This document shows, one piece after another, positions 1 through 64,000 of a DNA stretch of 64,000 bases. The stretch is taken from the NCBI RefSeq assembly GCF_000230995.2, contig NC_019973.1:1750001-1814000 (forward strand), read 5' to 3'. Below the pieces are notes generated by a model. It searched no databases, was not told where the DNA came from, and was given only the letters and a program-made list of their open reading frames with translations. Origin of the DNA: Mesorhizobium australicum WSM2073 (GTDB lineage Bacteria > Pseudomonadota > Alphaproteobacteria > Rhizobiales > Rhizobiaceae). The translations under genes were made by a program, and so were the position numbers. The first letter of the stretch is position 1. Every line of letters starts with the position of its first letter.

Positions 1-1268
<1,268 letters not shown>

Positions 1269-1448
1269 CTCATTCCTAATATCCATTTGAAGTCAAATGG
1301 TCTGACCAGCGCTCACGCATGAGCGGCCCTTACGGGCCTAAGCTTAAGCGAGGGCGCCGGACGACCGGCGACGCGCAGTCGCGCTTGCGGGCTTTGCCCG
1401 GAAGCAAACTGCGGATGTCGCTCAGGCACAAAAAGACAGGTGAAGAGC

Positions 1449-1502
1449 AGTGAGCCAATGGCGAATAGGTATCCCCTACTCACTATTCGCTACTCACTAT
1501 TC
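1449..1502 (+). repeat. 23S-5S spacer hairpin with 14-bp tandem repeat
   Basis: The spacer holds a 14-bp tandem repeat of CTACTCACTATTC (1476-1488 and 1490-1502). The upstream segments AGTGAG (1449-1454) and GCGAATAG (1461-1468) pair with CTCACT (1493-1498) and CTATTCGC (1483-1490), giving an interrupted stem. A role as a processing stem for 23S/5S maturation is inference. The rest of the 1269-1537 spacer shows only short hairpins, such as GGCCC-TTAC-GGGCC near 1324, and no gene. Confidence 0.5.
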
Positions 1503-1537
1503 CCTATTCCAGCTTCTCGAATAACGTGCGTTTTGCC

Positions 1538-1655
1538 GACCTGGTGGTTATGGCGGAGCGGCTGCACCCGATCCCATTCCGAACTCGGCCGTGAAACGCT
1601 CCAGCGCTGATGGTACTTCGTCTCAAGACGCGGGAGAGTAGGTCGCTGCCAGGTC
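1538..1655 (+). rRNA. rrf: 5S ribosomal RNA
   Basis: Starts with GACCTGGTGGTTATGGCGGAG and ends with GGTCGCTGCCAGGTC, so the two ends pair to form helix I. It contains the conserved loop segment GATCCCATTCCGAACTCGG. At about 118 nt the length is normal. It lies about 270 nt after the 23S end and before tRNA-fMet, the usual order in Rhizobiales rrn operons. Confidence 0.97.
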
Positions 1656-1790
1656 TGCAAAACGCACGTTCAAACTCTCATCCAATCGGATGACCGTGAA
1701 ATCTTCTCTGCACTTCGTTCGATGCATGTCGTTGCCCCAAAACCGCTAACTCTTTTGGGCAACATCCATAAAGGCCCGCCAAGGGATCCC

Positions 1791-1813
1791 GGGCCGCTCT
1801 AAGCGGCCCTTTC
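1791..1813 (+). terminator. Hairpin terminator downstream of 5S rRNA
   Basis: GGGCCGC-TCTAA-GCGGCCC (1791-1809) followed by TTTCATTT. A 7-bp G/C stem with a 5-nt loop and a short T-rich tail. It lies between 5S and tRNA-fMet, so it may only partly terminate, or the tRNA may have its own promoter. Confidence 0.6.
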
Positions 1814-1828
1814 ATTTGGTGGAGACAG

Positions 1829-1878
1829 AATACCGCAATCGCCAAATAAAACGGCGATCGCAAATACCGCAATCGCCA
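1829..1878 (+). repeat. Direct repeat between 5S and tRNA-fMet
   Basis: The 16-bp sequence AATACCGCAATCGCCA occurs at 1829-1844 and 1863-1878 (34-bp period), separated by the partly complementary ACGGCGATCGC. It lies just upstream of the initiator tRNA. The function is unknown; it could be a processing or stabilising structure. Confidence 0.45.
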
Positions 1879-1898
1879 CAAGGCGATCATGGTGGTGA

Positions 1899-1975
<77 letters not shown>

Positions 1976-1981
1976 AACAAA

Positions 1982-2016
1982 AACGGCCCGCCTGGCTCTA
2001 TGCCGGCGGGCCGTTC
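1982..2016 (+). terminator. Hairpin terminator after tRNA-fMet
   Basis: An 11-bp stem AACGGCCCGCC (1982-1992) pairs with GGCGGGCCGTT (2004-2014) around an 11-nt loop. It lies 7 nt after the tRNA and before the convergent LysR gene, so it may terminate from both directions. Confidence 0.65.
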
Positions 2017-2081
2017 GCGTTCCGATCTCATATTGCTGCGGACGACTTGTTTCGGGTACCGACCTTCTGCCGCGGTTGCAT

Positions 2082-2999
2082 TCACGCCACGACACTGCCG
2101 CGCGATCGCTTTCTCTCGGCGGCGGCGAGCAGGTCCACAAACGCGCGCACCTTGGCGGGCCTGAACCTTGCCGGCGGAAAGACGGCGTGGATGCCGCCGG
2201 TGGGCAAGGCCCAGTCGGCAAAGACCGGCACCAGCCGCCCCTCGGCGATGTCGTCGCTGACGCTGTAGTCGGGAAACACACCCAGCCCTATGCCGGCAAG
2301 CACGCAGGCATGGGCAGCCGGGCTCTTGTCGCATGTGATGACCGGGTTGAGTTCGGTCAGTACCTTGTCGCCATCCCTGGAAAACAGCCATTGGCCGACG
2401 CCGCGAAGCTGGGCGTTTCCGACCCAGGCCAGCGACCGCGCCTGCCGCGGGCTCACGCCCTGCGGCAGGCTTGCGGCGAACGCAGGACTTGCCACCACGA
2501 TCTGCCGGATCGTGCCCAAGCGCCGCGCCTGGTTGGAGGAATCAGCAAGCCAGCCGACGCGGATGCCGAGGTCGATCTGCTCGTCGACCAGATTGCTTAC
2601 CGCGTCGTCGAAGATCACCTCGACGCGCATATGCGGATAAGTTCTCAGATAGGCGGCGATGACCGGTGCAACCACCTTCGTGCCGTAGTCGAGCGGCGCC
2701 GTCAGTCTCAACATTCCAGCCGGTTCGACGGCCGCGCGCGAAATCTCGCCATAGGCGGCCTCCGCTTCCCGCAGGATTATCATCGCACGATCATAGAAGA
2801 GGCGTCCCTCTTCGGTCGGCGCGACACGCCGTGTCGTTCGTCGCATGAGTGTCGCGCCCAACTCCTCCTCGAGCTTGCCGATCTGATGGCTGACCACGGC
2901 TTTGGCGACGCCAAGCCGGTCGGCCGCCGATGTGAAGGAGCCGGTCTCCATCACGGTGGTGAAGTAGACCAGTCGATTGAGGTTCAGCAGGTCAGCCAC
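2082..2999 (-). CDS. LysR family transcriptional regulator
   Basis: 305-aa LysR regulator with normal family length. The N-terminal winged helix covers about residues 5-62, with the helix-turn-helix in TSAADRLGVAKAVVSHQIGK. The effector-binding domain covers about 90-295. Translation starts at GTG (2999). It is divergent from the DsbA-like/NAD-binding gene pair beginning at 3140, the standard layout for a LysR regulator controlling its neighbours; that target assignment is inference. The 3' end converges on the tRNA-fMet terminator. The effector cannot be predicted. Confidence 0.93.
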   Translation of the reverse strand: MADLLNLNRLVYFTTVMETGSFTSAADRLGVAKAVVSHQIGKLEEELGATLMRRTTRRVAPTEEGRLFYDRAMIILREAEAAYGEISRAAVEPAGMLRLTAPLDYGTKVVAPVIAAYLRTYPHMRVEVIFDDAVSNLVDEQIDLGIRVGWLADSSNQARRLGTIRQIVVASPAFAASLPQGVSPRQARSLAWVGNAQLRGVGQWLFSRDGDKVLTELNPVITCDKSPAAHACVLAGIGLGVFPDYSVSDDIAEGRLVPVFADWALPTGGIHAVFPPARFRPAKVRAFVDLLAAAERKRSRGSVVA

Positions 3000-3139
3000 G
3001 GCGATCGCTTTGTATGAACTGGTCAGACAATCTATATTATTGGATGGTGTTTATCGCAAGATCGTTGTCTGCCACATAGGAGCAACAGATTTTGGCAATC
3101 CAGACCGCTGCACGCCGCGCCAAGGGATATCAGGCAATC

Positions 3140-3778
3140 ATGAGCAATTCGGATGTGATTTATCTTTTCGATCCGCTCTGCGGCTGGTGCTACGGCGCCG
3201 CCCCGATGCTGGACAAATTGGCTGCCAGCGGCGTGCGCGTCGAATTGCTGCCGACTGGTCTGTTTTCGGGAGCGGGCGCGAGGCCGATGGATGAAGGTTT
3301 TGCCGCTCACGCCTGGGCGAACGACCAGCGTATCGAGCGTCTGACCGGACAAGCGTTCACGCAGCCCTATCAGCACAATGTCCTCGGCATCCGTGGCACC
3401 TTGCTGGACTCGCATGCGGCGACCCTCGGCATCAGCGCCGCCGGCCTGGAAGACCCAAGCCGCCGGTGGACCGCGCTCAAGGCAATCCAACGTGCGCGCT
3501 ATGTCGACGGTCGCGATATCGTGACTGTCGAAGGCGTGGCTGCCGTGCTCGGCGGCGCGGGCATGATGGATGCCGCCGCGATCCTGAAGAGCCCGACCGA
3601 AACCTTGCTGACGGCGCACCTCGACCTGGTCAATCGTGGCCGCGCGCTATTCCAGCGCTTGCATGCCAACGGCGTGCCTTCGCTGGCGGTCATCCGCAAC
3701 GAAGCGCCTCGGCTCATCGGTTCGAACGCGCTGTTCGGCAGCTTTGACAATCTTGTCGCCCATATAGCGGCGGCGTAA
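3140..3778 (+). CDS. DsbA family oxidoreductase (thioredoxin fold, CGWC)
   Basis: 212-aa cytosolic-type DsbA-like protein. The active site is C14-G-W-C17 right after the first strand (FDPLCGWCYGA), a motif typical of the DsbA/FrnE-like group annotated as protein-disulfide isomerases. No signal peptide is visible, so it probably acts in the cytoplasm on small-molecule or protein thiols. The ATG at 3140 puts the CxxC at the position expected for the group. An in-frame TTG at 3092 with AGGAG nine bases upstream is an alternative start adding 16 residues. It is followed after 36 bp by an NAD(P)-binding protein, probably in one operon under the divergent LysR. Confidence 0.85.
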   Translation: MSNSDVIYLFDPLCGWCYGAAPMLDKLAASGVRVELLPTGLFSGAGARPMDEGFAAHAWANDQRIERLTGQAFTQPYQHNVLGIRGTLLDSHAATLGISAAGLEDPSRRWTALKAIQRARYVDGRDIVTVEGVAAVLGGAGMMDAAAILKSPTETLLTAHLDLVNRGRALFQRLHANGVPSLAVIRNEAPRLIGSNALFGSFDNLVAHIAAA

Positions 3779-3814
3779 TCCCCAACCGACCTCCAACAAG
3801 GACTGGAAAAGAAC

Positions 3815-4426
3815 ATGGCAAACCTCGCTCTCATCGGTGCATCCGGCGCTGTCGGCTCGCGCATACTCAAGGAACTCTCCGATCGTGGCCACACGGTCAC
3901 CGGTATCGCCCGCAGCCCTGAAAAAATTGCCGCGCTGCCCGGCGTGACCGCCAAGAAGGGCGATGTCTTTGACAAGGAAGGCCTTGCCGAGTTGATCCGC
4001 GACCATGACGCGGTGATCAGCGCGGTGCATTTCGTGGATAGCGACCCCGACACGCTGATCGCCGCGGTGCGTGCCTCGGGCGTGAAGCGCTATCTCGTCG
4101 TGGGCGGCGCGGGCAGTCTCGAAGTCGCGCCCGGCAAGCGTCTGGTCGATACCGCCGAATTTCCTGCGATCTACAAGGCCGAGGCACAGAAGGGCGCCGA
4201 CTTCCTGGACAAGTTGAAGACAGTCAGCGACCTCGACTGGACGTTCCTGTCGCCGTCCGCGATGTTCGTCCCAGGTGAGCGCACCGGCAAGTTCCGCGTC
4301 GGCAAGGACACGCTTCTCGCCTCGGATAAGGGTAGCAGCATCTCCTTCGAGGACTATGCGATCGCGATGGTCGACGAAATCGAGAAGCCGACGCATGTCA
4401 GGCAGCGCTTCACCGTCGGTTATTGA
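3815..4426 (+). CDS. NAD(P)-binding Rossmann protein, NmrA/NADH-flavin reductase-like
   Basis: 203-aa atypical SDR-type protein with the nucleotide-binding motif G8-A-S-G11-A-V-G14 at the N-terminus. It resembles the small NAD(P)H-binding/NADH-flavin reductase group (COG2910-like) that often sits beside redox-responsive regulators. It lacks an obvious YxxxK catalytic pair. Paired with the DsbA-like protein it suggests a redox or quinone/electrophile response, which is inference. Its stop lies inside the convergent ROK-kinase gene: the two 3' ends overlap by 17 bp. Confidence 0.82.
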   Translation: MANLALIGASGAVGSRILKELSDRGHTVTGIARSPEKIAALPGVTAKKGDVFDKEGLAELIRDHDAVISAVHFVDSDPDTLIAAVRASGVKRYLVVGGAGSLEVAPGKRLVDTAEFPAIYKAEAQKGADFLDKLKTVSDLDWTFLSPSAMFVPGERTGKFRVGKDTLLASDKGSSISFEDYAIAMVDEIEKPTHVRQRFTVGY

Positions 4427-5882
4427 TTGAAAGGACCGACGTGTCGCCGGCCAGGGTCGCGCGGAGCCATGCGGCGATGGCCTCGAAGTCGATCGGCTGC
4501 GTCGTGTCGACGTCGAACAGCGGCCCGCGCCGCAGCGGTTCGGCGCGCTTGGCCAGCTCGATCAATTCGGGGATATAGGCAGCGCCGGGATGACCCGGGA
4601 GGCGCTGACCTAGCCGGGCGCCGTAGCGTTCGGCCAGAACTTCGCCCGGCGCGTGGCACCAGATTTCGACCGTATGTTCGACGCCGGCGTTGCGCAGATG
4701 ATCCTCGAGCACTTGCCGCGGCTGGAAGCCGAACCAGGCATCGACGATGAAGGTGCTGCCGGCCGGGGCGTCGCCGACGAGCGACCAGATTGCCTGGTAG
4801 CTGGCGCGGCCCAGCGTGCGGTTGAATTCGCGGTCGCCGCCGCCGAGCACTTCGAGGAACGGGTTCTTGACCGTATCGAGCGCGAGCAGCGGCCATCCCA
4901 TGCGGTCGGCGATGCCGCGTGATACCGTGCTCTTGCCGCTGGCCGGGATGCCGTTGACGAGCACGGCGCGTCTGGCGCGGCCGGGCTGAACGGAAAGCGA
5001 TGTCGATGTCGGTGCCGAAAGCGCCTGGAGACCGGCGCCGATCACTCCGGCGTCGTCGCCGAGCTGCGCCGGCGCCACCGGGCATTGGTACCACGGCGCC
5101 AGCGCCGGCGCGTGGCCAAGCGCTCTGTGTGCCGCCCGGCCAAGACCGCCGCCAAGCAGGACGAGGTCGGGGTCGAACACGGCAACGGTGGTATCGATGG
5201 CCGCGCGCAGTGGCCTCGCCCAGGCTTCCAATATGCCTCGCGCCTGGATGTCGCCGGCGGCATCGCGGGCAAAGAGTTGGTCGACCGAAACCTCGGGACC
5301 AAGGCCAGCCCGCGCTATGTGACGGCCGAGCGCCGTACCCGAACTGGTGGTTTCGACACAGCCGCGCCGCCCGCAAGCGCAGAGTTCGCCGTTGACATCG
5401 ACGGTGATGTGCCCCAGTTGCCCCGCTGTTGCCCGGCCGCGCATGATCCGTCGGTTCTGGACGACGGCGCCGCCAATGCCGGTGCCGATGGTGAACATGG
5501 CGATGTTGTCGTGGCCTTGGCCGGCGCCAAGCGCCATCTCGGCGGCCAGCGCCATGTTGCAGTCATTGTCGACGATGACAGGCTTGCCGGTCATGCTTTC
5601 CAGCCGCTGCGCGAGCGCGACCGAAGCGAGGTTGACATAGCCTCCCGACAGGACCGCGCCGCGCCGCGCGTCGACGCGGCCGGGAACGCCGACGCCGATG
5701 GCCGCCACATCAGGCGTATCGAGAAGGCGCGCCATGTCGGCGATGCGGCCAAGCACCAGCTCCGCGTCGGCCGCGCTCTTTTCGGAAAGACGTTCGAGGA
5801 TTTCACCGGCGCCCGAGATGCGGGCGGCACGCAAATTGGTGCCGCCGATATCGATTCCTATGGCCATCGACTTTTGTGGCAT
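4410..5882 (-). CDS. ROK family sugar kinase fused to a P-loop kinase-like domain
   Basis: 490-aa two-domain protein. Residues about 7-290 are a ROK-family kinase: the ATP motif DIGGTN near residue 15 and the zinc motif C168-A-C170-G-R-R-G-C175 with H158 in the GH dipeptide. Residues about 305-485 form a second nucleotide-binding domain with Walker A GIPASGKST (311-319), resembling AAA_33/zeta-type small-molecule kinases. ATG at 5882 is preferred because AGGA lies 7 nt upstream; GTG 5894 is an alternative. It lies downstream of a LacD-like aldolase and near a SorC regulator and Rbs-type transporter. A ROK kinase alone would be about 300 aa, so the fusion is unusual. The substrate is unknown. 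Confidence 0.88.
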   Translation of the reverse strand: MPQKSMAIGIDIGGTNLRAARISGAGEILERLSEKSAADAELVLGRIADMARLLDTPDVAAIGVGVPGRVDARRGAVLSGGYVNLASVALAQRLESMTGKPVIVDNDCNMALAAEMALGAGQGHDNIAMFTIGTGIGGAVVQNRRIMRGRATAGQLGHITVDVNGELCACGRRGCVETTSSGTALGRHIARAGLGPEVSVDQLFARDAAGDIQARGILEAWARPLRAAIDTTVAVFDPDLVLLGGGLGRAAHRALGHAPALAPWYQCPVAPAQLGDDAGVIGAGLQALSAPTSTSLSVQPGRARRAVLVNGIPASGKSTVSRGIADRMGWPLLALDTVKNPFLEVLGGGDREFNRTLGRASYQAIWSLVGDAPAGSTFIVDAWFGFQPRQVLEDHLRNAGVEHTVEIWCHAPGEVLAERYGARLGQRLPGHPGAAYIPELIELAKRAEPLRRGPLFDVDTTQPIDFEAIAAWLRATLAGDTSVLSINNRR

Positions 5883-5917
5883 GACGTCCTGCACGTGCCG
5901 GCGCTCAAACGTGGATA

Positions 5918-6826
5918 TCAGGCGGCAGCCTTCCGCCGATAGTGCCCGATCACCGCCTGGATCTCTCGCAGCCGCGGGACCGCGATGGTCATAAGCCTTT
6001 CGCGCTGAATGTCACGATCGAGCGAGATGCAGTCCTTCCACAGCGATCGGCCGGCGATGACGCCGGAGGCGCCATTTTGCATGGCGACCTCGACCTGGCC
6101 AAGGAAAGTGGTGTGGTTGACGCCGGCCGAAAGTACGGCCCACGGCACTTCGCCGGCCATTTCAGTGATGTTGGCGCAGGCTTCCGGCGTTCCGGGGTAG
6201 GGAAGCTTCAGCACCTTCGCCCCGCATTCCAGCGAAATCCTCGTACCCTCCTCGACCAGCCAGGGCGTCTTGGCCGCATAGTCCTCGGGGCTTTCCCCTT
6301 CGAGCTGATAGGTCAGGAATTCGACGACGAGCAGCAGGTCCTCTTTGCCGAAGTCGGCGATGCATTGGTGCAGGATGGCGATGTTGTGTTCGTTGGCTTC
6401 AGGCTTGTCGGCTCTGAGATACACCATGATCTTGCCGCCCGTGCCGCCGAGTTCGCGCACGCGCCGCGCATCGATGCCGGGGACCAGCCGCGACAGCCGG
6501 TAGCCCTCCGGCGAAACGTCGAAACCGGACGCGTCGAGGCCGATGAGGAGTGCGGTATCCCGGTTCAGTACGCCGTCGTCGACAACTCTCGGCACCGCGC
6601 AGAGCGGGTCGAGCAGCACGCAGGACGCCGCACTTGCGAGGTAGCGCGTGATGTCGGCCTTGGTGTCGCCGAGCATGTCGTTGGTGATTCTGGCCTGGTC
6701 CTCGGGGTCCGACGCCAACAAGGTGCGCATGCCGCCGCGCTGATCGCAAGCGATGGCCACCATGGCTCCGTCCTTGCCGCATATCTGCTGGTAGCCGCGC
6801 AGTTCCGCGGTGGTCATCCTGGTCAT
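5918..6826 (-). CDS. LacD-like tagatose-bisphosphate aldolase family protein
   Basis: 302-aa class I aldolase of the LacD/DeoC fold. It resembles tagatose 1,6-bisphosphate aldolase-like proteins: N-terminal ELRGYQQI and AIACDQRG, a Lys in AKVLKLPYPG that would be the Schiff-base candidate, and VLSAGV in a later barrel strand. The predicted role is cleavage or isomerisation of a phosphorylated sugar made by the downstream ROK kinase. It is transcribed divergently from the SorC regulator and followed by the kinase gene after 35 bp, so the two form an operon. Substrate identity is not determinable here. Confidence 0.85.
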   Translation of the reverse strand: MTRMTTAELRGYQQICGKDGAMVAIACDQRGGMRTLLASDPEDQARITNDMLGDTKADITRYLASAASCVLLDPLCAVPRVVDDGVLNRDTALLIGLDASGFDVSPEGYRLSRLVPGIDARRVRELGGTGGKIMVYLRADKPEANEHNIAILHQCIADFGKEDLLLVVEFLTYQLEGESPEDYAAKTPWLVEEGTRISLECGAKVLKLPYPGTPEACANITEMAGEVPWAVLSAGVNHTTFLGQVEVAMQNGASGVIAGRSLWKDCISLDRDIQRERLMTIAVPRLREIQAVIGHYRRKAAA

Positions 6827-7001
6827 GGTTTTCTTCTGTCCGATGTTGGCGCGCCGAGGCGCTGATCCCGTGGAAACAAATGGTCAGTTTGCCGCCTGAT
6901 ACATCGCCGGCTGCTGGGATAAGCAGCCCAACCGGCGTTTGGCCTGGTATGCCTCAAGTTGCGAGTTCACCGGATTTGCGCGATAACTCGCATCGGCGTA
7001 T

Positions 7002-7016
7002 ACGTGTGTAACACGT
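7002..7016. promoter_or_regulatory. Palindrome in aldolase/SorC divergent promoter, candidate operator
   Basis: A perfect palindrome ACGTGT-GTA-ACACGT lies in the 250-bp region between the divergent aldolase (start 6826) and SorC regulator genes. A related half-site GTGTTACA occurs near 8164, upstream of the transporter. It is a candidate SorC operator with possible autoregulation. This is inference from position and symmetry. Confidence 0.45.
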
Positions 7017-7077
7017 TGCTGAAAGGAATTGCAAGCTGTCTGTTCCCTCCGCCCAGGACGCGACCGCATCGCGCACC

Positions 7078-7983
7078 ATGCTGCACACGGTTGCCAAGTT
7101 GCACTATGTGGAGGAGATGTCGCAGGTCGATATAGCGCGGCAGCTCGGTGTCTCCACCGCGACGATTTCGCGCCTGCTGCAGCGGGCGCGGGCCGAAGGG
7201 ATCGTGCGTATCGAGGTGATCGACCTGGCGACGCCGGAGGATATTACCAGGCAACTTGTCGACGGATTGAAATTGCGGGACGCCGCCGTTGTCGAAACGC
7301 CGGCAGCGGGTGCGCTGACTGCGCTTTCCGCCCCGCTTGGCGCTTTGCTCAGGCAGGCGCAACTGGTTGCCGGCTCCGTGGTCGCCATCGGCTGGGGACG
7401 CGCCGTGCGCGAGGTCATTCGAGCCGGCCTGCCGCGCATGCCGGGCGTGCTGACTGTGGCCGCGACTGGCGGCATGCAGCAGCACGCGGCGCATTTCCAG
7501 GTCAATGAATTCGTGCGGCTCGCCGCCGAAGAGTTTGGCGGGACACCGCACTTTATCCATGCGCCCTATCTGCCGTCCAGCGAACTGCGTGACGTCTTCC
7601 TCGGAGACGCCACCATCCGCGATGCCGTCGGGCTGTGGGACAGGACCGACGTTGCCATCGTCGGCATTGGCCTGCCGCACGCCATCAACCCACCCGAGGC
7701 GAGTGCCGCCACGCCGACCGAGCAGGCGCTGGTCCATGCGGCTGGCGACGTCCTTCGCCATTATTTCGATGCGGAAGGCGCCCTGATGGCCTGGGAAGGG
7801 GAGAGCCGGATGATCGCCATGTCGCCGGCGCAGCTTCGCGCCGTGCCCCTGGTGATCGGCGTCGCAGCCTCGCCGGAGAAGGCGACGGCAATCATCGGCG
7901 CCGTTCGTTCCGGGCTCATCAACACGCTGGTGACGGATACCAAGACGGCTCAGGCCATCCTCGCGGTTCTTGCAACGCGATAG
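7078..7983 (+). CDS. SorC/DeoR-type sugar-binding transcriptional regulator
   Basis: 301-aa regulator of the SorC family. The N-terminal helix-turn-helix lies in SQVDIARQLGVSTATISRLL (about residues 14-33), followed by a sugar-phosphate-binding domain to the C-terminus. It is divergent from the kinase/aldolase operon and upstream of an ABC sugar transporter on its own strand, so it likely controls both in response to a phosphorylated sugar. No ribosome-binding site precedes ATG 7078. A GAAAGGAA motif at 7021-7028 lies 8 nt before an in-frame CTG at 7036, which could be the true start and would add 14 residues. Confidence 0.9.
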   Translation: MLHTVAKLHYVEEMSQVDIARQLGVSTATISRLLQRARAEGIVRIEVIDLATPEDITRQLVDGLKLRDAAVVETPAAGALTALSAPLGALLRQAQLVAGSVVAIGWGRAVREVIRAGLPRMPGVLTVAATGGMQQHAAHFQVNEFVRLAAEEFGGTPHFIHAPYLPSSELRDVFLGDATIRDAVGLWDRTDVAIVGIGLPHAINPPEASAATPTEQALVHAAGDVLRHYFDAEGALMAWEGESRMIAMSPAQLRAVPLVIGVAASPEKATAIIGAVRSGLINTLVTDTKTAQAILAVLATR

Positions 7984-8411
7984 CGGCAGATATGCGGACT
8001 GATGCGGCGCTGTCGGTGCGGAGAGAAGCCGCTGCGAAATCGATTGTGTCGCCGGGGAGTCGGGACGATAGTTCGCCAGGGCTCGGAGGAGCAGTCAGAT
8101 GGCGTCTGGAAAAGCCGGCGTTGCGGTCGCGGAAAAACCGAGTTGCAATTTATTTCTGCAAAGTGTTACAAAATGCGGACCCATCGTGCAGGCATGTCGG
8201 CGCGATGGTTCCCGGACCTCGCGGGCGAGGAAAGTGAGCACGGGATGCTGGTCGGTTCGACCGGCTGATATTTAGACTGGAGGGCGCTTGGGAGGAGCTG
8301 CCCGCGAAAGGCAAACAGGCGTTCCGGCCGTCGGCATCCTGCCTCTGAGCGGATAACGGCCATTCCAATGTCACCGAAAACGGCAGAACTGCCAACAATG
8401 AGGAGGATGTC
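7984..8411 (+). promoter_or_regulatory. 428-bp promoter region of the sugar ABC operon
   Basis: No convincing gene is present. It holds an interrupted palindrome TTGCA...TGCAA (8143-8161), the GTGTTACA half-site noted at the SorC promoter, and GGTCG-GTT-CGACC (8250-8262). The last 12 bases before the substrate-binding gene contain AGGAGGA, a strong ribosome-binding site. The operator assignments are tentative. Confidence 0.4.
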
Positions 8412-9389
8412 ATGAAGAAGATCGTTGCCGCGCTCGCGGCGCTTGCCGTCAGCGCAACGGTGCTGATGGCGCCCGCGCAGGCGCAGGACAAAAAATACAC
8501 CATTGCGCTCATTCCGGGCCTCACCACCGACGGCTTTTACATCACCATGCGCAAGGGTGCCCAAGCGGCCGCCGATGCGCTCGGCGTGAACCTGGTCTTT
8601 CAGGGCGCTCCGGACTTCAACCCGGTCACCCAGGTGCCGGTGCTCGACGCGGTCATCGCCAAGAAGCCGGATGCGATCCTGATCGCGCCGACCGACAAGG
8701 TCCAGCTGGTCGAGCCGCTGCGCAAGGCCAACGACGCCGGCATTCCGGTCATAACAGTCGATACTTTCATCGGCAGCGGCGTCTACCAGACGGGTGCTGG
8801 CGATGCCGATTTCCCGCTGGCCTACATTGCTTCTGACAATGTTCTGGGCGGCGAGATCGCCGCGCGTGCGCTTGCCACCGCCGTCGGCGACAAGGGCAAG
8901 GTCTATGTGTCGAACGTCAAGCCCGGCATCTCGACCACCGACCAGCGCGAAGAAGGCTTCAAGAAGGAAATGGCCAAGCATACGGGCATCACCGTGCTGG
9001 AGACCCAATTCAATGACGACGACGCCAACAAGGCGGCCTCGCAGCTGCAGGCCGTCTTCGCGCGCAATCCCGATCTGGTCGGCGTGTTCGGCGCCAATCT
9101 GTTCTCCGCGCTGGGTGCGGCCAACGGCGTCAAGCAGGCCGGGCAGAGCGGCACCGTCAAGGTCGTTGCCTTCGATGCACCGACCAGCATCGTCGACAAC
9201 ATCAACACCGGCCTGGTGGACGTGGCGATCGCCCAGCATCCCGCCGAGATCGGCTACTTCGGCGTCGTCTCGGCCTATGCCCACCTGACCGGCCATTCCA
9301 TCCCGGTCACGATCGGCACCGGCTTCACGATCATGGACAAGTCCAACATCGCCGACCCGAACATCTCGAAGTACCTCTACTCCGAGTAG
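8412..9389 (+). CDS. Sugar ABC transporter substrate-binding protein (RbsB-like, periplasmic)
   Basis: 325-aa type I periplasmic binding protein. A Sec signal peptide occupies about residues 1-24 (KK at the N-terminus, hydrophobic core, AQAQ cleavage site). The mature part has the ribose/galactose-binding fold with KYTIALIPG, IAPTDKVQL and a DNVLGG segment typical of the RbsB/CUT2 group. It is the first gene of an operon with a permease and an ATPase. The stop is followed by a hairpin at 9405-9430, which may raise its level relative to the membrane components. The sugar is unknown; neighbours suggest one that is phosphorylated by a ROK kinase and cleaved by an aldolase. Confidence 0.92.
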   Translation: MKKIVAALAALAVSATVLMAPAQAQDKKYTIALIPGLTTDGFYITMRKGAQAAADALGVNLVFQGAPDFNPVTQVPVLDAVIAKKPDAILIAPTDKVQLVEPLRKANDAGIPVITVDTFIGSGVYQTGAGDADFPLAYIASDNVLGGEIAARALATAVGDKGKVYVSNVKPGISTTDQREEGFKKEMAKHTGITVLETQFNDDDANKAASQLQAVFARNPDLVGVFGANLFSALGAANGVKQAGQSGTVKVVAFDAPTSIVDNINTGLVDVAIAQHPAEIGYFGVVSAYAHLTGHSIPVTIGTGFTIMDKSNIADPNISKYLYSE

Positions 9390-9404
9390 GTCAAGACGAG
9401 CTTG

Positions 9405-9430
9405 GCTCCTCCCGGTCCGCCGGGGGGAGC
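9405..9430 (+). terminator. Hairpin between substrate-binding protein and permease genes
   Basis: GCTCCTCCCGG-TCCG-CCGGGGGGAGC (9405-9430), 10 of 11 pairs, with no T-tract. Lacking a U-tail, it is more likely a 3' mRNA stabiliser than a terminator. Confidence 0.5.
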
Positions 9431-9487
9431 TCGTGCCGGGTCCCAAAGGCGGGGCCTGTTTGAACGCAGCCGCGCCGCGGAGTATTC

Positions 9488-10552
9488 ATGACCTCGACGA
9501 CATCACCAGCCCAGCCGGCCGAGAAGCATGTCGCCCCCCAGGCCGATCATGGCGATCCGGCCAGGACCCTGATCGGACGCATCGCCGAAGGGCGCGCCTG
9601 GTTGTTCCTCGCCGGTCTGATCATCTGTTTCGAGGTATGGTCGAGGTTCGCCTTCGGCGCGACGTTCGTGCTCAACCCGTTCAACCTGCAATCCATCGCG
9701 ATCTTTGCCATAGCGCCGCTGCTGCTTGCGACCGGACAGACCTTCGTCATCATTTCGGGCGGCATCGATCTGTCGCTGGGGTTCATCATGGGGCTTGCCG
9801 CCGTCGTTGCCGCGCATGCCACCAATATGGCGGGCGCCGCCATTCCCTTGCCGCTGGCCATGCTGGCGGGCATCCTCGCCGCGGTGATCGTCGCCGGCTT
9901 TCCCGGCATCATCAACGGCCTGCTCATCTCGCGCCTCAGGGTGCCGCCGTTCATCGGCACGCTCGGCATGTTCGGCGTCGCGCGCGGCGTTGCCTTCCTG
10001 CTTGCCGGCGGCACGACGGTGCCGGTTCAGAATTCCTGGTTCGCGCTGCTCGGTAATGGCAAGTTCTACGGCGTGCCCTATCTGGTCATGATCGCTGCCG
10101 TGTTCGTCATCGTGATGCATTATCTGCTCAGCCAGACACGGTTCGGCCAGCACAATTATGCCATCGGCGCCAATGTGCAGGCGGCGCGGCGCGCCGGCAT
10201 CGACATCAGGGGCCACATATTGCGGCTCTATGTGCTGTCGGCGATGTGCGCCGGCCTTGGCGGGGCGCTCTACGCGGCGCGCTTCACGGCCGGTGCGGCA
10301 CAAGCCGGCGAGCCGCTGCTGCTCGACAGCGTCGCGGCGGTCGTCATCGGCGGCGCCAGCCTGTTCGGTGGCTCCGGCACCATCCTGGGCACGGTCGCCG
10401 GCGCGCTGGTGATCGCGGTCATCCAGTACGGGCTGGTCTTCGTCAATGTCGAGCCGTTCTGGCAGTTCATCGCCGTTGGCGTCGTCATCATCATTTCCGT
10501 GCTCATAGACCAGGCGCAGCGCCGGTTCAGTGGAGGCCGCCAGGATGAATAG
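9488..10552 (+). CDS. Sugar ABC transporter permease (RbsC-like)
   Basis: 354-aa inner-membrane permease of the CUT2/RbsC family. It has multiple hydrophobic segments and the hallmark ISGGIDLSLG at the start of the transmembrane core. The C-terminal half contains GGASLFGGSG, also characteristic of the family. The N-terminus is a hydrophilic extension of about 40 residues. It follows the binding protein, and its stop overlaps the start of the ATPase gene by 8 bp, indicating translational coupling. Confidence 0.93.
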   Translation: MTSTTSPAQPAEKHVAPQADHGDPARTLIGRIAEGRAWLFLAGLIICFEVWSRFAFGATFVLNPFNLQSIAIFAIAPLLLATGQTFVIISGGIDLSLGFIMGLAAVVAAHATNMAGAAIPLPLAMLAGILAAVIVAGFPGIINGLLISRLRVPPFIGTLGMFGVARGVAFLLAGGTTVPVQNSWFALLGNGKFYGVPYLVMIAAVFVIVMHYLLSQTRFGQHNYAIGANVQAARRAGIDIRGHILRLYVLSAMCAGLGGALYAARFTAGAAQAGEPLLLDSVAAVVIGGASLFGGSGTILGTVAGALVIAVIQYGLVFVNVEPFWQFIAVGVVIIISVLIDQAQRRFSGGRQDE

Positions 10553-11300
10553 CACCGACCAGAACACCCCCTTGCTCGAGGTCCGCAACCTGTCCAAGCA
10601 TTTCGGCGCCGTGCGCGCGCTCAACGATTTCTCCATGGCAGTGCGGCCGGGCGAAGTGGTGGCGCTGGCCGGCGACAATGGTGCCGGCAAGACGACGCTG
10701 ATCAAGGCAATCTCGGGCGTGTTCCAGCCGACAGGCGGCGAAATCCTGCTCAGGGGCCAGCCGGTGGCATTCGCGACGCCGCAAGAGGCGCGCGAAAAAG
10801 GCATCGAGACGATCTACCAGGATCTGGCTCTCGCCGACAATCTGTCGATCGGCGCCAACATTTTCCTTGGCCGCGAACCGATGCGCAAGGCGTTCGGCTT
10901 CCTGCCGATGCTCGACCGCAAGGCCATGGCCGAGGCGGCCAGGGAGACGATGAAGCGGCTGGATTTCCACGTCAGCCGGATGAACGCCCCGGTCAGCAAT
11001 TTCTCCGGCGGCCAACGCCAAGCCGTCGCCATCGGCCGCGCTGTCTACTGGGATGCGCAGATCCTCATCATGGACGAACCGACCGCGGCACTTGGCGTGC
11101 CGGAACAGCGCAAGGTGATCTCGCTCATCCACCAGCTCAAGGCGCAAGGACGCGGCGTGATCTTCATCTCGCACAATCTGCAGGATATCTTCGCGGTCTC
11201 GGACCGCATCGTCGTGCTGCGCCGCGGCGTCCAGGCCGGCGAGCGCAAGATTTCCGAGACCAACCATGACGAGGTCGTCAGGTTGATGGTTGGAGGGTAG
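10545..11300 (+). CDS. Sugar ABC transporter ATP-binding protein, single-domain
   Basis: 251-aa ATPase with Walker A GDNGAGKTT, signature SGGQRQA and Walker B ILIMDEP followed by PTAALGV. RbsA-type partners usually have two fused ATPase domains (about 500 aa); this one has a single domain, like the FrcA/half-size ATPases known in rhizobia. ATG 10545 is chosen because GGAGG lies 8 nt upstream. It overlaps the permease gene end. It energises import of the sugar bound by the 8412-9389 protein. Confidence 0.92.
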   Translation: MNSTDQNTPLLEVRNLSKHFGAVRALNDFSMAVRPGEVVALAGDNGAGKTTLIKAISGVFQPTGGEILLRGQPVAFATPQEAREKGIETIYQDLALADNLSIGANIFLGREPMRKAFGFLPMLDRKAMAEAARETMKRLDFHVSRMNAPVSNFSGGQRQAVAIGRAVYWDAQILIMDEPTAALGVPEQRKVISLIHQLKAQGRGVIFISHNLQDIFAVSDRIVVLRRGVQAGERKISETNHDEVVRLMVGG

Positions 11301-11336
11301 GCCGTCCTGTCGGTGTGATCTTGTTCGAAGAGCGGA

Positions 11337-12113
11337 TCATGGTCTGTTTCTGTTCAATCTGGGCGCAGCCGCCACCAGTGCCTTGCCGATGGCCGATTGC
11401 GGCGCGTCGATGACGGTTCGGGCATCGCCGCTCTCGGCAATCCGCCCGGCATCGAGAAGGATGACGCGGTGGGCGACCGCCCGGACGACGCCAAGATCAT
11501 GCGAAATGAAGAGATAGGCGATCCGTTCCTCGCGCTGCAGGTCCAGCAGGAGATCGAGGATCTGGCCGCGCACCGAGACATCGAGCGCCGACACCGCTTC
11601 GTCAAGCACGATCAGCGACGGCTTGGTGGCGATGGCGCGGGCAATCGCCACACGCTGCCGCTGACCGCCGGAGATTTCATGGATTGCGCGGGGCGCGAGA
11701 TCGGCCGCCAGGCCGACCCGCTCCAGCAAGGCGGCGATGCGGCGCGGGCGCTCCGTGCGCGGGGCGACGCCATGAATGCGCAAGGGGTCATCGAGGACGC
11801 GCGCCACTGTGGCGCGCGGGTTGAAGGCGGCCAGCGGATCCTGGAACACCATTTGCACGCGCGCGCGACGGGCTCGAAGTGCCGAGCCGCCCAGAGCCAG
11901 GAAATCATCGCCTTCGAATTCAATGCGTCCGCCATCCGGCTCGATCAGGCGCAGCACCAACCGCGCGATGGTCGACTTGCCGCTGCCGGAAGGGCCTGCC
12001 AGCGCCAGCGTTTCGCCGGGCTCGATATGAAAGGAGACATCGCTCACCGCAGCAAGGGTCTTGCCGCCGCGACTGTAGCGTTTGGTGAGATTGGACACTG
12101 TCAGCAGGCTCAT
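11337..12113 (-). CDS. Oligopeptide-type ABC transporter ATP-binding protein (DppF/OppF-like)
   Basis: 258-aa ATPase with Walker A GPSGSGKST, signature [13 protein letters not shown] and Walker B LIVLDEAVSALD. It belongs to the peptide/nickel (DppF) group but lacks the C-terminal extension that usually takes these proteins to about 320 aa. It is the last gene of the transporter operon; its ATG overlaps the stop of the DppD-like gene by 4 bp. It powers uptake with the partner ATPase. Confidence 0.9.
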   Translation of the reverse strand: MSLLTVSNLTKRYSRGGKTLAAVSDVSFHIEPGETLALAGPSGSGKSTIARLVLRLIEPDGGRIEFEGDDFLALGGSALRARRARVQMVFQDPLAAFNPRATVARVLDDPLRIHGVAPRTERPRRIAALLERVGLAADLAPRAIHEISGGQRQRVAIARAIATKPSLIVLDEAVSALDVSVRGQILDLLLDLQREERIAYLFISHDLGVVRAVAHRVILLDAGRIAESGDARTVIDAPQSAIGKALVAAAPRLNRNRP

Positions 12114-12991
12114 GCATTCAGCCTGCTTCGGTGCAGCAGCGGCTCGGCGTCGAGGTCGATATGGGCGTCGAGCAGCGCGCGGGTATAGGCTTGCGTCGGG
12201 GCTTCGACAATCTGCTCGGTCTTGCCAAACTCCACCAACTCGCCGTGGCGGAACACGGCGATGCGTTCGGCAAGCTCCGCGGCGAGCGCAATGTCATGGC
12301 TGATGAACAGCAGCGTCATGCCGTCCTCGGCCACAAGCCGTCGAATCAAAGCGACGATCTCGGCCTGCACGATGGTGTCGAGCGCACTGGTCGCCTCGTC
12401 GGCGATCAGCAGTTTCGGCCCGGCGGCAATCGCGGCGGCAATCGCCACGCGCTGCTTCTGGCCGCCGGAAAGCTGATGCGGGAAGGCGTGCAGGGCGGAG
12501 TCGGGGTCGGGCAAGCGGACGCGTTCGAGAAGGGTTTTGGCTTTGGCATATGCCTGGGCCCATGTGAGGCCGAGATGCGTGCGCGCGACTTCGGCGATTT
12601 GTTTGCCGACTGCCATTACCGGATCGAGGCTGGCGGACGGATCCTGGAAGACGAAGCCGATGTCGCGGCCGCCAAGGGAGGCTTGATTGTGACGGTTGAG
12701 AGATAGGCGATCCTTCCCACCCCCCTCTATCCTGCCGGAGGGGGGTGCCTTGGCCCCCAACGTTGGCGGTGATCGCATGAACCAGTCGATACTCCCCTCA
12801 ATCCTGGCGCTCGCCGGCAACAATCCCGCGATCGCCAGCGCCAGCGTGCTCTTGCCCGAACCGCTTTCACCGATGATGGCCAGCCGTTCGCCTGGCTGGA
12901 TATCGAGAATAATATTCTTCAGCGCGGCGACCTCGCTGCCATCACGGCGGTAGGTCACCGTCAGATCTCGGATCGACGCCAGTACCGTCAC
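12110..12991 (-). CDS. Oligopeptide-type ABC transporter ATP-binding protein (DppD-like) with in-frame insertion
   Basis: 293-aa ATPase starting at GTG 12991, whose GTGA overlaps the stop of the upstream permease gene. Walker A is GESGSGKST (41-49), the Q-loop FQDPSASLDP, signature LSGGQKQRVAIAAA, Walker B LLIADEATSALD. Between Walker A and the Q-loop, residues about 69-104 form an insertion rich in Pro, Gly and Arg with no counterpart in the family. Its DNA resembles a dispersed intergenic repeat. The reading frame stays open and all catalytic motifs are intact, so the protein may still work. A much longer open frame upstream is a shadow of the permease gene. Confidence 0.88.
   Translation of the reverse strand: MTVLASIRDLTVTYRRDGSEVAALKNIILDIQPGERLAIIGESGSGKSTLALAIAGLLPASARIEGSIDWFMRSPPTLGAKAPPSGRIEGGGKDRLSLNRHNQASLGGRDIGFVFQDPSASLDPVMAVGKQIAEVARTHLGLTWAQAYAKAKTLLERVRLPDPDSALHAFPHQLSGGQKQRVAIAAAIAAGPKLLIADEATSALDTIVQAEIVALIRRLVAEDGMTLLFISHDIALAAELAERIAVFRHGELVEFGKTEQIVEAPTQAYTRALLDAHIDLDAEPLLHRSRLNA
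12677..12786 (-). repeat. Palindromic repeat-like insertion inside the DppD-like gene
   Basis: About 108 bp (36 codons) between Walker A and the Q-loop. It contains the inverted pair CCCCCCTC...GAGGGGGG around CTATCCTGCCG (12719-12746). The core CCCTCTATCCTGCCG recurs with one change as CCCTCTGTCCTGCCG in the intergenic region at 14850-14865, so it is likely the same repeat family. The length is a multiple of three and no stop codon is introduced. Confidence 0.65.
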
Positions 12992-13818
12992 GACAGGCCC
13001 CTTCGCACGGCCGTCGTCTCGACGATGCCTTCGCCGGCGAGATAGACGCCGAGCACCGTCAGCACCAGCGCAATGCCCGGGACGATCGAGAGGAACGGCG
13101 CGGTGCGCAAGACAGCGCGACCTTCCGCGATCATGCCACCCCAGGTGACCCGGTTGGGGTCGCCAAGACCAAGGAAAGACAGGGCTGCTTCGGTGAGGAT
13201 CGCGGCGGCGACGATCACCGACGACATCGCCAAGATCGGCGGCAAGGCATTGGGCAGCACCTCGCGAAAGGCGATTTCCAGGGGATGCATGCCAATGACA
13301 CGGGCACTGGCGACATAGTCGCGTTCGCGAATGGAGAGGACTTCCGCGCGGGCGACCCGCGCCGGCCCCGTCCAGGTGCCGAGCGCTATTGCGACGACGA
13401 CGACGCCGAGCGAGGGCCCAACCACGCTGACGAAGGCCAGTGCCAGCAGGAAGCCCGGCACGGTCTGGAAAGCATCGGTGACGCGCATCAGCACCTCGTC
13501 GATCAGGCCGCCGGCGAAGCCGGCCAGCGTGCCGATCACCGCGCCGAAAGCGAGTGCCGCGGCCGCCGCGGCCAGACCGACGGCCAGCGAGGTACGGGCG
13601 CCATGAAACAGCTCGGCCAACACGTCCCGGCCGAGCCGGTCGGTGCCGAGCGGCAGCGACCAGTCCTGGAAAGGCGGCAGCAACGCCGCGCCAGCAATGG
13701 CTTGCGGGTCGCCGGGAAACAGCAGCGAGGCCGACAGCGCCATGGCAAAAAGCGCCGCCAGGATGATGGCACCGGCGGCCGCCTCGGGCGTGCGCAGAAA
13801 GCGGCGCAGACGGCTCAT
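12988..13818 (-). CDS. Oligopeptide-type ABC transporter permease (DppC-like)
   Basis: 276-aa permease with an N-terminal membrane segment (about 14-33), the characteristic LGTDRLGRDVLAELFHGAR linker, and the EAA-type loop RAEVLSIRERDYVASARVIG. Together with the DppB-like gene it makes the membrane channel. Start ATG overlaps the upstream gene by 4 bp and its stop overlaps the DppD-like start, so the operon is tightly coupled. Confidence 0.92.
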   Translation of the reverse strand: MSRLRRFLRTPEAAAGAIILAALFAMALSASLLFPGDPQAIAGAALLPPFQDWSLPLGTDRLGRDVLAELFHGARTSLAVGLAAAAAALAFGAVIGTLAGFAGGLIDEVLMRVTDAFQTVPGFLLALAFVSVVGPSLGVVVVAIALGTWTGPARVARAEVLSIRERDYVASARVIGMHPLEIAFREVLPNALPPILAMSSVIVAAAILTEAALSFLGLGDPNRVTWGGMIAEGRAVLRTAPFLSIVPGIALVLTVLGVYLAGEGIVETTAVRRGLS

Positions 13819-14795
13819 GCACCGGCCCCGCTGGCGCCGACGCGCGGGTCAAGGAACGCGTAGGCGATGTCGACGACAAGATTGATGACGATGACCAGGA
13901 CGGCGCTGGTAAGAATGATGCCGAGCAGCAGCGGCGTGTCGCGCGCGGCGACCGCTTCCTGCGCCAGCCGACCAAGGCCGGGCACGGCAAAGACGCTCTC
14001 GATGACGACACTGCCGCCCAGCATCTGCGCCGACTGCAGGCCGAGCATGGTGACCAGCGGCAGCAGCGCATTTCGGGCGACATGAGCAAGCACGATGCGG
14101 CGGCGCGACAACCCCCGGGCGCGGGCGGCCAGCACAAAATCCTGGCGCCAGGCCTCGGCCATGCCGGCGCGCATCATGCGCAGATAAAGCGCCAGATAGA
14201 TGAAACCGAGTGCGCAAACCGGCAGCACCAGATGGATGGCGATGTCGGCGGCGCGGTCGAGACCGGTCTTGTCCGAGGCCAGCGTCTCGACGCCGCCGAT
14301 CGGCAGCCAGCGCAGGTCGACGGCGAAGATCACGATCAGCACCAGGCCGAGCCAGAAGCCGGGCACCGCGTAGAGAGCCAGCGAGGCGACGGAGAGAAAA
14401 CGGTCGCGGAAGCTGCCTGGCCTGGCGCCGGCATAGATGCCGAGCACCGAGCCGAGGCCAAAGGAGAGCGCGGTGGCGCTGACCATCAGGACGAGCGTGG
14501 TCGGCAGGCGCTCGAGGATGACGTCCCGGATCGGCCGGGAAAAAGTGACGGACTGGCCGAGATCGAGATGCAGCAGTGCCCAGAGGTAGTTGGCGAGCCG
14601 CGTCAGCTCCGACTGGTCGAGACCCCAGCGGTGGCGCAACAGCTCGATCATGCCGGCGTCGCCGCCGGTCGAGACGATGTAGGCGTCGACCGCATCGCCG
14701 GGCGCTGCTTCTAGCAAAAGGAAAGTGCCGATGACGACGATCAAAAGCACGAAGATGCTGCCGACGAGGCGACGGCGCAGGAGGACGAGGGTCAT
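13815..14795 (-). CDS. Oligopeptide-type ABC transporter permease (DppB-like)
   Basis: 326-aa permease with an N-terminal membrane anchor (about 8-30), the periplasmic segment APGDAVDAY typical of DppB/OppB proteins, and the EAA loop RMMRAGMAEAWRQDFVLAAR. Four to five further hydrophobic segments follow. It is the second gene of the operon after the substrate-binding protein; a 144-bp gap with a repeat hairpin separates them. Confidence 0.92.
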   Translation of the reverse strand: MTLVLLRRRLVGSIFVLLIVVIGTFLLLEAAPGDAVDAYIVSTGGDAGMIELLRHRWGLDQSELTRLANYLWALLHLDLGQSVTFSRPIRDVILERLPTTLVLMVSATALSFGLGSVLGIYAGARPGSFRDRFLSVASLALYAVPGFWLGLVLIVIFAVDLRWLPIGGVETLASDKTGLDRAADIAIHLVLPVCALGFIYLALYLRMMRAGMAEAWRQDFVLAARARGLSRRRIVLAHVARNALLPLVTMLGLQSAQMLGGSVVIESVFAVPGLGRLAQEAVAARDTPLLLGIILTSAVLVIVINLVVDIAYAFLDPRVGASGAGA

Positions 14796-14849
14796 GCGGA
14801 CCTCGAATGCGCGATAAGGGACATAACGAAATGTCGAGCCCAGGCGCGC

Positions 14850-14889
14850 CCCTCTGTCCTGCCGGACATCTCCCCCTCAAGGAGGGGGA
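14850..14889. repeat. Repeat with hairpin between substrate-binding protein and DppB-like gene
   Basis: CCCTCTGTCCTGCCGGACATC followed by TCCCCCTC-AAG-GAGGGGGA (14871-14889). The first part matches the repeat inserted in the DppD-like gene. The hairpin lies just 3' of the substrate-binding gene (minus strand) and could act as an mRNA 3' stabiliser. Confidence 0.55.
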
Positions 14890-14939
14890 TTGGCTGCTGC
14901 CGACGGCTTTCCTCGCGAATTCTCATCCGCGTGAGTGTG

Positions 14940-16550
14940 TCACGATTCCAAATATGTGTCCGCCCAGTTCGAGACCGCCCAGCGCGGGTTGTTGGCGATG
15001 TTGCTGACCTTGTCACTGGCGACGCTGATAAAACTCCATTCGGCGACGTTGATCAGCGGCAGGTCGGCCGCGACCTGTTTCTGGAACTCCTTGTAGAGGT
15101 CGGTGCGCGCCGTGGTGTCGAGCGTTTCGGAGGCCTTGGTGATCAGGGCGTCGAGCGCGTCATTCTTGTAGCCGCCCTGATTGGAAAACGGCACGCCATC
15201 GGGAATGCCGCTCTGCACCAGGATGGTGGTCGAGATCGCCGGGTCGCCGCGGAAAACCGGCGGACCGACCGCAAGGTCGAAGGCGTGGTCGGTATAGACC
15301 GCCTTGATGTGGGCGGCCGAGTCGTTGTTGACCAGCTGCGCGTCGATGCCTATTGCCGCGAGCGCCTGGCGCAGGTAGTCGCCGAACTGTTTCGTCTCAT
15401 TAAAATAGGGGGCAGGCAAGAGCCTGAGCGAGAAGCGGTTGCCGTCGGCGCCTTTCTTATAACCAGCTTCATCGAGCAGCGCGTTGGCCTTGGCGACGTC
15501 GAAGGCATAGATCGGCACGTCGGCGGTGTAGAATTGCGGATCGTTCTTCGGCACCGGGCCGGTGGCCGTGGCGGCGTAGCCGAGGAACACTGTCTTGACG
15601 ACGAAGTCCTTGTCGATGGCGTGCGCGATGGCCTGGCGCACCTTGAGGTCGGCCAATTCCTTGCGGCGATGGTTGATCTCCACCACGAGCTGGTAGGTCA
15701 GACCCTCATAGCCCTTGGTGATGACCTTCAGGCCGGGAACCTTGGAGATGCGGTCGAGATCGGCCAGCGGCACGGCCGAGAAAGCCGCGAGCTGGATTTC
15801 CTCGGCCTCCAGCGCGGCGGCGGCCGAGGTACGGTCGGGCAGGACCTGATAGATGATCTCGTCAAGATAGGGCTCGTCCTTGCCCCAGTAGTCGGCGTTC
15901 TTCGTCAGCCGGTAATACTGGCCGGCCTTGTACTCGCCGAACTTGAACGGACCCGTACCGATCGGTGCGTTGTTGGCGGGGTTGTCCTCGATCTTGCCGA
16001 CTTCGTAGATGTGCTTCGGCACCACGCTCGACAGCGCCGGCAAGGCGTTGCGGATCAGCTGGAACGGCGTCGGCTTGGCGAATTTGAACACGGCGGTCAG
16101 ATCGTCTGGCGTGTCGACCGTGCTGAGGTCCTTGAACACGGTGCGGCCGAGATTCTGCAGCGGCTTCCATATCTGCAGCGCCGAGAAGGCGACGTCGGCC
16201 GAGGTGAACGGCTTGCCGTCATGCCATTTGACTCCTTCGCGCAGCTTGAAGGTCGCCGAGAGACCGTCGGCGGCACCTTCCCAGCTCACCGCCAGCCGAG
16301 GCGCGAGCCCGTCCTTGCCGTCGAAGGAGGCTTCGGCCAGCGTCTCGACGATCTTGCTGGAGATGAAGAAAACGCCGTTGGAGGCGACGATCGCCGGGTT
16401 GAGATTGCGCGGCTCGGAATCGGCGGCAAGCACGAGCCGTCCGCCCTTCTTTGGCGTCTGCGTCCAGCCCAGGGCCGGCATGGCGGTGGACGCCAGCAGC
16501 ATTGCCGACCCGGTAAGCATGGTGCGTCTGGAAATCGTGAAACCTGACAT
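14940..16550 (-). CDS. Oligopeptide-type ABC transporter substrate-binding protein (Tat signal)
   Basis: 536-aa family 5 extracellular solute-binding protein. The N-terminus has a twin-arginine motif (SRRTMLTGS, residues about 7-15) followed by a hydrophobic stretch, so Tat export is likely. The mature domain has the family landmarks LNPAIVAS, LREGVKWHDGKPFTSADV and GTGPFKF. ATG 16550 is preceded by GAGGAGAGGA. The open frame continues far upstream to 17999 but only as a shadow of the divergent peptidase gene. First gene of the operon; the ligand could be a peptide or another large solute. Its promoter region carries paired CTGGT-N3-ACCAG sites. Confidence 0.92.
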   Translation of the reverse strand: MSGFTISRRTMLTGSAMLLASTAMPALGWTQTPKKGGRLVLAADSEPRNLNPAIVASNGVFFISSKIVETLAEASFDGKDGLAPRLAVSWEGAADGLSATFKLREGVKWHDGKPFTSADVAFSALQIWKPLQNLGRTVFKDLSTVDTPDDLTAVFKFAKPTPFQLIRNALPALSSVVPKHIYEVGKIEDNPANNAPIGTGPFKFGEYKAGQYYRLTKNADYWGKDEPYLDEIIYQVLPDRTSAAAALEAEEIQLAAFSAVPLADLDRISKVPGLKVITKGYEGLTYQLVVEINHRRKELADLKVRQAIAHAIDKDFVVKTVFLGYAATATGPVPKNDPQFYTADVPIYAFDVAKANALLDEAGYKKGADGNRFSLRLLPAPYFNETKQFGDYLRQALAAIGIDAQLVNNDSAAHIKAVYTDHAFDLAVGPPVFRGDPAISTTILVQSGIPDGVPFSNQGGYKNDALDALITKASETLDTTARTDLYKEFQKQVAADLPLINVAEWSFISVASDKVSNIANNPRWAVSNWADTYLES

Positions 16551-16741
16551 GATCGACCTCAATCCTCTCCTCCACCCGACCGGGCGCGACCTCGAACGCC
16601 GGCGCGCGCATCGGCATCCTTGCGGCGGGATTATGGGCCTTGCCGAGGGTTTCGCCAGAGACGGAATTGGCGCATCCCTGCTTGGCTTTGAAATTTCCGT
16701 CCGCTGGACCAGTTTAGCACAAGTCCAGTCAATTCGGCTGG

Positions 16742-16754
16742 CTGGTAGGACCAG
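16742..16754. promoter_or_regulatory. Operator-like palindrome CTGGT-AGG-ACCAG
   Basis: Perfect 5-bp arms with a 3-bp spacer, the size and symmetry of FadR-subfamily GntR operators (TGGT-N3-ACCA). It is one of six such sites in this window, all in intergenic promoter regions. Confidence 0.6.
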
Positions 16755-16817
16755 ATTTCCGGATATGTGAACAAATGACGCTTTGGTGACCGCCCTGGCG
16801 CTGTGTTCGTAAACATT

Positions 16818-16830
16818 CTGGCTGGACCAG
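16818..16830. promoter_or_regulatory. Operator-like palindrome CTGGC-TGG-ACCAG
   Basis: One arm mismatch relative to the consensus CTGGT-N3-ACCAG. It lies 64 bp downstream of the first site in the same divergent promoter region. Confidence 0.5.
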
Positions 16831-16916
16831 AGCGAGAAAAATGGTGCAGATTTGACCGCGAGCCGGCGGATCGGGTGCGAAACAGCGCCGATCCCGGGCA
16901 ATTCTGGGAGAGAGTG

Positions 16917-18107
16917 ATGAACATTGCGCCGGGCAAGAGTGCCGTCAGCAATATCCCGTTCGAGCAGGCCAGGGTCGACCGGCTGATGGAGGAGGCCGGC
17001 ATCGACGTGCTGCTCGCGACCTCCAAGCACAACACGCAGTATCTGCTGGGCGGCTACAAGTTCATCTTCTTCGCCGCCATGGATGCGATCGGCCACAGCC
17101 GCTATTTGCCGATCGTGGTCTACGAGAAGGGCGGTCCGGATCATGCAGCCTATATCGGCAACCGCATGGAAGGCGGCGAGCACCAGAACCACCCGTTCTG
17201 GACGCCGACGCTGCATGCCGCCTGCTGGGGCACCCTCGACGCCGCCAATCTTGCCGTCGAGCATGTCAGGAAGATCGGCAAGGGCGATGCCCGCATCGGT
17301 ATCGAGCCCGGTTTCCTGCCGTCGGACGCCTATGCGCTGATCCGCAAGGCATTGCCCGACGCGAAGCTGATCGATGCGACTGACATGCTGGAACGCATGC
17401 GTGCCATCAAGACCGACGCGGAGTTGGAGAAGCTGCGCACGGCCTCCGAGCTGATCACCGATTCCATGCTGGCGACCATCGCCTGGGCGCGCGAGGGCAC
17501 GACCAAGGCCGAGATGATCGAGCAGATCAGGCGCGAAGAGACCAATCGCGGTGCGCATTTCGAATATTGCCTGCTCACGCTGGGCTCCAGCCACAATCGC
17601 GCCACCTCCCCGCAAGCGTGGAAGAAGGGCGAGGTGCTGTCGATCGATTCCGGCGGCAATTATCACGGTTATATTGGCGATCTCTGCAGGATGGGCATTT
17701 TGGGCGAACCCGATGCCGAGCTCGAGGATCTGCTGGCCGAGGTCGAGACGGTGCAGCAGGCGGCCTTCTCGAAGGTGAAGGCGGGCACGCTTGGCGGCGA
17801 CATGATTTCTCATGCGGAGAGTGTGCTGAAGACATCCAAGGTCGCGCCCTATACGGATTTCTTCGCCCACGGCATGGGCCTGATCACGCATGAGGCGCCG
17901 TTCCTGATGACCAACCATCCAGTGACTTATGAAGGCACCTATGCGGCCAAACCGCTGGAGAAAAACATGGTGCTGTCGGTGGAGACCACCATGCTTCACC
18001 CGACGCGCGGCTTCATCAAGCTGGAGGATACGCTGGCGGTGACCGAGAGCGGGTACGTGATGTTTGGCGATCGGGGCCGGGGATGGAATAGGGGTGGGAC
18101 GGCCTAA
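16917..18107 (+). CDS. M24 family metallopeptidase (Xaa-Pro peptidase-like)
   Basis: 396-aa protein with the pita-bread peptidase fold. The five metal ligands of an active M24 enzyme are all present: D244, D255, H318, E356 and E370. The N-terminal creatinase-like domain covers about residues 15-160. ATG 16917 follows GGGAGAG. It is divergent from an oligopeptide-type transporter and shares its promoter region, so it probably hydrolyses the imported peptide or amide. Creatinase/ectoine-hydrolase-type activity cannot be excluded from sequence alone. No signal peptide is seen, so it is cytoplasmic. Confidence 0.9.
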   Translation: MNIAPGKSAVSNIPFEQARVDRLMEEAGIDVLLATSKHNTQYLLGGYKFIFFAAMDAIGHSRYLPIVVYEKGGPDHAAYIGNRMEGGEHQNHPFWTPTLHAACWGTLDAANLAVEHVRKIGKGDARIGIEPGFLPSDAYALIRKALPDAKLIDATDMLERMRAIKTDAELEKLRTASELITDSMLATIAWAREGTTKAEMIEQIRREETNRGAHFEYCLLTLGSSHNRATSPQAWKKGEVLSIDSGGNYHGYIGDLCRMGILGEPDAELEDLLAEVETVQQAAFSKVKAGTLGGDMISHAESVLKTSKVAPYTDFFAHGMGLITHEAPFLMTNHPVTYEGTYAAKPLEKNMVLSVETTMLHPTRGFIKLEDTLAVTESGYVMFGDRGRGWNRGGTA

Positions 18108-18532
18108 TTTTGGAGGCCGGCGCCCGGCGGGATCAGCCTGAAATCCGGCAGTTCGCGCAGACCCAGTTCCGGCCCGGCCGGCGAATAGACGACGAACAGC
18201 TGCATGGGCCCGTCGCCGGTGTTGAGCGTCGAATGAAACCGACTCTCCGGCACGTAGATGGTGCAGCCGGGGCCGACTTTCTCCACCACCGGATTGCCCT
18301 TCTCATCCTCGACCATCTGCTCGCCATGGCCCGAGATGACGAAGATAATCTCTTCCGCGCCCGGATGGTTGTGGCGGGTATGGCCCTTGCCTGAGGGCAG
18401 GTCGACGACGCCGCCGGAAAAGCGGGTCGCGCCGTTCACTTCAGGTGCCACCGTCAAAGACAGTTTTCCCCAGTCGAAGCCGAAGGCGCTGACGTCCTTC
18501 GGGTAGACAAACACCTTGCTCCTGTCGGTCAT
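18104..18532 (-). CDS. Cupin domain protein
   Basis: 142-aa single-domain cupin. The metal-binding motif 1 is GKGHTRHNHPGAEEIIFVISG (H, H, E ligands) and motif 2 is PESRFHSTLNTG. ATG 18532 is preferred because AGAAGGG lies 9 nt upstream; ATG 18541, which overlaps the preceding stop as ATGA, is the alternative. Third gene of an operon with a PEP-hydrolase-like TIM barrel and a Tm-1-like protein. Small cupins like this are isomerases, epimerases, dioxygenases or sensors; function not assigned. It overlaps the convergent peptidase gene by 4 bp. Confidence 0.85.
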   Translation of the reverse strand: MTDRSKVFVYPKDVSAFGFDWGKLSLTVAPEVNGATRFSGGVVDLPSGKGHTRHNHPGAEEIIFVISGHGEQMVEDEKGNPVVEKVGPGCTIYVPESRFHSTLNTGDGPMQLFVVYSPAGPELGLRELPDFRLIPPGAGLQN

Positions 18533-18537
18533 CTCTC

Positions 18538-19395
18538 TCATCCCTTCTTGTTCTTTGCGGCGGCGCCGAGCGTCACCGCCTTGAAATCCGCCGTCTGCCC
18601 GGCGATCGCGGCTTCCGCCGGCAGCCGTTCCATCGAGCTCGCGCCATAAAAGCCGTGCAGGCCCTTGGCGTGGGAGAGGATGTAGCGGGCGTCGTCGGGC
18701 ATCGAGATCGGGCCGCCATGGCAAAGCAGGATGACATCGTTGCGCACCGAGCGCGCCGCCTCGGCAATGGCGTCGATGGCAATGACGCAGTCGTCGAGCG
18801 ACTTGGCCGAGGTGGCGCCGATCGAGCCGCCGGTGGTCACGCCCATATGGGCGACGACGACATCGGCGCCCGCCTTGGTCATGGCGCGTGCTTCTTCGGG
18901 GTTGAAGACATAGGGCGTGGTCAGGAGGTCGAGCTTGTGTGCCTCGGCGATCATGTCCACCTCTAGGCCGAAGCCCATGCCGGTCTCTTCGAAACTCTGC
19001 CGCATCTGGCCGTCGAACAGGCCGATGGTGGGAAAGTTCTGAACGCCGGAAAAGCCCATCGTCTTCAGTTCCGCCAGCAGCAGCGGCATGATGACGAAGG
19101 GATCGGTGCCGTTGACGCCGGCCAGCACCGGCGTCTTCTTAACCACCGGCAGCACCTCATAGGCCATCTCCTTGACGATCTCGTTGGCGTTGCCATAGGC
19201 GAGCAGGCCGGCGGCCGAGCCGCGACCAGCCATGCGGTAGCGGCCGGAATTGTAGATGATGATGAGGTCGATGCCGCCGGCCTCCTCGGCCTTGGCCGAC
19301 AGGCCGGTGCCGGCGCCGCCACCGACGATCGGCACGCCTTTGTCGATCATTCCCCGGAACTTTTTCAGTATGTCCTTGCGCGGTATGGCTGGCAT
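18538..19395 (-). CDS. PEP hydrolase-like TIM-barrel protein
   Basis: 285-aa protein of the phosphoenolpyruvate hydrolase-like TIM-barrel family. Landmarks are the N-terminal [32 protein letters not shown], and [12 protein letters not shown] near residue 180. In plant Tm-1 this domain is fused C-terminal to the UPF0261 domain; here the two are separate adjacent genes (the stop-to-start gap is 9 bp), which supports a working complex. The reaction is not established. It lies between the Tm-1-like and cupin genes in one operon. Confidence 0.85.
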
Positions 19396-19404
19396 GTCTG
19401 GGTC

Positions 19405-20601
19405 TCACTGTCTGGCGATGTCGAGAAAGGCCGCGACCGCCGCCTTGGCAAAGTCCGGATCGTTGATGTGCAGCGGCAGGCGGGTGACGCGGCGCGTCGC
19501 ACCCGGCCTGATGGTGCGCTCGACGGCTTCGAACAGAGCTGCGTCGGCTTCCGGATCGAAGAAGGCGCCGCCTTCGATGTCGAGCGCGGAAACGCCTTTT
19601 TCCGGGATCAGGAAATGCACCGGGCCTTCGCAATGGGCGAGCCTTGTGCCGATCCATTCGCCGATCGCGCGGCATTCCCGCGCGGTCGTGCGCATCAGCG
19701 TGACGTTCGGATTGTGCTCGTAGAACAGCCGGCCACGATAATGCTCCGGAATGGTCGATGGCGCCCAGAAATTGACCATGTCGAGCGCGCCGACCGAGCC
19801 GACATAGGGTAGCTTGGTGCGGGCAATGGCACCGAAACGATCCTGGGTCGCCGGCAGCACGCCGCCGAACAGCAGGTCGCAGACCTCGGTCGTGGTGATG
19901 TCGATGACACCCGACAGCAGGCCGCTGTCGGCCAGCTTCTCCATGCTGCGGCCGCCGGTGCCAGTGGCATGGAAGACCATGCAATCATAAGTCGAGCGGA
20001 GGTGTTCAGCGATTGCCGTCACGCAAGGCGTGGTGACGCCGAACATGGTGAGGCCGATCGAGGCCTTGCCGTCCGCCGCAGGCGCCGGATTGACCGCCAT
20101 GCCCGCTATCGCCTGGGCGGCGTTGTGCAGCACGACACGAGACAGCCGGTTGAGGCCGGCCATGTCGGTCACCGATGGCATCATGATGATGTCGGACACG
20201 TCCACATAGGGGGCGGTGTCGCCCGAGGCCAGCGTGGAGACCATGAGCTTGGGCAGACCGAGCGGCAGCGCGCGCATGCCCGCTGTGATGATCGAGGTGC
20301 CCCCGCCGCCGCCAATGCCGATGATGCCCGATATGTCGTCGCGGGACTGGACAAAGCGCGTGAAGGCCCCAGCCATTGCCGCAACCGATCTGCCGCGGTC
20401 GTCGATGCCGAGCACCGCACCGCGGCCATCGGGATGATGGGCGGCGACCTCTTCAGCCGAGACGTCGACCGGCACGGTCGCGCCTCGCGTGCCGACATCG
20501 ACACGGCAGACGACGGCACCCGTCGCGGCGATCGCATCGGCCAGGAATGCGAGTTCCTCGCCCTTGGTGTCGGCGGTGCCCACCACATGGATGCGCTTCA
20601 T
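19405..20601 (-). CDS. Tm-1-like ATP-binding domain protein (UPF0261)
   Basis: 398-aa protein of the UPF0261/Tm-1 N-terminal family. It starts [17 protein letters not shown], has the glycine-rich loop GIGGGGGTS near residue 100, and the conserved GVTTPCV and [12 protein letters not shown] segments. The ATP-binding assignment comes from the plant Tm-1 resistance protein; the bacterial role is unknown. ATG 20601 gives the canonical N-terminus; longer frames upstream are unsupported. First gene of the operon Tm-1-like, PEP-hydrolase-like, cupin, and divergent from a TetR regulator. Confidence 0.88.
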
Positions 20602-20640
20602 CCGCGCCTCCCTCTGCTGGTTGGTTCGAAGGTGGTGATG

Positions 20641-20653
20641 TTCATCAGATGAA
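20641..20653. promoter_or_regulatory. Palindrome in Tm-1-like/TetR divergent promoter
   Basis: TTCATC-A-GATGAA, perfect 6-bp arms, 40 bp upstream of the Tm-1-like start and 88 bp upstream of tetR. It is a candidate operator for the TetR regulator; inference from position. Confidence 0.35.
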
Positions 20654-20740
20654 AGCTTTGTGCGCCGTAGAGCGTCAACGTGGCCACTCCAGGAAAAGGG
20701 CTGCCATTGCAAATTTTTGAGACGCGCGTATCGTATTGGC

Positions 20741-21421
20741 ATGGATGTCTCACGTCAACAACCCGCAACGGACGACAACGCCGGGGAGAGAGCAGAGCGC
20801 GGACCGCGGGCGCGGACAAAGCGGCTGATGCTGGAAACGGCCACGCGGCTGATGCAGGCGGGTGGGACGCCTTCGGTCAGCGAGGTGGCGGAGGCAGCCG
20901 AGGTCTCCCGGGCCACGGCCTACCGTTACTTCCCCAGCCAGGCAGCCCTGGTGCAGACCGTCGTCGACGAGGGGCTGGGGCCAATCTTGACCTGGAAGTC
21001 CACTGCCGCCGATGCCGAGCGCCGCGTCACCGAACTGTTCGATACGGCCATGCCGCGCATCGAGGCCTTCGAGGCGACATTCAAGGCTGCTTTGAAGCTG
21101 TCGCTCGATCAATGGGCGCGGCGCCAGGCGGGCACGCTGGGCGGAGAGCCGGCCTTCACGCGCGGCCATCGCGTCGAATTGCTGAAGGAGGCGCTCACGC
21201 CGCTCAAGGGCCGCTTGCCGCCGCGCGACTTCAAGCGGCTGGCGCAGGCTCTGTCGCTGATCTTCGGCGTGGAGGTGCTGATCGTGCTCAAGGATATATG
21301 GGGGCTGGACAGCCGCCGGATGATGTCGGTGGCGCAATGGGCGGCGAGTGCGCTGGTGCGCACAGCAATCGCGGAGTCGGCTTATGGTGGTGATGAGTCC
21401 GCTTCAGGAGCGGCGAAATAG
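20741..21421 (+). CDS. TetR family transcriptional regulator
   Basis: 226-aa TetR-like regulator. The N-terminal helix-turn-helix lies in [20 protein letters not shown] (about residues 45-65), followed by an all-alpha ligand domain. It is divergent from the Tm-1-like/PEP-hydrolase/cupin operon and probably controls it. ATG 20741 has no ribosome-binding site; TTGCAA (20707-20712) and TATCGT (20729-20734), 16 bp apart, would start transcription about at the ATG, so the mRNA may be leaderless. Confidence 0.88.
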
Positions 21422-21425
21422 CCCC

Positions 21426-21444
21426 AATCTGGTTGGACCAGATT
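21426..21444. promoter_or_regulatory. Operator-like palindrome AATCTGGT-TGG-ACCAGATT
   Basis: The best copy in the window: perfect 8-bp arms around a 3-bp spacer. It lies 5 bp after the TetR stop and upstream of the CUT1 transporter operon. Symmetry and core match FadR-type GntR operators. Confidence 0.65.
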
Positions 21445-21604
21445 TGCCTGCATACCGCTGATCCTAGCCCAAAATGCGATCATGGGGCAAGGTCAATGTA
21501 TATCATTGAGTAGGAAAATCATTGGAAAACAGGCAGATAAAGCTTTAATTCGACAGTAACGGCCCATGCCGGCTTTCAAGAAAGGGCTTGACGTCGCCGC
21601 AGGA

Positions 21605-21617
21605 TTGGTAATACCAG
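21605..21617. promoter_or_regulatory. Operator-like palindrome TTGGT-AAT-ACCAG
   Basis: Second site in the transporter promoter region, TGGT-N3-ACCA core intact with one outer mismatch, 165 bp upstream of the substrate-binding gene start. Confidence 0.55.
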
Positions 21618-21781
21618 ATCAAGGAAGATAAGCGGATCGAAAGTGAGGGCTGCGATCCATTTCCGGACAGAGCGAGGAGGCTCCGAATTCGGAAAAGCGC
21701 GACCACGGGAGGAACTACCAGGGCCGGCTCCGTCGCTGGCTCGTACGACAAGGTAGAATGCGCACAAGGGAGGAAATCATT

Positions 21782-23098
21782 ATGCGCAAGTTAGTGACCA
21801 GCATGCTTGCTGGTATCGGCTTAACGCTTGCCTGCGGAACGTCCGTCTACGCGCAGGAAAAGTCGCTCACCATTTTCTGGGCGGAATGGGATCCGGCCAA
21901 TTACCTGCAGGAACTCGGCAACGAGTACGAGAAGGAAACCGGCGTCAAGATCACGGTGGAGACCACGCCCTGGTCCGACTTCCAGACCAAGGCATTTACC
22001 GAGTTCAACGCCCATGGCGACGCCTATGACCTGGTCGTCGGCGACTCGCAGTGGCTCGGCGCCGGCTCCACCGGCGGCCACTACGTCGACCTGACCGACT
22101 TCTTCAAGAAGCATGATCTCGGCAACGTCATGGCACCGGCGACGGTGAAATATTATGCCGAGTATCCCGGCAACAGCGGCAAATACTGGGCGATCCCGCT
22201 TGAGGGCGACGCCGTCGGCTGGTCCTATCGCAAGGATTGGTTCGAGGATCCCAAGGAAAAGGAAGCCTTCAAGGCCAAATACGGCTACGACCTCGACGTG
22301 CCGAAGGATTTCAAGGCGCTGCGCGACATCGCCGAGTTCTTCCACCGGCCGGATCAGAAGAGATACGGCATCGCCATCTACACCGACAATTCCTACGACG
22401 CGATGGCGATGGGCTTCGAGAACGCGCTGTTCTCCTATGGCGGTGAGCTGGGCGACTACACGACCTACAAGGTCGACGGTCACATCAACTCCGACAAGGC
22501 GGTGGCCGCGCTCGATGCCTACAAGGAGCTCTACAAGTTCACGCCTCCGGGCTGGGCCAAATCGTTCTTCGTCGAGGACAACCAGGCAATCACGGAAAAC
22601 CTGGCCGCGATGAGCATGAACTTCTTCGCGTTCTTCCCCTCGCTGATCAACGAAGCGTCGAACCCGAATGCCAAGAACACCGGCTTCTTCGCCAACCCTC
22701 CCGGCCCAAATGGCGACCAGTTCGCCGCACTCGGCGGGCAAGGCATCTCCGTCATCTCGTACTCGAAGAAGCAGGACGAGGCGATGAAGTTCCTCGAATG
22801 GTTCATCAAGGACGAGACCCAGAAGAAGTGGGCGGCCCTTGGCGGCTATACCTGCAGCCAGGCGGTGCTCAAGTCGCCTGAGTTCCAGAACGCCACGCCC
22901 TACAACAAGGCCTTCTACGAGACCATGTTCAAGGTGAAGGATTTCTGGGCAGTGCCGGAATACGCAGAACTGCTGCAGCAGCTCAACCAGCGCGTCTACC
23001 CCTACATGATCGGCGGCAGCGGCACCGCCAAGGAAACGCTGGACGCATTGGCGGGAGACTGGAACGCGACCTTCAAGAAATACGGCCGCGTCCAATAA
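21782..23098 (+). CDS. CUT1 sugar ABC transporter substrate-binding protein
   Basis: 438-aa family 1 extracellular solute-binding protein. Signal peptide about residues 1-24 (MRKLVTSM..., hydrophobic core, VYAQ). Mature segments FWAEWDPANYLQELGNEYEK and YDLVVGDSQWLG are typical of polyol/sugar binders. ATG 21782 follows GGGAGGAAA. It heads the operon of two permeases, a small membrane protein and two ATPases. A strong T-tailed hairpin (23113-23150) follows, so part of the transcripts should end there. Ligand unknown; glycerol, polyol or a sugar derivative are possible. Confidence 0.92.
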   Translation: MRKLVTSMLAGIGLTLACGTSVYAQEKSLTIFWAEWDPANYLQELGNEYEKETGVKITVETTPWSDFQTKAFTEFNAHGDAYDLVVGDSQWLGAGSTGGHYVDLTDFFKKHDLGNVMAPATVKYYAEYPGNSGKYWAIPLEGDAVGWSYRKDWFEDPKEKEAFKAKYGYDLDVPKDFKALRDIAEFFHRPDQKRYGIAIYTDNSYDAMAMGFENALFSYGGELGDYTTYKVDGHINSDKAVAALDAYKELYKFTPPGWAKSFFVEDNQAITENLAAMSMNFFAFFPSLINEASNPNAKNTGFFANPPGPNGDQFAALGGQGISVISYSKKQDEAMKFLEWFIKDETQKKWAALGGYTCSQAVLKSPEFQNATPYNKAFYETMFKVKDFWAVPEYAELLQQLNQRVYPYMIGGSGTAKETLDALAGDWNATFKKYGRVQ

Positions 23099-23112
23099 TC
23101 CTTCATGTCCCG

Positions 23113-23150
23113 CGGAGGGGGCGATGTCGCCTCCTCCGTTTCTTTTTCTT
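23113..23150 (+). terminator. Intrinsic terminator/attenuator after the CUT1 binding-protein gene
   Basis: CGGAGGGGGCGA-TG-TCGCCTCCTCCG (23113-23138, 11 of 12 pairs) followed by TTTCTTTTTCTT. It sits between the binding-protein gene and the first permease in the same operon, so it probably reduces downstream expression. Confidence 0.7.
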
Positions 23151-23167
23151 GAACCGGGAGCAGGGTC

Positions 23168-24073
23168 TTGGCGACCACGATGATCACCACCCTCGACAGA
23201 TCCTCGCGCGCCGCGGCACGCGGCCTAAGCGATATCTCCATCCGCAATCTCTTCATCATCCCGACGGTTCTGTTCCTGATCGTCTTCAACATTTTTCCGC
23301 TGATCTACTCGCTCGGCTATTCCTTCACCGACTTCCGCGCGTCGACCAATGCGCCGGCGAATTTCGTCGGGCTGCAGAATTATCGCGACCTGCTCAACGA
23401 CCCTTATGTCTGGTCGAACTTCGCCATCACGGCGAAATACGTGATTGTCTCGGTCGTCGGACAGCTGCTTGTCGGCTTCGGCGTGGCGATGCTGCTCAAC
23501 CGGGACATTCCGCTCAAGGGTCTTATCACCACGCTGCTGCTGCTGCCGATGATGCTGTCGATGGCGGTGGTCGGGCTGTTCTGGAAACTGCTTTACGACC
23601 CGTCATGGGGGGTTATCAACTATGCGCTCGGGCTCGGCAATTTCGAGTGGCTGGCCGACCCCAAGATGGCGCTCTACGCTGTTGCGTTGACCGACATCTG
23701 GATGTGGTCGCCCTTCGTCATGCTGCTGTCGCTGGCCGGGCTGTCGGCGGTGCCGAAGCATCTCTATGAGGCCGCCGCGATCGACCGCGCCGGGCCGTTC
23801 TACACGTTCTTCCGCATCACCCTGCCGCTGGTCGCGCCGATCCTGATGATCGCCGTCATCTTCCGCACCATGGAAGCCTTCAAGACCTTCGATCTCGCCT
23901 ACATCCTGACCAGCCAGCCGACGGCCGAGCTGATCTCGATCCGGCTCTACAAGATGGCGTTCCAGGAATGGCAGACCGGGCGCTCCTGCGCAATGGCCTA
24001 CATCGTGCTGATAATGGTGCTGGCGATCACCAACATCTACGTCAAATATCTCAACAAGGTGAAGGAGCGCTGA
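23168..24073 (+). CDS. CUT1 sugar ABC transporter permease (MalF-like)
   Basis: 301-aa inner-membrane permease with six hydrophobic segments and the EAA loop YEAAAIDRAGPFYTFFRITLP. Start TTG 23168 is chosen because GGGAG lies 7 nt upstream; ATG 23180 is the alternative. It forms the channel with the next gene, which starts two bases after its stop region. Confidence 0.92.
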   Translation: MATTMITTLDRSSRAAARGLSDISIRNLFIIPTVLFLIVFNIFPLIYSLGYSFTDFRASTNAPANFVGLQNYRDLLNDPYVWSNFAITAKYVIVSVVGQLLVGFGVAMLLNRDIPLKGLITTLLLLPMMLSMAVVGLFWKLLYDPSWGVINYALGLGNFEWLADPKMALYAVALTDIWMWSPFVMLLSLAGLSAVPKHLYEAAAIDRAGPFYTFFRITLPLVAPILMIAVIFRTMEAFKTFDLAYILTSQPTAELISIRLYKMAFQEWQTGRSCAMAYIVLIMVLAITNIYVKYLNKVKER

Positions 24074-24074
24074 G

Positions 24075-25034
24075 ATGGCGGCCGTCCGCACTTCTTCCGA
24101 AATCACCTTCAACCGCGTCGCCATAGTCGCCGTGCTGCTGGTGACGATCATCTTCCTGGCGCCGATCTACTGGATCGCCTCGACAGCGTTCAAGCCGCGC
24201 AATCTTGCCACCACCATTCCGCCGACCGTCGTCTTCCAGCCGGAGATATCGCCGTTCGTGAAGCTGTTCACCAAGCGCTCTCAATTGCGCAGTCCGCCGT
24301 CGCCGGAAGAGTATGCGGCGGCCCCATGGTGGGAGCGCGTCGTCTTCGACGGTGGCGAAAAGATCGTGCGCGACGGCAAGGGCCAGGTGCAGTGGTCGGG
24401 CTATCCGAGCCGCTTCCTGAACTCGCTGATCATCGCCATCACGTCGACGGTGCTGGCCGTCGGCATGGGCACGTTCACCGCCTATGGCTTCTCGCGCTTC
24501 AGGGTGAAGGGGGAGGCGGACCTGCTCTTCTTCATCCTGTCGACACGCATGCTGCCACCGGTGGTGGTCGCGATCCCGATGTTCCTGATGTACCGAGCGG
24601 TCGGCCTCAACGATACCCACATCGGGCTGATCATTCTCTACACCGCCTTCAACCTGTCGTTCTCGGTGTGGCTGATGAAGGGTTTCATGGATGAAATCCC
24701 GAAGGAATATGAGGAGGCGGCACTGGTCGACGGCTACACGCGCATGGAAGCCTTCTTCAAGATCGTGCTGCCGGAGGCCGCCACCGGCATCGCCGCCACC
24801 GCTGTCTTCTGCTTCATCACGGCGTGGAACGAATACGCGTTCGCGCTGATCATGACCAACCGCCGCGCCCAGACGGCGCCGCCGTTCATCCCGAGCCAGG
24901 TCGGTTCGGGCCTGCCGGACTGGACGGTGATCGCCGCCGGCACCTTCCTGTTCCTGCTGCCGGTCGCCATCTTCACCTTCCTGCTCCGCAACCATCTGCT
25001 GCGCGGCATGTCCTTCGGAGCGATCCGCAAATGA
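24075..25034 (+). CDS. CUT1 sugar ABC transporter permease (MalG-like)
   Basis: 319-aa permease with an N-terminal membrane segment (about 14-36), a long periplasmic loop of about 70 residues (40-110), five further hydrophobic segments, and the EAA loop YEEAALVDGYTRMEAFFKIVLP. It ends in ATGA shared with the start of the small membrane protein gene. Confidence 0.92.
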   Translation: MAAVRTSSEITFNRVAIVAVLLVTIIFLAPIYWIASTAFKPRNLATTIPPTVVFQPEISPFVKLFTKRSQLRSPPSPEEYAAAPWWERVVFDGGEKIVRDGKGQVQWSGYPSRFLNSLIIAITSTVLAVGMGTFTAYGFSRFRVKGEADLLFFILSTRMLPPVVVAIPMFLMYRAVGLNDTHIGLIILYTAFNLSFSVWLMKGFMDEIPKEYEEAALVDGYTRMEAFFKIVLPEAATGIAATAVFCFITAWNEYAFALIMTNRRAQTAPPFIPSQVGSGLPDWTVIAAGTFLFLLPVAIFTFLLRNHLLRGMSFGAIRK

Positions 25035-25261
25035 GCTTTCGCGCCATCAATCAGAAATATCTGGAACCGGGTTCGCAGATACTCATGGTGCTCGGCATCG
25101 TGGCCCTCTGCCAGCCCTGGAACATGACCCTGCACACCTACGGCCTGACCATCATCCTGATCGGGCTGATCGGCTTCAACATCACCTCGAAGATCGCCCC
25201 CGAGGAACAGGCCGGCACCGGTCATGCCGGGGACGCGCGAAATCCGGGAGCACAGCATTGA
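25031..25261 (+). CDS. Small membrane protein in CUT1 transporter operon
   Basis: 76-aa protein with two hydrophobic stretches (about 17-30 and 36-52, ending in NITSKI). It starts at ATG 25031, overlapping the permease stop by 4 bp, and its stop TGA overlaps the TTG start of the next ATPase by 3 bp, so it is translated as part of the operon. A small membrane protein also occurs in the rhizobial glycerol transporter operon (GlpU with two ATPases GlpS and GlpT); the similarity of layout is suggestive, but I cannot show homology. Function unknown. Confidence 0.75.
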   Translation: MSFRAINQKYLEPGSQILMVLGIVALCQPWNMTLHTYGLTIILIGLIGFNITSKIAPEEQAGTGHAGDARNPGAQH

Positions 25262-26361
25262 CCCAGATCGAGCTTCGCGGTGTCCAGAAATTCTTCGGTG
25301 CCGTCCAGGTCATCAAGGACCTCAACCTCAAGATCGCGGACAATGAGTTCATCGTGCTGCTCGGCCAGTCCGGTTGCGGCAAGACGACGACGTTGCGCGC
25401 CATCGCCGGACTGGAAACCATCGACGAGGGCGACATCCTCATCGACGGCAAGCCGGTCCAGCATCTGAAGGCCGCCGACCGCGACATCGCCATGGTGTTC
25501 CAGTCATTCTCGCTCTACCCGCATATGAGCGTCTACGAAAACATCGCCTTTCCGTTGCGCGCCACGCGCAAGAGCAAAAGCGAGATCGACCAGGAAGTGC
25601 GCTCGGTCGCCAAGACGCTGCAGATAACGGATCTGCTGGCGAAGAAGCCGTCGGCGCTTTCGGGCGGCGACATGCAGCGCGTTGCGATCGGCCGAGCGCT
25701 GGTGCGGCGGCCGAAGGCGATGCTGATGGATGAGCCGATCGGCGCGCTCGACGCCAAATTGCGCGAAGAGATGCGGGCCGAGATCAAGCGGCTGCACATC
25801 AAGCAGGGCTCGACCACCATCTATGTCACGCACGACCAGATCGAGGCGATGAGTCTCGCGGATCGTATCGTCATCATGCATGAGGGCGTGCTGCAGCAAG
25901 TGGGAACGCCCGACGAGGTCTATTCGCGTCCGGCCAATCTGTTCGTGGCCCAATTCGTCGGCAGTCCGGTGATGAATGTCGCCGACGCGGCGGTTGCCGA
26001 AACAACGTCATCGGCCTCGGTCACCGTTGGTGGAGCGGCTTCCGGCTTCGAGTTTCCGCGGGCGCTGCTGTCGAAACTCAATGGCCACGCCAGCGGCCAA
26101 CTCGCACTCGGCATCCGGCCGGAAGGCGTCCTCATTCGTCGTGACGCGGCCGATGGCTTCATGGCCGTCGAGACGCAGATCGTCGAACCGCTCGGCTCCT
26201 TCGACATCGTCGACCTCAAGGTTGGCTCGAAAATGCTGCGGGCCCGCACCAAGAGCGGCTTCGTTGCCGGACCGGGCGAGAAGGTGTTTGCCCGAATCGA
26301 TCCGACCCAGGCGCATTTCTTCGACAAGGCAAGCGGCAGGTCGCTTGAGGTGAGGCTCTGA
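25258..26361 (+). CDS. CUT1 sugar ABC transporter ATP-binding protein 1
   Basis: 367-aa ATPase of the MalK/UgpC type. Walker A GQSGCGKTT, signature LSGGDMQRVAIGRA, Walker B AMLMDEPIGALDAKLREEM. The C-terminal regulatory OB-fold domain covers about residues 240-365. TTG start at 25258 with GGGAG 8 nt upstream, overlapping the small membrane protein stop. A second ATPase follows immediately, so the transporter likely uses a heterodimer. Confidence 0.93.
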   Translation: MTQIELRGVQKFFGAVQVIKDLNLKIADNEFIVLLGQSGCGKTTTLRAIAGLETIDEGDILIDGKPVQHLKAADRDIAMVFQSFSLYPHMSVYENIAFPLRATRKSKSEIDQEVRSVAKTLQITDLLAKKPSALSGGDMQRVAIGRALVRRPKAMLMDEPIGALDAKLREEMRAEIKRLHIKQGSTTIYVTHDQIEAMSLADRIVIMHEGVLQQVGTPDEVYSRPANLFVAQFVGSPVMNVADAAVAETTSSASVTVGGAASGFEFPRALLSKLNGHASGQLALGIRPEGVLIRRDAADGFMAVETQIVEPLGSFDIVDLKVGSKMLRARTKSGFVAGPGEKVFARIDPTQAHFFDKASGRSLEVRL

Positions 26362-27464
26362 TGGCCCATATCCAGCTCAAGAACATCTCCAAGACTTTCG
26401 GCAACCACACGGCCTTGACCGGGCTCGACCTCGACATCGCCGATGGCGAATTCTTTGTCCTGCTCGGCGAGACGGGCGCCGGCAAGACGACGACGCTGCG
26501 GCTGATTGCCGGTCTGGAGAAGCCGAGCGAGGGGCAGGTCTTCATCGACGGCGTCGACGTCGCCGACTGGGGTGCGGCCGAGCGCGACGTGGCGCTGGTG
26601 CTGCAGCAATATTCGCTCTACCCGCGCTACACGGTGCGCGAAAACCTCGAATTTCCGCTGAAACCGAAGATCCGCCGGCTGCCGGATGCCGAGATCAAGG
26701 ACCGCGTCGACCGCGCCGCCCGCACGCTGCGGATCGAGCACCTGCTCGACCGCAAGACCGACCGCCTGTCCGGCGGCGAGATGCAGCGCGTCTCCATCGG
26801 CCGTGCCATCGTGCGCAAGCCGCGCGTGTTCTTGATGGACGAGCCGCTGTCGGCGCTCGACGCCAAATTGCGCGAGGCGCTCCGCACCGAATTGAAGAAC
26901 CTGCAGATACAGCTTGGCGCCACCTTCCTGTTCGTGACCCACGACCAGATCGAGGCGATGTCGATGGGCGACAAGGTCGGCGTGCTCAACCATGGCCGCA
27001 TCATCCAGACCGGCACGCCGCACGAGATCTACAACAATCCGCGCGACACCTATGTGGCGAGCTTCGTCGGCTCGCCGCCGATGAACCTCATCGACGGCAG
27101 GCTGGTTAACGGCCGCGCGGTGATGGCGCCATTGAATTTCGAACTGCCCTTCGCGGGGGCGGCCAAGATTTTTACGGGGGCTGGGGCGAGTGCGGCGACC
27201 GACGGTCGCCCGCTCGTCTTCGGCATCCGTCCGGAGGATGTCTATCTGGAAAGCGGCGCACCGGTCGAGGCGCGTGTCCACGACGTCGAGAACCATGGCG
27301 TGGAAAAGATCCTGACGCTGCGGGTCGGCGATACAACGCTTCGCGCCACGGTGCCGGCCAGGACCGATGTCGCGATCGAGCAACCGGTGCGCTTTGCCTG
27401 GAATCCCGACAAGGTGGTGCTGTTCGACAAGGGCAGTGGTGTCAGCCTGCGGCACGCATCATAG
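26361..27464 (+). CDS. CUT1 sugar ABC transporter ATP-binding protein 2
   Basis: 367-aa MalK/UgpC-type ATPase. Walker A is GETGAGKTT, an unusual Thr-Gly variant of the loop; signature LSGGEMQRVSIGRA; Walker B VFLMDEPLSALDAKLREAL; C-terminal OB-fold domain. The ATG overlaps the stop of ATPase 1 in TGATG. The sequence is clearly different from ATPase 1, indicating an old duplication rather than a recent copy. Confidence 0.93.
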   Translation: MAHIQLKNISKTFGNHTALTGLDLDIADGEFFVLLGETGAGKTTTLRLIAGLEKPSEGQVFIDGVDVADWGAAERDVALVLQQYSLYPRYTVRENLEFPLKPKIRRLPDAEIKDRVDRAARTLRIEHLLDRKTDRLSGGEMQRVSIGRAIVRKPRVFLMDEPLSALDAKLREALRTELKNLQIQLGATFLFVTHDQIEAMSMGDKVGVLNHGRIIQTGTPHEIYNNPRDTYVASFVGSPPMNLIDGRLVNGRAVMAPLNFELPFAGAAKIFTGAGASAATDGRPLVFGIRPEDVYLESGAPVEARVHDVENHGVEKILTLRVGDTTLRATVPARTDVAIEQPVRFAWNPDKVVLFDKGSGVSLRHAS

Positions 27465-27471
27465 GGCGCGG

Positions 27472-27683
27472 CTATTTCGGCGGGTAGGTCTCGTAAGGCG
27501 TGTCGTTGATCAGCAGGATCACGCATTCCGTCTCCGAGAGGCAGGCGTCGTCATGCATCTCATTGGCCTTCTGGGTCCAGTAGGAGCCAGGTGGCAGTTC
27601 GACCTTGGTCGCCTCACCGCCAGTTGCCGGGGACTTTCAGCAAGGTTCCGGCAGCGCCTTTGGCCCTTTCGCCCCACAATGGT
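27472..27683 (-). pseudogene. Cupin gene remnant, frameshifted C-terminal fragment
   Basis: Minus-strand translation gives GPLWGERAKGAAGTLLKVPG, then after a frame change near 27612 ELPPGSYWTQKANEMHDDAC and LLINDTPYETYPPK before TAG at 27474. This reads as the C-terminal part of a cupin protein with a frameshift and no N-terminus. It abuts an MFS fragment on the other strand. Confidence 0.65.
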
Positions 27684-27915
27684 CCCAAGCGTGCCGGTAG
27701 AGCTGCAGAGCTGGCTGGTGCGGGCAGCGCCCGACCAGGCTGAAAGCGCCGGTGGCCGGATGGTGGCGAGCTTCCAGGTAGCGATTGCGATGGGCGCCGT
27801 CTTCGGCGGGCTGCTGGTCGACCATGCCGGTGTCGGCAGCGCGTTTGCCTATTGCGGCGCCGCGACGCTGCTGGCGGCCATCGTGGTGTTCCTGCGCGGC
27901 CCACAGGCCGAATAG
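27679..27915 (+). pseudogene. MFS transporter remnant, C-terminal fragment
   Basis: The 78 residues from 27679 (VPVELQSWLVRAAPDQAESAG, then two membrane segments ending in FLRGPQAE) match the last two helices of a DHA1-type MFS efflux permease. No upstream part of the protein is present, so it is a truncated remnant. With the neighbouring cupin fragment it marks an old deletion or rearrangement junction near 27680. Confidence 0.65.
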
Positions 27916-27953
27916 TCTCTCGCAACGGCCACCGATAGGGGATGATGGGAAGC

Positions 27954-28301
27954 TTAGACGGCCCGCCCGTCGAACTCGAAGATCGACAAGGTGGACGGGT
28001 CGGGACCGATGACGCAATTGATGTTGATGTAGGCGCTGCGTTCGCCGCCTTCGCTGGTGTCCTCGGCAAAAGGATGGATGCCGCAGGTTCGGCAGAAGCG
28101 GTGCGCTATCTTCGTTTCGCCGAATGTGTAGCGGCCGAGGTCATCGCCCCAGGCGACGAGCGTAAGCTTGTCGTGTGGCACGGCCCATAGCAGCGCACCC
28201 TTGCGGGCGCAGATCGAGCAATTGCAGCGCACGACGCCCTCAAGTTCGCCCTCCACCTCGAACGCAACCTTGCCGCAATGGCAGCTGCCTTTGTACAGCA
28301 T
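27954..28301 (-). CDS. GFA family protein (CENP-V/glutathione-dependent formaldehyde-activating fold)
   Basis: 115-aa zinc protein of the GFA/CENP-V family. The zinc cysteines are visible: CHCGKVAFEV at residues 8-17, CNCSICAR near 28-35, and FCRTCG near 70-75. Despite the family name, most members have no proven glutathione-formaldehyde activity. Monocistronic, convergent with the MFS remnant and divergent from the amidase. Function not assigned. Confidence 0.9.
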   Translation of the reverse strand: MLYKGSCHCGKVAFEVEGELEGVVRCNCSICARKGALLWAVPHDKLTLVAWGDDLGRYTFGETKIAHRFCRTCGIHPFAEDTSEGGERSAYININCVIGPDPSTLSIFEFDGRAV

Positions 28302-28416
28302 CAGTATCTTCCTGTCGCTGGCAGGTGCAAAGGCACGCTGGCCGGGTTATCCCTTCTGCAGTCCCAACGGCTGCTTGCCTTAAAGACGTTCCATCCTGGC
28401 GGAGTCCGACACCAAC

Positions 28417-29748
28417 ATGCAACCAATCCGCGACCGCCTCGAAATCATCCTGTCACGTCTTGCCAACCGTGCGGCGGACGAGAAGGTCTTTACGAAGCTC
28501 TATGCCGAAGCGGCGCGGGTCGCGGCTGACGCCAGCGATGCCCGCAAAAGAGTGGGCGTGACACTCGGCCCGCTCGACGGCACCATTGTCTCGATCAAGG
28601 ACCTGTTCGATGTCGCCGGCGAGCCGACCACGGCCGGGTCGCTGATGCGCAAGACCGCCGCGCCGGCACAGCGCGACGCCGCCATCGTCAGCCGGCTTCG
28701 GCAAGCCGGTGCGGTCGTCATCGGCAAGACCAACATGACCGAGTTCGCCTTCACCGCGATCGGCGACAACATGCATTACGGCACGCCAGGCAACGCCGTT
28801 GATGCCAGCCGCATTCCAGGCGGGTCGTCCTCGGGCGCCGGCGTGTCCGTAGGCGAGGGGACGAGCGACATCTCGATCGGCTCCGACACCGGCGGCTCGA
28901 TCCGCATTCCGGCGGCGCTCAACGGCGTCGTCGGTTTCAAGCCGACTGCACGGCGCGTCCCGCTCTCTGGCACCTTTCCGCTTTCGGGCACTTTGGACTC
29001 GGTCGGACCGCTTGCCCGAACCGTCTCGATATGCGCCGCCGCCGACGCGGTGATGGCCGGCGAAGCGCCGAAGGAGTTGGTGGCCATTCCACTCGCCGGG
29101 CTTCGCATCGGCATTCCGCGCGGCGTTCTTTTCGGCGACACGGAAGGCGAGGTTGGATCCGCCTTCGAGTATTGTCTTGGCAAGATCGAACAGGCTGGCG
29201 CACACATTACGGATCTGTCGATCGACGACATGATCGCGGATCTACGCGCGGCCACCAGGCGCGGATCGATCGCGGCGATGGAGGGCGCGGAAGTGCATGC
29301 CGACTGGCTGGCGACAGGCGCATCCGTGCCGGTCGACCCGCATGTCAGCGGGCCATTGTCGCGGGCGGCGCTGCTGCCGACGCCGGTCTATATCAGGGCG
29401 CTCCGCCGCCGTGCCGCGCTGGCCGCCGCCATGGATGAGCGGCTGGCATCGGTTGACGTGCTGGCGTTGCCAGCCACACCGGTGACGGCGCCGGCCATCG
29501 CTTCCATGGCCGAGGATGCCGAGTTGCGTGACCGCACCGAAGGCCTGCTGCTGCGCAACACCCAGGTCGCCAACCAGTTCGACCTTTGTGCGATCTCGTT
29601 GCCGATGCCGGGGCCATCGCTGCCAATGGGGCTGATGCTCGTGGCGCGCAATGGCCATGACCGGCATCTGCTGCGGATCGCCGTGTCGGTGGAGAGGCTG
29701 CTGGGGGTTGATCGGCAGCGAGTCATGGATGACGGATCAGTGCGATGA
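28417..29748 (+). CDS. Amidase signature family protein
   Basis: 443-aa amidase. The catalytic triad is complete: K61 in SIKDLF, the cis-serine in GGSSSG (137-139) and the nucleophile S161 in GSDTGGS. It resembles the GatA/amidase group, but no gatB/gatC neighbours are present, so it acts on a small amide rather than Gln-tRNA. No signal peptide. Its last 12 bp overlap the convergent gene at 29737. Substrate unknown. Confidence 0.92.
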   Translation: MQPIRDRLEIILSRLANRAADEKVFTKLYAEAARVAADASDARKRVGVTLGPLDGTIVSIKDLFDVAGEPTTAGSLMRKTAAPAQRDAAIVSRLRQAGAVVIGKTNMTEFAFTAIGDNMHYGTPGNAVDASRIPGGSSSGAGVSVGEGTSDISIGSDTGGSIRIPAALNGVVGFKPTARRVPLSGTFPLSGTLDSVGPLARTVSICAAADAVMAGEAPKELVAIPLAGLRIGIPRGVLFGDTEGEVGSAFEYCLGKIEQAGAHITDLSIDDMIADLRAATRRGSIAAMEGAEVHADWLATGASVPVDPHVSGPLSRAALLPTPVYIRALRRRAALAAAMDERLASVDVLALPATPVTAPAIASMAEDAELRDRTEGLLLRNTQVANQFDLCAISLPMPGPSLPMGLMLVARNGHDRHLLRIAVSVERLLGVDRQRVMDDGSVR

Positions 29749-30126
29749 ACAGTGCTTGCGTTCGCCGTCCTTGGCGGTGCGCACGATGCGGGTCGCGACC
29801 AGCCAAGGCAGGCTGTATTCCTTGCCGGTGAAGGTCTGGATGCGGTGCTCGATCGAGCCTCTGACCACGATCTTTCCGCTATAAAGCACGTCGGGCTGGG
29901 CCGTTATCGCCTCGTCGGCCTGCGGCAATCCGCTGGTGTCGATCGACACGCCCTTGGTGATGGTGCCGGTGGCAAGGTCGAGCGCGCTGTTCGACGGGCA
30001 GGGCGCCTTGAAGCAGCGTAGTCCGTTGTCGCAATAGACATAGCTGCTCTCGGCCGCTGCGAATGCCGGCAAGGTGCAGATGGACGAAGTTGCGACAATC
30101 AGAACTGCAAGGCGAAGACCGGACAT
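29737..30126 (-). CDS. Hypothetical secreted protein
   Basis: 129-aa protein with a Sec signal peptide (about residues 1-24, ending PAFAAAE). The mature part has cysteines in YCDNGLRCFKAPCPSNSA, suggesting disulfides, and no catalytic motif that I recognise. ATG 30126 fits the signal peptide start; a TTG nine bases upstream is an alternative. The domain resembles small periplasmic hypothetical proteins of Rhizobiales. Function not assigned. Confidence 0.75.
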   Translation of the reverse strand: MSGLRLAVLIVATSSICTLPAFAAAESSYVYCDNGLRCFKAPCPSNSALDLATGTITKGVSIDTSGLPQADEAITAQPDVLYSGKIVVRGSIEHRIQTFTGKEYSLPWLVATRIVRTAKDGERKHCSSH

Positions 30127-30166
30127 GGCTCGCAACGTCGCGGAGAATTGGGGCGAAACCGCGATG

Positions 30167-31159
30167 CTATATCTGCGCCGGAAAGCGACGCCGGTAGTGA
30201 TCGACCACTTCTGGATTGCGCAGATTGACCGGCAGTTTGCCCGCCAGCACCAGCAAGGCTTCGCCGGCCGCGCCGACGCCCATGCGCATCATCGATTCCT
30301 CGGTAATCCCCGCCATATGCGGGGTGACGATGACGTTGTCGAAGCCGAAATAGGGATGGTTTGGCGGCAGCGGCTGCGTCGAGAAAACGTCGAGCGCGGC
30401 GCCGCCGATGCGACGCCCCCGCAAGGCCTCGATCAGCGCGTCGTCATCGACGACCGGCCCGCGCGACACGTTGATCAGCAGTGCGTTGGGTTTCATGCGG
30501 GCGATGCGTTCGCGGCTGATCAGGCCGCGCGTTTCCGGCGTCAGCGGACAGCAGAGCACGATGATGTCGCTCTGCTCGACCAGCGCGTCGATCGACAGGA
30601 AGCCGACCTTTTCCGGCGCCGGCTGCATGCTGCGTGTCGTTGCCACCACTTTGAGATCGAAGCCGTGTGCGGCGATGTGGCCGACCGCCTGCCCGACGGC
30701 GCCGAGACCAACAATGCCGATGGTCTTGCCGGCGAGTTCGATGTTGGCATTGGCGTGCTCGCGTCCGGCCAGCCAGCCCTTGGCGCGCAGGTCGCGGTCG
30801 ACCCGGCGGAACTGCCGCAGCAGTGCAAGCGCGGTGAACATGACATGCTCGGCCACCGAGCGGGCATTGGCCGCCGGCACGTTGGCCACGAGCACGCCGG
30901 CCGCCGCGGCCGCTTCCATCGGGATCATGTCGAGACCGGCGCCATGGCGGATCGCGGCCCTCAGCTTCCATGCACCCTCGAACAGCGCCGGCGGCAGCGG
31001 CGCCCGCACGATGACGATGTCGGCATCCTTGGCCTCCCCCGCCAATGTGCCGGGGTCGAGCGCCGAAGCGATGACCAGCTGGCCGGCGCCGGCCAGCTTG
31101 GCCGTGGCGCGCGGGTGCAGCGGATGCGTCGACAGGATCTTTGGCACGGTCTGGGTCAC
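30167..31159 (-). CDS. D-isomer-specific 2-hydroxyacid dehydrogenase
   Basis: 330-aa NAD-dependent dehydrogenase. Nucleotide motif GIVGLGAVGQAVG near residue 148; the catalytic Arg in LINVSRGPVVDD; Glu in the RGRRIGGAALDVF region; His in TPHMAGIT. GTG start at 31159, two bases after the regulator's stop, so it is in an operon with the FadR-type regulator and enolase-superfamily gene. Likely reduces or oxidises a 2-keto/2-hydroxy acid produced in sugar-acid breakdown (hydroxypyruvate, tartronate and related compounds). Confidence 0.92.
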   Translation of the reverse strand: MTQTVPKILSTHPLHPRATAKLAGAGQLVIASALDPGTLAGEAKDADIVIVRAPLPPALFEGAWKLRAAIRHGAGLDMIPMEAAAAAGVLVANVPAANARSVAEHVMFTALALLRQFRRVDRDLRAKGWLAGREHANANIELAGKTIGIVGLGAVGQAVGHIAAHGFDLKVVATTRSMQPAPEKVGFLSIDALVEQSDIIVLCCPLTPETRGLISRERIARMKPNALLINVSRGPVVDDDALIEALRGRRIGGAALDVFSTQPLPPNHPYFGFDNVIVTPHMAGITEESMMRMGVGAAGEALLVLAGKLPVNLRNPEVVDHYRRRFPAQI

Positions 31160-31161
31160 GG

Positions 31162-31881
31162 TCAGGCCTTTTCGAGTGCCGCGCCCGCGGGCGAAGCCGC
31201 CATGCCGCCCTCGATCAGGCCCTTCCAGTAGCTTTCCGCGCCCTGCAGATGGGCGCTCATGAGCGCCTGGGCGAGATTGCCGTCGCGGCGCAGCAGCGCC
31301 TCGTAGATCTGCACGTGCTCGGCATGCGAGCGCACGCTGCGTTCAGGATCGTTGAAATAGATCGGCAGGCGCTGCTCGCCCATCAGATAGTAGACGCTGC
31401 AGATGTTGTGGAAGACGCTGTTCTTGGTGGCGCGCACGATCTCGAGGTGAAACTCGCGGTCTTCCTTGGCCAGACCTTCGCCAGCTGCGATGCGGTCTTC
31501 CGAGGCTTTGAGGATTTCGCGCAGGCGCTCGAAATTCTCCTCGGTGGCGCGCGAGCAGGCAAGCTCGGCGGCCTTGATCTCATGGATCTTACGCAACTCG
31601 ACCGTTTCATAGATCTGCAAGGGATCGAGCGGCAGGCCGGCACGTGCGAACAGCGCCAGCGCCTCGACGCTGGCCTGCTTGGTGTCGATGTAGATGCCGG
31701 ACTTGGCGCGGCGCTCGACGATGCGCATGGCCTCGAGGATGGCGAGCGCTTCGCGGATCTGGCCACGGCTGACGCCGAAATGCTCGGCCAGCTCGCGTTC
31801 CGACGGCGTGCGGCCGCTCTCCTTGTCCGAGTGGGAGAACAGATAGGCGGCGAGTTCCGCGAGAAGGTTCTTTTCTTTCAT
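31162..31881 (-). CDS. GntR family regulator, FadR/FCD subfamily
   Basis: 239-aa regulator. The winged helix is at about residues 5-70 (RTPSERELAEHFGVSRGQIR recognition region) and the FCD effector domain covers about 85-225, with the metal-type His residues in EFHLEIV and SHAEHVQIYEAL. ATG 31881 gives the canonical start; a longer frame upstream is the shadow of the enolase gene. It lies between the dehydrogenase and the enolase-superfamily gene, spacing 2 bp on each side. FadR-type regulators bind TGGT-N3-ACCA palindromes, which occur in three promoter regions of this window. Confidence 0.92.
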   Translation of the reverse strand: MKEKNLLAELAAYLFSHSDKESGRTPSERELAEHFGVSRGQIREALAILEAMRIVERRAKSGIYIDTKQASVEALALFARAGLPLDPLQIYETVELRKIHEIKAAELACSRATEENFERLREILKASEDRIAAGEGLAKEDREFHLEIVRATKNSVFHNICSVYYLMGEQRLPIYFNDPERSVRSHAEHVQIYEALLRRDGNLAQALMSAHLQGAESYWKGLIEGGMAASPAGAALEKA

Positions 31882-31883
31882 CG

Positions 31884-33053
31884 TCAATTGCGTTGCGCGT
31901 GCGCCTCCAGGAATCGCTCCGAAACGGTGAATCCCAGTCCGGGCTTTTCCGGGATCGCTATCATACCGTCCTGGGCTTCGACAGTCTCTTCGACCAGATC
32001 GTGGATCATCGGGTTGGCGCCGAGCGAATACTCGACGGTGAAACTCGAAGGCGACGCGGCGCAGACATGCAGCCCGGCGAAGAAGCAGGGCGCGCCGGCC
32101 CACAGATGCGGCGCAAAGCGCAAATTGAAGGCGCTGGCGATGGTGCCGATCTTCATCGCCTCGCTGATACCGCCACAGAAGGCAGGATCGGGCTGGAAGA
32201 TGTCGGCGGCCTTGAGAACGGCGAGATCGCGGAAGGCATAGCGTGTCGCCTCGCTTTCGCCGGTGGCGATCGGAACGGCGCCGGAGGCGCGCACTTCGGC
32301 CATGCCTAGCTTATCGTCGGCGATAACAGGCTCCTCGAACCAGGCGAGATCGAGGTCGTTGACGAGATGGATGAAGCGTTTGGCTTCCGCTACCGTATAG
32401 GTGCCATGGGCGTCGACCATCAGCTCGATGTCGGGGCCGAGGGCCTGGCGCGCGGCGCGCACGCGGGCGGCGGAAACATGTGCCGCGCCGTCCATGGCGC
32501 CGACCCGCATCTTCAACGCCTTGAAGCCGCCTTTGGCGATATAGGATTTCAATTGCTCGCCGATGGAATCGGCGGAGGCCCAGCCGCCCGAGGCATAGGC
32601 CTGCATGCGATCGACCTTGCGGCCGCCGAGGAGCCGCCAGACCGGCTGGCCCAGCGACTTGCCCAGGATGTCCCAGAGCGCGATATCGACCGCGCTGATG
32701 GCGGCGACGCTCATGCCACGCCGCGCCAGTTGTGGCATGGCGTGGCCGGCGCGGGCGGCGCTCTCATGGCGCACGCCGTTGTAGAGCATCTCCCAGATGA
32801 CTCCGATGTCGGCCGGATCGCGGCCGATCAACTGCGGCCCGACCTCGTGATTCAGCATGTGAACGAGTGCGCCGTAGCTGCCGGCACTGCCGGCCGCGTT
32901 CTTGCCTTCGCCCCAGCCGACCAGCCCGTCATCGGTTTCGACGCGCAGGATGGCGGCGTCGAAGGTCGTCACCTGGCCGAAGTCGCTGCGATGCTGCTTC
33001 GCGGCTTCGATCGGCACGCGGACCCACCAGGCCTGGACTGTCTTGATGCGCAT
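31884..33053 (-). CDS. Enolase superfamily (mandelate racemase/muconate lactonizing type)
   Basis: 389-aa enzyme with a capping domain (1-125) and TIM barrel. The acid/base and metal ligands are present: K181-M-R183 on strand 2, D214, E240, E266 and H316. The K-x-R pattern instead of K-x-K and the His at strand 7 place it near sugar-acid dehydratases of the mandelate racemase group, but the exact substrate cannot be read. Operon with the FadR-type regulator and 2-hydroxyacid dehydrogenase. Confidence 0.9.
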   Translation of the reverse strand: MRIKTVQAWWVRVPIEAAKQHRSDFGQVTTFDAAILRVETDDGLVGWGEGKNAAGSAGSYGALVHMLNHEVGPQLIGRDPADIGVIWEMLYNGVRHESAARAGHAMPQLARRGMSVAAISAVDIALWDILGKSLGQPVWRLLGGRKVDRMQAYASGGWASADSIGEQLKSYIAKGGFKALKMRVGAMDGAAHVSAARVRAARQALGPDIELMVDAHGTYTVAEAKRFIHLVNDLDLAWFEEPVIADDKLGMAEVRASGAVPIATGESEATRYAFRDLAVLKAADIFQPDPAFCGGISEAMKIGTIASAFNLRFAPHLWAGAPCFFAGLHVCAASPSSFTVEYSLGANPMIHDLVEETVEAQDGMIAIPEKPGLGFTVSERFLEAHAQRN

Positions 33054-33113
33054 ATTTTTCCCCAGCCCTGCCGCCGGTCGGGGCGGAAGGACAAATTTCC
33101 CAGCGGCAGTCGA

Positions 33114-34001
33114 CTATTTGATCAGCGGCAGCAGTGTTTCGGCGGTGATGCGCATCTGGTCGGTGTAGAATTTCTCGGTCAGCACGCTGGAGCCATGGTC
33201 CTGGATGAACTTCAGCTGCTCGGGCGAGATATCGACCGGATGGCGCTCGACCATGTCGGGATAGGGTGCTGCCGGCGTGCGGTCGACCGGGGCGACGAAC
33301 TCGTTGGTCAGTGCGCCGTCGTAGCCGACTTCCTTCAAGGTGGCGACGATCCTTGGCCAGTCGATCTGGCCGAGGCCGGCGGCAAAGCGGTTGTTGTCGG
33401 CGACATGGAAGTCGAACAGGCGCTTTCCGACCTGGCGGATAGCGTCATGCACGTTAAATTCCTCCATGTGGATGTGGTAGGCGTCGAGGCAGACGCCGCA
33501 TTCGGGGCTGACCGCGTCAGCCAGCGCCAGCGCCTGGGCGCCGCGGTTGAACAGATAGGTTTCGAAGCGGTTGAGCGGTTCGACGGCGATCTTGACCCCG
33601 ACCTTCTTAGCGTGGGTGAAACATTCGCGGGTCGCGTCGACCACCCACTTCCATTCCTCTTCCTCGGTACCGTCCGGGACCACCTTGCCGACGGTTGCCG
33701 GAACCAGCGTGATGATCTCGCCATCGAGTTCGCCGACCATCGTCAGCACGTCCTTGACGTATTGCACGGAGCGCTCGCGCTGGCCCTGGTCCCTGGCGGC
33801 GAGGTTGCGTTCACCCAGCATCAAGGTCACCGCGCCCCAGCAGCGGATGCCATGCTCCTTCAGCAGCGCCCGTGTCTCCTTGGTCTTGTACTGCGCGGGC
33901 TCGCCGGAAATCTCGATCGACTCATAGCCGAATTTCTTGATGCGCTTCAGCGTCGTCTCAAGCGGTTCCGCGCGCATCCAGTTGTGCGTCGAAAGATGCA
34001 T
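33114..34001 (-). CDS. Sugar phosphate isomerase/epimerase family TIM barrel
   Basis: 295-aa protein of the AP-endonuclease family 2 (xylose-isomerase-like) TIM barrel. Likely metal ligands are the Glu in VEPLNRFE, the Asp/His pair in CLDAYHIHMEE and the His in DFHVADNNR. ATG 34001 follows GGAAGGA. Members are hydroxypyruvate/tagatose isomerases, inosose dehydratases or 3-keto-sugar enzymes. First gene in a minus-strand run with the enolase-superfamily enzyme, divergent from a second isomerase at 34402 whose promoter region holds two palindromic sites. Confidence 0.88.
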   Translation of the reverse strand: MHLSTHNWMRAEPLETTLKRIKKFGYESIEISGEPAQYKTKETRALLKEHGIRCWGAVTLMLGERNLAARDQGQRERSVQYVKDVLTMVGELDGEIITLVPATVGKVVPDGTEEEEWKWVVDATRECFTHAKKVGVKIAVEPLNRFETYLFNRGAQALALADAVSPECGVCLDAYHIHMEEFNVHDAIRQVGKRLFDFHVADNNRFAAGLGQIDWPRIVATLKEVGYDGALTNEFVAPVDRTPAAPYPDMVERHPVDISPEQLKFIQDHGSSVLTEKFYTDQMRITAETLLPLIK

Positions 34002-34104
34002 GGTCTGTCCTTCCCAGATTCGTCCGTATGGTTTGCCTGCGACATGCATCGCCGGAAGACGATGCAAGGGTTCCTCCCCAAGGCATCCCCAGCCTTTTAC
34101 TGCA

Positions 34105-34121
34105 AACTGGTTAGACCAATT
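34105..34121. promoter_or_regulatory. Operator-like palindrome AACTGGT-TAG-ACCAATT
   Basis: Seven-base arms with one mismatch. The form is close to the lactate/pyruvate GntR operators (AATTGGT-N3-ACCAATT). It lies 104 bp upstream of the minus-strand isomerase start. Confidence 0.6.
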
Positions 34122-34286
34122 GGGTCTGAAATGAGGTCTACAGCAAATTCCTTGAGACGGCAACAACTGTGGCGACGCAACTTTCAGGGTGAATTAGTTT
34201 GTTGATTACATTGCAATATGTGCCGTTATTTTGGGCTTTCGGAGTGCCTTTTCGGCGCATTCCAAGGCTTGACCAGATTGCCTTAT

Positions 34287-34299
34287 TTGGTCATACCAG
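34287..34299. promoter_or_regulatory. Operator-like palindrome TTGGT-CAT-ACCAG
   Basis: TGGT-N3-ACCA core intact. It lies 103 bp upstream of the plus-strand isomerase start, so each of the two divergent genes has a site at nearly the same distance (104 and 103 bp). Confidence 0.55.
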
Positions 34300-34401
34300 A
34301 ATGGCGGTGTCGGCAGAGCGTCCGACGCGATAAAGACCAAAGTGACTGGCCCTGCTTTCATCAGGCGCTATGCTTGGTCGTGACAAACGAGGAGGATGCC
34401 G

Positions 34402-35457
34402 ATGCCGACGACAATGAAGGGCCCTGGACTGTTTCTGGCGCAGTTCGCGGGTGATGCCGCACCGTTCAATTCGCTGACGTCGATCACCAAATGGGCCGCC
34501 GGCCTCGGCTACAAGGGCGTGCAGATCCCGACCTGGGACGCGCGCCTGTTCGACCTCAAGAAGGCGGCGTCTTCCAAGGCCTATTGCGATGAGGTGAAGG
34601 GCATCTGCACTGACGCCGGGGTCGAGATCACCGAACTGTCGACCCATCTGCAGGGGCAATTGGTGGCGGTGCATCCGGCCTATGACGCGCAGATGGATGG
34701 GTTCGCGCCGCCGTCGGTGCACAACAACCCGAAGGCGAGACAAGAATGGGCTGTCGAACAGATGAAGTTCGGTGCCAAGGCATCGCGCAATCTCGGGCTG
34801 AATGTCTCGGTGTCGTTCACCGGCTCGCTGGCTTTCCCTTACCTCTATCCCTTTCCGCAGCGCCCCGCCGGACTGATCGAGGAGGCCTTCGGCGAACTCG
34901 GCAAACGCTGGAAGCCGATCCTCGACGCCTATGAAGACAATGGTGTCGATGTCGGCTACGAAATCCATCCTTCGGAGGACGTGTTCGACGGGGCGACCTT
35001 CGAGATGTTCCTCGACGCGGTCGGCGGCCACAAGCGCTGCAACATCAACTACGACCCTTCGCATTTCCTGCTGCAGCAACTCGATTATCTCGAATTCATC
35101 GACATCTATCACGAGCGGATCAAGGCTTTCCACGTCAAGGACGCCGAGTTCAATCCGACTGGACGGCAGGGCGTGTACTCCGGTTACCAGAGCTGGACGA
35201 ACCGCGCCGGCCGCTTCCGTTCGCTCGGCGACGGGCAAGTGGATTTCGGCGGCATCTTCTCCAAGTTGACCCAGTACAATTACGATTCGTGGGCGGTGCT
35301 GGAGTGGGAATGCTGCCTAAAGCATCCGGAGGATGGTGCGGCCGAAGGGGCGCCCTTCATCCAGCACCACATCATCCGGGTGACGGAGAAGGCATTCGAC
35401 GATTTCGCCGCCGGCACCACGGACAAGAAGCTGCTGCGCGCCATGATGGGAATTTGA
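34402..35457 (+). CDS. Sugar phosphate isomerase/epimerase family TIM barrel
   Basis: 351-aa xylose-isomerase-like TIM barrel, longer than the family average. Likely metal ligands: Glu in GYEIHPSED, Asp and His in NYDPSHFLLQ, His in AFHVKDAEF and Glu in VLEWECC. ATG 34402 lies 6 nt after GGAGG; ATG 34396 is adjacent to the site and less likely. It heads a plus-strand run with a Gfo/Idh/MocA dehydrogenase and a further isomerase, a combination also found in pathways that oxidise sugars to 3-keto forms and cleave them by elimination. Substrate unknown. Confidence 0.88.
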   Translation: MPTTMKGPGLFLAQFAGDAAPFNSLTSITKWAAGLGYKGVQIPTWDARLFDLKKAASSKAYCDEVKGICTDAGVEITELSTHLQGQLVAVHPAYDAQMDGFAPPSVHNNPKARQEWAVEQMKFGAKASRNLGLNVSVSFTGSLAFPYLYPFPQRPAGLIEEAFGELGKRWKPILDAYEDNGVDVGYEIHPSEDVFDGATFEMFLDAVGGHKRCNINYDPSHFLLQQLDYLEFIDIYHERIKAFHVKDAEFNPTGRQGVYSGYQSWTNRAGRFRSLGDGQVDFGGIFSKLTQYNYDSWAVLEWECCLKHPEDGAAEGAPFIQHHIIRVTEKAFDDFAAGTTDKKLLRAMMGI

Positions 35458-35510
35458 CACGGCTTTCCCTCTCCCTCGGGGGAGGGGTATCTCACACGAG
35501 GGAGAAAAAC

Positions 35511-36698
35511 ATGGTTGGTGCATCGAAGTCGGAAACGGGAGGCGGCCCGATCCGCTACGGCATGGTCGGCGGCGGGCAGGGCGCATTCATCGGCGCGGTG
35601 CACCGGATCGCTGCGCGCATGGACAATGATTTCGTGCTGGTCGCCGGCGCCCTGTCGGCCGATCCGGCGCGTGCGAAAGCCTCGGCCGCCGAACTCGGGC
35701 TCGATCCCTCGCGCAGCTATGCGTCCTACGCCGAAATGGCCAAGGCCGAGGCGAAGCGCTCGGATGGCATCGAGGCGGTGGCCATAGTCACTCCCAACAA
35801 CGTGCATGTGCCGGCGGCCAAGGCCTTCCTGGAAGCAGGCATCCACGTGATCTGCGACAAGCCGCTGGCAACGACCCTGGCCGAGGCGAAAAGGCTTGCG
35901 GCGATCGTCGAAAAGACCGGCAAGGTGTTCGTGCTCACCCACAACTACACCGCTTATCCGATGGTGCGGCAGGCGCGCGAAATGGTCGCCAAGGGCGTGC
36001 TCGGCGACATCCGCATCGTGCAGTCGGAATATCCGCAGGACTGGCTGACCGAGGACCTCGCCGCCACCGGCCAGAAGCAGGCGGCTTGGCGTTCAGACCC
36101 CAAGCAGGCGGGTGCCGGCGGCGCGCTCGGCGATATCGGCACCCATGCCTACAATCTCGCCCGCTTCGTCTCCGGGCTCGAACTCGACTCCCTGTCGGCC
36201 GATCTCGACGCCTTCGTGCCGGGCAGGCTGCTCGACGACAATGTCAACGTCATGCTGCGTTTCAAGCCGACGGGGAAAACGCATCCGGCCAAGGGCATGA
36301 TCTGGGCGAGCCAGGTGGCGCCCGGTCATGAGAACGGCCTGAAGCTGCGCATCTACGGTTCGAAGGGCGGGTTGGAATGGGTGCAGGCCGATCCTAACTA
36401 TCTCTGGTACACGCCCTTCGGCCAGCCGAAACAGCTGATCACCCGCAACGGCGCCGGTGCGCTGCCGGTGGCGGGCCGCGTCAGCCGCGTTCCGTCAGGC
36501 CATCCCGAGGGTTACCTCGAAGGCTTCGCCAACATCTACCAGGAGGCCGCACGGGCCATCCGCGCGGCACGCAAGAAGGGTGGCAAGCCAGCAAAGGATG
36601 TCGTCTTCCCGACCATCCAGGACGGCGTCGAGGGCATGGCCTTCATCGAGGCCTGCGTGAAGTCGTCGAAGAAGAACGGGGCCTGGACCAAGCTGTAA
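35511..36698 (+). CDS. Gfo/Idh/MocA family oxidoreductase
   Basis: 395-aa NAD(P)-dependent dehydrogenase. Rossmann motif GMVGGGQGAFIG near residue 18; the catalytic EKP-like motif appears as CDKPLATT near 120; His in GDIGTHAYNLARF near 208. ATG 35511 follows GAGGGAG. Family members oxidise sugars and inositols at a ring hydroxyl. Flanked by two TIM-barrel isomerase-like genes on the same strand, so the product is probably a keto-sugar used by them. Confidence 0.92.
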   Translation: MVGASKSETGGGPIRYGMVGGGQGAFIGAVHRIAARMDNDFVLVAGALSADPARAKASAAELGLDPSRSYASYAEMAKAEAKRSDGIEAVAIVTPNNVHVPAAKAFLEAGIHVICDKPLATTLAEAKRLAAIVEKTGKVFVLTHNYTAYPMVRQAREMVAKGVLGDIRIVQSEYPQDWLTEDLAATGQKQAAWRSDPKQAGAGGALGDIGTHAYNLARFVSGLELDSLSADLDAFVPGRLLDDNVNVMLRFKPTGKTHPAKGMIWASQVAPGHENGLKLRIYGSKGGLEWVQADPNYLWYTPFGQPKQLITRNGAGALPVAGRVSRVPSGHPEGYLEGFANIYQEAARAIRAARKKGGKPAKDVVFPTIQDGVEGMAFIEACVKSSKKNGAWTKL

Positions 36699-36715
36699 GA
36701 GGCGCCGAGTAACGA

Positions 36716-36862
36716 GGGCCCCTCACCCGGATAGCCAATCGAATTGCGAAGGCAATTCGGGGCAATCCGACCTCTCCCCGAGGGGGAGAGGAGGCGTTGG
36801 CGCATATCTCTTCTCCCTCTCGGGGTGAAGGTGGCCGCGAAGCGGCCGGATGAGGGGGGTGG
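36716..36862. repeat. Intergenic palindromic repeat element
   Basis: Begins CCCCTCACCCGGATAG and ends GGCCGGATGAGGGGGG in inverted orientation. Inside are GGCCGCGAAGCGGCC (perfect palindrome) and the stems CCTCTCCCCGAGGGGGAGAGG and CTCCCTCTCGGGG. I associate this layout with the dispersed mosaic palindromes of Mesorhizobium genomes. It lies between the dehydrogenase and isomerase genes of one operon. Confidence 0.6.
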
Positions 36863-36911
36863 CGAAAACCGGCGGTGCAATCAGCCGGCCGCCAAAAAGA
36901 GGAGGGCGTCG

Positions 36912-37763
36912 ATGAAGATCGGCATGTGCATGTTCTTGTGGACGACGGCGGTATCGAAGAAGCACGAGCCGCTGCTTCGAGACATCAAGGCAACCGGCTT
37001 CGATGGTGTCGAAATCCCGATCTTCGCCGGCACGCCGGACGACTACAGGAAACTGGGCGAATTGCTCGACCGTATCGGGCTGGAGCGGACCGCTGTGTCA
37101 GCCATGGGCGATCCGGCGATGAACCTGATTTCGGCCGATGCTGCAACACGCAAGGCCGGTGTCGACTACATGAGATGGGCGATCGATTGCGCCGATGCGC
37201 TTGGCGCCCGCACGCTGAGCGGACCGTTGCATTCGACGCTCGGCGCATTTTCCGGATCCGGACCGATCGCCGCCGAAAAGAAGCGCTCGATCGCCTCGCA
37301 GCGTGCCATCGGCGACCATGCCGGAAAGCGCAACGTCACCGTCGGGCTCGAGGCGCTGAACCGCTTCGAATGCTACCTCCTCAACACCATGGCCGACCTG
37401 TCGGAGCATATCGATGCCATCGACCGGCCGCACATCAGGGCAATGTACGACACGTTCCACGCCAATATCGAGGAAGCCGACCCGATCGGCGCCTATACGA
37501 AGCACCGGGGCAATGTCGTGCATATCCATATATCGGAGAACGATCGCGGCGTGCCGGGGCGTGGCAACATTCCGTGGAAGGAAACTTTTTCCGCCATTCG
37601 CAAGAGCGGCTATGACGACTGGCTGACGATCGAAGCGTTCGGTCGCTCGCTGAAGGATCTGGCGGCGGCGACCAAGGTGTGGAGGGATTTTTCCGAGACG
37701 CCGGAAGCCGTCTATCGCGATGGGTACAGGCATATCAGGGACGGGTGGAGGAAGGCGGCTTAG
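36912..37763 (+). CDS. Sugar phosphate isomerase/epimerase family TIM barrel
   Basis: 283-aa xylose-isomerase-like TIM barrel. Likely metal ligands: Glu in GLEALNRFE, Asp/His in YDTFHANIEE, His in VHIHISENDR and Glu in TIEAFGR. ATG 36912 follows GAGG. An upstream extension reads through the repeat element and is spurious. It resembles the 33114-34001 gene in motif pattern (LNRFE, HANIEE/HIHMEE), so the two may share substrate class. Confidence 0.88.
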   Translation: MKIGMCMFLWTTAVSKKHEPLLRDIKATGFDGVEIPIFAGTPDDYRKLGELLDRIGLERTAVSAMGDPAMNLISADAATRKAGVDYMRWAIDCADALGARTLSGPLHSTLGAFSGSGPIAAEKKRSIASQRAIGDHAGKRNVTVGLEALNRFECYLLNTMADLSEHIDAIDRPHIRAMYDTFHANIEEADPIGAYTKHRGNVVHIHISENDRGVPGRGNIPWKETFSAIRKSGYDDWLTIEAFGRSLKDLAAATKVWRDFSETPEAVYRDGYRHIRDGWRKAA

Positions 37764-37810
37764 GCGCCTACGTCTGGTCCATTTTCTATTTGTGTTCGCG
37801 TCGCTTGCCA

Positions 37811-38015
37811 GGTGGTTCCCCCACTCCGTCTCGGCTTCGCCGAGCCACCTCTCCCCCTCCGGAGGGAGAGGAAGGGGCTTGGTGGCGCCGGGACACGAAG
37901 AGAAGCCTCGGCCTTCGGGGACAAGCGCGGATCGGACAGTCTGGTGCCTTTCCTCTACCCCGTCGACCGGGGGAGAGGTGTCGAGCGAAGCTCGACGGAG
38001 TGGGGGTCGACCCCT
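37811..38015. repeat. Large inverted repeat between convergent operons
   Basis: CCCCCACTCCGTC at 37817-37829 followed by a small palindrome and ACCTCTCCCC is repeated in inverted form as GGGGGAGAGGT...GACGGAGTGGGGG (37967-38005). Between them lie shorter G/C palindromes. Together they could form a large hairpin and act as a two-way terminator between the isomerase gene and phnE. The whole 37764-38057 gap contains no gene. Confidence 0.6.
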
Positions 38016-38057
38016 CGGCGCCGGGCGAGACGATGCTTGCGCTTCTGCGTCACAACA

Positions 38058-39425
38058 CTAACCCTGCCTGGCCTGGATCCTGTTGTAATCGTGGATCGTC
38101 CGGCTCAGCCGGCGGCGCAGGAAGTTGGATATGTTGTCGAAAATGAAGACGACGAGCAGGATCAGCAGCACCATGTAGAAGACGTTGGCCCAGTTGGAAT
38201 TGGTGCGCATCGCTTCCCACAGTTTCAGGCCGATGCCGCCGGCGCCGACGGCGCCGATGATGGTGGCGCCGCGGGTGTTGGATTCCCACTGGTAGAGCGT
38301 CTGACTGATGAAGACCGGGATCACTTCGGGCATCACGCCGTAGCGCTGCACCAGGATGCCGTTGGCGCCGGTCGAGAGCACGCCTTCGCGCGGCTTGTCG
38401 TCGATGTTCTCCAGGCCTTCCGAATAGACTTTGCCGAGGGTGCCGATCTCGGTGAAGAAAATCGCTGCACTTCCCGCCAGCGGGCCGGGGCCGAAGGCGC
38501 GGGTGAAGAACAGCGCCCAGATCAGCATGTCGACCGAGCGCATGAAGTCGAAGAAGCGCTTGAGCACCTGGCTGAGCACGCCGCTCGGCGTGATGTTGCG
38601 CGCCGCGAAGAAGGCAAGGGGGAAGGCGACGATGCCGCCGAGCAGCGTGCCGAGGAAGGCCATGACAATGGTCTGCAGCAGCTTCGTCCAGACGTCGCCG
38701 TGCTGCCACTGGGCGTTGTTCCAGACGTTGTCGCCGGCAAGAGCAAGGTTGGTGGTACCTGGTTTCAGCTCTGGTCCCGAGACGATCAGCGAGATCACTT
38801 CCCGCGCTGATTTGCCGAAGAAGGGCGAGCGCGTGTCGAAAATGAAGTTCGCCCAGCCGAGGAAGCGCTTGCGCACCTTGACGCGGTCGACAGTGACGCG
38901 CACCTCGCCGACGAAGCCCATCTTGGCCACCACCTCGTCGTCATGGGCGGTGATCCAGTCCGGTACGGCACCCGTGACCACCGGCTTGCCGCTGGTCAGC
39001 GAAACAGGCACGGTCTGGCCGTTGGCGACGATCGTCGCCTGCGTCTTGTCGAAGGTGACGGATTTTGCCGGCCCGTCGATCAGCACGGTGAAGGTGCCGT
39101 CCGGATTCCTGACCACCCAGTCGGGATTCGGGTTGTCGCCCAGCGCGGAAAAGCGCGGGTATTTGGGCGTGATCTCCGGCTGGTCGAGACGGAATTCCGG
39201 CTGCAGATCGTAGCTGATCCATTGTGTCAGGAAGAGCGGCAGGCGCTCCCAGTGCGATTCCCGCAGCACCTGCGGCAGGCTGAAGAACCACAAGGCATAG
39301 ATCAGATACAGGAGAGTCCCGACGAACAGGAGCAGCGGACCAAAGCGCTTGTATGCCGGGCGCCGGAACACCTGCGGGTGGCGCGCCTCGATCGACAGAA
39401 TCTCCTCGGCGGTCATGGTCGCCAT
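38058..39425 (-). CDS. phnE: Phosphonate ABC transporter permease PhnE2 (PhoT-like) with long periplasmic insertion
   Basis: 455-aa permease. The C-terminal about 210 residues are a normal PhnE domain (ITPSGVLSQVLKRFFDFMR, TIIGAVGAGGIGLKLWEAM). After the first membrane segment (about 28-49) there is a soluble insertion of about 170 residues before the permease core. PhnE proteins are usually about 270 aa; long forms are, as I recall, found in rhizobial phoCDET-type operons. Last gene of the phnC-D-E-E operon; three bases separate it from the first permease. Confidence 0.92.
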   Translation of the reverse strand: MATMTAEEILSIEARHPQVFRRPAYKRFGPLLLFVGTLLYLIYALWFFSLPQVLRESHWERLPLFLTQWISYDLQPEFRLDQPEITPKYPRFSALGDNPNPDWVVRNPDGTFTVLIDGPAKSVTFDKTQATIVANGQTVPVSLTSGKPVVTGAVPDWITAHDDEVVAKMGFVGEVRVTVDRVKVRKRFLGWANFIFDTRSPFFGKSAREVISLIVSGPELKPGTTNLALAGDNVWNNAQWQHGDVWTKLLQTIVMAFLGTLLGGIVAFPLAFFAARNITPSGVLSQVLKRFFDFMRSVDMLIWALFFTRAFGPGPLAGSAAIFFTEIGTLGKVYSEGLENIDDKPREGVLSTGANGILVQRYGVMPEVIPVFISQTLYQWESNTRGATIIGAVGAGGIGLKLWEAMRTNSNWANVFYMVLLILLVVFIFDNISNFLRRRLSRTIHDYNRIQARQG

Positions 39426-39428
39426 GAT

Positions 39429-40385
39429 TTACGCCCCCATCATAAAGGCTTGTTCGCCGACCAGCTTGCGACGAAGCCAGGCGGAAAACTGGTCGATGAT
39501 GAAGATGGTTGTGAACAGCAGCAGCACCAGCGCCAGCGTCTTGGCGCCGAAGCCGCGCGAGATCGAGAGCTTCAGCTCTTCGCCGATGCCGCCGCCGCCA
39601 ACGGCGCCGATGATGGTCGAGACGCGGACGTTGATCTCCACGCGCAGCAGCGTGTACGACATGAAGTTGGGCAACACCTGCGGCAGGCCGGCAAAGCGAA
39701 CCCGCTCGAACCAGTTGGCGCCGACTGCGCGCAGGCCTTCCTCGGCTCGCATGTCGATGTTCTCGTTGATCTCGTAGAACAGCTTGCCGAGTGCGCCGAT
39801 GGAATGCAGGCCGATGGCGATGATGGCGGCGATCGGACCGGTCGAGACGATGGCCGCGAACAGCCCGGCGATGACGATCTCCGGAAAGGCACGCAGCAAT
39901 TCCATGAAGCGCTTGACCACCAGCCTCAGTGCCGGATGAGGCGTCAGGTTGCGCGCCGCGATGAAGGAAAAGGGCACGGCGAAGACAAAGCCGATGAAGG
40001 TCGAGACCAGCGCCACGTTCACGGTGGTCAGCATCAGCTCGACATATTCGGGGATGTAGAAACCGTCCCAGACGTAGACGCGGCCGAGCGGGAAGTTGAA
40101 TTCCTGGGTGCCGGTATCATGCGGCGAGGCAATGTCGAACAGCGCCCGCCAGACGTCGTTCCAGTCCTTGGGGACCAGCCAGCTCAGGAAATCCAGAATA
40201 TGCGGCAGCCGGTCGAAGAAGTGCCCGGCGTTGGCTTCGTCGGCGAACCACATGCTGGAAAGCATCGCAGCAAGCAGCAGGCCGACGCCGAGCACGGTAT
40301 ACAACCTGCGCAGCGACGTCTGGCGTCGCCAGGCATCGGCCATCTCGTGGGTGGCGCCGGAGGGGGCTGTCACGGAAAGGGTCAT
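39429..40385 (-). CDS. phnE: Phosphonate ABC transporter permease PhnE1
   Basis: 318-aa PhnE permease. N-terminal membrane segment about 29-48, then the PhnE core with ITPHPALRLV-like ARNLTPHPAL, EINENIDMRAEEGLRAVGA and TIIGAVGGGGIG near the end. ATG 40385 gives the expected length. It works with PhnE2, PhnC and PhnD for phosphonate or phosphate-ester import. A strong hairpin precedes it, so expression relative to phnD may be reduced. Confidence 0.93.
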   Translation of the reverse strand: MTLSVTAPSGATHEMADAWRRQTSLRRLYTVLGVGLLLAAMLSSMWFADEANAGHFFDRLPHILDFLSWLVPKDWNDVWRALFDIASPHDTGTQEFNFPLGRVYVWDGFYIPEYVELMLTTVNVALVSTFIGFVFAVPFSFIAARNLTPHPALRLVVKRFMELLRAFPEIVIAGLFAAIVSTGPIAAIIAIGLHSIGALGKLFYEINENIDMRAEEGLRAVGANWFERVRFAGLPQVLPNFMSYTLLRVEINVRVSTIIGAVGGGGIGEELKLSISRGFGAKTLALVLLLFTTIFIIDQFSAWLRRKLVGEQAFMMGA

Positions 40386-40395
40386 GATCGGAGAT

Positions 40396-40434
40396 GCAAA
40401 AAGGGCGGTACTTGATGAGGTACCGCCCTTTTGC
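40396..40434 (-). terminator. Terminator/attenuator between phnD and phnE1
   Basis: On the minus strand GCAAAAGGGCGGTAC, loop CTCATCAA, GTACCGCCCTTTTTGC. A 15-bp nearly perfect stem ending in five T, between the phnD stop and phnE1 start. It fits an intrinsic terminator with partial read-through. Confidence 0.75.
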
Positions 40435-40444
40435 AATTTCGCCG

Positions 40445-41353
40445 TTAGCCGCCGATGGCTGCCTTACGGGCTTCGACGATGACGCTGTAGAAGTCCGGCT
40501 TCACCGGAACGTAGCCGGTGAAATCGCCGCCTTCGACGCCTTCGAAGCAAGCCTTGTCCTTCTTGGGCAGGTCGGTGAAGAAGGCGGCCAGCTTGGCGGT
40601 CATGTCGTCGCCGATCGCGGTGCGAACGACCAGCGGGCCATTCGGGATCAGGCCCGAGCGCCAGACTTCGACGAAGTCGTTGGGGTCGACGGCGCCCTTG
40701 GCGACTTCCTTGTGGAAGGTGCCGGAGGTGTAGCCGTTCTTGAAGTCGCCGATGCCCGAGGAATCGTCGACCGCGACATCTACCTTACCGTCACGCACGG
40801 CCAGAACGTTGTTTTCGTGGCCGCCATTGAACTGGGTCGACGCGAAGTAGGTCTCGTTCGAGGCGCCGGTGGTCTTCGGAATCTGGGTCAGCGGGATCAG
40901 ATAGCCGGAGGTCGAATCCGGATCGGCATAGCCGAGCTTCTTGCCCTTGGCTGACTTGATGTCCGTGATCCCCGACGTCTTCAGCGCCAGGCCGATCGAA
41001 TAGTAGCCGGTGGAGCCGTCCGTCTGCTTGGTGGTGAGGATCGGGGTAACCGCCTTCGGATCCTTGAGATAGACGCTGGCGTAGCCGGAAGCGCCGAGTT
41101 CGGCGAAGTCGAGCGTGCCGCCGAGCAGGCCCTGGATGACGCCGTCATAGTCGGCGGCCGGGAACAGCGAAACCTTCTCGAAGCCGAATTCGGCCTTCAG
41201 GTGATCGGCCAGGCACTGGTAGTTGCGCAGCCGGTCGGTTTCGTTTTCACCGCCGAGAATGCCGACGCGAAATTCCTTCATGTCGGCGGCGTGGGCCATG
41301 CTGGTGGCCATGGCGAGCACCGAAACGGCACCGAAAACCATCTTCCTGAACAT
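40445..41353 (-). CDS. phnD: Phosphonate ABC transporter substrate-binding protein PhnD
   Basis: 302-aa periplasmic PhnD. Signal peptide about residues 1-22 (MFRKMVFG..., AHAAD). The mature protein starts EFRVGILGGENETDRLRNY, and the FAELGASGYASVY segment carries the conserved phosphonate-site residues; SADPDSTSGYLIP-like ADPDSTSGYLIP is the second binding segment. It delivers phosphonates to PhnC/PhnE. Operon order phnC, phnD, phnE1, phnE2. Confidence 0.94.
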   Translation of the reverse strand: MFRKMVFGAVSVLAMATSMAHAADMKEFRVGILGGENETDRLRNYQCLADHLKAEFGFEKVSLFPAADYDGVIQGLLGGTLDFAELGASGYASVYLKDPKAVTPILTTKQTDGSTGYYSIGLALKTSGITDIKSAKGKKLGYADPDSTSGYLIPLTQIPKTTGASNETYFASTQFNGGHENNVLAVRDGKVDVAVDDSSGIGDFKNGYTSGTFHKEVAKGAVDPNDFVEVWRSGLIPNGPLVVRTAIGDDMTAKLAAFFTDLPKKDKACFEGVEGGDFTGYVPVKPDFYSVIVEARKAAIGG

Positions 41354-41464
41354 TGATATCTCTCCTGTAAGTTCCGGCCCCGCGCCGGCAGCGTTCTTGA
41401 TCTTGACAAGTGCCCTTGACGCGGGCGGACGATCCAGGCTGCTCGCTATTGGCCCTTACTGGGC

Positions 41465-42322
41465 TCAGTATCCCGGGAATGCGGGCTCGAGCGGTCCGGC
41501 GGATGCGGCGATCTTCTGCTTGAAGGCAACACTGGTGGAGGTGATGACCTCCGATATCTCGCCGCCATTGCTGTCGGCGCCATAGACAAGACGCACGGCT
41601 TGGCGGTCGAGCTCTTCGGGCGGCCCGTCGAAGACGACCTTGCCGGCGGCCATGCCGATGATGCGGTTGCAATAGGTGCGGGCGGTATCGAGCGTATGCA
41701 GATTGGTGACAACGGTGATGCCTTCGCGCAGATTGATGTCCTGCAGAGAATCCATCACCACCTTGGCGTTGAGCGGGTCGAGCGAGGCGATCGGCTCGTC
41801 GGCGAGGATCACCCTGGGCTGCTGCATCATGGCGCGGGCGATGGCGACGCGCTGCTGCTGGCCGCCCGACAGCGTGCCGGCGGGCTGAAGTGCGGTGCGG
41901 GCGATGTCGAGCCGCTCGAGCGCGGCGACCGCCTCCGCGCACTCGGCGCGCGAAAACATGCCCAGAAGATTGGACAGGGTCGAACGGTGGTTCAATTTGC
42001 CGAGCAGCACGTTGGTCAGCACATCGAGGCGCGGCACCAGGTTGAACTGCTGGAAGATCATGGCGCAGTCGCGCTGCCAGCGCCGCAGCGGCGAGCCGCG
42101 CAGCCGGGAGACCTCGGCGCCGTCAAAAAAAATCGACCCCTGGCTGGGGTCGACAAGACGGTTGATCATGCGAAGAAGAGTGGATTTGCCGGCGCCCGAA
42201 CGACCGATGACGCCGACCATCTGCCCTTGCGGGATCGAGATGTTCACGTCGCTGACTGCGGTGTTCTTGCCAAATCGTCGGCTGACGCCGCGGATTTCGA
42301 GCGTGGCAGAGTTTGCTGACAT
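41465..42322 (-). CDS. phnC: Phosphonate ABC transporter ATP-binding protein PhnC
   Basis: 285-aa ATPase with Walker [10 protein letters not shown], signature [14 protein letters not shown] and Walker [14 protein letters not shown], plus the PhnC-typical [20 protein letters not shown] 42322 is the standard start. First gene of the transporter operon. An 11-bp-spaced TGTCR pair resembling a Pho box lies 70-85 bp upstream (42389-42410), in the opposite orientation to the usual, so it is weak support for PhoB control. Confidence 0.94.
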
Positions 42323-42388
42323 GGGCTGGTTCCAGTCCGGTCCATATTGATCGTCAGGCACTCGCCTAACGCAACCACATGAACCTGC

Positions 42389-42410
42389 CGTGTCGCGATG
42401 ATGTCAGTTT
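42389..42410 (+). promoter_or_regulatory. Weak Pho-box-like repeat upstream of phnC
   Basis: TGTCG (42391) and TGTCA (42402) are 11 bp apart, the period of a Pho box, but the match is degenerate and points away from phnC. Confidence 0.25.
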
Positions 42411-42452
42411 TGTTACGCTCCACAGGCGCGGCGACTGGCGCCTTGCGGGCGA

Positions 42453-43163
42453 TCAGCCGAGCAGCAGCAATTCCTCGAAATGCTTCATGTCGCGGAACGC
42501 GCAGAAGGCGGGAGCCTTGATCTCGATCACCGGCGCCTGGCGCGCGAAAAGCGCCAGGCAACCGTCAAACAGCGCCTGCCACGCGGCGGCCCTATCATCA
42601 TCAAAGCGCTGGATCTGATAGGCGAAGGTGATGTGGAAGACGTAGGTGTCGTGATCGGGATGCCGGTAGCCAAACGGCACCGCGAGCGCATCGCGCCATG
42701 CACGCATGATGCGCGCATCCTCGTCGGTCGCGCCGGCAACGGTGAGGCCGGTCGGCAGGATCTCGACAACCTTGATGTTGAAAGGGCCGAAGCCCTGGAA
42801 CTCCTTCAGGCGCTCCAGATAGAGGCGGGTCATGGCGTCGATGCTGGTGTCGAGCGGCACGTCCCGCGGCCAGAAGGGCAGGCGACGGCGATATTCGATT
42901 ATGCCCTGGAACAAGGTCATGTGCAGGCTGGAGACCGGCGTGAAGGCGAGACGGTCGGCATCAGGCATTGCCAGCATCTTCTCGCGGACGGCCAACACCA
43001 CCGCCTCCGACGGCGAGCCGCTGACGAGGTGGCTGACCACCGTGTTGCCGGGCTCGAGGAGAAAGTTGCCCGACGCGTCGTAGCGGGTGCCGAGATGCGT
43101 TGGCGGGGGCGGATTGGAGCCGGCAAAGAATCCGGCGAGCGAGGGTCTGACGGTGTCGAGCAT
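42453..43163 (-). CDS. 2H phosphoesterase-like protein (DUF1868)
   Basis: 236-aa protein with two H-x-T motifs, H81-M-T83 (SSLHMTLFQG) and H177-I-T179 (YVFHITFAY). These define the 2H phosphoesterase fold (RNA ligase/cyclic phosphodiesterase type), here of the DUF1868 group. It lies between the phnC-D-E-E operon and the C-P lyase genes. C-P lyase makes a cyclic ribose phosphate, so a cyclic phosphodiesterase role is plausible but inferred. Its ribosome-binding site is buried in a perfect 23-bp palindrome (43165-43187). Confidence 0.85.
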   Translation of the reverse strand: MLDTVRPSLAGFFAGSNPPPPTHLGTRYDASGNFLLEPGNTVVSHLVSGSPSEAVVLAVREKMLAMPDADRLAFTPVSSLHMTLFQGIIEYRRRLPFWPRDVPLDTSIDAMTRLYLERLKEFQGFGPFNIKVVEILPTGLTVAGATDEDARIMRAWRDALAVPFGYRHPDHDTYVFHITFAYQIQRFDDDRAAAWQALFDGCLALFARQAPVIEIKAPAFCAFRDMKHFEELLLLG

Positions 43164-43164
43164 G

Positions 43165-43187
43165 GCGATCTCCTTGAAGGAGATCGC
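43165..43187 (-). promoter_or_regulatory. Palindrome enclosing the ribosome-binding site of the 2H phosphoesterase gene
   Basis: GCGATCTCCTT-G-AAGGAGATCGC: 11-bp perfect arms. On the minus strand the right arm AAGGAGATCGC is the Shine-Dalgarno region ending one base before ATG 43163. In RNA it would form an 8-bp stem with a CUUCAAG loop and hide the ribosome-binding site; as DNA it could be an operator. Confidence 0.55.
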
Positions 43188-43258
43188 GTCCTGTCCGAGT
43201 CCTGTGTCAAGGGTGTGAAGGCCGAATCGATCCCCTGACGGAGGAATCGCCCAATCTG

Positions 43259-43480
43259 CTAGCAGTTGAAGCAGCCCATGTTACTAGCGACAAACAATAC
43301 GAAGAGGATTACGAGCCCAGCTGCTAATAGAGCCAACCCAAAGAGCGCCGCTACGATCACCGCACCGGGACCAGCTTCTCTCCACCGGTAAATACTGCGC
43401 ACCACGACCAAAAGCCCAAGCGCCGCCAGCGCAATTCCGATGCAGAGAACCACTAGCAAAGATCGCTGACCATTACCCAT
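43259..43480 (-). CDS. Small membrane protein
   Basis: 73-aa protein with two strong hydrophobic segments (about 7-28 and 38-66) joined by a short basic/charged loop YRWREAGPG, and a C-terminal CFNC. The surrounding DNA 43260-43560 is lower in G+C than the neighbours. No family recognised. The gene order puts it inside the phosphonate cluster, minus strand, but there is no evidence for a role in it. Confidence 0.55.
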   Translation of the reverse strand: MGNGQRSLLVVLCIGIALAALGLLVVVRSIYRWREAGPGAVIVAALFGLALLAAGLVILFVLFVASNMGCFNC

Positions 43481-43606
43481 AGGCTATGGCTATTCGGCAT
43501 TTATTGCTAGGAAATTAAGCCTTTTTTTTAATTATTCATGTTGTTACACGCGCTATCTTTCAATGGCAATTTGTTGAAGCGCCAACGGCCGTGAATATCG
43601 GTCGCG

Positions 43607-44221
43607 TCAGCCGTATTTCTCCAGAAACGCCTCGGCCGACAGTTTCCGGAAATCGTCGAGCGTGGCACGCAGCCTCGCATGGTCCCAGTCCCACCAGGCC
43701 AGCGCCTGATAGCGCTCAGCGGTGCGGCGGTCGAAGCGTTCGCGGATCGGCTTTGCCGGCACGCCGGCGACGATGGTGTAAGGCGCGACATCCCTGGACA
43801 CGACGGCGCCGGCGCCGACCGCCGCACCATCACCGACGGTGACGCCGGGCAGGACGGTCGAGCCGTGGCCGAGCCAGGTGTCGTGGCCGATGGTGACGCG
43901 CTTGGCGCGGCGCTCGGCGAAGAATTCGCTCTCATGCTCGGCATCGTCCCAATAGTCGGAGGCGCGGTAGGTGAAGTGGTGCAGCGTCGGCCGCCAGGTC
44001 GGGTGGTTGGTCGCATTGAGGCGCACGCTGGCGGCGATGTTGGCAAACTTGCCGATCGTCGCGCACCAGATCGCGCAGTCCTGCATCATGTAGGAATAGT
44101 CGCCGAGCTCGCTTTCCGAAACCCGGCTGCGGTCGGCGATCTCGGTCCAGCGGCCGAGTGTCGAGTTGTGGACCTCCGCCGTCGGGTGGATCAGCGGCGT
44201 CTCCGATAGCTTCCTGGTCAT
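43607..44221 (-). CDS. Phosphonate metabolism hexapeptide acyltransferase
   Basis: 204-aa left-handed beta-helix protein with hexapeptide repeats (about 20-60 and 105-155: [41 protein letters not shown]). It matches the chloramphenicol-acetyltransferase-like family linked to phosphonate operons. ATG 44221 overlaps the phnL stop as ATGA, so it is translationally coupled to the C-P lyase operon. Likely acetylates an aminophosphonate or pathway intermediate; the substrate is unproven. Confidence 0.9.
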
Positions 44222-44925
44222 GCGGCGATTTTTCCCGGAGCGAAGGCGGTAACGTCGATGATGCGGTCGGCCACCGCCTCGCGCACATCGTGATCGTGGA
44301 AGATGCCGAGCAGGGCGACGCCCGCCGCCTTCTTGGCGGCGATGAGTTCGATCACCACGTCGCGGTTCGTCGCGTCGAGCGATGCGGTCGGCTCGTCGAG
44401 CAGCAGGATGGGGTGCTCGGTGATGAAGCCTCGCGCGATGTTGACACGCTGCTGCTCGCCGCCCGAGAAGGTTGCCGGTGGCAGCATCCAGAGTTTTTCC
44501 GGCAGGTTGAGCTGGGCCAGCAACGCGCGTGCCTTGGCTCGGGCTGCCTCGCGCTCCTCACCGCGTTCAACCAGTGGCTCAGCGACGACGTCGAGAGCCG
44601 AGACGCGCGGCACGGTGCGCAGGAACTGGCTGACATAGCCGATCGTTTGCCGGCGTACGGCAAGCACGGTGCGCGGGCTGGCATGGGCGAGGTCGATCAG
44701 TCCGTCCTCGTGCCTGACGATGATCTGGCCTTCGTCGACGGCGTAGTTGCCGTAGAGCATCTTCAGGATCGAACTCTTGCCGGCGCCGGACGGACCACCG
44801 AGCACGGTGCATTCGCCCGCCTTGATCGAGAACGAGACACCCGCGACGACAGGGAGTTTGATGCCGTCGCGCAGATGCATGGTGAAGCTTTTGGCAACGT
44901 CGGAAACAACGAGTGGGGTCGGCAT
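44218..44925 (-). CDS. phnL: C-P lyase system ATP-binding protein PhnL
   Basis: 235-aa ABC-type ATPase without permease partners. Walker [10 protein letters not shown], signature [14 protein letters not shown], Walker [13 protein letters not shown]. The [20 protein letters not shown] segment after Walker A is typical of PhnL. ATG 44925 has GGAG 8 nt upstream; TTG 44940 is the alternative. With PhnK it associates with the PhnGHIJ core complex rather than transporting. Coupled by overlap to the acyltransferase gene. Confidence 0.93.
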
Positions 44926-44971
44926 CAGAAGGTTCTCCAATCGTCAATCGTCGGCGGGACACGCGCCATCA

Positions 44972-45748
44972 TCACACCTGCAAAATCGAGGAAACGAGCA
45001 ATTGCGTGTAGGGCGCGCGCGGGTCGTCGAGGACGCGGTCGGTGAGGCCGCTTTCGACGACGCGGCCGTCCTTCATCACCATCATGCGCTGCGACAGCAG
45101 CCGCGCCACGGCGAGGTCGTGGGTGACGACGATCGCGGCAAGGCCGAGGTCCGTGACCAAGCCGCGCAAGAGATCAAGCAGGCGGGCCTGCACCGAGACA
45201 TCCAGGCCGCCGGTCGGCTCATCCATGAACACCAGCCGTGGCCCGGTGACGAGATTGCGGGCGATCTGCAGCCGCTGACGCATGCCGCCGGAAAAGGCGC
45301 GCGGTTCGTCGTCGATGCGGTCTTCCTCGATCTCGACGCGCGACAGCCAGTCGACCGCGGTAGCGCGGATCTTGCCGTAGTGGCGGTCGCCGACCGCCAT
45401 CAGCCGTTCGCCGACATTGGCGCCGGCCGAGACCGTCATGCGCAGGCCGTCGGCTGGGTTCTGATGGACAAAGCCCCAGTCGGTGCGCATCAGGAAGCGG
45501 CGCTCGGCCTCGCTCATGCGGTAGAGCTCGCGGAACTGGCCGTCGCGCATGCGGTAGCTGGCTGTGCCGGAGGAAGGCAGCAGCCGCGTCGACAGGCAGT
45601 TGAGCAGCGTCGTCTTGCCGGAGCCGGACTCGCCGACGACAGCCAGAACCTCGCCCGGCCACAGGTCGAAGGAGACATTGTCGCAGCCGACCCGCGAGCC
45701 ATAGAACTTGGAGAGCGCCGAGACGCGCAGCAGCGGTTCGTCGGTCAT
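44972..45748 (-). CDS. phnK: C-P lyase system ATP-binding protein PhnK
   Basis: 258-aa ATPase. Walker A GESGSGKTT, signature FSGGMRQRLQIARN, Walker B LVFMDEPTGGLDVSVQARLL, and the PhnK-typical TDWGFVHQNPADGLRM. ATG 45748 overlaps the phnJ stop as ATGA. In E. coli PhnK binds the PhnJ face of the core complex; the same role is expected here. Confidence 0.94.
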   Translation of the reverse strand: MTDEPLLRVSALSKFYGSRVGCDNVSFDLWPGEVLAVVGESGSGKTTLLNCLSTRLLPSSGTASYRMRDGQFRELYRMSEAERRFLMRTDWGFVHQNPADGLRMTVSAGANVGERLMAVGDRHYGKIRATAVDWLSRVEIEEDRIDDEPRAFSGGMRQRLQIARNLVTGPRLVFMDEPTGGLDVSVQARLLDLLRGLVTDLGLAAIVVTHDLAVARLLSQRMMVMKDGRVVESGLTDRVLDDPRAPYTQLLVSSILQV

Positions 45749-46656
45749 TGCGCCGGCTCCATGTTTCCTGCTGCAAGATCGGTTTCGGGGGCAAGGTGGC
45801 CGCGATGGCCGTCGGCGCGCCGCTTCTCGCAATAATCGGTGTCGGAGCAGACGAACATGTGGCCGCCATGGTCGTCGAGGATGACCTCGTCGAGATAGAC
45901 ATTCTCGGCCGCGCACAGCGCACAGGGCTGATCGAAAGTCTGCACCTCGAACGGATGATCCTCGAAGTCGAGGCTCACCACATCGGTGAAGGGCGGCACG
46001 GCGTAGATGCGCTTTTCGCGGCCGGCGCCGAACAGCTGCAGGGCCGGCGAGCGGTGCATCTTGGGATTGTCGAATTTTGGCGTCGGCGACGGGTCCATCA
46101 CATAGCGGCCCTCGATCTTGACCGGATAGGCATAGGTGGTGGCGATGCGGCCGTGCTTGGCGATGTCCTCATAGAGCTTCACATGCATGAGGCCGTATTC
46201 TTCCAGCGCATGCATTTTCCGCGTTTCGGTCTCGCGCGGCTCGAGGAAGCGCAGCGGTTCGGGGATGGGCACCTGGTAGACCAGCACCTGGCCCGCCGTG
46301 AGTGGATGTTCGGGGATGCGGTGACGGGTCTGGATGATGGTGGCGGTGGCGGTATCGGTGGTGACCGCGACGTTAGCGACTTTCTTGAAGAAGGCGCGGA
46401 TCGACACGGCATTGGTGGTGTCATCGGCGCCCTGGTCGATGACCTTGAGCACATCGTCGGGGCCGATAATCGACGCGGTGACCTGCACGCCGCCAGTGCC
46501 CCAGCCATAGGGCATCGGCATTTCGCGCGAGGCGAACGGCACCTGGTAGCCCGGAATGGCGATGCCCTTGAGGATCGCGCGGCGTATCATCCGCTTGGTC
46601 TGCTCGTCGAGATAGGCGAAGTTGTAGGTGGCGATGTCTGTCGGTTGCGCAGTCAT
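45745..46656 (-). CDS. phnJ: Alpha-D-ribose 1-methylphosphonate 5-phosphate C-P lyase PhnJ
   Basis: 303-aa radical-SAM enzyme that breaks the C-P bond. The iron-sulfur and catalytic cysteines are all present: C245, C248, C270 and C276, matching E. coli C241, C244, C266 and C272 with an offset of four. The glycyl residue corresponding to E. coli Gly32 is G36 in IAIPGYQVPF. ATG 46656 overlaps the phnI stop (ATGA). Full length, so the lyase should be active. Confidence 0.96.
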   Translation of the reverse strand: MTAQPTDIATYNFAYLDEQTKRMIRRAILKGIAIPGYQVPFASREMPMPYGWGTGGVQVTASIIGPDDVLKVIDQGADDTTNAVSIRAFFKKVANVAVTTDTATATIIQTRHRIPEHPLTAGQVLVYQVPIPEPLRFLEPRETETRKMHALEEYGLMHVKLYEDIAKHGRIATTYAYPVKIEGRYVMDPSPTPKFDNPKMHRSPALQLFGAGREKRIYAVPPFTDVVSLDFEDHPFEVQTFDQPCALCAAENVYLDEVILDDHGGHMFVCSDTDYCEKRRADGHRGHLAPETDLAAGNMEPAQ

Positions 46657-47765
46657 TCCGCTGCCTCCTTTTTTTCTTCCGCCTTCGCTGGATTCTCGCG
46701 TGCTTCGTACTCGGCGCGCATGCGACGTACGAGATCGAGTTCGGCCTGGAAGTCGACGTAGTGCGGCAGCTTCAGGTGCTCGACGAAGCCGGTGGCCTGG
46801 ACATTGTCGGAGTGCGAGATGACGAACTCCTCGTCCTGGGCGGCGGCGACGATATCCTCGCCGAGCTCGGAGGCGCGCAAGGCGCGGTCGCAGAGCGCCA
46901 TGGCCATCGCCTTGCGTTCGCTCTGGCCGAAGACGAGGCCGTAGCCGCGGGTGAATTGCGGCGGCGCCTTGGCCGAGCCCTTGAACTGATTGACCATCTG
47001 GCATTCGGTGACGCGCACCATGCCGAGCGGCACGGCGAAAGGCAGTTCGGGAACGTCGAGCTCCAGCTCGACCTCGCCGATGCGGATTTCGCCGACAAAG
47101 GGATGGTTGCGGGCATAGCCGCGCTGGGTGGAATAGCCGAGCGCCAGCAGAAAACCTTCGTCGCCGCGCGACAGTGCCTGCAGGCGGATGTCGCGCGCCA
47201 TCGGGAATTCCAGCGGCTCGCGTGTGATGTCGCCGGGAACATGATCCCCAGGCATGTCGCCATCGGGCTCGATCAGGCCTTCGCGGGCAAGGATAGCCGA
47301 GACACGCGGCATCGCCTGGGCTTCCGTCTCGCGCCGCAAGGGCTCGGCGACATCGACACCGGCGGCGAGCTCGGGGTCGAGCAGGCGGTGGGTGTAGTCG
47401 AAGGTCGGGCCGAGCAACTGGCCACCGGGCAGATCCTTGTAGGTCGCCGACACACGCCGCTCGACCAGCATGGTGCTGGTGTCGATCGGTCTGGAATAGC
47501 CGAAGCGCGGCAGCGTGGTGCGGTAAGCGCGCACCAGGAAGATCGCCTCGATCATGTCGCCGCGCGCCTGAACGATGGCTAGCGCGGCCAGTTCCCTGTC
47601 ATAGAGCGAGCCTTCGCTCATCACCCGGTCGACGCCGAGCGCCAGCTGTTCCACGATCTGGTCGAGGCGAAGCGGGGGCACCGAGCGGTCGCCGCGCCGG
47701 CGGTCGGCAAGCAGGCTGTGGGCGTTGGCAATGGCGGCTTCGCCACCTTTTACCGCGACATACAT
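46653..47765 (-). CDS. phnI: C-P lyase core complex nucleosidase subunit PhnI
   Basis: 370-aa PhnI. N-terminal MYVAVKGGEAAIANAHSLL, the RGDMIEAIFLVRAYRTTLPR segment and the C-terminal EFVISHSDNVQATGFVEHLK are typical. It displaces the adenine of ATP with the phosphonate as part of PhnGHI. Overlap with phnJ is 4 bp; the upstream phnH stop is one base away. Confidence 0.96.
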   Translation of the reverse strand: MYVAVKGGEAAIANAHSLLADRRRGDRSVPPLRLDQIVEQLALGVDRVMSEGSLYDRELAALAIVQARGDMIEAIFLVRAYRTTLPRFGYSRPIDTSTMLVERRVSATYKDLPGGQLLGPTFDYTHRLLDPELAAGVDVAEPLRRETEAQAMPRVSAILAREGLIEPDGDMPGDHVPGDITREPLEFPMARDIRLQALSRGDEGFLLALGYSTQRGYARNHPFVGEIRIGEVELELDVPELPFAVPLGMVRVTECQMVNQFKGSAKAPPQFTRGYGLVFGQSERKAMAMALCDRALRASELGEDIVAAAQDEEFVISHSDNVQATGFVEHLKLPHYVDFQAELDLVRRMRAEYEARENPAKAEEKKEAAE

Positions 47766-47766
47766 C

Positions 47767-48378
47767 TTACGCCTCCATCGTCTTGATACGCGTCGTGCGC
47801 GGCAGGCAGGCTATGCGGTCCGATGTGGCGAGGATGATGTCGACGCCGCGCGGAAAGCGCCTGATATTCTGCTTCCACTGCTCGACGAAATGGCGCGGCA
47901 TCTGTGCCGGCGCGATCGTGGCGCTGGTTTCGATGCCCGGGCCTTCCAGCAGTAACGGAGTGCCTGAAACGAGGTCGCCGACCTGCAGGATCAGCGTCGT
48001 CGATCGGTCGGGATAATCCTGCGTGCCCTGCGAAAAACCGTCGAGCGCCATCATCTCGGCCGGCGTGGCAACAAACGCGAAATGCGCGTCGGCCGGCGTG
48101 TTGGCCAGCGGCGCGCCTGTGTGGAAACCAAGCCAGGACCCGATCGCGGCGGAGGCATGCAGGGGAGGGTCGAGCCAGAGCGGCGTGTCGTTGTCGCATA
48201 GCGCCAGTGCTACGGCGCCCGACGTCGCCGAGAGCGGAGCCGGTGGGCGGGCCAGGGGTGGCAAGGGGTGGACACTGCCCGGCCGCGCCATGGCATCCAT
48301 GACGGCCCGAAACACGGTCTGAGCGTTGAAGACCGGATCGGCGAAACCGCCCTCGATCGATTGCGCAGCGATATCCAT
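47767..48378 (-). CDS. phnH: C-P lyase core complex subunit PhnH
   Basis: 203-aa PhnH with normal length. N-terminal GFADPVFNAQTVFRAVMDAM and the central GTQDYPDRSTTLILQV are family landmarks. ATG 48378 overlaps the phnG stop by one base (TGATG). Structural subunit of the PhnGHIJ complex. Confidence 0.95.
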   Translation of the reverse strand: MDIAAQSIEGGFADPVFNAQTVFRAVMDAMARPGSVHPLPPLARPPAPLSATSGAVALALCDNDTPLWLDPPLHASAAIGSWLGFHTGAPLANTPADAHFAFVATPAEMMALDGFSQGTQDYPDRSTTLILQVGDLVSGTPLLLEGPGIETSATIAPAQMPRHFVEQWKQNIRRFPRGVDIILATSDRIACLPRTTRIKTMEA

Positions 48379-48839
48379 CAATCTTCTCCGCGAACCATGG
48401 TGAAGAAATCCACCTTCGTTGCCGCCGTCTCGGCGCGGCGTTTTTCCTGGACAGCGGCAAGCGCCGACCGCAAAGGCGCGATCAGCCTGGTCTCGACCTC
48501 GGTGCGGCGGGCAGGGTCCTGCCAGAGCGCGTCGGCTATTGCTCCCAGCTTCGCCTTCTGCTTGTCGCGGCCAAGCGCGTAGCAATGGCCGACCTGCCCG
48601 GATGGCAGCCGGACAGTGGCACGCGTGACGGTCGCCTCGCCGACATTGAAGGGCGCGCCGCCGCCGCCGATGCGGCCACGCAGCGTGACCAGGCCCGTCT
48701 CGGGACCGCGCAGAAGTTCGGCTTGCGAAGGCAGGCCGGACTCGTTCCAGAGCCGCACGATGTCGTCGCCGCTCGATTGCGCCAGCGTCGCCATGGCGGC
48801 CTTGCGCTCGGCCTGGTCGCGGCCTTCCTGTCCTCGCAT
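48378..48839 (-). CDS. phnG: C-P lyase core complex subunit PhnG
   Basis: 153-aa PhnG, first gene of the C-P lyase operon. Conserved LRGPETGLVTLRGRIGGGGAPF and GQVGHCYALGRDKQKA. ATG 48839 follows GAGAGGAAG; a TTG six bases upstream is less likely. The promoter region carries a perfect palindrome and a Pho-box-like repeat, both between phnG and the divergent phnF. Confidence 0.95.
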   Translation of the reverse strand: MRGQEGRDQAERKAAMATLAQSSGDDIVRLWNESGLPSQAELLRGPETGLVTLRGRIGGGGAPFNVGEATVTRATVRLPSGQVGHCYALGRDKQKAKLGAIADALWQDPARRTEVETRLIAPLRSALAAVQEKRRAETAATKVDFFTMVRGED

Positions 48840-48862
48840 CGCCAACTTCCTCTCAGCTAAAT

Positions 48863-48882
48863 TTGTCTATTGATATAGACAA
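48863..48882. promoter_or_regulatory. Palindrome in phnG/phnF promoter, candidate PhnF operator
   Basis: TTGTCTAT-TGAT-ATAGACAA: 8-bp perfect arms, 4-bp spacer, centred 34 bp upstream of phnG and 79 bp upstream of phnF. HutC-type GntR regulators such as PhnF bind palindromes of this kind (TCTATA...TATAGA). A further ACTATACAA half-site follows at 48882. Confidence 0.65.
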
Positions 48883-48913
48883 CTATACAAATTATACATA
48901 TTACCTAACGCGA

Positions 48914-48935
48914 GTCCATGACGGGTGCGTGACAG
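48914..48935 (-). promoter_or_regulatory. Pho-box-like direct repeat upstream of phnG
   Basis: On the minus strand CTGTCAC-GCAC-CCGTCAT-GGAC: two heptamers 11 bp apart, 6 of 7 and 6 of 7 matches to the CTGTCAT consensus, and oriented toward phnG. It suggests PhoB activation under phosphate starvation in addition to PhnF control. Confidence 0.6.
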
Positions 48936-48950
48936 GCCGGGGGGCAAAAC

Positions 48951-49700
48951 ATGATCGGGCATGATGTGGCCGACAGCATCGAGCGGCGCAGCGGCGTCTC
49001 ACTGTGGCGCCAGATCGCCGACAGGATCCTGCAGTCCATCGCCGCCGGCGATTTCGCCGAAAACGCCGCGCTGCCGCCCGAAGTCGCGCTGGCCGAGCGC
49101 TACGGCGTCAACCGTCACACCGTACGCAGCGCCATATCGGCCCTCGTGCAGGAGGGCGTGCTGCGGGCCGAGCAGGGACGCGGCACCTTCGTCCTGTCAC
49201 GCAAGCGGCTGTCCTATCCGATTGGCGCGCGGACACGCTTTTCGGCTGGCCTGCAGGGGCAGACGTCGGAACGGCACATCGTGCTGCTCGCTTCGTCGGT
49301 CGAGCCCGCCAGCCAGCGCGTGGCCGAAGGCCTTGGCCTTGCCAGGGGTGCCGAGGTGATCCGGTTGGAGACACGCGGCGAGGCTGACGGACGGCCAGTG
49401 TCGCGCGCCGCTGGATGGTTCGATGCCCGGCGCTTTGCCGGCATCGACAAGGCGATGGCGCAAACCGGTTCTATCACCGCCTCGCTCGCACGTTTCGGTA
49501 TCGACGATTATCTCAGGCAATCGACCGTGCTCTCGGCGCGCCATGCCGACGCCGCCGATCTCGCCGATCTCGATCTGCAGCCGGGCGCCATCGTGCTGGT
49601 CACGGTTGCGGTCAACGTCACACCCGACGGCCAGCCGATCCAGTTTTCGGAGTCGCGTTTTCCGGCCGAGCGGGTGGAGTTGAAGCTGTCGGCGCTGTAG
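48951..49700 (+). CDS. phnF: Phosphonate metabolism transcriptional regulator PhnF (GntR/HutC)
   Basis: 249-aa GntR regulator of the HutC subfamily. Winged helix about residues 10-80 (PEVALAERYGVNRHTVRSAI recognition region), UTRA effector domain about 95-240. Divergent from phnG with a perfect palindrome between, the classic layout for an autoregulated phosphonate repressor. Confidence 0.94.
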   Translation: MIGHDVADSIERRSGVSLWRQIADRILQSIAAGDFAENAALPPEVALAERYGVNRHTVRSAISALVQEGVLRAEQGRGTFVLSRKRLSYPIGARTRFSAGLQGQTSERHIVLLASSVEPASQRVAEGLGLARGAEVIRLETRGEADGRPVSRAAGWFDARRFAGIDKAMAQTGSITASLARFGIDDYLRQSTVLSARHADAADLADLDLQPGAIVLVTVAVNVTPDGQPIQFSESRFPAERVELKLSAL

Positions 49701-49702
49701 GG

Positions 49703-50719
49703 CTATCCGATCTCGATCACGGCCTTGATCAGGCCCGACTTTTCATGCGCCCAGCGTGCGAGATCTCCTGGCGTATCGGCCAGCGTGGTGCGGTGGGTGA
49801 CAAGCTTGGCCAACGGCACGGCACCATTGCGGATCGAGGCCGCGACATGGTCGAAGTCGGCGCGCAACGCATTGCGGCTGCCGATCAATGTCATTTCTCG
49901 CTTGTGGAACTCGGGATCGGAAAAAACAATATCGTCCTTGACGACGCTGACCAGCACCAGCGCTCCGCCATGCGCGACGTGGGCAAAGGCAGATTGAACC
50001 GATCGCGTGTTGCCGGTGGCGTCGAAGACCACGTCGAAGCCTTCGCCGTCGGTCGCATCACGCACCAGATCGGACACGGGTCCTTGCGAGCCGTCGAGAA
50101 TCGAAAAGCCGAGTTCACTCGCCGCGAAGACCAGTCTTTCGGTGCTCATGTCGAGAAGTGTCACGTCCAACCCGGCAATGCGGGCGAAGATGGCGGTGCC
50201 GAGCCCGATCGGGCCAGCGCCGATGACCAGGGTGCGGGCGCCAGGCTCGGCCCGGGCGCGCCGGACGGCATGCGCGCCGATGGCCAGGAATTCGACGGCG
50301 GCGGCGTCGGCGAGCGACAGGCCGTTGGTGGGATAGAGATTCTTAGCCGGCACCAGGATCTGTTCGCACATCGCGCCGTCGCGGTGCACGCCGAGCACTT
50401 CGATCCTGACACAGCAATTGGGCTTGCCGTGCCGGCAGGCGATGCATTTACCGCAGGAAAGGTAGGGGTTGATGATCACCGGTTCGCCAAGGGCGAGGTC
50501 GACGCCTTCGCCCCGCTCGGTCACTGTGCCGGAGACTTCATGGCCCATGATGCGGGGATAGGCGAGGAAAGGGTGCTTACCCTCGAAGATATGGTAGTCG
50601 GTGCCGCAGATGCCGACATGACTGACCGCCACCAGGGCCCAGCCGGGAGGCGGGGCGCCGGGAGCCGGGTGGTCTTCGACAACAAGGTCGCCGGGCGAGC
50701 GGCAGACGACGGCTTTCAT
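49703..50719 (-). CDS. Zinc-dependent alcohol dehydrogenase (sugar-acid/polyol type)
   Basis: 338-aa medium-chain dehydrogenase. Catalytic zinc ligands: Cys in VGICGTD, His-Glu in IMGHEVSG. Structural zinc cysteines are in the CGKCIACRHGKPNCC segment. Cofactor motif GAGPIGLG near 175. ATG 50719; TTG 50740 upstream is an alternative. It resembles L-galactonate/L-idonate 5-dehydrogenase-like proteins. Last gene of a run with an Rbs-type transporter, aldo/keto reductase and UxaA-like dehydratase. Substrate inferred only. Confidence 0.9.
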   Translation of the reverse strand: MKAVVCRSPGDLVVEDHPAPGAPPPGWALVAVSHVGICGTDYHIFEGKHPFLAYPRIMGHEVSGTVTERGEGVDLALGEPVIINPYLSCGKCIACRHGKPNCCVRIEVLGVHRDGAMCEQILVPAKNLYPTNGLSLADAAAVEFLAIGAHAVRRARAEPGARTLVIGAGPIGLGTAIFARIAGLDVTLLDMSTERLVFAASELGFSILDGSQGPVSDLVRDATDGEGFDVVFDATGNTRSVQSAFAHVAHGGALVLVSVVKDDIVFSDPEFHKREMTLIGSRNALRADFDHVAASIRNGAVPLAKLVTHRTTLADTPGDLARWAHEKSGLIKAVIEIG

Positions 50720-50783
50720 GCTTTGATCCAGTCTGTTCAAGAAATCGCCGGCCCGCGCCAGGCCGGCGATCGATTGGAATGCG

Positions 50784-51749
50784 TCATTTGCCGCGGCGGC
50801 GCAGTCCGTCGAAGTAGACGATGATGATGATCAGCGCGCCGGTGATGATGCGCTGCCAGAACGAGTTGACGTTGAGCAGGTTGGCGCCGTTGTTGATGGT
50901 GGCCAGGATGAAGGCGCCAAGCAGCGGCCCGTGCACCGAGCCGACCGCGCCGAACAGCGAGGTGCCGCCGATGACCGAAGAGGCGATCGCCTGCAGTTCC
51001 CAGCCCTCGGCCTGGGTCGGGTTGCCGATGCCGATGCGGGCGGCGAGCAGCACGCCGACGAAGGCCGCGCACAGGCCGGACAGCGTATAAGCCATGTAGA
51101 TGGTGCGCTGGACATTGACGCCGGACAGGCGCGAGGCCTCGGCGTTGGAGCCGACCGAAAAGAGGTAGCGGCCCCAACGGCTGTGATGCAGGAAGACATA
51201 GGCGGGCACACCCACCAGGATCACCATCCAGAACAAATTGGGGATGCCGATAAAGGAATTGCGCGAGAAGGCGGTAAAGCTGTCGCTGTTGATGTTGATC
51301 GAGTTGCCGTTGGTCATCAAAAGGCCGATGCCGCGCAGCGAGGTCAGCGTCGCCAGCGTGATGATGAACGGCGGCAAGCCCATCTTGACGATGCCGAAGC
51401 CATGGAAAAGGCCGATGGCGACACCGACGAGCAAGGTGATCAGGATGGCGACCGCGATCGGAACGCCGGCATTGATCAGCATGGCGACGACGACGGTGGC
51501 GAAGCCGACCACCGCGCCGACCGACAGATCGATGCCGCCGGTGATGATGACGAAGGTCTGGCCGACCGCCATGATGGCGATCATCGAGCCCTGCCGCAGA
51601 AGATTGGCGATGTTGTTGCCCGAGGCGAAGCTTGGCGTCGCCAGGGACAGGACGATCCAGAGCAGCACCAGCAGCGCCAGCAGCGTCAGCCCGAACAGGA
51701 CGTTGTAGTTGCGCTTCGGTTTTTCGGCGGGGATCGCCTCGATGCTCAT
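50784..51749 (-). CDS. Sugar ABC transporter permease (RbsC-like)
   Basis: 321-aa CUT2 permease. Contains ITGGIDLSVGAVVGFATV and GGTSLFGAVGSVHGPLLGA, hallmarks of the family, and multiple hydrophobic segments. ATG 51749 overlaps the ATPase stop as ATGA. It works with the 51746-53299 ATPase and the 53451-54443 binding protein. Confidence 0.94.
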   Translation of the reverse strand: MSIEAIPAEKPKRNYNVLFGLTLLALLVLLWIVLSLATPSFASGNNIANLLRQGSMIAIMAVGQTFVIITGGIDLSVGAVVGFATVVVAMLINAGVPIAVAILITLLVGVAIGLFHGFGIVKMGLPPFIITLATLTSLRGIGLLMTNGNSININSDSFTAFSRNSFIGIPNLFWMVILVGVPAYVFLHHSRWGRYLFSVGSNAEASRLSGVNVQRTIYMAYTLSGLCAAFVGVLLAARIGIGNPTQAEGWELQAIASSVIGGTSLFGAVGSVHGPLLGAFILATINNGANLLNVNSFWQRIITGALIIIIVYFDGLRRRGK

Positions 51750-53299
51750 GTCTGTCCTCCCAGTTTTTCTTGTTTCTCGGCGAGCGCCTGCGTGAGAATG
51801 TCCTCGTGACTGGCGGTGTGGAACCCGTGCGTGGCCACCAGCTTGCCGCGCCGGAACACGTGCAGCGTGTCGGCCAGTTCGTAGACCTCCGGCAAATAGG
51901 ACGAGATCAGGATGATGCCGGCGCCCTTCGACAACAGCTCGCCGAACAGGCGATAGATCTCCGCCTTGGTGCCGACATCGACGCCGACCGTCGGTTCGTC
52001 GAAGATGAACAGCTTGGCGCCGTGCGCCAGCCATTTGCCGATGACGATCTTCTGCTGGTTGCCGCCCGAAAGGCTCGACGCCAGCGCCCCGCGCGTCGGC
52101 GTCTTGATCCTCAGGCCGGCGATCTGACGGTCGGCCTCGGCCTTCTCTTTCGCGTTCGAGATCAACAGATTGCTGGAGATGCGCTTGTAGATCGGCAAAT
52201 TGAGGTTGAGGCCGACCGGCAGATTGAGGCAAAGGCCCTGGTCGCGGCGGCTTTCCGGCGCCAGTGCCATGCCGAGCTTGATAGCGTCGTGCTCGGAGTT
52301 GATCTGGACGTCCTTGCCTTCCCACAGGATCTGGCCGGCCGACTTCTTGTGACGTCCATAGAGCGAGGTGACAAACTCGCTGCGGCCGGCGCCGATCAGT
52401 CCATAGAGGCCGACGATCTCACCGGCACGCACCGTCATCGAGATGTTCTCGAAGCCTTTGCCCGACAGGTTCCTTGTTTCGACGATCGGAGCGCCCGGCG
52501 TGAAATGCTCCTTGTGATAGACCTGTTCGATAGAGCGGTTGATCATCATCTTGACCAGCTCGGCATCATTGGTCTCGGCGATATTGCGTGTGCCGACCAG
52601 CGTGCCGTCGCGCAGCACGGAAACCCGGTCGGCGAGTTCGAAGACCTCCTCCATGCGATGGCTAATGTAGATGATCGTCACGCCTTCACCCTTCAGGCGC
52701 CGGATCAGCGTGAAAAGCTGGTCGGCCTCCTTGCGGGTGAGGTAGGCCGTGGGTTCGTCGAAGATCAGGAATTTGGTGCCGCGCACCGTGGCGCGGGCAG
52801 CGGCGATCAGCTGTTGCTGGCCGATGGTGAGATCACCCAGCATGACATGCGCCGGCAGGTCGAAGCCGAGATCGTCGATGATCGTCTGCGCTTCCCTGAC
52901 CATGGCGCGCTGCTGCAGGATGCCGAAACGGGAATTTTCCTCGCCAAGGAACATGTTGGCGGCGACCGTCAGGTGACGGCACAGCACGACTTCCTGGTGC
53001 ACGGCATTGATGCCGAGCGCCATCGCTTCATGCGGCGTCGCCAGGGCTGCCGGCTGGCCTTCCCAGAGGACCTCGCCAGAGGTGCGCGGCATGACGCCGG
53101 TCAGGAGTTTGATGAGGGTCGATTTGCCGGCGCCGTTCTCGCCGACGATGGCGTGGATTTCGCCTGACTTGAAGGCGAGATTGACCGGCTTCAGCGCATG
53201 GGTGCCGGGGTAGCGTTTTTCCAGCCCGCGCAGTTCGAGGATGGTCCTGCCGGGTTCCAGCACGGGGGCCGGATGCAGTTCCTGCGCCGTCGGCGTCAT
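51746..53299 (-). CDS. Sugar ABC transporter ATP-binding protein (RbsA-like, two domains)
   Basis: 517-aa protein with two ATPase domains. The first has Walker A GENGAGKST and LTIGQQQLIAAARA in place of the classical signature; the second has GLIGAGRSE and signature LSGGNQQKIVIGKWL with Walker B LFIFDEPTVGVDVG. Divergence of the second Walker A is normal in this family. ATG 53299 follows GGGAGGA. Confidence 0.94.
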   Translation of the reverse strand: MTPTAQELHPAPVLEPGRTILELRGLEKRYPGTHALKPVNLAFKSGEIHAIVGENGAGKSTLIKLLTGVMPRTSGEVLWEGQPAALATPHEAMALGINAVHQEVVLCRHLTVAANMFLGEENSRFGILQQRAMVREAQTIIDDLGFDLPAHVMLGDLTIGQQQLIAAARATVRGTKFLIFDEPTAYLTRKEADQLFTLIRRLKGEGVTIIYISHRMEEVFELADRVSVLRDGTLVGTRNIAETNDAELVKMMINRSIEQVYHKEHFTPGAPIVETRNLSGKGFENISMTVRAGEIVGLYGLIGAGRSEFVTSLYGRHKKSAGQILWEGKDVQINSEHDAIKLGMALAPESRRDQGLCLNLPVGLNLNLPIYKRISSNLLISNAKEKAEADRQIAGLRIKTPTRGALASSLSGGNQQKIVIGKWLAHGAKLFIFDEPTVGVDVGTKAEIYRLFGELLSKGAGIILISSYLPEVYELADTLHVFRRGKLVATHGFHTASHEDILTQALAEKQEKLGGQT

Positions 53300-53404
53300 G
53301 ACAATCCTCCCAGATTGGCCTCGCGGTTGGCATTCGGCGAGGCTGCGGTCGTCTTTCAGGCGAAGGCCAAACGGGCTGATCGCCAAGCCGCTTTGGCGGC
53401 GGAT

Positions 53405-53431
53405 GCTTCCGGGGCCTCTAGCCCCGGAAGC
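53405..53431 (-). terminator. Hairpin between substrate-binding and ATPase genes
   Basis: GCTTCCGGGGC-CTCTA-GCCCCGGAAGC: perfect 11-bp stem. No clear T-run on the minus strand, so likely an mRNA 3' stabiliser or weak attenuator. Confidence 0.6.
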
Positions 53432-53450
53432 GGTTTTGAACGCCGGCTGC

Positions 53451-54443
53451 TTAAAGCTTGGGATTGAGCAGCGCGTCGATCTTGGGGTCCTTCATATTGG
53501 CCTTGGTCACCAGATTGGCGCCGGTGTCCACATTGGCCTCGACCTTTTCGCCCTTCGAGGCGGCGAGCGCGGTCTTGATGCCGTCATAGCCCATCCGGTA
53601 GGGATCCTGGACGACGAGGGCGGAAATGACGCCGTCGTTGAGGAACTTGATCAGCTTCTCGTCGCTGTCGAAGCCGACCAGCGCCAGCTTGCCGCCAAGG
53701 TTGTTCTCGGCGACGGCCTGGCCGACGCCCTGCGCCATGATCAGGTTGGAGGCGAAGATGCCCTTGAGGTTCGGATTGGCTGTGATCAGGTCGGTGGCGA
53801 TGTTGAGGCCGGTGGTGGCCTGGCCGTCGGCGTATTTGTCGGCGACCAGCTTCAGGCCGGGATATTTTGCCTTGAGCTGCTCGGTGAAGCCCTGCTTGCG
53901 CTGTTCGAGCGAGCCGGCGCCGGGAGCGTTGGTGATCAGGGCGACGTCGCCCTCGATCTTGCCGCCATTGGCGGCGCCGATGGCGGCGGCAAGGCCGTCC
54001 GCGGCGACGCGTCCGCCCTGCACGTTGTCGGTGGTCAGGAACGAGGTGAAGGCCTTGGAGTCGGCGCCGGAGTCGATGCCGATGACCTTGACCTTGGCGG
54101 CCGCTTCATCGATCGGCTTGCCCAGCGCCTTGAACTCGGTGGGCGCGATCACGATTGCGGCCGGGTTGCTGGCGACGGCGTTCTCGAGGATCGAGACCTG
54201 GCCGTTGACGTCGGTCTCGGCCTGGGCGCCGAGTTCCGGCACGTTGATGCCGAGATCCTTGCCGGCCTTGCGGGCGCCGGCCAGAACGATCTGCCAGTAG
54301 AAGGACGTGGTGTCCTTGACGATGATCGGGATAGTCACATCCGCCGCCGAAACCGGTGCGGTATGCATGACGCCGGTGAGCATCGATGCTGCCGCCAGGG
54401 CCATGACGGCGCGGCGGTTGAGAATGCTGGTCACGAATTTCAT
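53451..54443 (-). CDS. Sugar ABC transporter substrate-binding protein (RbsB-like)
   Basis: 330-aa periplasmic binding protein. Signal peptide about residues 1-33 (MKFVTSILNRRAV..., ending VSAAD). Type I fold with DTTSFYWQIVLAGARKAGKDLG and IAPTEFKAL. First gene of the transporter operon; promoter region has a tandem ATGGAAT-type palindrome. Ligand unknown; enzymes nearby suggest an L-sugar or aldonate. Confidence 0.93.
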   Translation of the reverse strand: MKFVTSILNRRAVMALAAASMLTGVMHTAPVSAADVTIPIIVKDTTSFYWQIVLAGARKAGKDLGINVPELGAQAETDVNGQVSILENAVASNPAAIVIAPTEFKALGKPIDEAAAKVKVIGIDSGADSKAFTSFLTTDNVQGGRVAADGLAAAIGAANGGKIEGDVALITNAPGAGSLEQRKQGFTEQLKAKYPGLKLVADKYADGQATTGLNIATDLITANPNLKGIFASNLIMAQGVGQAVAENNLGGKLALVGFDSDEKLIKFLNDGVISALVVQDPYRMGYDGIKTALAASKGEKVEANVDTGANLVTKANMKDPKIDALLNPKL

Positions 54444-54773
54444 AGGATCCTCCCTAAGTCGCCCGGTGAACGTTAACGGAAGCTCCGTCCGGATAGGCGT
54501 AGCCCAAACAGAACTTTATCAATAAAAAACAGTTGCACCGTTTTGATAGTGCATCGATCCAGCCGATGCAAGCGGTGTTTCAGCCAGTTCTTCCAGACAA
54601 TGACTCCCCTAGCGGCGGCTTCTCCCTTGTCGCGGTCAGGCGCTCCCGTTTCCGTTCTGTAAAGCCATGGAATATTAATTCCATAGCTCAGTCAATATGG
54701 AATGTTCATTCTTCTTTGGATCGCGACATCGCGAAGGCGGGTCGCGCGCCCGTGCACATCGCGACGATGCGCT
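54444..54773. promoter_or_regulatory. 330-bp promoter region of the RbsB-like operon
   Basis: No gene seen. It holds the tandem motif ATGGAATATTAATTC (54667-54681) and ATGGAATGTTCATTC (54697-54711), 30 bp apart and 13 of 15 identical. The first copy extends to ATGGAAT-ATTA-ATTCCAT, a palindrome. The 54660-54720 stretch is A/T-rich. Confidence 0.5.
54667..54711. promoter_or_regulatory. Tandem palindromic motif, candidate operator
   Basis: Two copies of ATGGAATNTTNATTC spaced 30 bp, about three helical turns. The spacing fits two protein dimers on one face of the DNA. Candidate regulators are the GntR protein at 57.5-58.4 kb or an unlinked LacI-type protein. Confidence 0.45.
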
Positions 54774-55772
54774 TCAATGCAGTTCCTGCACCACCGTGTA
54801 GGGACGATACCTGGCATAGTCCGTCTCCGGCACGTCGATATCGAGCAGTTCGAGGTTGCGCGTCAGGTTTGCCAATTTTGCGGTACCGGTCAGCACAGTG
54901 GCGACCGCGGGTTCGTGCAAAGGAAACTGGAACGCGGCGGCGGGCAGCGGGTAGCCACCTTCAGCGGCGATCTTCTCCATGGCATCGACACGGTCGAGAA
55001 CATCGCGGCTGGCGGGCTGGTAGTCGAAATGCGCCCCTTGCACCGGCCCGGTCGCCAATATGCCTGAGTTGAAAACCCCGCCAATGACAAGCGAGGTCCG
55101 TTGCGCCCGGCACAGCGGCAGCAATTCGGCTTCCGCGCTGCGGTCGAGCAAGGAATAGCGGCTGGCGAGCAGGATGCAGTCGAGCGGCGCGCGGCGCATC
55201 ACGTCGAGGCAGATCTGGACTTCATTGACGCCGAGCCCGTAGGCGGAAATCGTGCCGGCCCGCTTCAGCTCCTCGAGCGCCTTGAGGCCGCCGTCCATCA
55301 ACTGGCGAAAGTGCAATTTGGTTTTCTCGACACCGTGCGTGTAAACGCCGATATCGTGGACAAACAGGATGTCTATCCTGTTTAGCCCAAGGCGCGCATA
55401 GCTGAACTCGACCGAGCGCATGATGCCGTCATAGGAATAGTCGTAGTCCAGCGCGAAGGGCAGCGGATCGACATAGGAGTGGTCTGGCACCTGATCTTCG
55501 GGCACCGGGTGAAGCAGGCGGCCGACCTTGGTCGACAACACATAGGAATCACGTGGCTTGTAGCGCAGGAAATCGCCGAAGCGCCGTTCCGACAGGCCGA
55601 AACCGTAGAAGGGCGCGGTGTCGAAATAGCGCAGGCCCGCCTCCCAGGCACCCTGCAGCGTTTCCATTGCCGCTTCGCGCGAACACGCCCGGTAGAGGCC
55701 GCCGATCGCGGCGCCTCCGAAACTGACTTCGGTGACCTCCAACGCGGTCTGGCCGATGCGGCGTTTTTCCAT
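54774..55772 (-). CDS. Aldo/keto reductase (aldose dehydrogenase-like)
   Basis: 332-aa aldo/keto reductase with the catalytic Asp-Tyr pair in RYFDTAPFYG (residues about 48-57), Lys in VLSTKVGRLL (about 80) and His in ILFVHDIG (about 135). It resembles D-threo-aldose 1-dehydrogenase/L-fucose or L-galactose dehydrogenase-type proteins. ATG 55772. With the UxaA-like and Zn-dehydrogenase genes it fits an oxidative (non-phosphorylating) L-sugar pathway; inference. Confidence 0.9.
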   Translation of the reverse strand: MEKRRIGQTALEVTEVSFGGAAIGGLYRACSREAAMETLQGAWEAGLRYFDTAPFYGFGLSERRFGDFLRYKPRDSYVLSTKVGRLLHPVPEDQVPDHSYVDPLPFALDYDYSYDGIMRSVEFSYARLGLNRIDILFVHDIGVYTHGVEKTKLHFRQLMDGGLKALEELKRAGTISAYGLGVNEVQICLDVMRRAPLDCILLASRYSLLDRSAEAELLPLCRAQRTSLVIGGVFNSGILATGPVQGAHFDYQPASRDVLDRVDAMEKIAAEGGYPLPAAAFQFPLHEPAVATVLTGTAKLANLTRNLELLDIDVPETDYARYRPYTVVQELH

Positions 55773-55833
55773 GCGCAACCTCCCTATCCCGGCCACTTGT
55801 CCGGCCGGGCAGTCTATCAGACATCAATCGAAA

Positions 55834-57339
55834 TCAGAGCGTCGCGCCGAGATGCCAGGGCACGAATTCGTTGTCCCCGTAGCCAAAATCCTCGCTCTTG
55901 GTCTTGCGGCCCGAAGCCGTCTCGACGATCAGTTCGAAGATCTCCCGGCCCATGCCGGCAATGGTCTTTTCGCCGGAGGCAATGACGCCGCAATTGACGT
56001 CCATGTCCTCTTCCATCTGGTGATACATGGTCGAGTTGGTGGCGACCTTGATCGAGGGTGTCGGCCGGCAGCCGAAGCAGGAGCCGCGGCCGGTGGTGAA
56101 GACGATGACATTGGCGCCGCCCGCGACCTGACCGGTGGCAGAGACCGGGTCGTAGCCGGGCGTATCCATGAACACCAGCCCATTGCCGGTGACTTTCTCG
56201 GCGTAGCCGAAGACGCCGTTGAGCGGCGTCTGGCCGCCCTTGGCGACCGCGCCCAGCGACTTTTCCAGGATGGTGGTGAGGCCGCCGCGCTTGTTGCCGG
56301 GCGATGGGTTGTTGTCGATCGAGGCGCCATGCTTGGCGACGTGATCCTCCCACCATTTCACGTAGCCATCGAGCTTCTTGGCGACCTCGGGGCTTGCGGC
56401 GCGATAGGCGAGCAGGTGCTCGGCGCCATAGATTTCCGTCGTCTCGGAGAGGATGCCGATGCCGCCGACGCCAGCGAGGATGTCGACGGCCGCACCCAGC
56501 GCCGGATTGGCCGTGATACCCGACATGCCATCGGAGCCGCCGCATTGCAGGCCGACGACGATCTCGCTGACGGGGATCGGCTCGCGCTTCAACTGACCGA
56601 CTTCCTCGGCGATCTCGGCCAGTACGCCCATCGCCTTTTCGACCGATTTGCGCGACCCGCCGGCATCCTGGATGTTGAAGTGGCGCTTGCCGGCGGCGGC
56701 ACCCTTCTGGCCGTAAAGCGTGAGCTGGTTGACCTCGCAGCCGAGCCCGACCATCAGCACGCCGCCGAAATTCGGGTGGCGGGCATAGCCGGCAAGCGTG
56801 CGGTGCAGCACCATCATGCCGTCGCCGGTGCCGCTCATGCCGCAGCCCTGGCCATGGACGATGGGCACGAAGCCATCGATGCCGGGATATTTCGGCAAAA
56901 GGGTTCGGTTGGCGGTGTCGGCGATCGAATGGCAGACGGTGGCCGAGCAATTGACGCTGGCGATGATGCCGATGAAGTTACGGGTGCCGGCGCGACCGTC
57001 GGCGCGGCGATAGCCCATGAATGTCCGGGCGCGGTCCGCCTCCGTCGCATGCTCGGCCTCGCTTGGCGGCACCACAGGGAGGCGGCCGGCCTCGAAAACC
57101 AGATTGTGCGAATGGACATGCTCGCCGGGCGCGATGTCCTGCGTGGCGCGACCGATCGCCTGAGCGTATTTGACCACGGCTTCACCCGCGGCAATCGGCT
57201 TGATCGCCACCTTGTGGCCGGGCTCGATGACGGTGGCAGCGAGCGCGCCGCCCGGCAGCGCGGTACCGATCTCGATGCGCCCATTGGCAACGGCGACGTT
57301 GTCGGCGGGGGACAGAAGAATGGTATTCGAGACGTTCAC
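55834..57339 (-). CDS. UxaA family dehydratase (altronate/galactarate dehydratase-like)
   Basis: 501-aa protein with an N-terminal SAF domain (about 1-95) and the long UxaA core. Conserved segments are GYRRADGRAGTRNFIGI, VHGQGCGMSG, QCGGSDGMSGITANP and TGRGSCFGCRPTPSIK. The Cys in GQGCG, QCGG and GSCFGC are plausible iron/metal ligands. Full length for the family. First gene in this minus-strand run, 60 bp upstream of the aldo/keto reductase. Substrate could be altronate, galactarate or a related aldonate. Confidence 0.92.
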   Translation of the reverse strand: MNVSNTILLSPADNVAVANGRIEIGTALPGGALAATVIEPGHKVAIKPIAAGEAVVKYAQAIGRATQDIAPGEHVHSHNLVFEAGRLPVVPPSEAEHATEADRARTFMGYRRADGRAGTRNFIGIIASVNCSATVCHSIADTANRTLLPKYPGIDGFVPIVHGQGCGMSGTGDGMMVLHRTLAGYARHPNFGGVLMVGLGCEVNQLTLYGQKGAAAGKRHFNIQDAGGSRKSVEKAMGVLAEIAEEVGQLKREPIPVSEIVVGLQCGGSDGMSGITANPALGAAVDILAGVGGIGILSETTEIYGAEHLLAYRAASPEVAKKLDGYVKWWEDHVAKHGASIDNNPSPGNKRGGLTTILEKSLGAVAKGGQTPLNGVFGYAEKVTGNGLVFMDTPGYDPVSATGQVAGGANVIVFTTGRGSCFGCRPTPSIKVATNSTMYHQMEEDMDVNCGVIASGEKTIAGMGREIFELIVETASGRKTKSEDFGYGDNEFVPWHLGATL

Positions 57340-57407
57340 GGGCGGTTTCCTGGGTGATCCTGGATGCGCGGATTGACACGCGCTTGTTAAGAGTTAATGT
57401 CTTTTAT

Positions 57408-57444
57408 CGTGAAAAAACAGTTTTGCGTCAATTGTTTTTTCACG
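57408..57444. promoter_or_regulatory. Perfect 12-bp palindrome, candidate GntR operator
   Basis: CGTGAAAAAACA (57408-57419) and TGTTTTTTCACG (57433-57444), separated by 13 bp. It lies between the UxaA-like gene (start 57339) and the divergent GntR gene. Strong candidate operator for that regulator. Confidence 0.6.
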
Positions 57445-57544
57445 GCGGCTCCGCCCTGGGTAAGTGGTGGCGCTGCGGACGATGGAACGTCATATTGCGC
57501 TTCAAGCCGGCCGCCGCAAGCGCTGGCGTGCAATGGGTCAGGGG

Positions 57545-58447
57545 ATGTCGAAGAGCAACAACGTCTACAAGGACGCCTATAACCGTTGTCTGAGGCTGCT
57601 CGATGAGACGCGCAGCCTGCCTTCGGAACCGGAACTTGGCGCCTTGCTGGGAGTCAGCCGCACGACCGTGCGCAGCATCCTGGCGCGCATGGAAGAGACC
57701 GGGCTGATCGCCTGGAACAAGCGCGCCAAGACGGTGCTGCGCGATCCACGTTCGGATGATTTCTTTCCCGAGGAAGAGACCGACACGCTGGCCGAGATCA
57801 TCGAACGGTCCTTCATGCGCAGGCTGCTGGCCGGCGGCGCCGAGGCCGGCATGCAGATCAACGAGCTCGAACTGGCGCGCGAGATCGGCGTCGGCACCAC
57901 CAGCGTACGCGAGTTCCTGATCCGCTTCTCCCGCTTCGGCCTGATCGAAAAACGCCGCAACAGCCATTGGGTGCTGAAAGGCTTCACGCGGGCCTTCGCG
58001 CTGGAACTGACCGAGATCCGCGAAATGTTCGAATTGCGCTCGGCCGCCGCCTTCACCGCGCTGCCGCAGGACAGTCCGGTATGGAGCGATCTCGATCGGC
58101 TGGAAGGGGAACACCGCGTTCTGGCACGCGAGATCGCGACGCGTTTCAATGAGTTCTCGGAGCTGGACGAGCGCTTGCACCGGCTCATTCATCGCGCCTC
58201 ACGCAACCGCTTCATCGTCGATTTCTACGACGTCATCGCCATGATCTTCCACTACCACTACCAGTGGAACAAGGCGCAGGAACGCGAGCGCAACGAAGTC
58301 GCGATCGGCGAGCATCTGGCCTATATCGAGGCGCTCAAGTCGCGCGATCTCGGCAAGGTCGATGCCGCCTGCCGCAAGCACCTGAAGTCGGCCCGCCAGA
58401 CATTGCTGACCTCCATCCCGGAAAGCCGGCCATCCCAAAAGAACTGA
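57545..58447 (+). CDS. GntR family regulator with two winged helices and FCD domain
   Basis: 300 residues counted from ATG 57545. Two winged-helix-like segments occur in series: residues about 8-65 (PSEPELGALLGVSRTTVRSI) and about 90-150 (INELELAREIGVGTTSVREF). An FCD-type domain follows to about 290. Ordinary FadR-subfamily proteins have one winged helix. The start is uncertain: GTG 57464, ATG 57482 and ATG 57533 are also in frame, and none has a clear ribosome-binding site. Divergent from the UxaA-like gene with a 12-bp palindrome between. Confidence 0.85.
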   Translation: MSKSNNVYKDAYNRCLRLLDETRSLPSEPELGALLGVSRTTVRSILARMEETGLIAWNKRAKTVLRDPRSDDFFPEEETDTLAEIIERSFMRRLLAGGAEAGMQINELELAREIGVGTTSVREFLIRFSRFGLIEKRRNSHWVLKGFTRAFALELTEIREMFELRSAAAFTALPQDSPVWSDLDRLEGEHRVLAREIATRFNEFSELDERLHRLIHRASRNRFIVDFYDVIAMIFHYHYQWNKAQERERNEVAIGEHLAYIEALKSRDLGKVDAACRKHLKSARQTLLTSIPESRPSQKN

Positions 58448-58535
58448 TCCTGCCGTGTTGCCGCAGCATGGAATTGCCGATTTTCGACCTCTGGCTGCCG
58501 TGGTAGGGATAGTCATCGATCGTTTGAAGAGGCAA

Positions 58536-58922
58536 ATGGTGAACCGCCGGGAGAGACGCTGGAGCATGCCGGTCGCGCTTGTCGCGGCCTGTCTGCTGTT
58601 GCTCCAGTCGACACTTGGTACGTTCGCCTTCAGCATCGGGCCTGATACCGCGCAGCTCGATGCCTTCGGCAACGTCATCTGTACCCATGACGGCGCCACA
58701 CAGCTTCCCGGCGGCGACCAGCACCCGTCCCATCCGCCGGCCTGCTGCACACTCGGCTGCAGCATGTTTTCGCCGGCCTTTGCGCCGCCGGCCGATGCCG
58801 GGCTTGCGCTTGCGTCCCTTTCCTTCGAGACCGTCGCCTTCGTCTTCCCGGCGACCACGCATCTCGACTTCGCCCGCGAACGCTCCCCATCGAACCCGCG
58901 CGCGCCGCCATTGGCGGCTTGA
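58536..58922 (+). CDS. DUF2946 family protein (copper cluster)
   Basis: 128-aa protein with an N-terminal signal or membrane segment (about 12-33). The mature part has a Cys/His-rich stretch: CTHDG, then HPSHPPACCTLGCSMF, a likely copper- or metal-binding region. ATG 58536 follows AAGAGG. First gene of a group with PCuAC, YcnI and CopC-CopD proteins, so a role in copper handling is likely. Function otherwise unknown. Confidence 0.8.
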   Translation: MVNRRERRWSMPVALVAACLLLLQSTLGTFAFSIGPDTAQLDAFGNVICTHDGATQLPGGDQHPSHPPACCTLGCSMFSPAFAPPADAGLALASLSFETVAFVFPATTHLDFARERSPSNPRAPPLAA

Positions 58923-59016
58923 GCCTGCTTGCTTGCGGAACCTTTCGCGAGCGTACTCATCCAAGATCAAGCATTCGCGACCGGCGACGGCGCGATCATC
59001 ACGTCATGGAGCAACC

Positions 59017-59559
59017 ATGTCCCATTCTTTCCGCATATCGGCGGGCACTTTGTTCGGCCGCACCCTGTCTCGCTTCAAAGCCGATCTCGGCATTGCCGCG
59101 TTGGCCCTCGCGCTTGTCTTCCTGGGCGCCCAGGCCGTCCTGGCGCATGAATTCAAGGTCGGCGATCTCGAAATCGAACATCCCTGGTCGCGCGCCACGC
59201 CGGCCGGCGCCAAGGTGGCCGGCGGCTATTTCACCATCGTCAACAAGGGCAGTACACCAGACCGGCTGCTGTCGATTTCCTCCGACGTCTCGGAAAAGGC
59301 CGAGCTGCATCAAATGGGCGTCAAGGACGGCGTCATGACCATGCGGCCGGTGGATGGTGGCCTGGAAGTCCCGGCAGGCGGCAAGGTGGCGCTGGCGCCG
59401 GGAGGCTACCACCTGATGTTCATCGGCCTGAAGCGGCAACCCAAGCAGGGTGAAAAATTCGCCGCCACACTGACCTTCGAGAAGGCCGGCACGGTCAATA
59501 TCGAGTTCGCCGTCGAAGGCATGGGCGAAATGGGCGGCATGGACGACCACGCCAATTGA
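59017..59559 (+). CDS. Copper chaperone PCu(A)C
   Basis: 180-aa periplasmic protein. N-terminal membrane/signal segment about 24-43, mature start HEFKVGDL. The PCuAC copper motif is present: H98-x-M100, M109, H132-x-M134. ATG 59017 has GGAG 5 nt upstream. Delivers Cu(I) to the cytochrome oxidase CuA site or acts in copper uptake. In a cluster with YcnI and CopC-CopD. Confidence 0.92.
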   Translation: MSHSFRISAGTLFGRTLSRFKADLGIAALALALVFLGAQAVLAHEFKVGDLEIEHPWSRATPAGAKVAGGYFTIVNKGSTPDRLLSISSDVSEKAELHQMGVKDGVMTMRPVDGGLEVPAGGKVALAPGGYHLMFIGLKRQPKQGEKFAATLTFEKAGTVNIEFAVEGMGEMGGMDDHAN

Positions 59560-59597
59560 TCGCGCCGATCACCAATTTTGAAATCAGAGGGACCATC

Positions 59598-60116
59598 ATG
59601 AACAAATATCTTTTGGCGGCCGGCGCGTTTCTCGTGCTGGGGACAAATGCCGCCTTCGCGCACATCACGCTCGAGACCCAGGAGGCGGCAGTCGGCTCGA
59701 CCTACAAGGCTGTACTGCGCGTGCCGCACGGTTGCGACGGCAAGGCCACGACGGCGGTGCGCGTGCAGATCCCGGAAGGGGTGATCGCGGTGAAGCCGAT
59801 GCCCAAGTCGGGCTGGACGCTGCAGACCAAGAAGGGCAAGTACGAGAAATCGTACCAGCTCTACGGCCAGGCGGTTGCCGATGGGGTCAAGGAAGTCGAC
59901 TGGAGCGGCGGCAATTTGCCGGATGAATTCTACGACGAGTTCGTCTTCCGCGCGACGCTGACGGCCGACCTGCCCGCCGGCCAGAAGCTGTACTTCCCGG
60001 TGGTGCAGGAATGCGGCGATGCCGCGGCCCGCTGGATCGAGATTCCGGCGGCCGGACAGGATGAGGACGCGCTGGAGAACCCGGCGCCCGGCATCAAGCT
60101 CACGCCGAAGAAATAG
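59598..60116 (+). CDS. YcnI family copper-binding protein (DUF1775)
   Basis: 172-aa secreted protein. Signal peptide about residues 1-21 (MNKYLLAAGAFLVL..., AAFA) so the mature protein begins with His (HITLE), the copper-binding residue of YcnI proteins. Later GVKEVDWSGGNLPDEFYDEF is the conserved WxGG-type segment. ATG 59598. It links the PCuAC gene and the CopC-CopD gene in one operon. Confidence 0.92.
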   Translation: MNKYLLAAGAFLVLGTNAAFAHITLETQEAAVGSTYKAVLRVPHGCDGKATTAVRVQIPEGVIAVKPMPKSGWTLQTKKGKYEKSYQLYGQAVADGVKEVDWSGGNLPDEFYDEFVFRATLTADLPAGQKLYFPVVQECGDAAARWIEIPAAGQDEDALENPAPGIKLTPKK

Positions 60117-60168
60117 CTTTTCTCCCTGGCGCTCTGCTTGTCGGAGCGCCGCATCCCCATGGCATGGC

Positions 60169-61803
60169 ATGATCGCAATACCTTCCTGGATAGCCGATAC
60201 GAACAGCAAGCTCGTCGGCTGGATTGCCGGCGGGCTGCTCGCCGCGGCCATGGCGTTCATCGTCATGGCCTCGACAAGCCCGGCCCTTGCCCATGCGGCG
60301 CTGATCAAGACCGATCCGGCCGACGGTGCGGTGCTGGCGCAGGCCCCGGCGCGGTTCTCGCTGACCTTCAGCGAGCCGGTCTCGCCGTTGGTGCTGACGT
60401 TGGTGATGCCCGACGGCACCCCGGTTCCGCTGACCCACTTCCGTCTCAGCGACCAGACGGTCGAGATCGACAATCCGCGGGCGCTCAAATCCGGTACGCA
60501 TGTGCTGAGCTGGCGTGTCATTTCCGCCGACGGCCATCCGGTCGGCGGCTCGCTGCTGTTTTCCGTCGGCGCGCCAAGCGAGCCGCCGACCGTCTCCGAG
60601 GCGATTGACTGGCCGCTGCGGTCGGCGATCTGGATCGGCAAGGTTTTTCTCTACATAGGCCTTTTCCTCGGCATTGGCGGCGCGTTCGCCTTTGCCTGGC
60701 TGGCCGGGGATGGCCGTGCCGGCCAGCGCTTTGTCGCGGCCGCGATCTTGTGCGGGCTGGTGGCGGCGCCCTTGTCGCTGGGCTTTCAGGGTCTCGATGC
60801 GCTGGGGGCGCCGCTCTCCCATCTGGCGCAGCCGGTGATCTGGCGCACCGGGCTCGGCACCAGCTTCGGCTGGACGGTGCTGATCGCCCTGGTCGCCTTG
60901 GGACTTGGCCTGCTGTCGCTGGCCGGACCGCGCGCGGCCGCCAGGCCGCTTGCCCTTGCCGGACTGGCTGGCGTCGGCGTCGCACTCGCCGCCAGCGGCC
61001 ATGCCAGTGCCGCCGAACCGCAATGGCTGACACGGCCGCTGGTCTTCGTGCATGGCGTCGGCATCGCTTTCTGGGCCGGCGCCTTGGTGCCGCTCGGTCT
61101 CGCGCTGAAACGTCAAGCGGCGGGCGCCGTCGAATTCCTGCACCACTTCTCATGGGCAATCCTGCCTGTGGTGGCCTTGCTTGCCGCGGCAGGCATCGTG
61201 TTGGCCGTGATCCAGGTGCAGATACCCTCGGCGCTGGCCGACACAGCCTATGGCCGGCTGCTGCTGGTCAAGCTCGCGTTGCTGGTCTTCCTGTTCACGC
61301 TCGCTGCCGTCAATCGCTGGAAGCTCACCGCTTCGGCCGAGGCGGGAGCGACCGAGGTGCAACGCAGGCTCACCCGCTCGGTCAGCGTCGAAGTGCTGAT
61401 CGTGCTGGCGATCTTCGGAGTCGCCGCGGGCTGGCGCTTCACGCCGCCGCCACGAGCACTGGCGATCGCGGCGGCGCAGCCGGTTTCGGTCCACATCCAT
61501 GCGCTGCAGGCGATGGCCGATCTCAGCATCACGCCAGGCCATGCGGGGCCGGTGGTCGCCTCGATGATCATCATGACCGGCGATTTCGGACCGCTCGACG
61601 CCAAGGAGGTGACGCTGGTGCTGTCGAAGCCCTATTCCGGCATCGAACCGCTGAAGCGCGCGGCGACCAGGCCCGGCGACGGCAGCTGGCGTGTCGACAA
61701 CCTCATCATCCCGGTACCCGGCCGCTGGATGGTGCGCATAGACATCCTGGTCTCGGACTTCGAGATGGTGAAGATCGAGGCGCCGGTCGACATCAGACCG
61801 TAA
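60169..61803 (+). CDS. CopC-CopD fusion protein (YcnJ-like copper transporter)
   Basis: 544-aa protein. Signal segment about 18-39 ending ALAH, so the mature protein begins with His (HAALIKTDPADGA). CopC domain about 42-135 with the second copper site in WRVISADGHPVGGS. The C-terminal CopD part has about eight membrane segments. Follows the YcnI gene by 53 bp. Predicted role is copper import or periplasmic copper handling. A further C-terminal segment of about 90 residues after the last membrane helix looks like a YtkA-type domain. Confidence 0.9.
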   Translation: MIAIPSWIADTNSKLVGWIAGGLLAAAMAFIVMASTSPALAHAALIKTDPADGAVLAQAPARFSLTFSEPVSPLVLTLVMPDGTPVPLTHFRLSDQTVEIDNPRALKSGTHVLSWRVISADGHPVGGSLLFSVGAPSEPPTVSEAIDWPLRSAIWIGKVFLYIGLFLGIGGAFAFAWLAGDGRAGQRFVAAAILCGLVAAPLSLGFQGLDALGAPLSHLAQPVIWRTGLGTSFGWTVLIALVALGLGLLSLAGPRAAARPLALAGLAGVGVALAASGHASAAEPQWLTRPLVFVHGVGIAFWAGALVPLGLALKRQAAGAVEFLHHFSWAILPVVALLAAAGIVLAVIQVQIPSALADTAYGRLLLVKLALLVFLFTLAAVNRWKLTASAEAGATEVQRRLTRSVSVEVLIVLAIFGVAAGWRFTPPPRALAIAAAQPVSVHIHALQAMADLSITPGHAGPVVASMIIMTGDFGPLDAKEVTLVLSKPYSGIEPLKRAATRPGDGSWRVDNLIIPVPGRWMVRIDILVSDFEMVKIEAPVDIRP

Positions 61804-61919
61804 CGCCCCAGCCACACAATTGGGCGAGGCGGTTGACGCGGGCCTGAAGGGCCGTCAATCATTCAAGCAACAATGAGCGCAAGCTCGAAAACACCAGATC
61901 CGAAAGCAGGGAAGAAACG

Positions 61920-63344
61920 ATGGAAAAAGCCGAAATCGGCCTGATCGGCCTTGGCACTATGGGCTCCAACCTGGCGCTGAACATCGCCGAGCACGGGCAC
62001 CGCATCGCCGTCTTCAACCGCACAAGGGCACGCACCGACGCTTTCGTCGAGAATTCCGGTGCGCTCAGGGACATGGTCGTCCCCTGCTACAGCCTGGAGG
62101 AACTCGCCGCCGCGATCCGGCCGCCGCGTCCGATCATCATCATGGTGCTGGCCGGCAAGCCGGTCGACGAGCAGATCGAAGCGCTGCGTGGCGTGCTGTC
62201 CGACAACGATATCGTCATCGATGCCGGCAATGCCAATTTCCGCGATACGATGCGGCGCTTCTCCGAGCTCTCTGGCTCGGGTTTGACCTTCATCGGCATG
62301 GGTGTCTCCGGCGGTGAGGAGGGCGCGCGCCACGGACCCTCGATCATGGTCGGCGGCACGGAAGACTCCTGGAAGCGCGTCGAGAAGGTGCTGACCGCGA
62401 TCTCCGCCAAGTTCAAGGAGGAACCTTGCGCCGCATGGCTCGGCACCGACGGCGCCGGGCATTTCGTCAAGACCATCCATAACGGCATCGAATATGCCGA
62501 CATGCAGATGATCGCCGAAATCTACGGCATCCTGCGTGACGGCCTGGGCATGGGGCCGAAGGAGATCGCCACGGTATTTTCCAACTGGAACAAGGGCCGG
62601 CTCAATTCCTACCTGATCGAGATCACCGCCAAGGTGCTCGCCGCCGACGATCCGAAGACCGGCAAGCCGGTGGTCGACATCATCCTCGACCGCGCCGGCC
62701 AGAAGGGCACCGGCAAATGGTCCGTCATCGAGGCGCAGCAGCTCGGCATTCCGGCGACCGCGATCGAAGCGGCGGTGGCGGCGCGCGTGCTGTCGTCGAT
62801 CAAGGACGAGCGGCAGGCGGCGGAAAAGGCCTATGGCAATATCGGCGTGACCAGGATTTCCGGCGACAAGGACGGGCTGCTGAAAGACCTCGAACTGGCG
62901 CTGTTCGCCGGCAAGATCGCCGCCTACGCGCAGGGCTTCGCGGTGATGAGCGGCGCTTCGAAGGAGTTCAACTGGAACCTGCCGATGCCGACCATCGCCA
63001 AGATCTGGCGCGCCGGCTGCATCATCCGCTCGCAGATGCTCGACACGATGGCCGAGGCTTTCAGTGGTGGCGCTTCCACCAACCTGTTGATGGCGCCTGC
63101 CTTCATCAGCCTGATGCAGGAGGCGCATCCGTCGCTGCGGCGCGTCGTGGCGAGGGCTTCCGAAGCCGGCGCGCCGGTGCCTGCACTGTCTTCGGCTCTT
63201 GCCTATTTCGACAGCTACCGCCAGGGCCGCGGCACCTCGAACCTGATCCAGGCGCAGCGCGACTTCTTCGGGGCGCATGGTTTCGAGCGCATCGGCGAGC
63301 AGGGCGCGTTCCACGGACCGTGGGGCAGCGGCGCGGCTGGCTAG
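61920..63344 (+). CDS. gnd: NADP-dependent 6-phosphogluconate dehydrogenase
   Basis: 474-aa decarboxylating dehydrogenase. Rossmann motif GLIGLGTMGSNLA near 8-20; catalytic GVSGGEEGARHGPSIMVGG; substrate-binding GAGHFVKTIHNGIEY with the catalytic Lys; C-terminal GTSNLIQAQRDFFGAHGFER and HGPWG. Full length for the long (dimeric) form. Pentose-phosphate pathway, cytoplasmic. Monocistronic; the upstream 61804-61919 gap shows a short hairpin but no gene. Confidence 0.96.
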   Translation: MEKAEIGLIGLGTMGSNLALNIAEHGHRIAVFNRTRARTDAFVENSGALRDMVVPCYSLEELAAAIRPPRPIIIMVLAGKPVDEQIEALRGVLSDNDIVIDAGNANFRDTMRRFSELSGSGLTFIGMGVSGGEEGARHGPSIMVGGTEDSWKRVEKVLTAISAKFKEEPCAAWLGTDGAGHFVKTIHNGIEYADMQMIAEIYGILRDGLGMGPKEIATVFSNWNKGRLNSYLIEITAKVLAADDPKTGKPVVDIILDRAGQKGTGKWSVIEAQQLGIPATAIEAAVAARVLSSIKDERQAAEKAYGNIGVTRISGDKDGLLKDLELALFAGKIAAYAQGFAVMSGASKEFNWNLPMPTIAKIWRAGCIIRSQMLDTMAEAFSGGASTNLLMAPAFISLMQEAHPSLRRVVARASEAGAPVPALSSALAYFDSYRQGRGTSNLIQAQRDFFGAHGFERIGEQGAFHGPWGSGAAG

Positions 63345-63393
63345 ATCACGCTATGAAGACATCCGGCTTAGCTTGGCTGCCGTGCCGGAATAC

Positions 63394-64000
63394 TCACCGC
63401 TCCACATGTGGCTTCTCGATTCCGGGGATGCCGCCGACCTGTTGGGCAAGAAAATCGACCAGCAGCCGGACCCGGGCGATGCCCGCCCGTTCGGGGACGA
63501 TCAGCATGCTGAGCGGAACCGAAGGCAGCGCATAGTCCGGCAGAATCGCTTCAAGCCGGCCGGACGCCAGGAGATCGCCGACAAGCCATTGGTGGGCGGG
63601 CGCAATGCCGCGTCCGGCGAGCAGGGCTTCGCGTGCGGCAAGCCCGTGGTCGACCCGGAGGCGCCCTGCAAACGGCACTGTATGGCGGTTGCCGTCTGGT
63701 CCTTGCAGCACAAGGGTGTCGCTGCCGGCAACGTTTGACATCCGGATACCTTCGTGATCGGCCAGGTCCCCGGGACCTTCAGGCCTGCCGCGTTCAGCGA
63801 GATAGTCGGGCGCCCCCACGAGCAGTCGCCGGGATTGGCCGAGCGCTCGCAATTTCATGGAACTGTCGGTGAGCGGGCCGAGACGAAGCGCGATGTCGAC
63901 GCCTTCCATGACGAGGTCGATGCGTTCGTCGGTGAGGCTGAGATCGACGCCGATGTCGCGATAGCGGTCCTGAAACGCGAAGATAAGCCGGCTGACATGC
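63394..64000 (-). CDS. LysR family transcriptional regulator, C-terminal part (truncated by window end)
   Basis: 202 codons ending at 63394; the 5' part is outside the window. The visible part is the effector-binding domain: HVSRLIFAFQDRYRDIGVDL, LTDERIDLVMEGVD, and LVGDLLASGRLEAILPDYAL, all typical of the LysR CrgA-like group. Open to the end of the window with no start, so it is partial. Convergent with the 6-phosphogluconate dehydrogenase gene. Confidence 0.93.
   Translation of the reverse strand, partial: HVSRLIFAFQDRYRDIGVDLSLTDERIDLVMEGVDIALRLGPLTDSSMKLRALGQSRRLLVGAPDYLAERGRPEGPGDLADHEGIRMSNVAGSDTLVLQGPDGNRHTVPFAGRLRVDHGLAAREALLAGRGIAPAHQWLVGDLLASGRLEAILPDYALPSVPLSMLIVPERAGIARVRLLVDFLAQQVGGIPGIEKPHVER

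Follow-up and report, generated by a model that had tools for sequence, protein, structure and literature searches.

Paired TGGT-N3-ACCA palindromes as predicted operators of a FadR-type GntR regulator in Mesorhizobium australicum WSM2073

Operators of the FadR subfamily of GntR regulators follow the consensus TKGT-N3-ACMA, and FadR and LldR sites in particular show TKGT/ACMA with a 3-nt spacing, according to the available part of PMC4494728. Another FCD regulator, the tetrameric Atu1419 of Agrobacterium fabrum, loops palindromes located 190 bp apart, one of which lies over a -10 element (PMC7797058, available part). Additionally, a four-enzyme non-hydrolytic pathway for glucosides, comprising GlycDH, OGE, HYD, and Gfo, has been described in Agrobacterium in the retrieved sections of PMC10628242. 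The strings "regulat" and "transcription" are absent from the main text of the latter paper, no regulator was found in the retrieved portions of the literature on non-hydrolytic glycoside chemistry, and our literature search returned no title or abstract start naming the regulon considered here.

The window analyzed in this study is a 64-kb stretch of the Mesorhizobium australicum WSM2073 genome, and it contains a gene for a FadR-type GntR regulator (31162-31881, minus strand; hereafter GntR), which is the proposed binder of the palindromes described below. GntR consists of a winged helix-turn-helix (wHTH) and an FCD domain, as required for the FadR subfamily, with PF00392 (44.6 bits) and PF07729 (87.7 bits) both over their cut-offs and every NCBIfam score under its curated cut-off. 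The structure prediction (mean pLDDT 85.6) places long helices at residues 72-80, 87-111, 114-132, 138-151, 155-168, 179-197, and 201-223, with an extra short helix at 172-175, and the modelled C-terminal domain thus appears to have the seven helices of the FadR group and not the six of the VanR group. The HTH stretch around PSERELAEHF.VSRGQIREALAILE was mostly invariant in 20 orthologs, and D141, H145, H189, and H211, possible counterparts of metal ligands of the Atu1419 type (Asp/Asn and three His), were invariant in 20/20. The best structure or sequence matches, PmiR, DhdR, NanR, LldR (2di3), and E. coli FadR, have the fold of GntR, with 11-28% identity among the fold matches listed.

The double-site divergons of FadR-type regulators in the available part of PMC4494728 resemble the present locus in the wHTH and FCD domains, the TKGT-N3-ACMA operator, the near-constant spacing, and a regulator encoded within one of the two operons; unlike them, the window also has a pair at a one-sided promoter (CUT1). 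In that part of the paper, none of the regulators named has such a gene set, and neither "Rhizobi" nor "Mesorhizobium" occurs. UxuR, listed in an earlier note on this DNA among the FadR-type proteins that bind such sites, is placed there in a 2-nt-spacer group. Atu1419 is likewise an FCD repressor, as GntR is proposed to be, and its 190-bp pair with one site on the -10 is comparable to the pairs of the window. However, in the available part of PMC7797058 it is a VanR-group protein with a six-helix domain and a ATGTATACAT operator, whereas the window protein has seven long C-terminal helices in the model and TGGT-N3-ACCA sites, and the two proteins share 17-19% identity.

None of the six palindromes reported earlier lies within an annotated gene, and their assignment to three promoter regions holds. 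The TGGT-N3-ACCA core is exact in five of them, while the site at 16818 (CTGGCTGGACCAG) carries one core mismatch (TGGC); the perfect 8-bp arms of the site at 21426-21444 (AATCTGGT-TGG-ACCAGATT) were verified. The exact core TGGTNNNACCA occurred six times in the window (1298, 16743, 21430, 21606, 34108, and 34288), compared with a mean of 0.30 and a maximum of 4 in 100 shuffles. The copy at 1298, between the end of the 23S and the 5S rRNA sequence (assigned by eye), had been overlooked in the earlier note, in which no intergenic copies elsewhere in the window had been noticed, and its 11-mer was found again at least at genome positions 710214 and 1743718. For scoring, a 19-column matrix was derived from 54 sites, all with exact cores, in 20 loci belonging to other genera; three core matches distant from promoters were left out. 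With this out-of-genus matrix, the six sites were the six highest-scoring positions in the window (26.3, 25.9, 24.6, 23.3, 16.4, and 10.0 bits), followed by the rRNA-spacer copy with 6.8 bits. Six matches of at least 10 bits in the real window compare with a mean of 0.10 in 200 dinucleotide shuffles (best 16.8), and four matches of at least 23 bits with none, whereas the reversed window gave a single match above 10 bits, scoring 15.4. From the window alone, the weakest sites, 16742 (16.4 bits) and 16818 (10.0 bits), would not be convincing, but their conservation in the compared sequences is.

The whole genome (6,200,534 bp) contained 55 exact cores, and the control pattern read backwards 151. 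Five of the 55 fall in the three promoters, so that the 17.6-kb stretch holds 5 exact cores versus 0.14 expected from the 50 elsewhere (Poisson P ~4e-7); these counts are exact-core pattern searches, in which core-mismatch sites such as 16818 are outside the count. Among the 55 cores, we examined 21 with a Y...R flank and two near other FCD genes, and the matrix was applied to the window and the retrieved stretches. Random occurrence, also inside genes, had been named earlier as the result that would speak against a regulon. The 21 YTGGTNNNACCAR sites of the genome were a partial test of this: five are the promoter sites of the window, 11 of the 16 others lie inside listed ORFs, and only two of the 16 exceed 20 bits, one of them upstream of a DJ-1/PfpI gene. 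Isolated cores inside genes elsewhere and the 15.4-bit match in the reversed window are what chance or general repeats would produce, but the matrix ranking and the shuffle controls oppose this explanation, and conservation at fixed places refutes it for all six sites together, leaving it a negligible probability.

The isomerase/hydratase divergon separates AP1 (33114-34001, minus strand), an AP_endonuc_2 protein resembling ketose 3-epimerases, from AP2 (34402-35457, plus strand). Based on the matrix and conservation, the predicted operators are CTGGTTAGACCAA (34107-34119), on the AP1 side and a distal partner for AP2, and TTGGTCATACCAG (34287-34299), on the AP2 side and over the presumed -10. 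The presumed -35 of the AP2 promoter, TTGACC (34269-34274, plus strand), has its first base 24 bp before the centre of the latter operator, and TTGAC was found at -24 in 79/79 named loci. Two sites of at least 14 bits were present in all 79 named loci holding the divergon (L060, a 3.2-kb stretch without it, was excluded) and in 11/11 divergons of other genera, which belong to the matrix training loci. The sites were spaced 180 bp apart in 77/79 named loci and 179-180 bp apart in the 11 other-genus divergons, although the distance from site to AP2 ranged from 86 to 216 bp in the latter; the standard deviation there was 0.39 between sites versus 48 for the intergenic length. Within the genus the intergenic length is itself nearly invariant (sd 4.0), and more distant loci gave inter-site distances of 139-178 bp. 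Such constancy is that of the cooperative double-site divergons, the first group in the available part of PMC4494728. The GntR gene is the third gene on the AP1 side, and it was encoded next to the divergon in 20/20 other-genus loci, all of which had been retrieved by GntR.

The second pair precedes a CUT1-type transporter annotated as a binding protein, two permeases, and two ATPases (21782-27464, plus strand). The predicted distal operator is the perfect palindrome at 21426-21444, supported by the matrix and conservation, and the proximal one, TTGGTAATACCAG (21605-21617), which is supported by the matrix and the TTGAC offset, would lie over the presumed -10. The presumed -35, TTGACG (21588-21593, plus strand), starts 23 bp ahead of the centre of the proximal operator, and TTGAC occurred at -23 in 30/30 of the CUT1 set. 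Two sites of at least 8 bits were found in 53/53 CUT1 stretches, both reaching at least 14 bits in 51. Upstream of this promoter lies a TetR-family gene (20660-21421, plus strand), the start of which is probably later. In the genome G042, this TetR gene and the divergon sites are both lost.

The third pair lies between a family-5 (peptide-type) ABC transporter with a binding protein, two permeases, and two ATPases (11337-16622, minus strand) and an M24 metallopeptidase of the creatinase/prolidase type (16917-18107, plus strand). It consists of the predicted operator CTGGTAGGACCAG (16742-16754) and, 76 bp further, the weak second operator with the core mismatch (16818-16830). The best site reached at least 14 bits in 38 of 41 orthologous M24 stretches; a second site of 8-14 bits, never of 14 bits or more, was present in 36/41, at a distance of 74-76 bp in 35.

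A fourth predicted target is the DJ-1/PfpI gene, located 29 kb outside the window, where such sites occur across the genus. The site was 102-106 bp 5' of the start in 48/49 stretches with a protein identity of at least 89%, a count that omits 76-78% matches (L204 and L304) as paralogs. A GMC oxidoreductase was rejected as a target because the sites in L197 follow its stop codon and precede DJ-1. Its copies in five GntR-less genomes had no site within the 4 kb examined, and the DJ-1 ortholog is absent from those genomes; therefore, these siteless copies are uninformative on a lost operator.

That these sites form one regulon under GntR, as proposed in the earlier note, is supported by sequence comparison: both within the genus and outside it, they recur at CUT1 and at the isomerase divergon, their recurrence at the SBP5/M24 divergon being a finding within the genus, and GntR co-occurs with them. 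Counted against a single regulon are a GntR-bearing genome with a weak first M24 site of 9 bits (L229), one with GntR and a DJ-1 gene lacking the site (L283), and a 23.4-bit site upstream of another TetR gene. AP2 was present in 15 Mesorhizobium-group genomes without a GntR ortholog (the 37% match in G013 being scored as none), nine of them carrying it at 82-92% identity, and no site of at least 8 bits was found nearby in 15/15, an absence that cannot be separated from the effects of descent and of rearrangements in the DNA upstream. No regulator was found among the proteins tried upstream of AP2 in these genomes. We consider it very probable that the six palindromes are operators through which GntR represses the target operons. 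It is improbable that they are bound instead by the TetR-family protein or by a different FCD protein (the genome has 28 FCD matches). In the four loci of other genera examined for it, the TetR gene keeps its place between UPF0261 and CUT1, as it does in 9/9 genomes whose transporter has been swapped, and a further FCD gene bears TGGTTGGACCA at its 5' end (L195), but the motif is of the FadR type and the TetR gene is away from the isomerase divergon, on the AP1 side of which GntR is encoded.

Under the favoured repression by GntR, the regulator would control its own operon and the hydratase operon divergent from it, together with the CUT1 sugar transporter and the divergon of the family-5 transporter and the M24 peptidase; the DJ-1/PfpI gene would be a further target beyond the window. 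A sugar-derived acid or related intermediate in the FCD domain may free the DNA. The proximal operators of AP2 and CUT1 have their centres 23-24 bp after a conserved TTGAC and thus lie over the presumed -10 in repressor geometry; therefore, a dimer bound there would be expected to obstruct RNA polymerase. In the 45 bp preceding the proximal operator, TTGAC was not found at M24 (30/30), DJ-1 (46/46), or AP1 (79/79 named and 15/19 other-genus loci, the remaining four having it at -33), so that repressor geometry is seen at only two promoters. These three promoters, with the operator centre 90-112 bp 5' of the start, would suit GntR as an activator or dual regulator at some promoters, an unlikely role given the operators on the presumed -10 at AP2 and CUT1.

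In the proposed repression, the second operator, 176-180 bp upstream, would add to the effect, perhaps via a DNA loop. Helical phasing was rejected as proof of looping, since the spacings had no common phase: a period of 10.5 bp gave R 0.16, below the random 95% bound of 0.39, and one of 11.3 bp, among four tried, gave R 0.43. It is only slightly less than an even choice that GntR binds the paired sites independently, each serving its own promoter. This would agree with the missing common phase, with AP divergon sites about equidistant from their own genes (medians 112 and 108 bp), and with the independent kind of 71/100 FadR-type double sites in the available part of PMC4494728, but less well with an other-genus spacing far steadier than the intergenic length and with a CUT1 pair on one side of its promoter, the TetR gene running in the same direction. 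Tentatively, and with rather more doubt, the operator pair and the -35 might form a transferable repression module acting in plant-glycoside catabolism, in which GntR bridges operators 176-180 bp apart. The transporter at the CUT1 promoter would have been exchanged and the module would have stayed, so control might be inherited independently of cargo.

AP2 was 68.2% identical over 346 residues to PDB 8ro4, named 2-hydroxy-3-keto-glucal hydratase, and has this activity putatively; three of the compared homologs from genomes without GntR (G005, G075, and G162) were closer (74-75%). The next gene encodes a GFO/IDH/MocA oxidoreductase (35520-36698, plus strand), and both features resemble the Agrobacterium pathway as given in the retrieved part of PMC10628242, unlike which the eliminase and the flavin oxidoreductase were not identified in the window. 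No flavin glycoside 3-oxidase was found among the annotated window genes, and the G150 GMC oxidoreductase, encoded beside DJ-1, had no match at E 1e-150 in the genome of the window. AP1 (matches to E 1e-15) and AP3 (36915-37763, plus strand; matches to E 10), also an AP_endonuc_2 protein, match ketose 3-epimerases, and 8bvk (AtOGE) was not among the matches listed. The AP1 side further encodes a D-2-hydroxyacid dehydrogenase-like protein (30167-31159, minus strand) and an enolase-superfamily protein resembling sugar-acid dehydratases (31884-33053, minus strand), for which a substrate assignment was sought with no PDB match at E 1e-60 and all NCBIfam scores under cut-off.

M. australicum is a soil and root-nodule bacterium. 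The comparison provides a conserved regulator and exact predicted operators for a set of genes, one of them homologous to the hydratase in the recently described non-hydrolytic breakdown of glycosides. The M24 peptidase and the peptide-type transporter would thereby join the sugar transporter in one response, which may hint at the real cargo of the peptide-type transporter. Additionally, given the kept spacing, looping by a GntR repressor could be tested directly in nodule bacteria, which an ordinary laboratory can handle.

The window (bases 1750001-1814000 of a one-contig genome of 6,200,534 bp) contained six exact copies of TGGTNNNACCA, against 0.30 expected. The earlier note had tentatively assigned six palindromes to the FadR-type regulator gene gntR (31162-31881, minus strand): five have exact cores (16742, 21426, 21605, 34107, and 34287), whereas that at 16818 reads TGGC. 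The note had seen no intergenic copies elsewhere in the window, but the sixth exact core (1298-1308, TGGTCTGACCA) lies in a 23S-5S rRNA spacer; the identical 11-mer also occurs at genome positions 710214 and 1743718. The genome contained 55 exact cores, including 21 with a pyrimidine/purine flank, of which five belong to these promoters, 11 lie within listed ORFs, and five lie outside them (L184, L185, L186, L193, and L194). A 19-column matrix trained outside the genus, on 20 loci from 18 further genera of the same family (54 exact-core sites, three core matches away from promoters left out), placed the six sites at ranks 1-6 in the window, followed by a match of 6.8 bits. The reversed window gave a single match (15.4 bits), and 200 shuffles gave a mean of 0.10 matches of at least 10 bits, with a top score of 16.8 and none at 23 bits or more.

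The closest relatives of GntR gave 80 named loci (78 titled Mesorhizobium, two less specifically), in which conservation was assessed along with a genus group of 146 genomes, taken as Mesorhizobium on the strength of these loci. As most loci came from the top of their search results, the sample is skewed towards close relatives; a few stretches share a genome. Both operators between the divergent genes AP1 (33114-34001, minus strand) and AP2 (34402-35457, plus strand) were present in all 79 named loci holding this divergon, spaced by 180 bp (n = 77), 181 bp (n = 1), or 172 bp (n = 1). The same was true of 11/11 other-genus divergons with AP1 adjoining AP2, which formed part of the matrix training loci (spacing 179-180 bp, intergenic length 361-496 bp). 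In an alignment of 91 divergon sequences, the operators formed near-invariant column blocks in an otherwise poorly conserved middle. Five loci with GntR 57-68% identical had spacings of 178, 167, 143, 143, and 139 bp, and AP3 (36915-37763) occupied the place of AP2 in four of them. Upstream of the sugar-type transporter CUT1 (21782-27464), two sites were found in 53/53 stretches, spaced by 176 bp (n = 38), 175 bp (n = 3), 166 bp, or 188 bp (n = 1 each) in 43 genus-group stretches and by 143-184 bp in ten from other genera. The peptidase gene M24 (16917-18107) had two sites in 36/41 stretches, with a spacing of 74-76 bp in 35. The best site reached at least 14 bits in 38/41 and the second in none; the second is weaker in relatives too, frequently reading TGGC as at 16818. 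A further conserved block with CTGGACCAG (16700-16715; 8/10 aligned rows), located between SBP5 and M24, is perhaps a half-site or a piece of the promoter of the family-5 transporter SBP5 (11337-16622, minus strand). The cupin, PEP_hydrolase-like, and UPF0261 genes (18104-20742) that separate M24 from CUT1 keep this position in the relatives compared, and none showed its own operator.

At AP2, the first base of TTGAC preceded the operator centre by 24 bp in 79/79 named loci and 11/12 others (23 bp in the twelfth). At CUT1, the offset was 23 bp in 30/30 of the CUT1 set and 3/4 named loci (the fourth stretch, L065, ends too close); ten other stretches all had 22-23 bp. Given this offset, a 16-17 bp spacer would place the presumed -10 element on the operator centre, which at the proximal sites is frequently TAATAC or TATTAC as read by eye. 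Judged by sequence, the AP2 and CUT1 promoters have a repressor geometry, in which GntR bound at the proximal operator would cover the presumed -10 and repress transcription. No TTGAC was found at that place at AP1, M24, or DJ-1, save in 4/19 other-genus AP1 promoters (-33). The second AP2/CUT1 operator, 176-180 bp away, resembles the constant-spacing class of PMC4494728 and the arrangement of Atu1419, a regulator that as a tetramer loops two sites separated by 190 bp (PMC7797058); the helical phase of the spacings gives no support for a strict loop.

GntR comprises wHTH and FCD domains and was 57-96% identical to 19 aligned orthologs. Its predicted model had a mean pLDDT of 85.6 (five models spanning 62 to 86) and 64 fold matches at E ≤0.001; those listed were all FCD or other GntR regulators, including PmiR, DhdR, NanR, Atu1419, and FadR. 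GntR matches were found in 84/394 sampled family genomes and 33/109 genera (E 1e-40), and in 132/146 genus-group genomes (E 1e-30), including a 37% match in G013. The 14 genomes without a match and G013 kept AP2 (72-92% identity) with GFO (35520-36698 in the window) adjoining, and none of these 15 had a site of at least 8 bits within about 1.5 kb on each side of AP2; the genome of the window, run alongside, gave both sites. AP2 identity was at least 82% in nine and 72% in six, which may form a separate branch. In a single genome, G042 (93% complete), the M24-to-AP2 genes are gone (2.3 kb vs. about 16 kb), and the core is altered in each of the two M24 operators. Both the absence of sites without GntR and the G042 change are confounded by descent and altered upstream DNA. 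The TetR gene beside CUT1 (20660-21421) remains a rival regulator, being likewise conserved in the loci examined. Eleven genomes (counted manually) had GntR and M24 without a high-identity CUT1 binding protein, excluding G067 (79% complete, no CUT1 match at all). Nine of these were examined (L333-L341), with G169 and G196 outside the sample; in all nine, the two operators (176 or 177 bp apart) and the TetR gene were retained ahead of a different transporter, with a binding protein 28% identical (domains looked at in L333 only).

Among 18 own-genome stretches scored with the matrix, two exceeded 20 bits. One site (G000:C1:1843242-1843254; L184, L238; 24.1 bits) lies about 104 bp upstream of a DJ-1/PfpI gene at 1843352, a candidate fourth target of GntR beyond the three window promoters. 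This gene was present at full length with at least 89% identity in 114/146 genus-group genomes (manual count), and at that identity in 0/14 without a GntR match. The site stood 102-106 bp before the start in 48/49 stretches of that identity, reaching at least 14 bits in 46 of these; another site was present in 27, and in 21 it lay 74 bp further. The other, a lone 23.4-bit site (G000:C1:5251406-5251418, L193), lies about 127 bp upstream of a gene of the TetR family. Separately, a different FCD GntR gene (G000:C1:3922238, L195) carries TGGTTGGACCA (11.6 bits) at its 5' end, perhaps that gene's own operator.

AP2 was 68% identical to 8ro4, a 2-hydroxy-3-keto-glucal hydratase that we take to be the Agrobacterium enzyme; AP1 and AP3 resembled ketose 3-epimerases, and the gntR operon also holds enolase-type and 2-hydroxyacid dehydrogenase genes. 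This hydratase activity belongs to an oxidation-elimination-hydration-reduction route of Agrobacterium (PMC10628242). The eliminase and oxidase of the route were not identified among the annotated window genes, so the cluster was not classed as that pathway. On the minus strand, 38058-43163 holds genes for a phosphonate-type ABC transporter and for a DUF1868 2H-phosphodiesterase. In G176 (L325), which has no GntR, the hydratase and GFO genes are divergent from a family-5 transporter operon, which ties the hydratase to this transporter independently of the regulator. From this arrangement, the cargo of the family-5 transporter may be glycosides rather than peptides.
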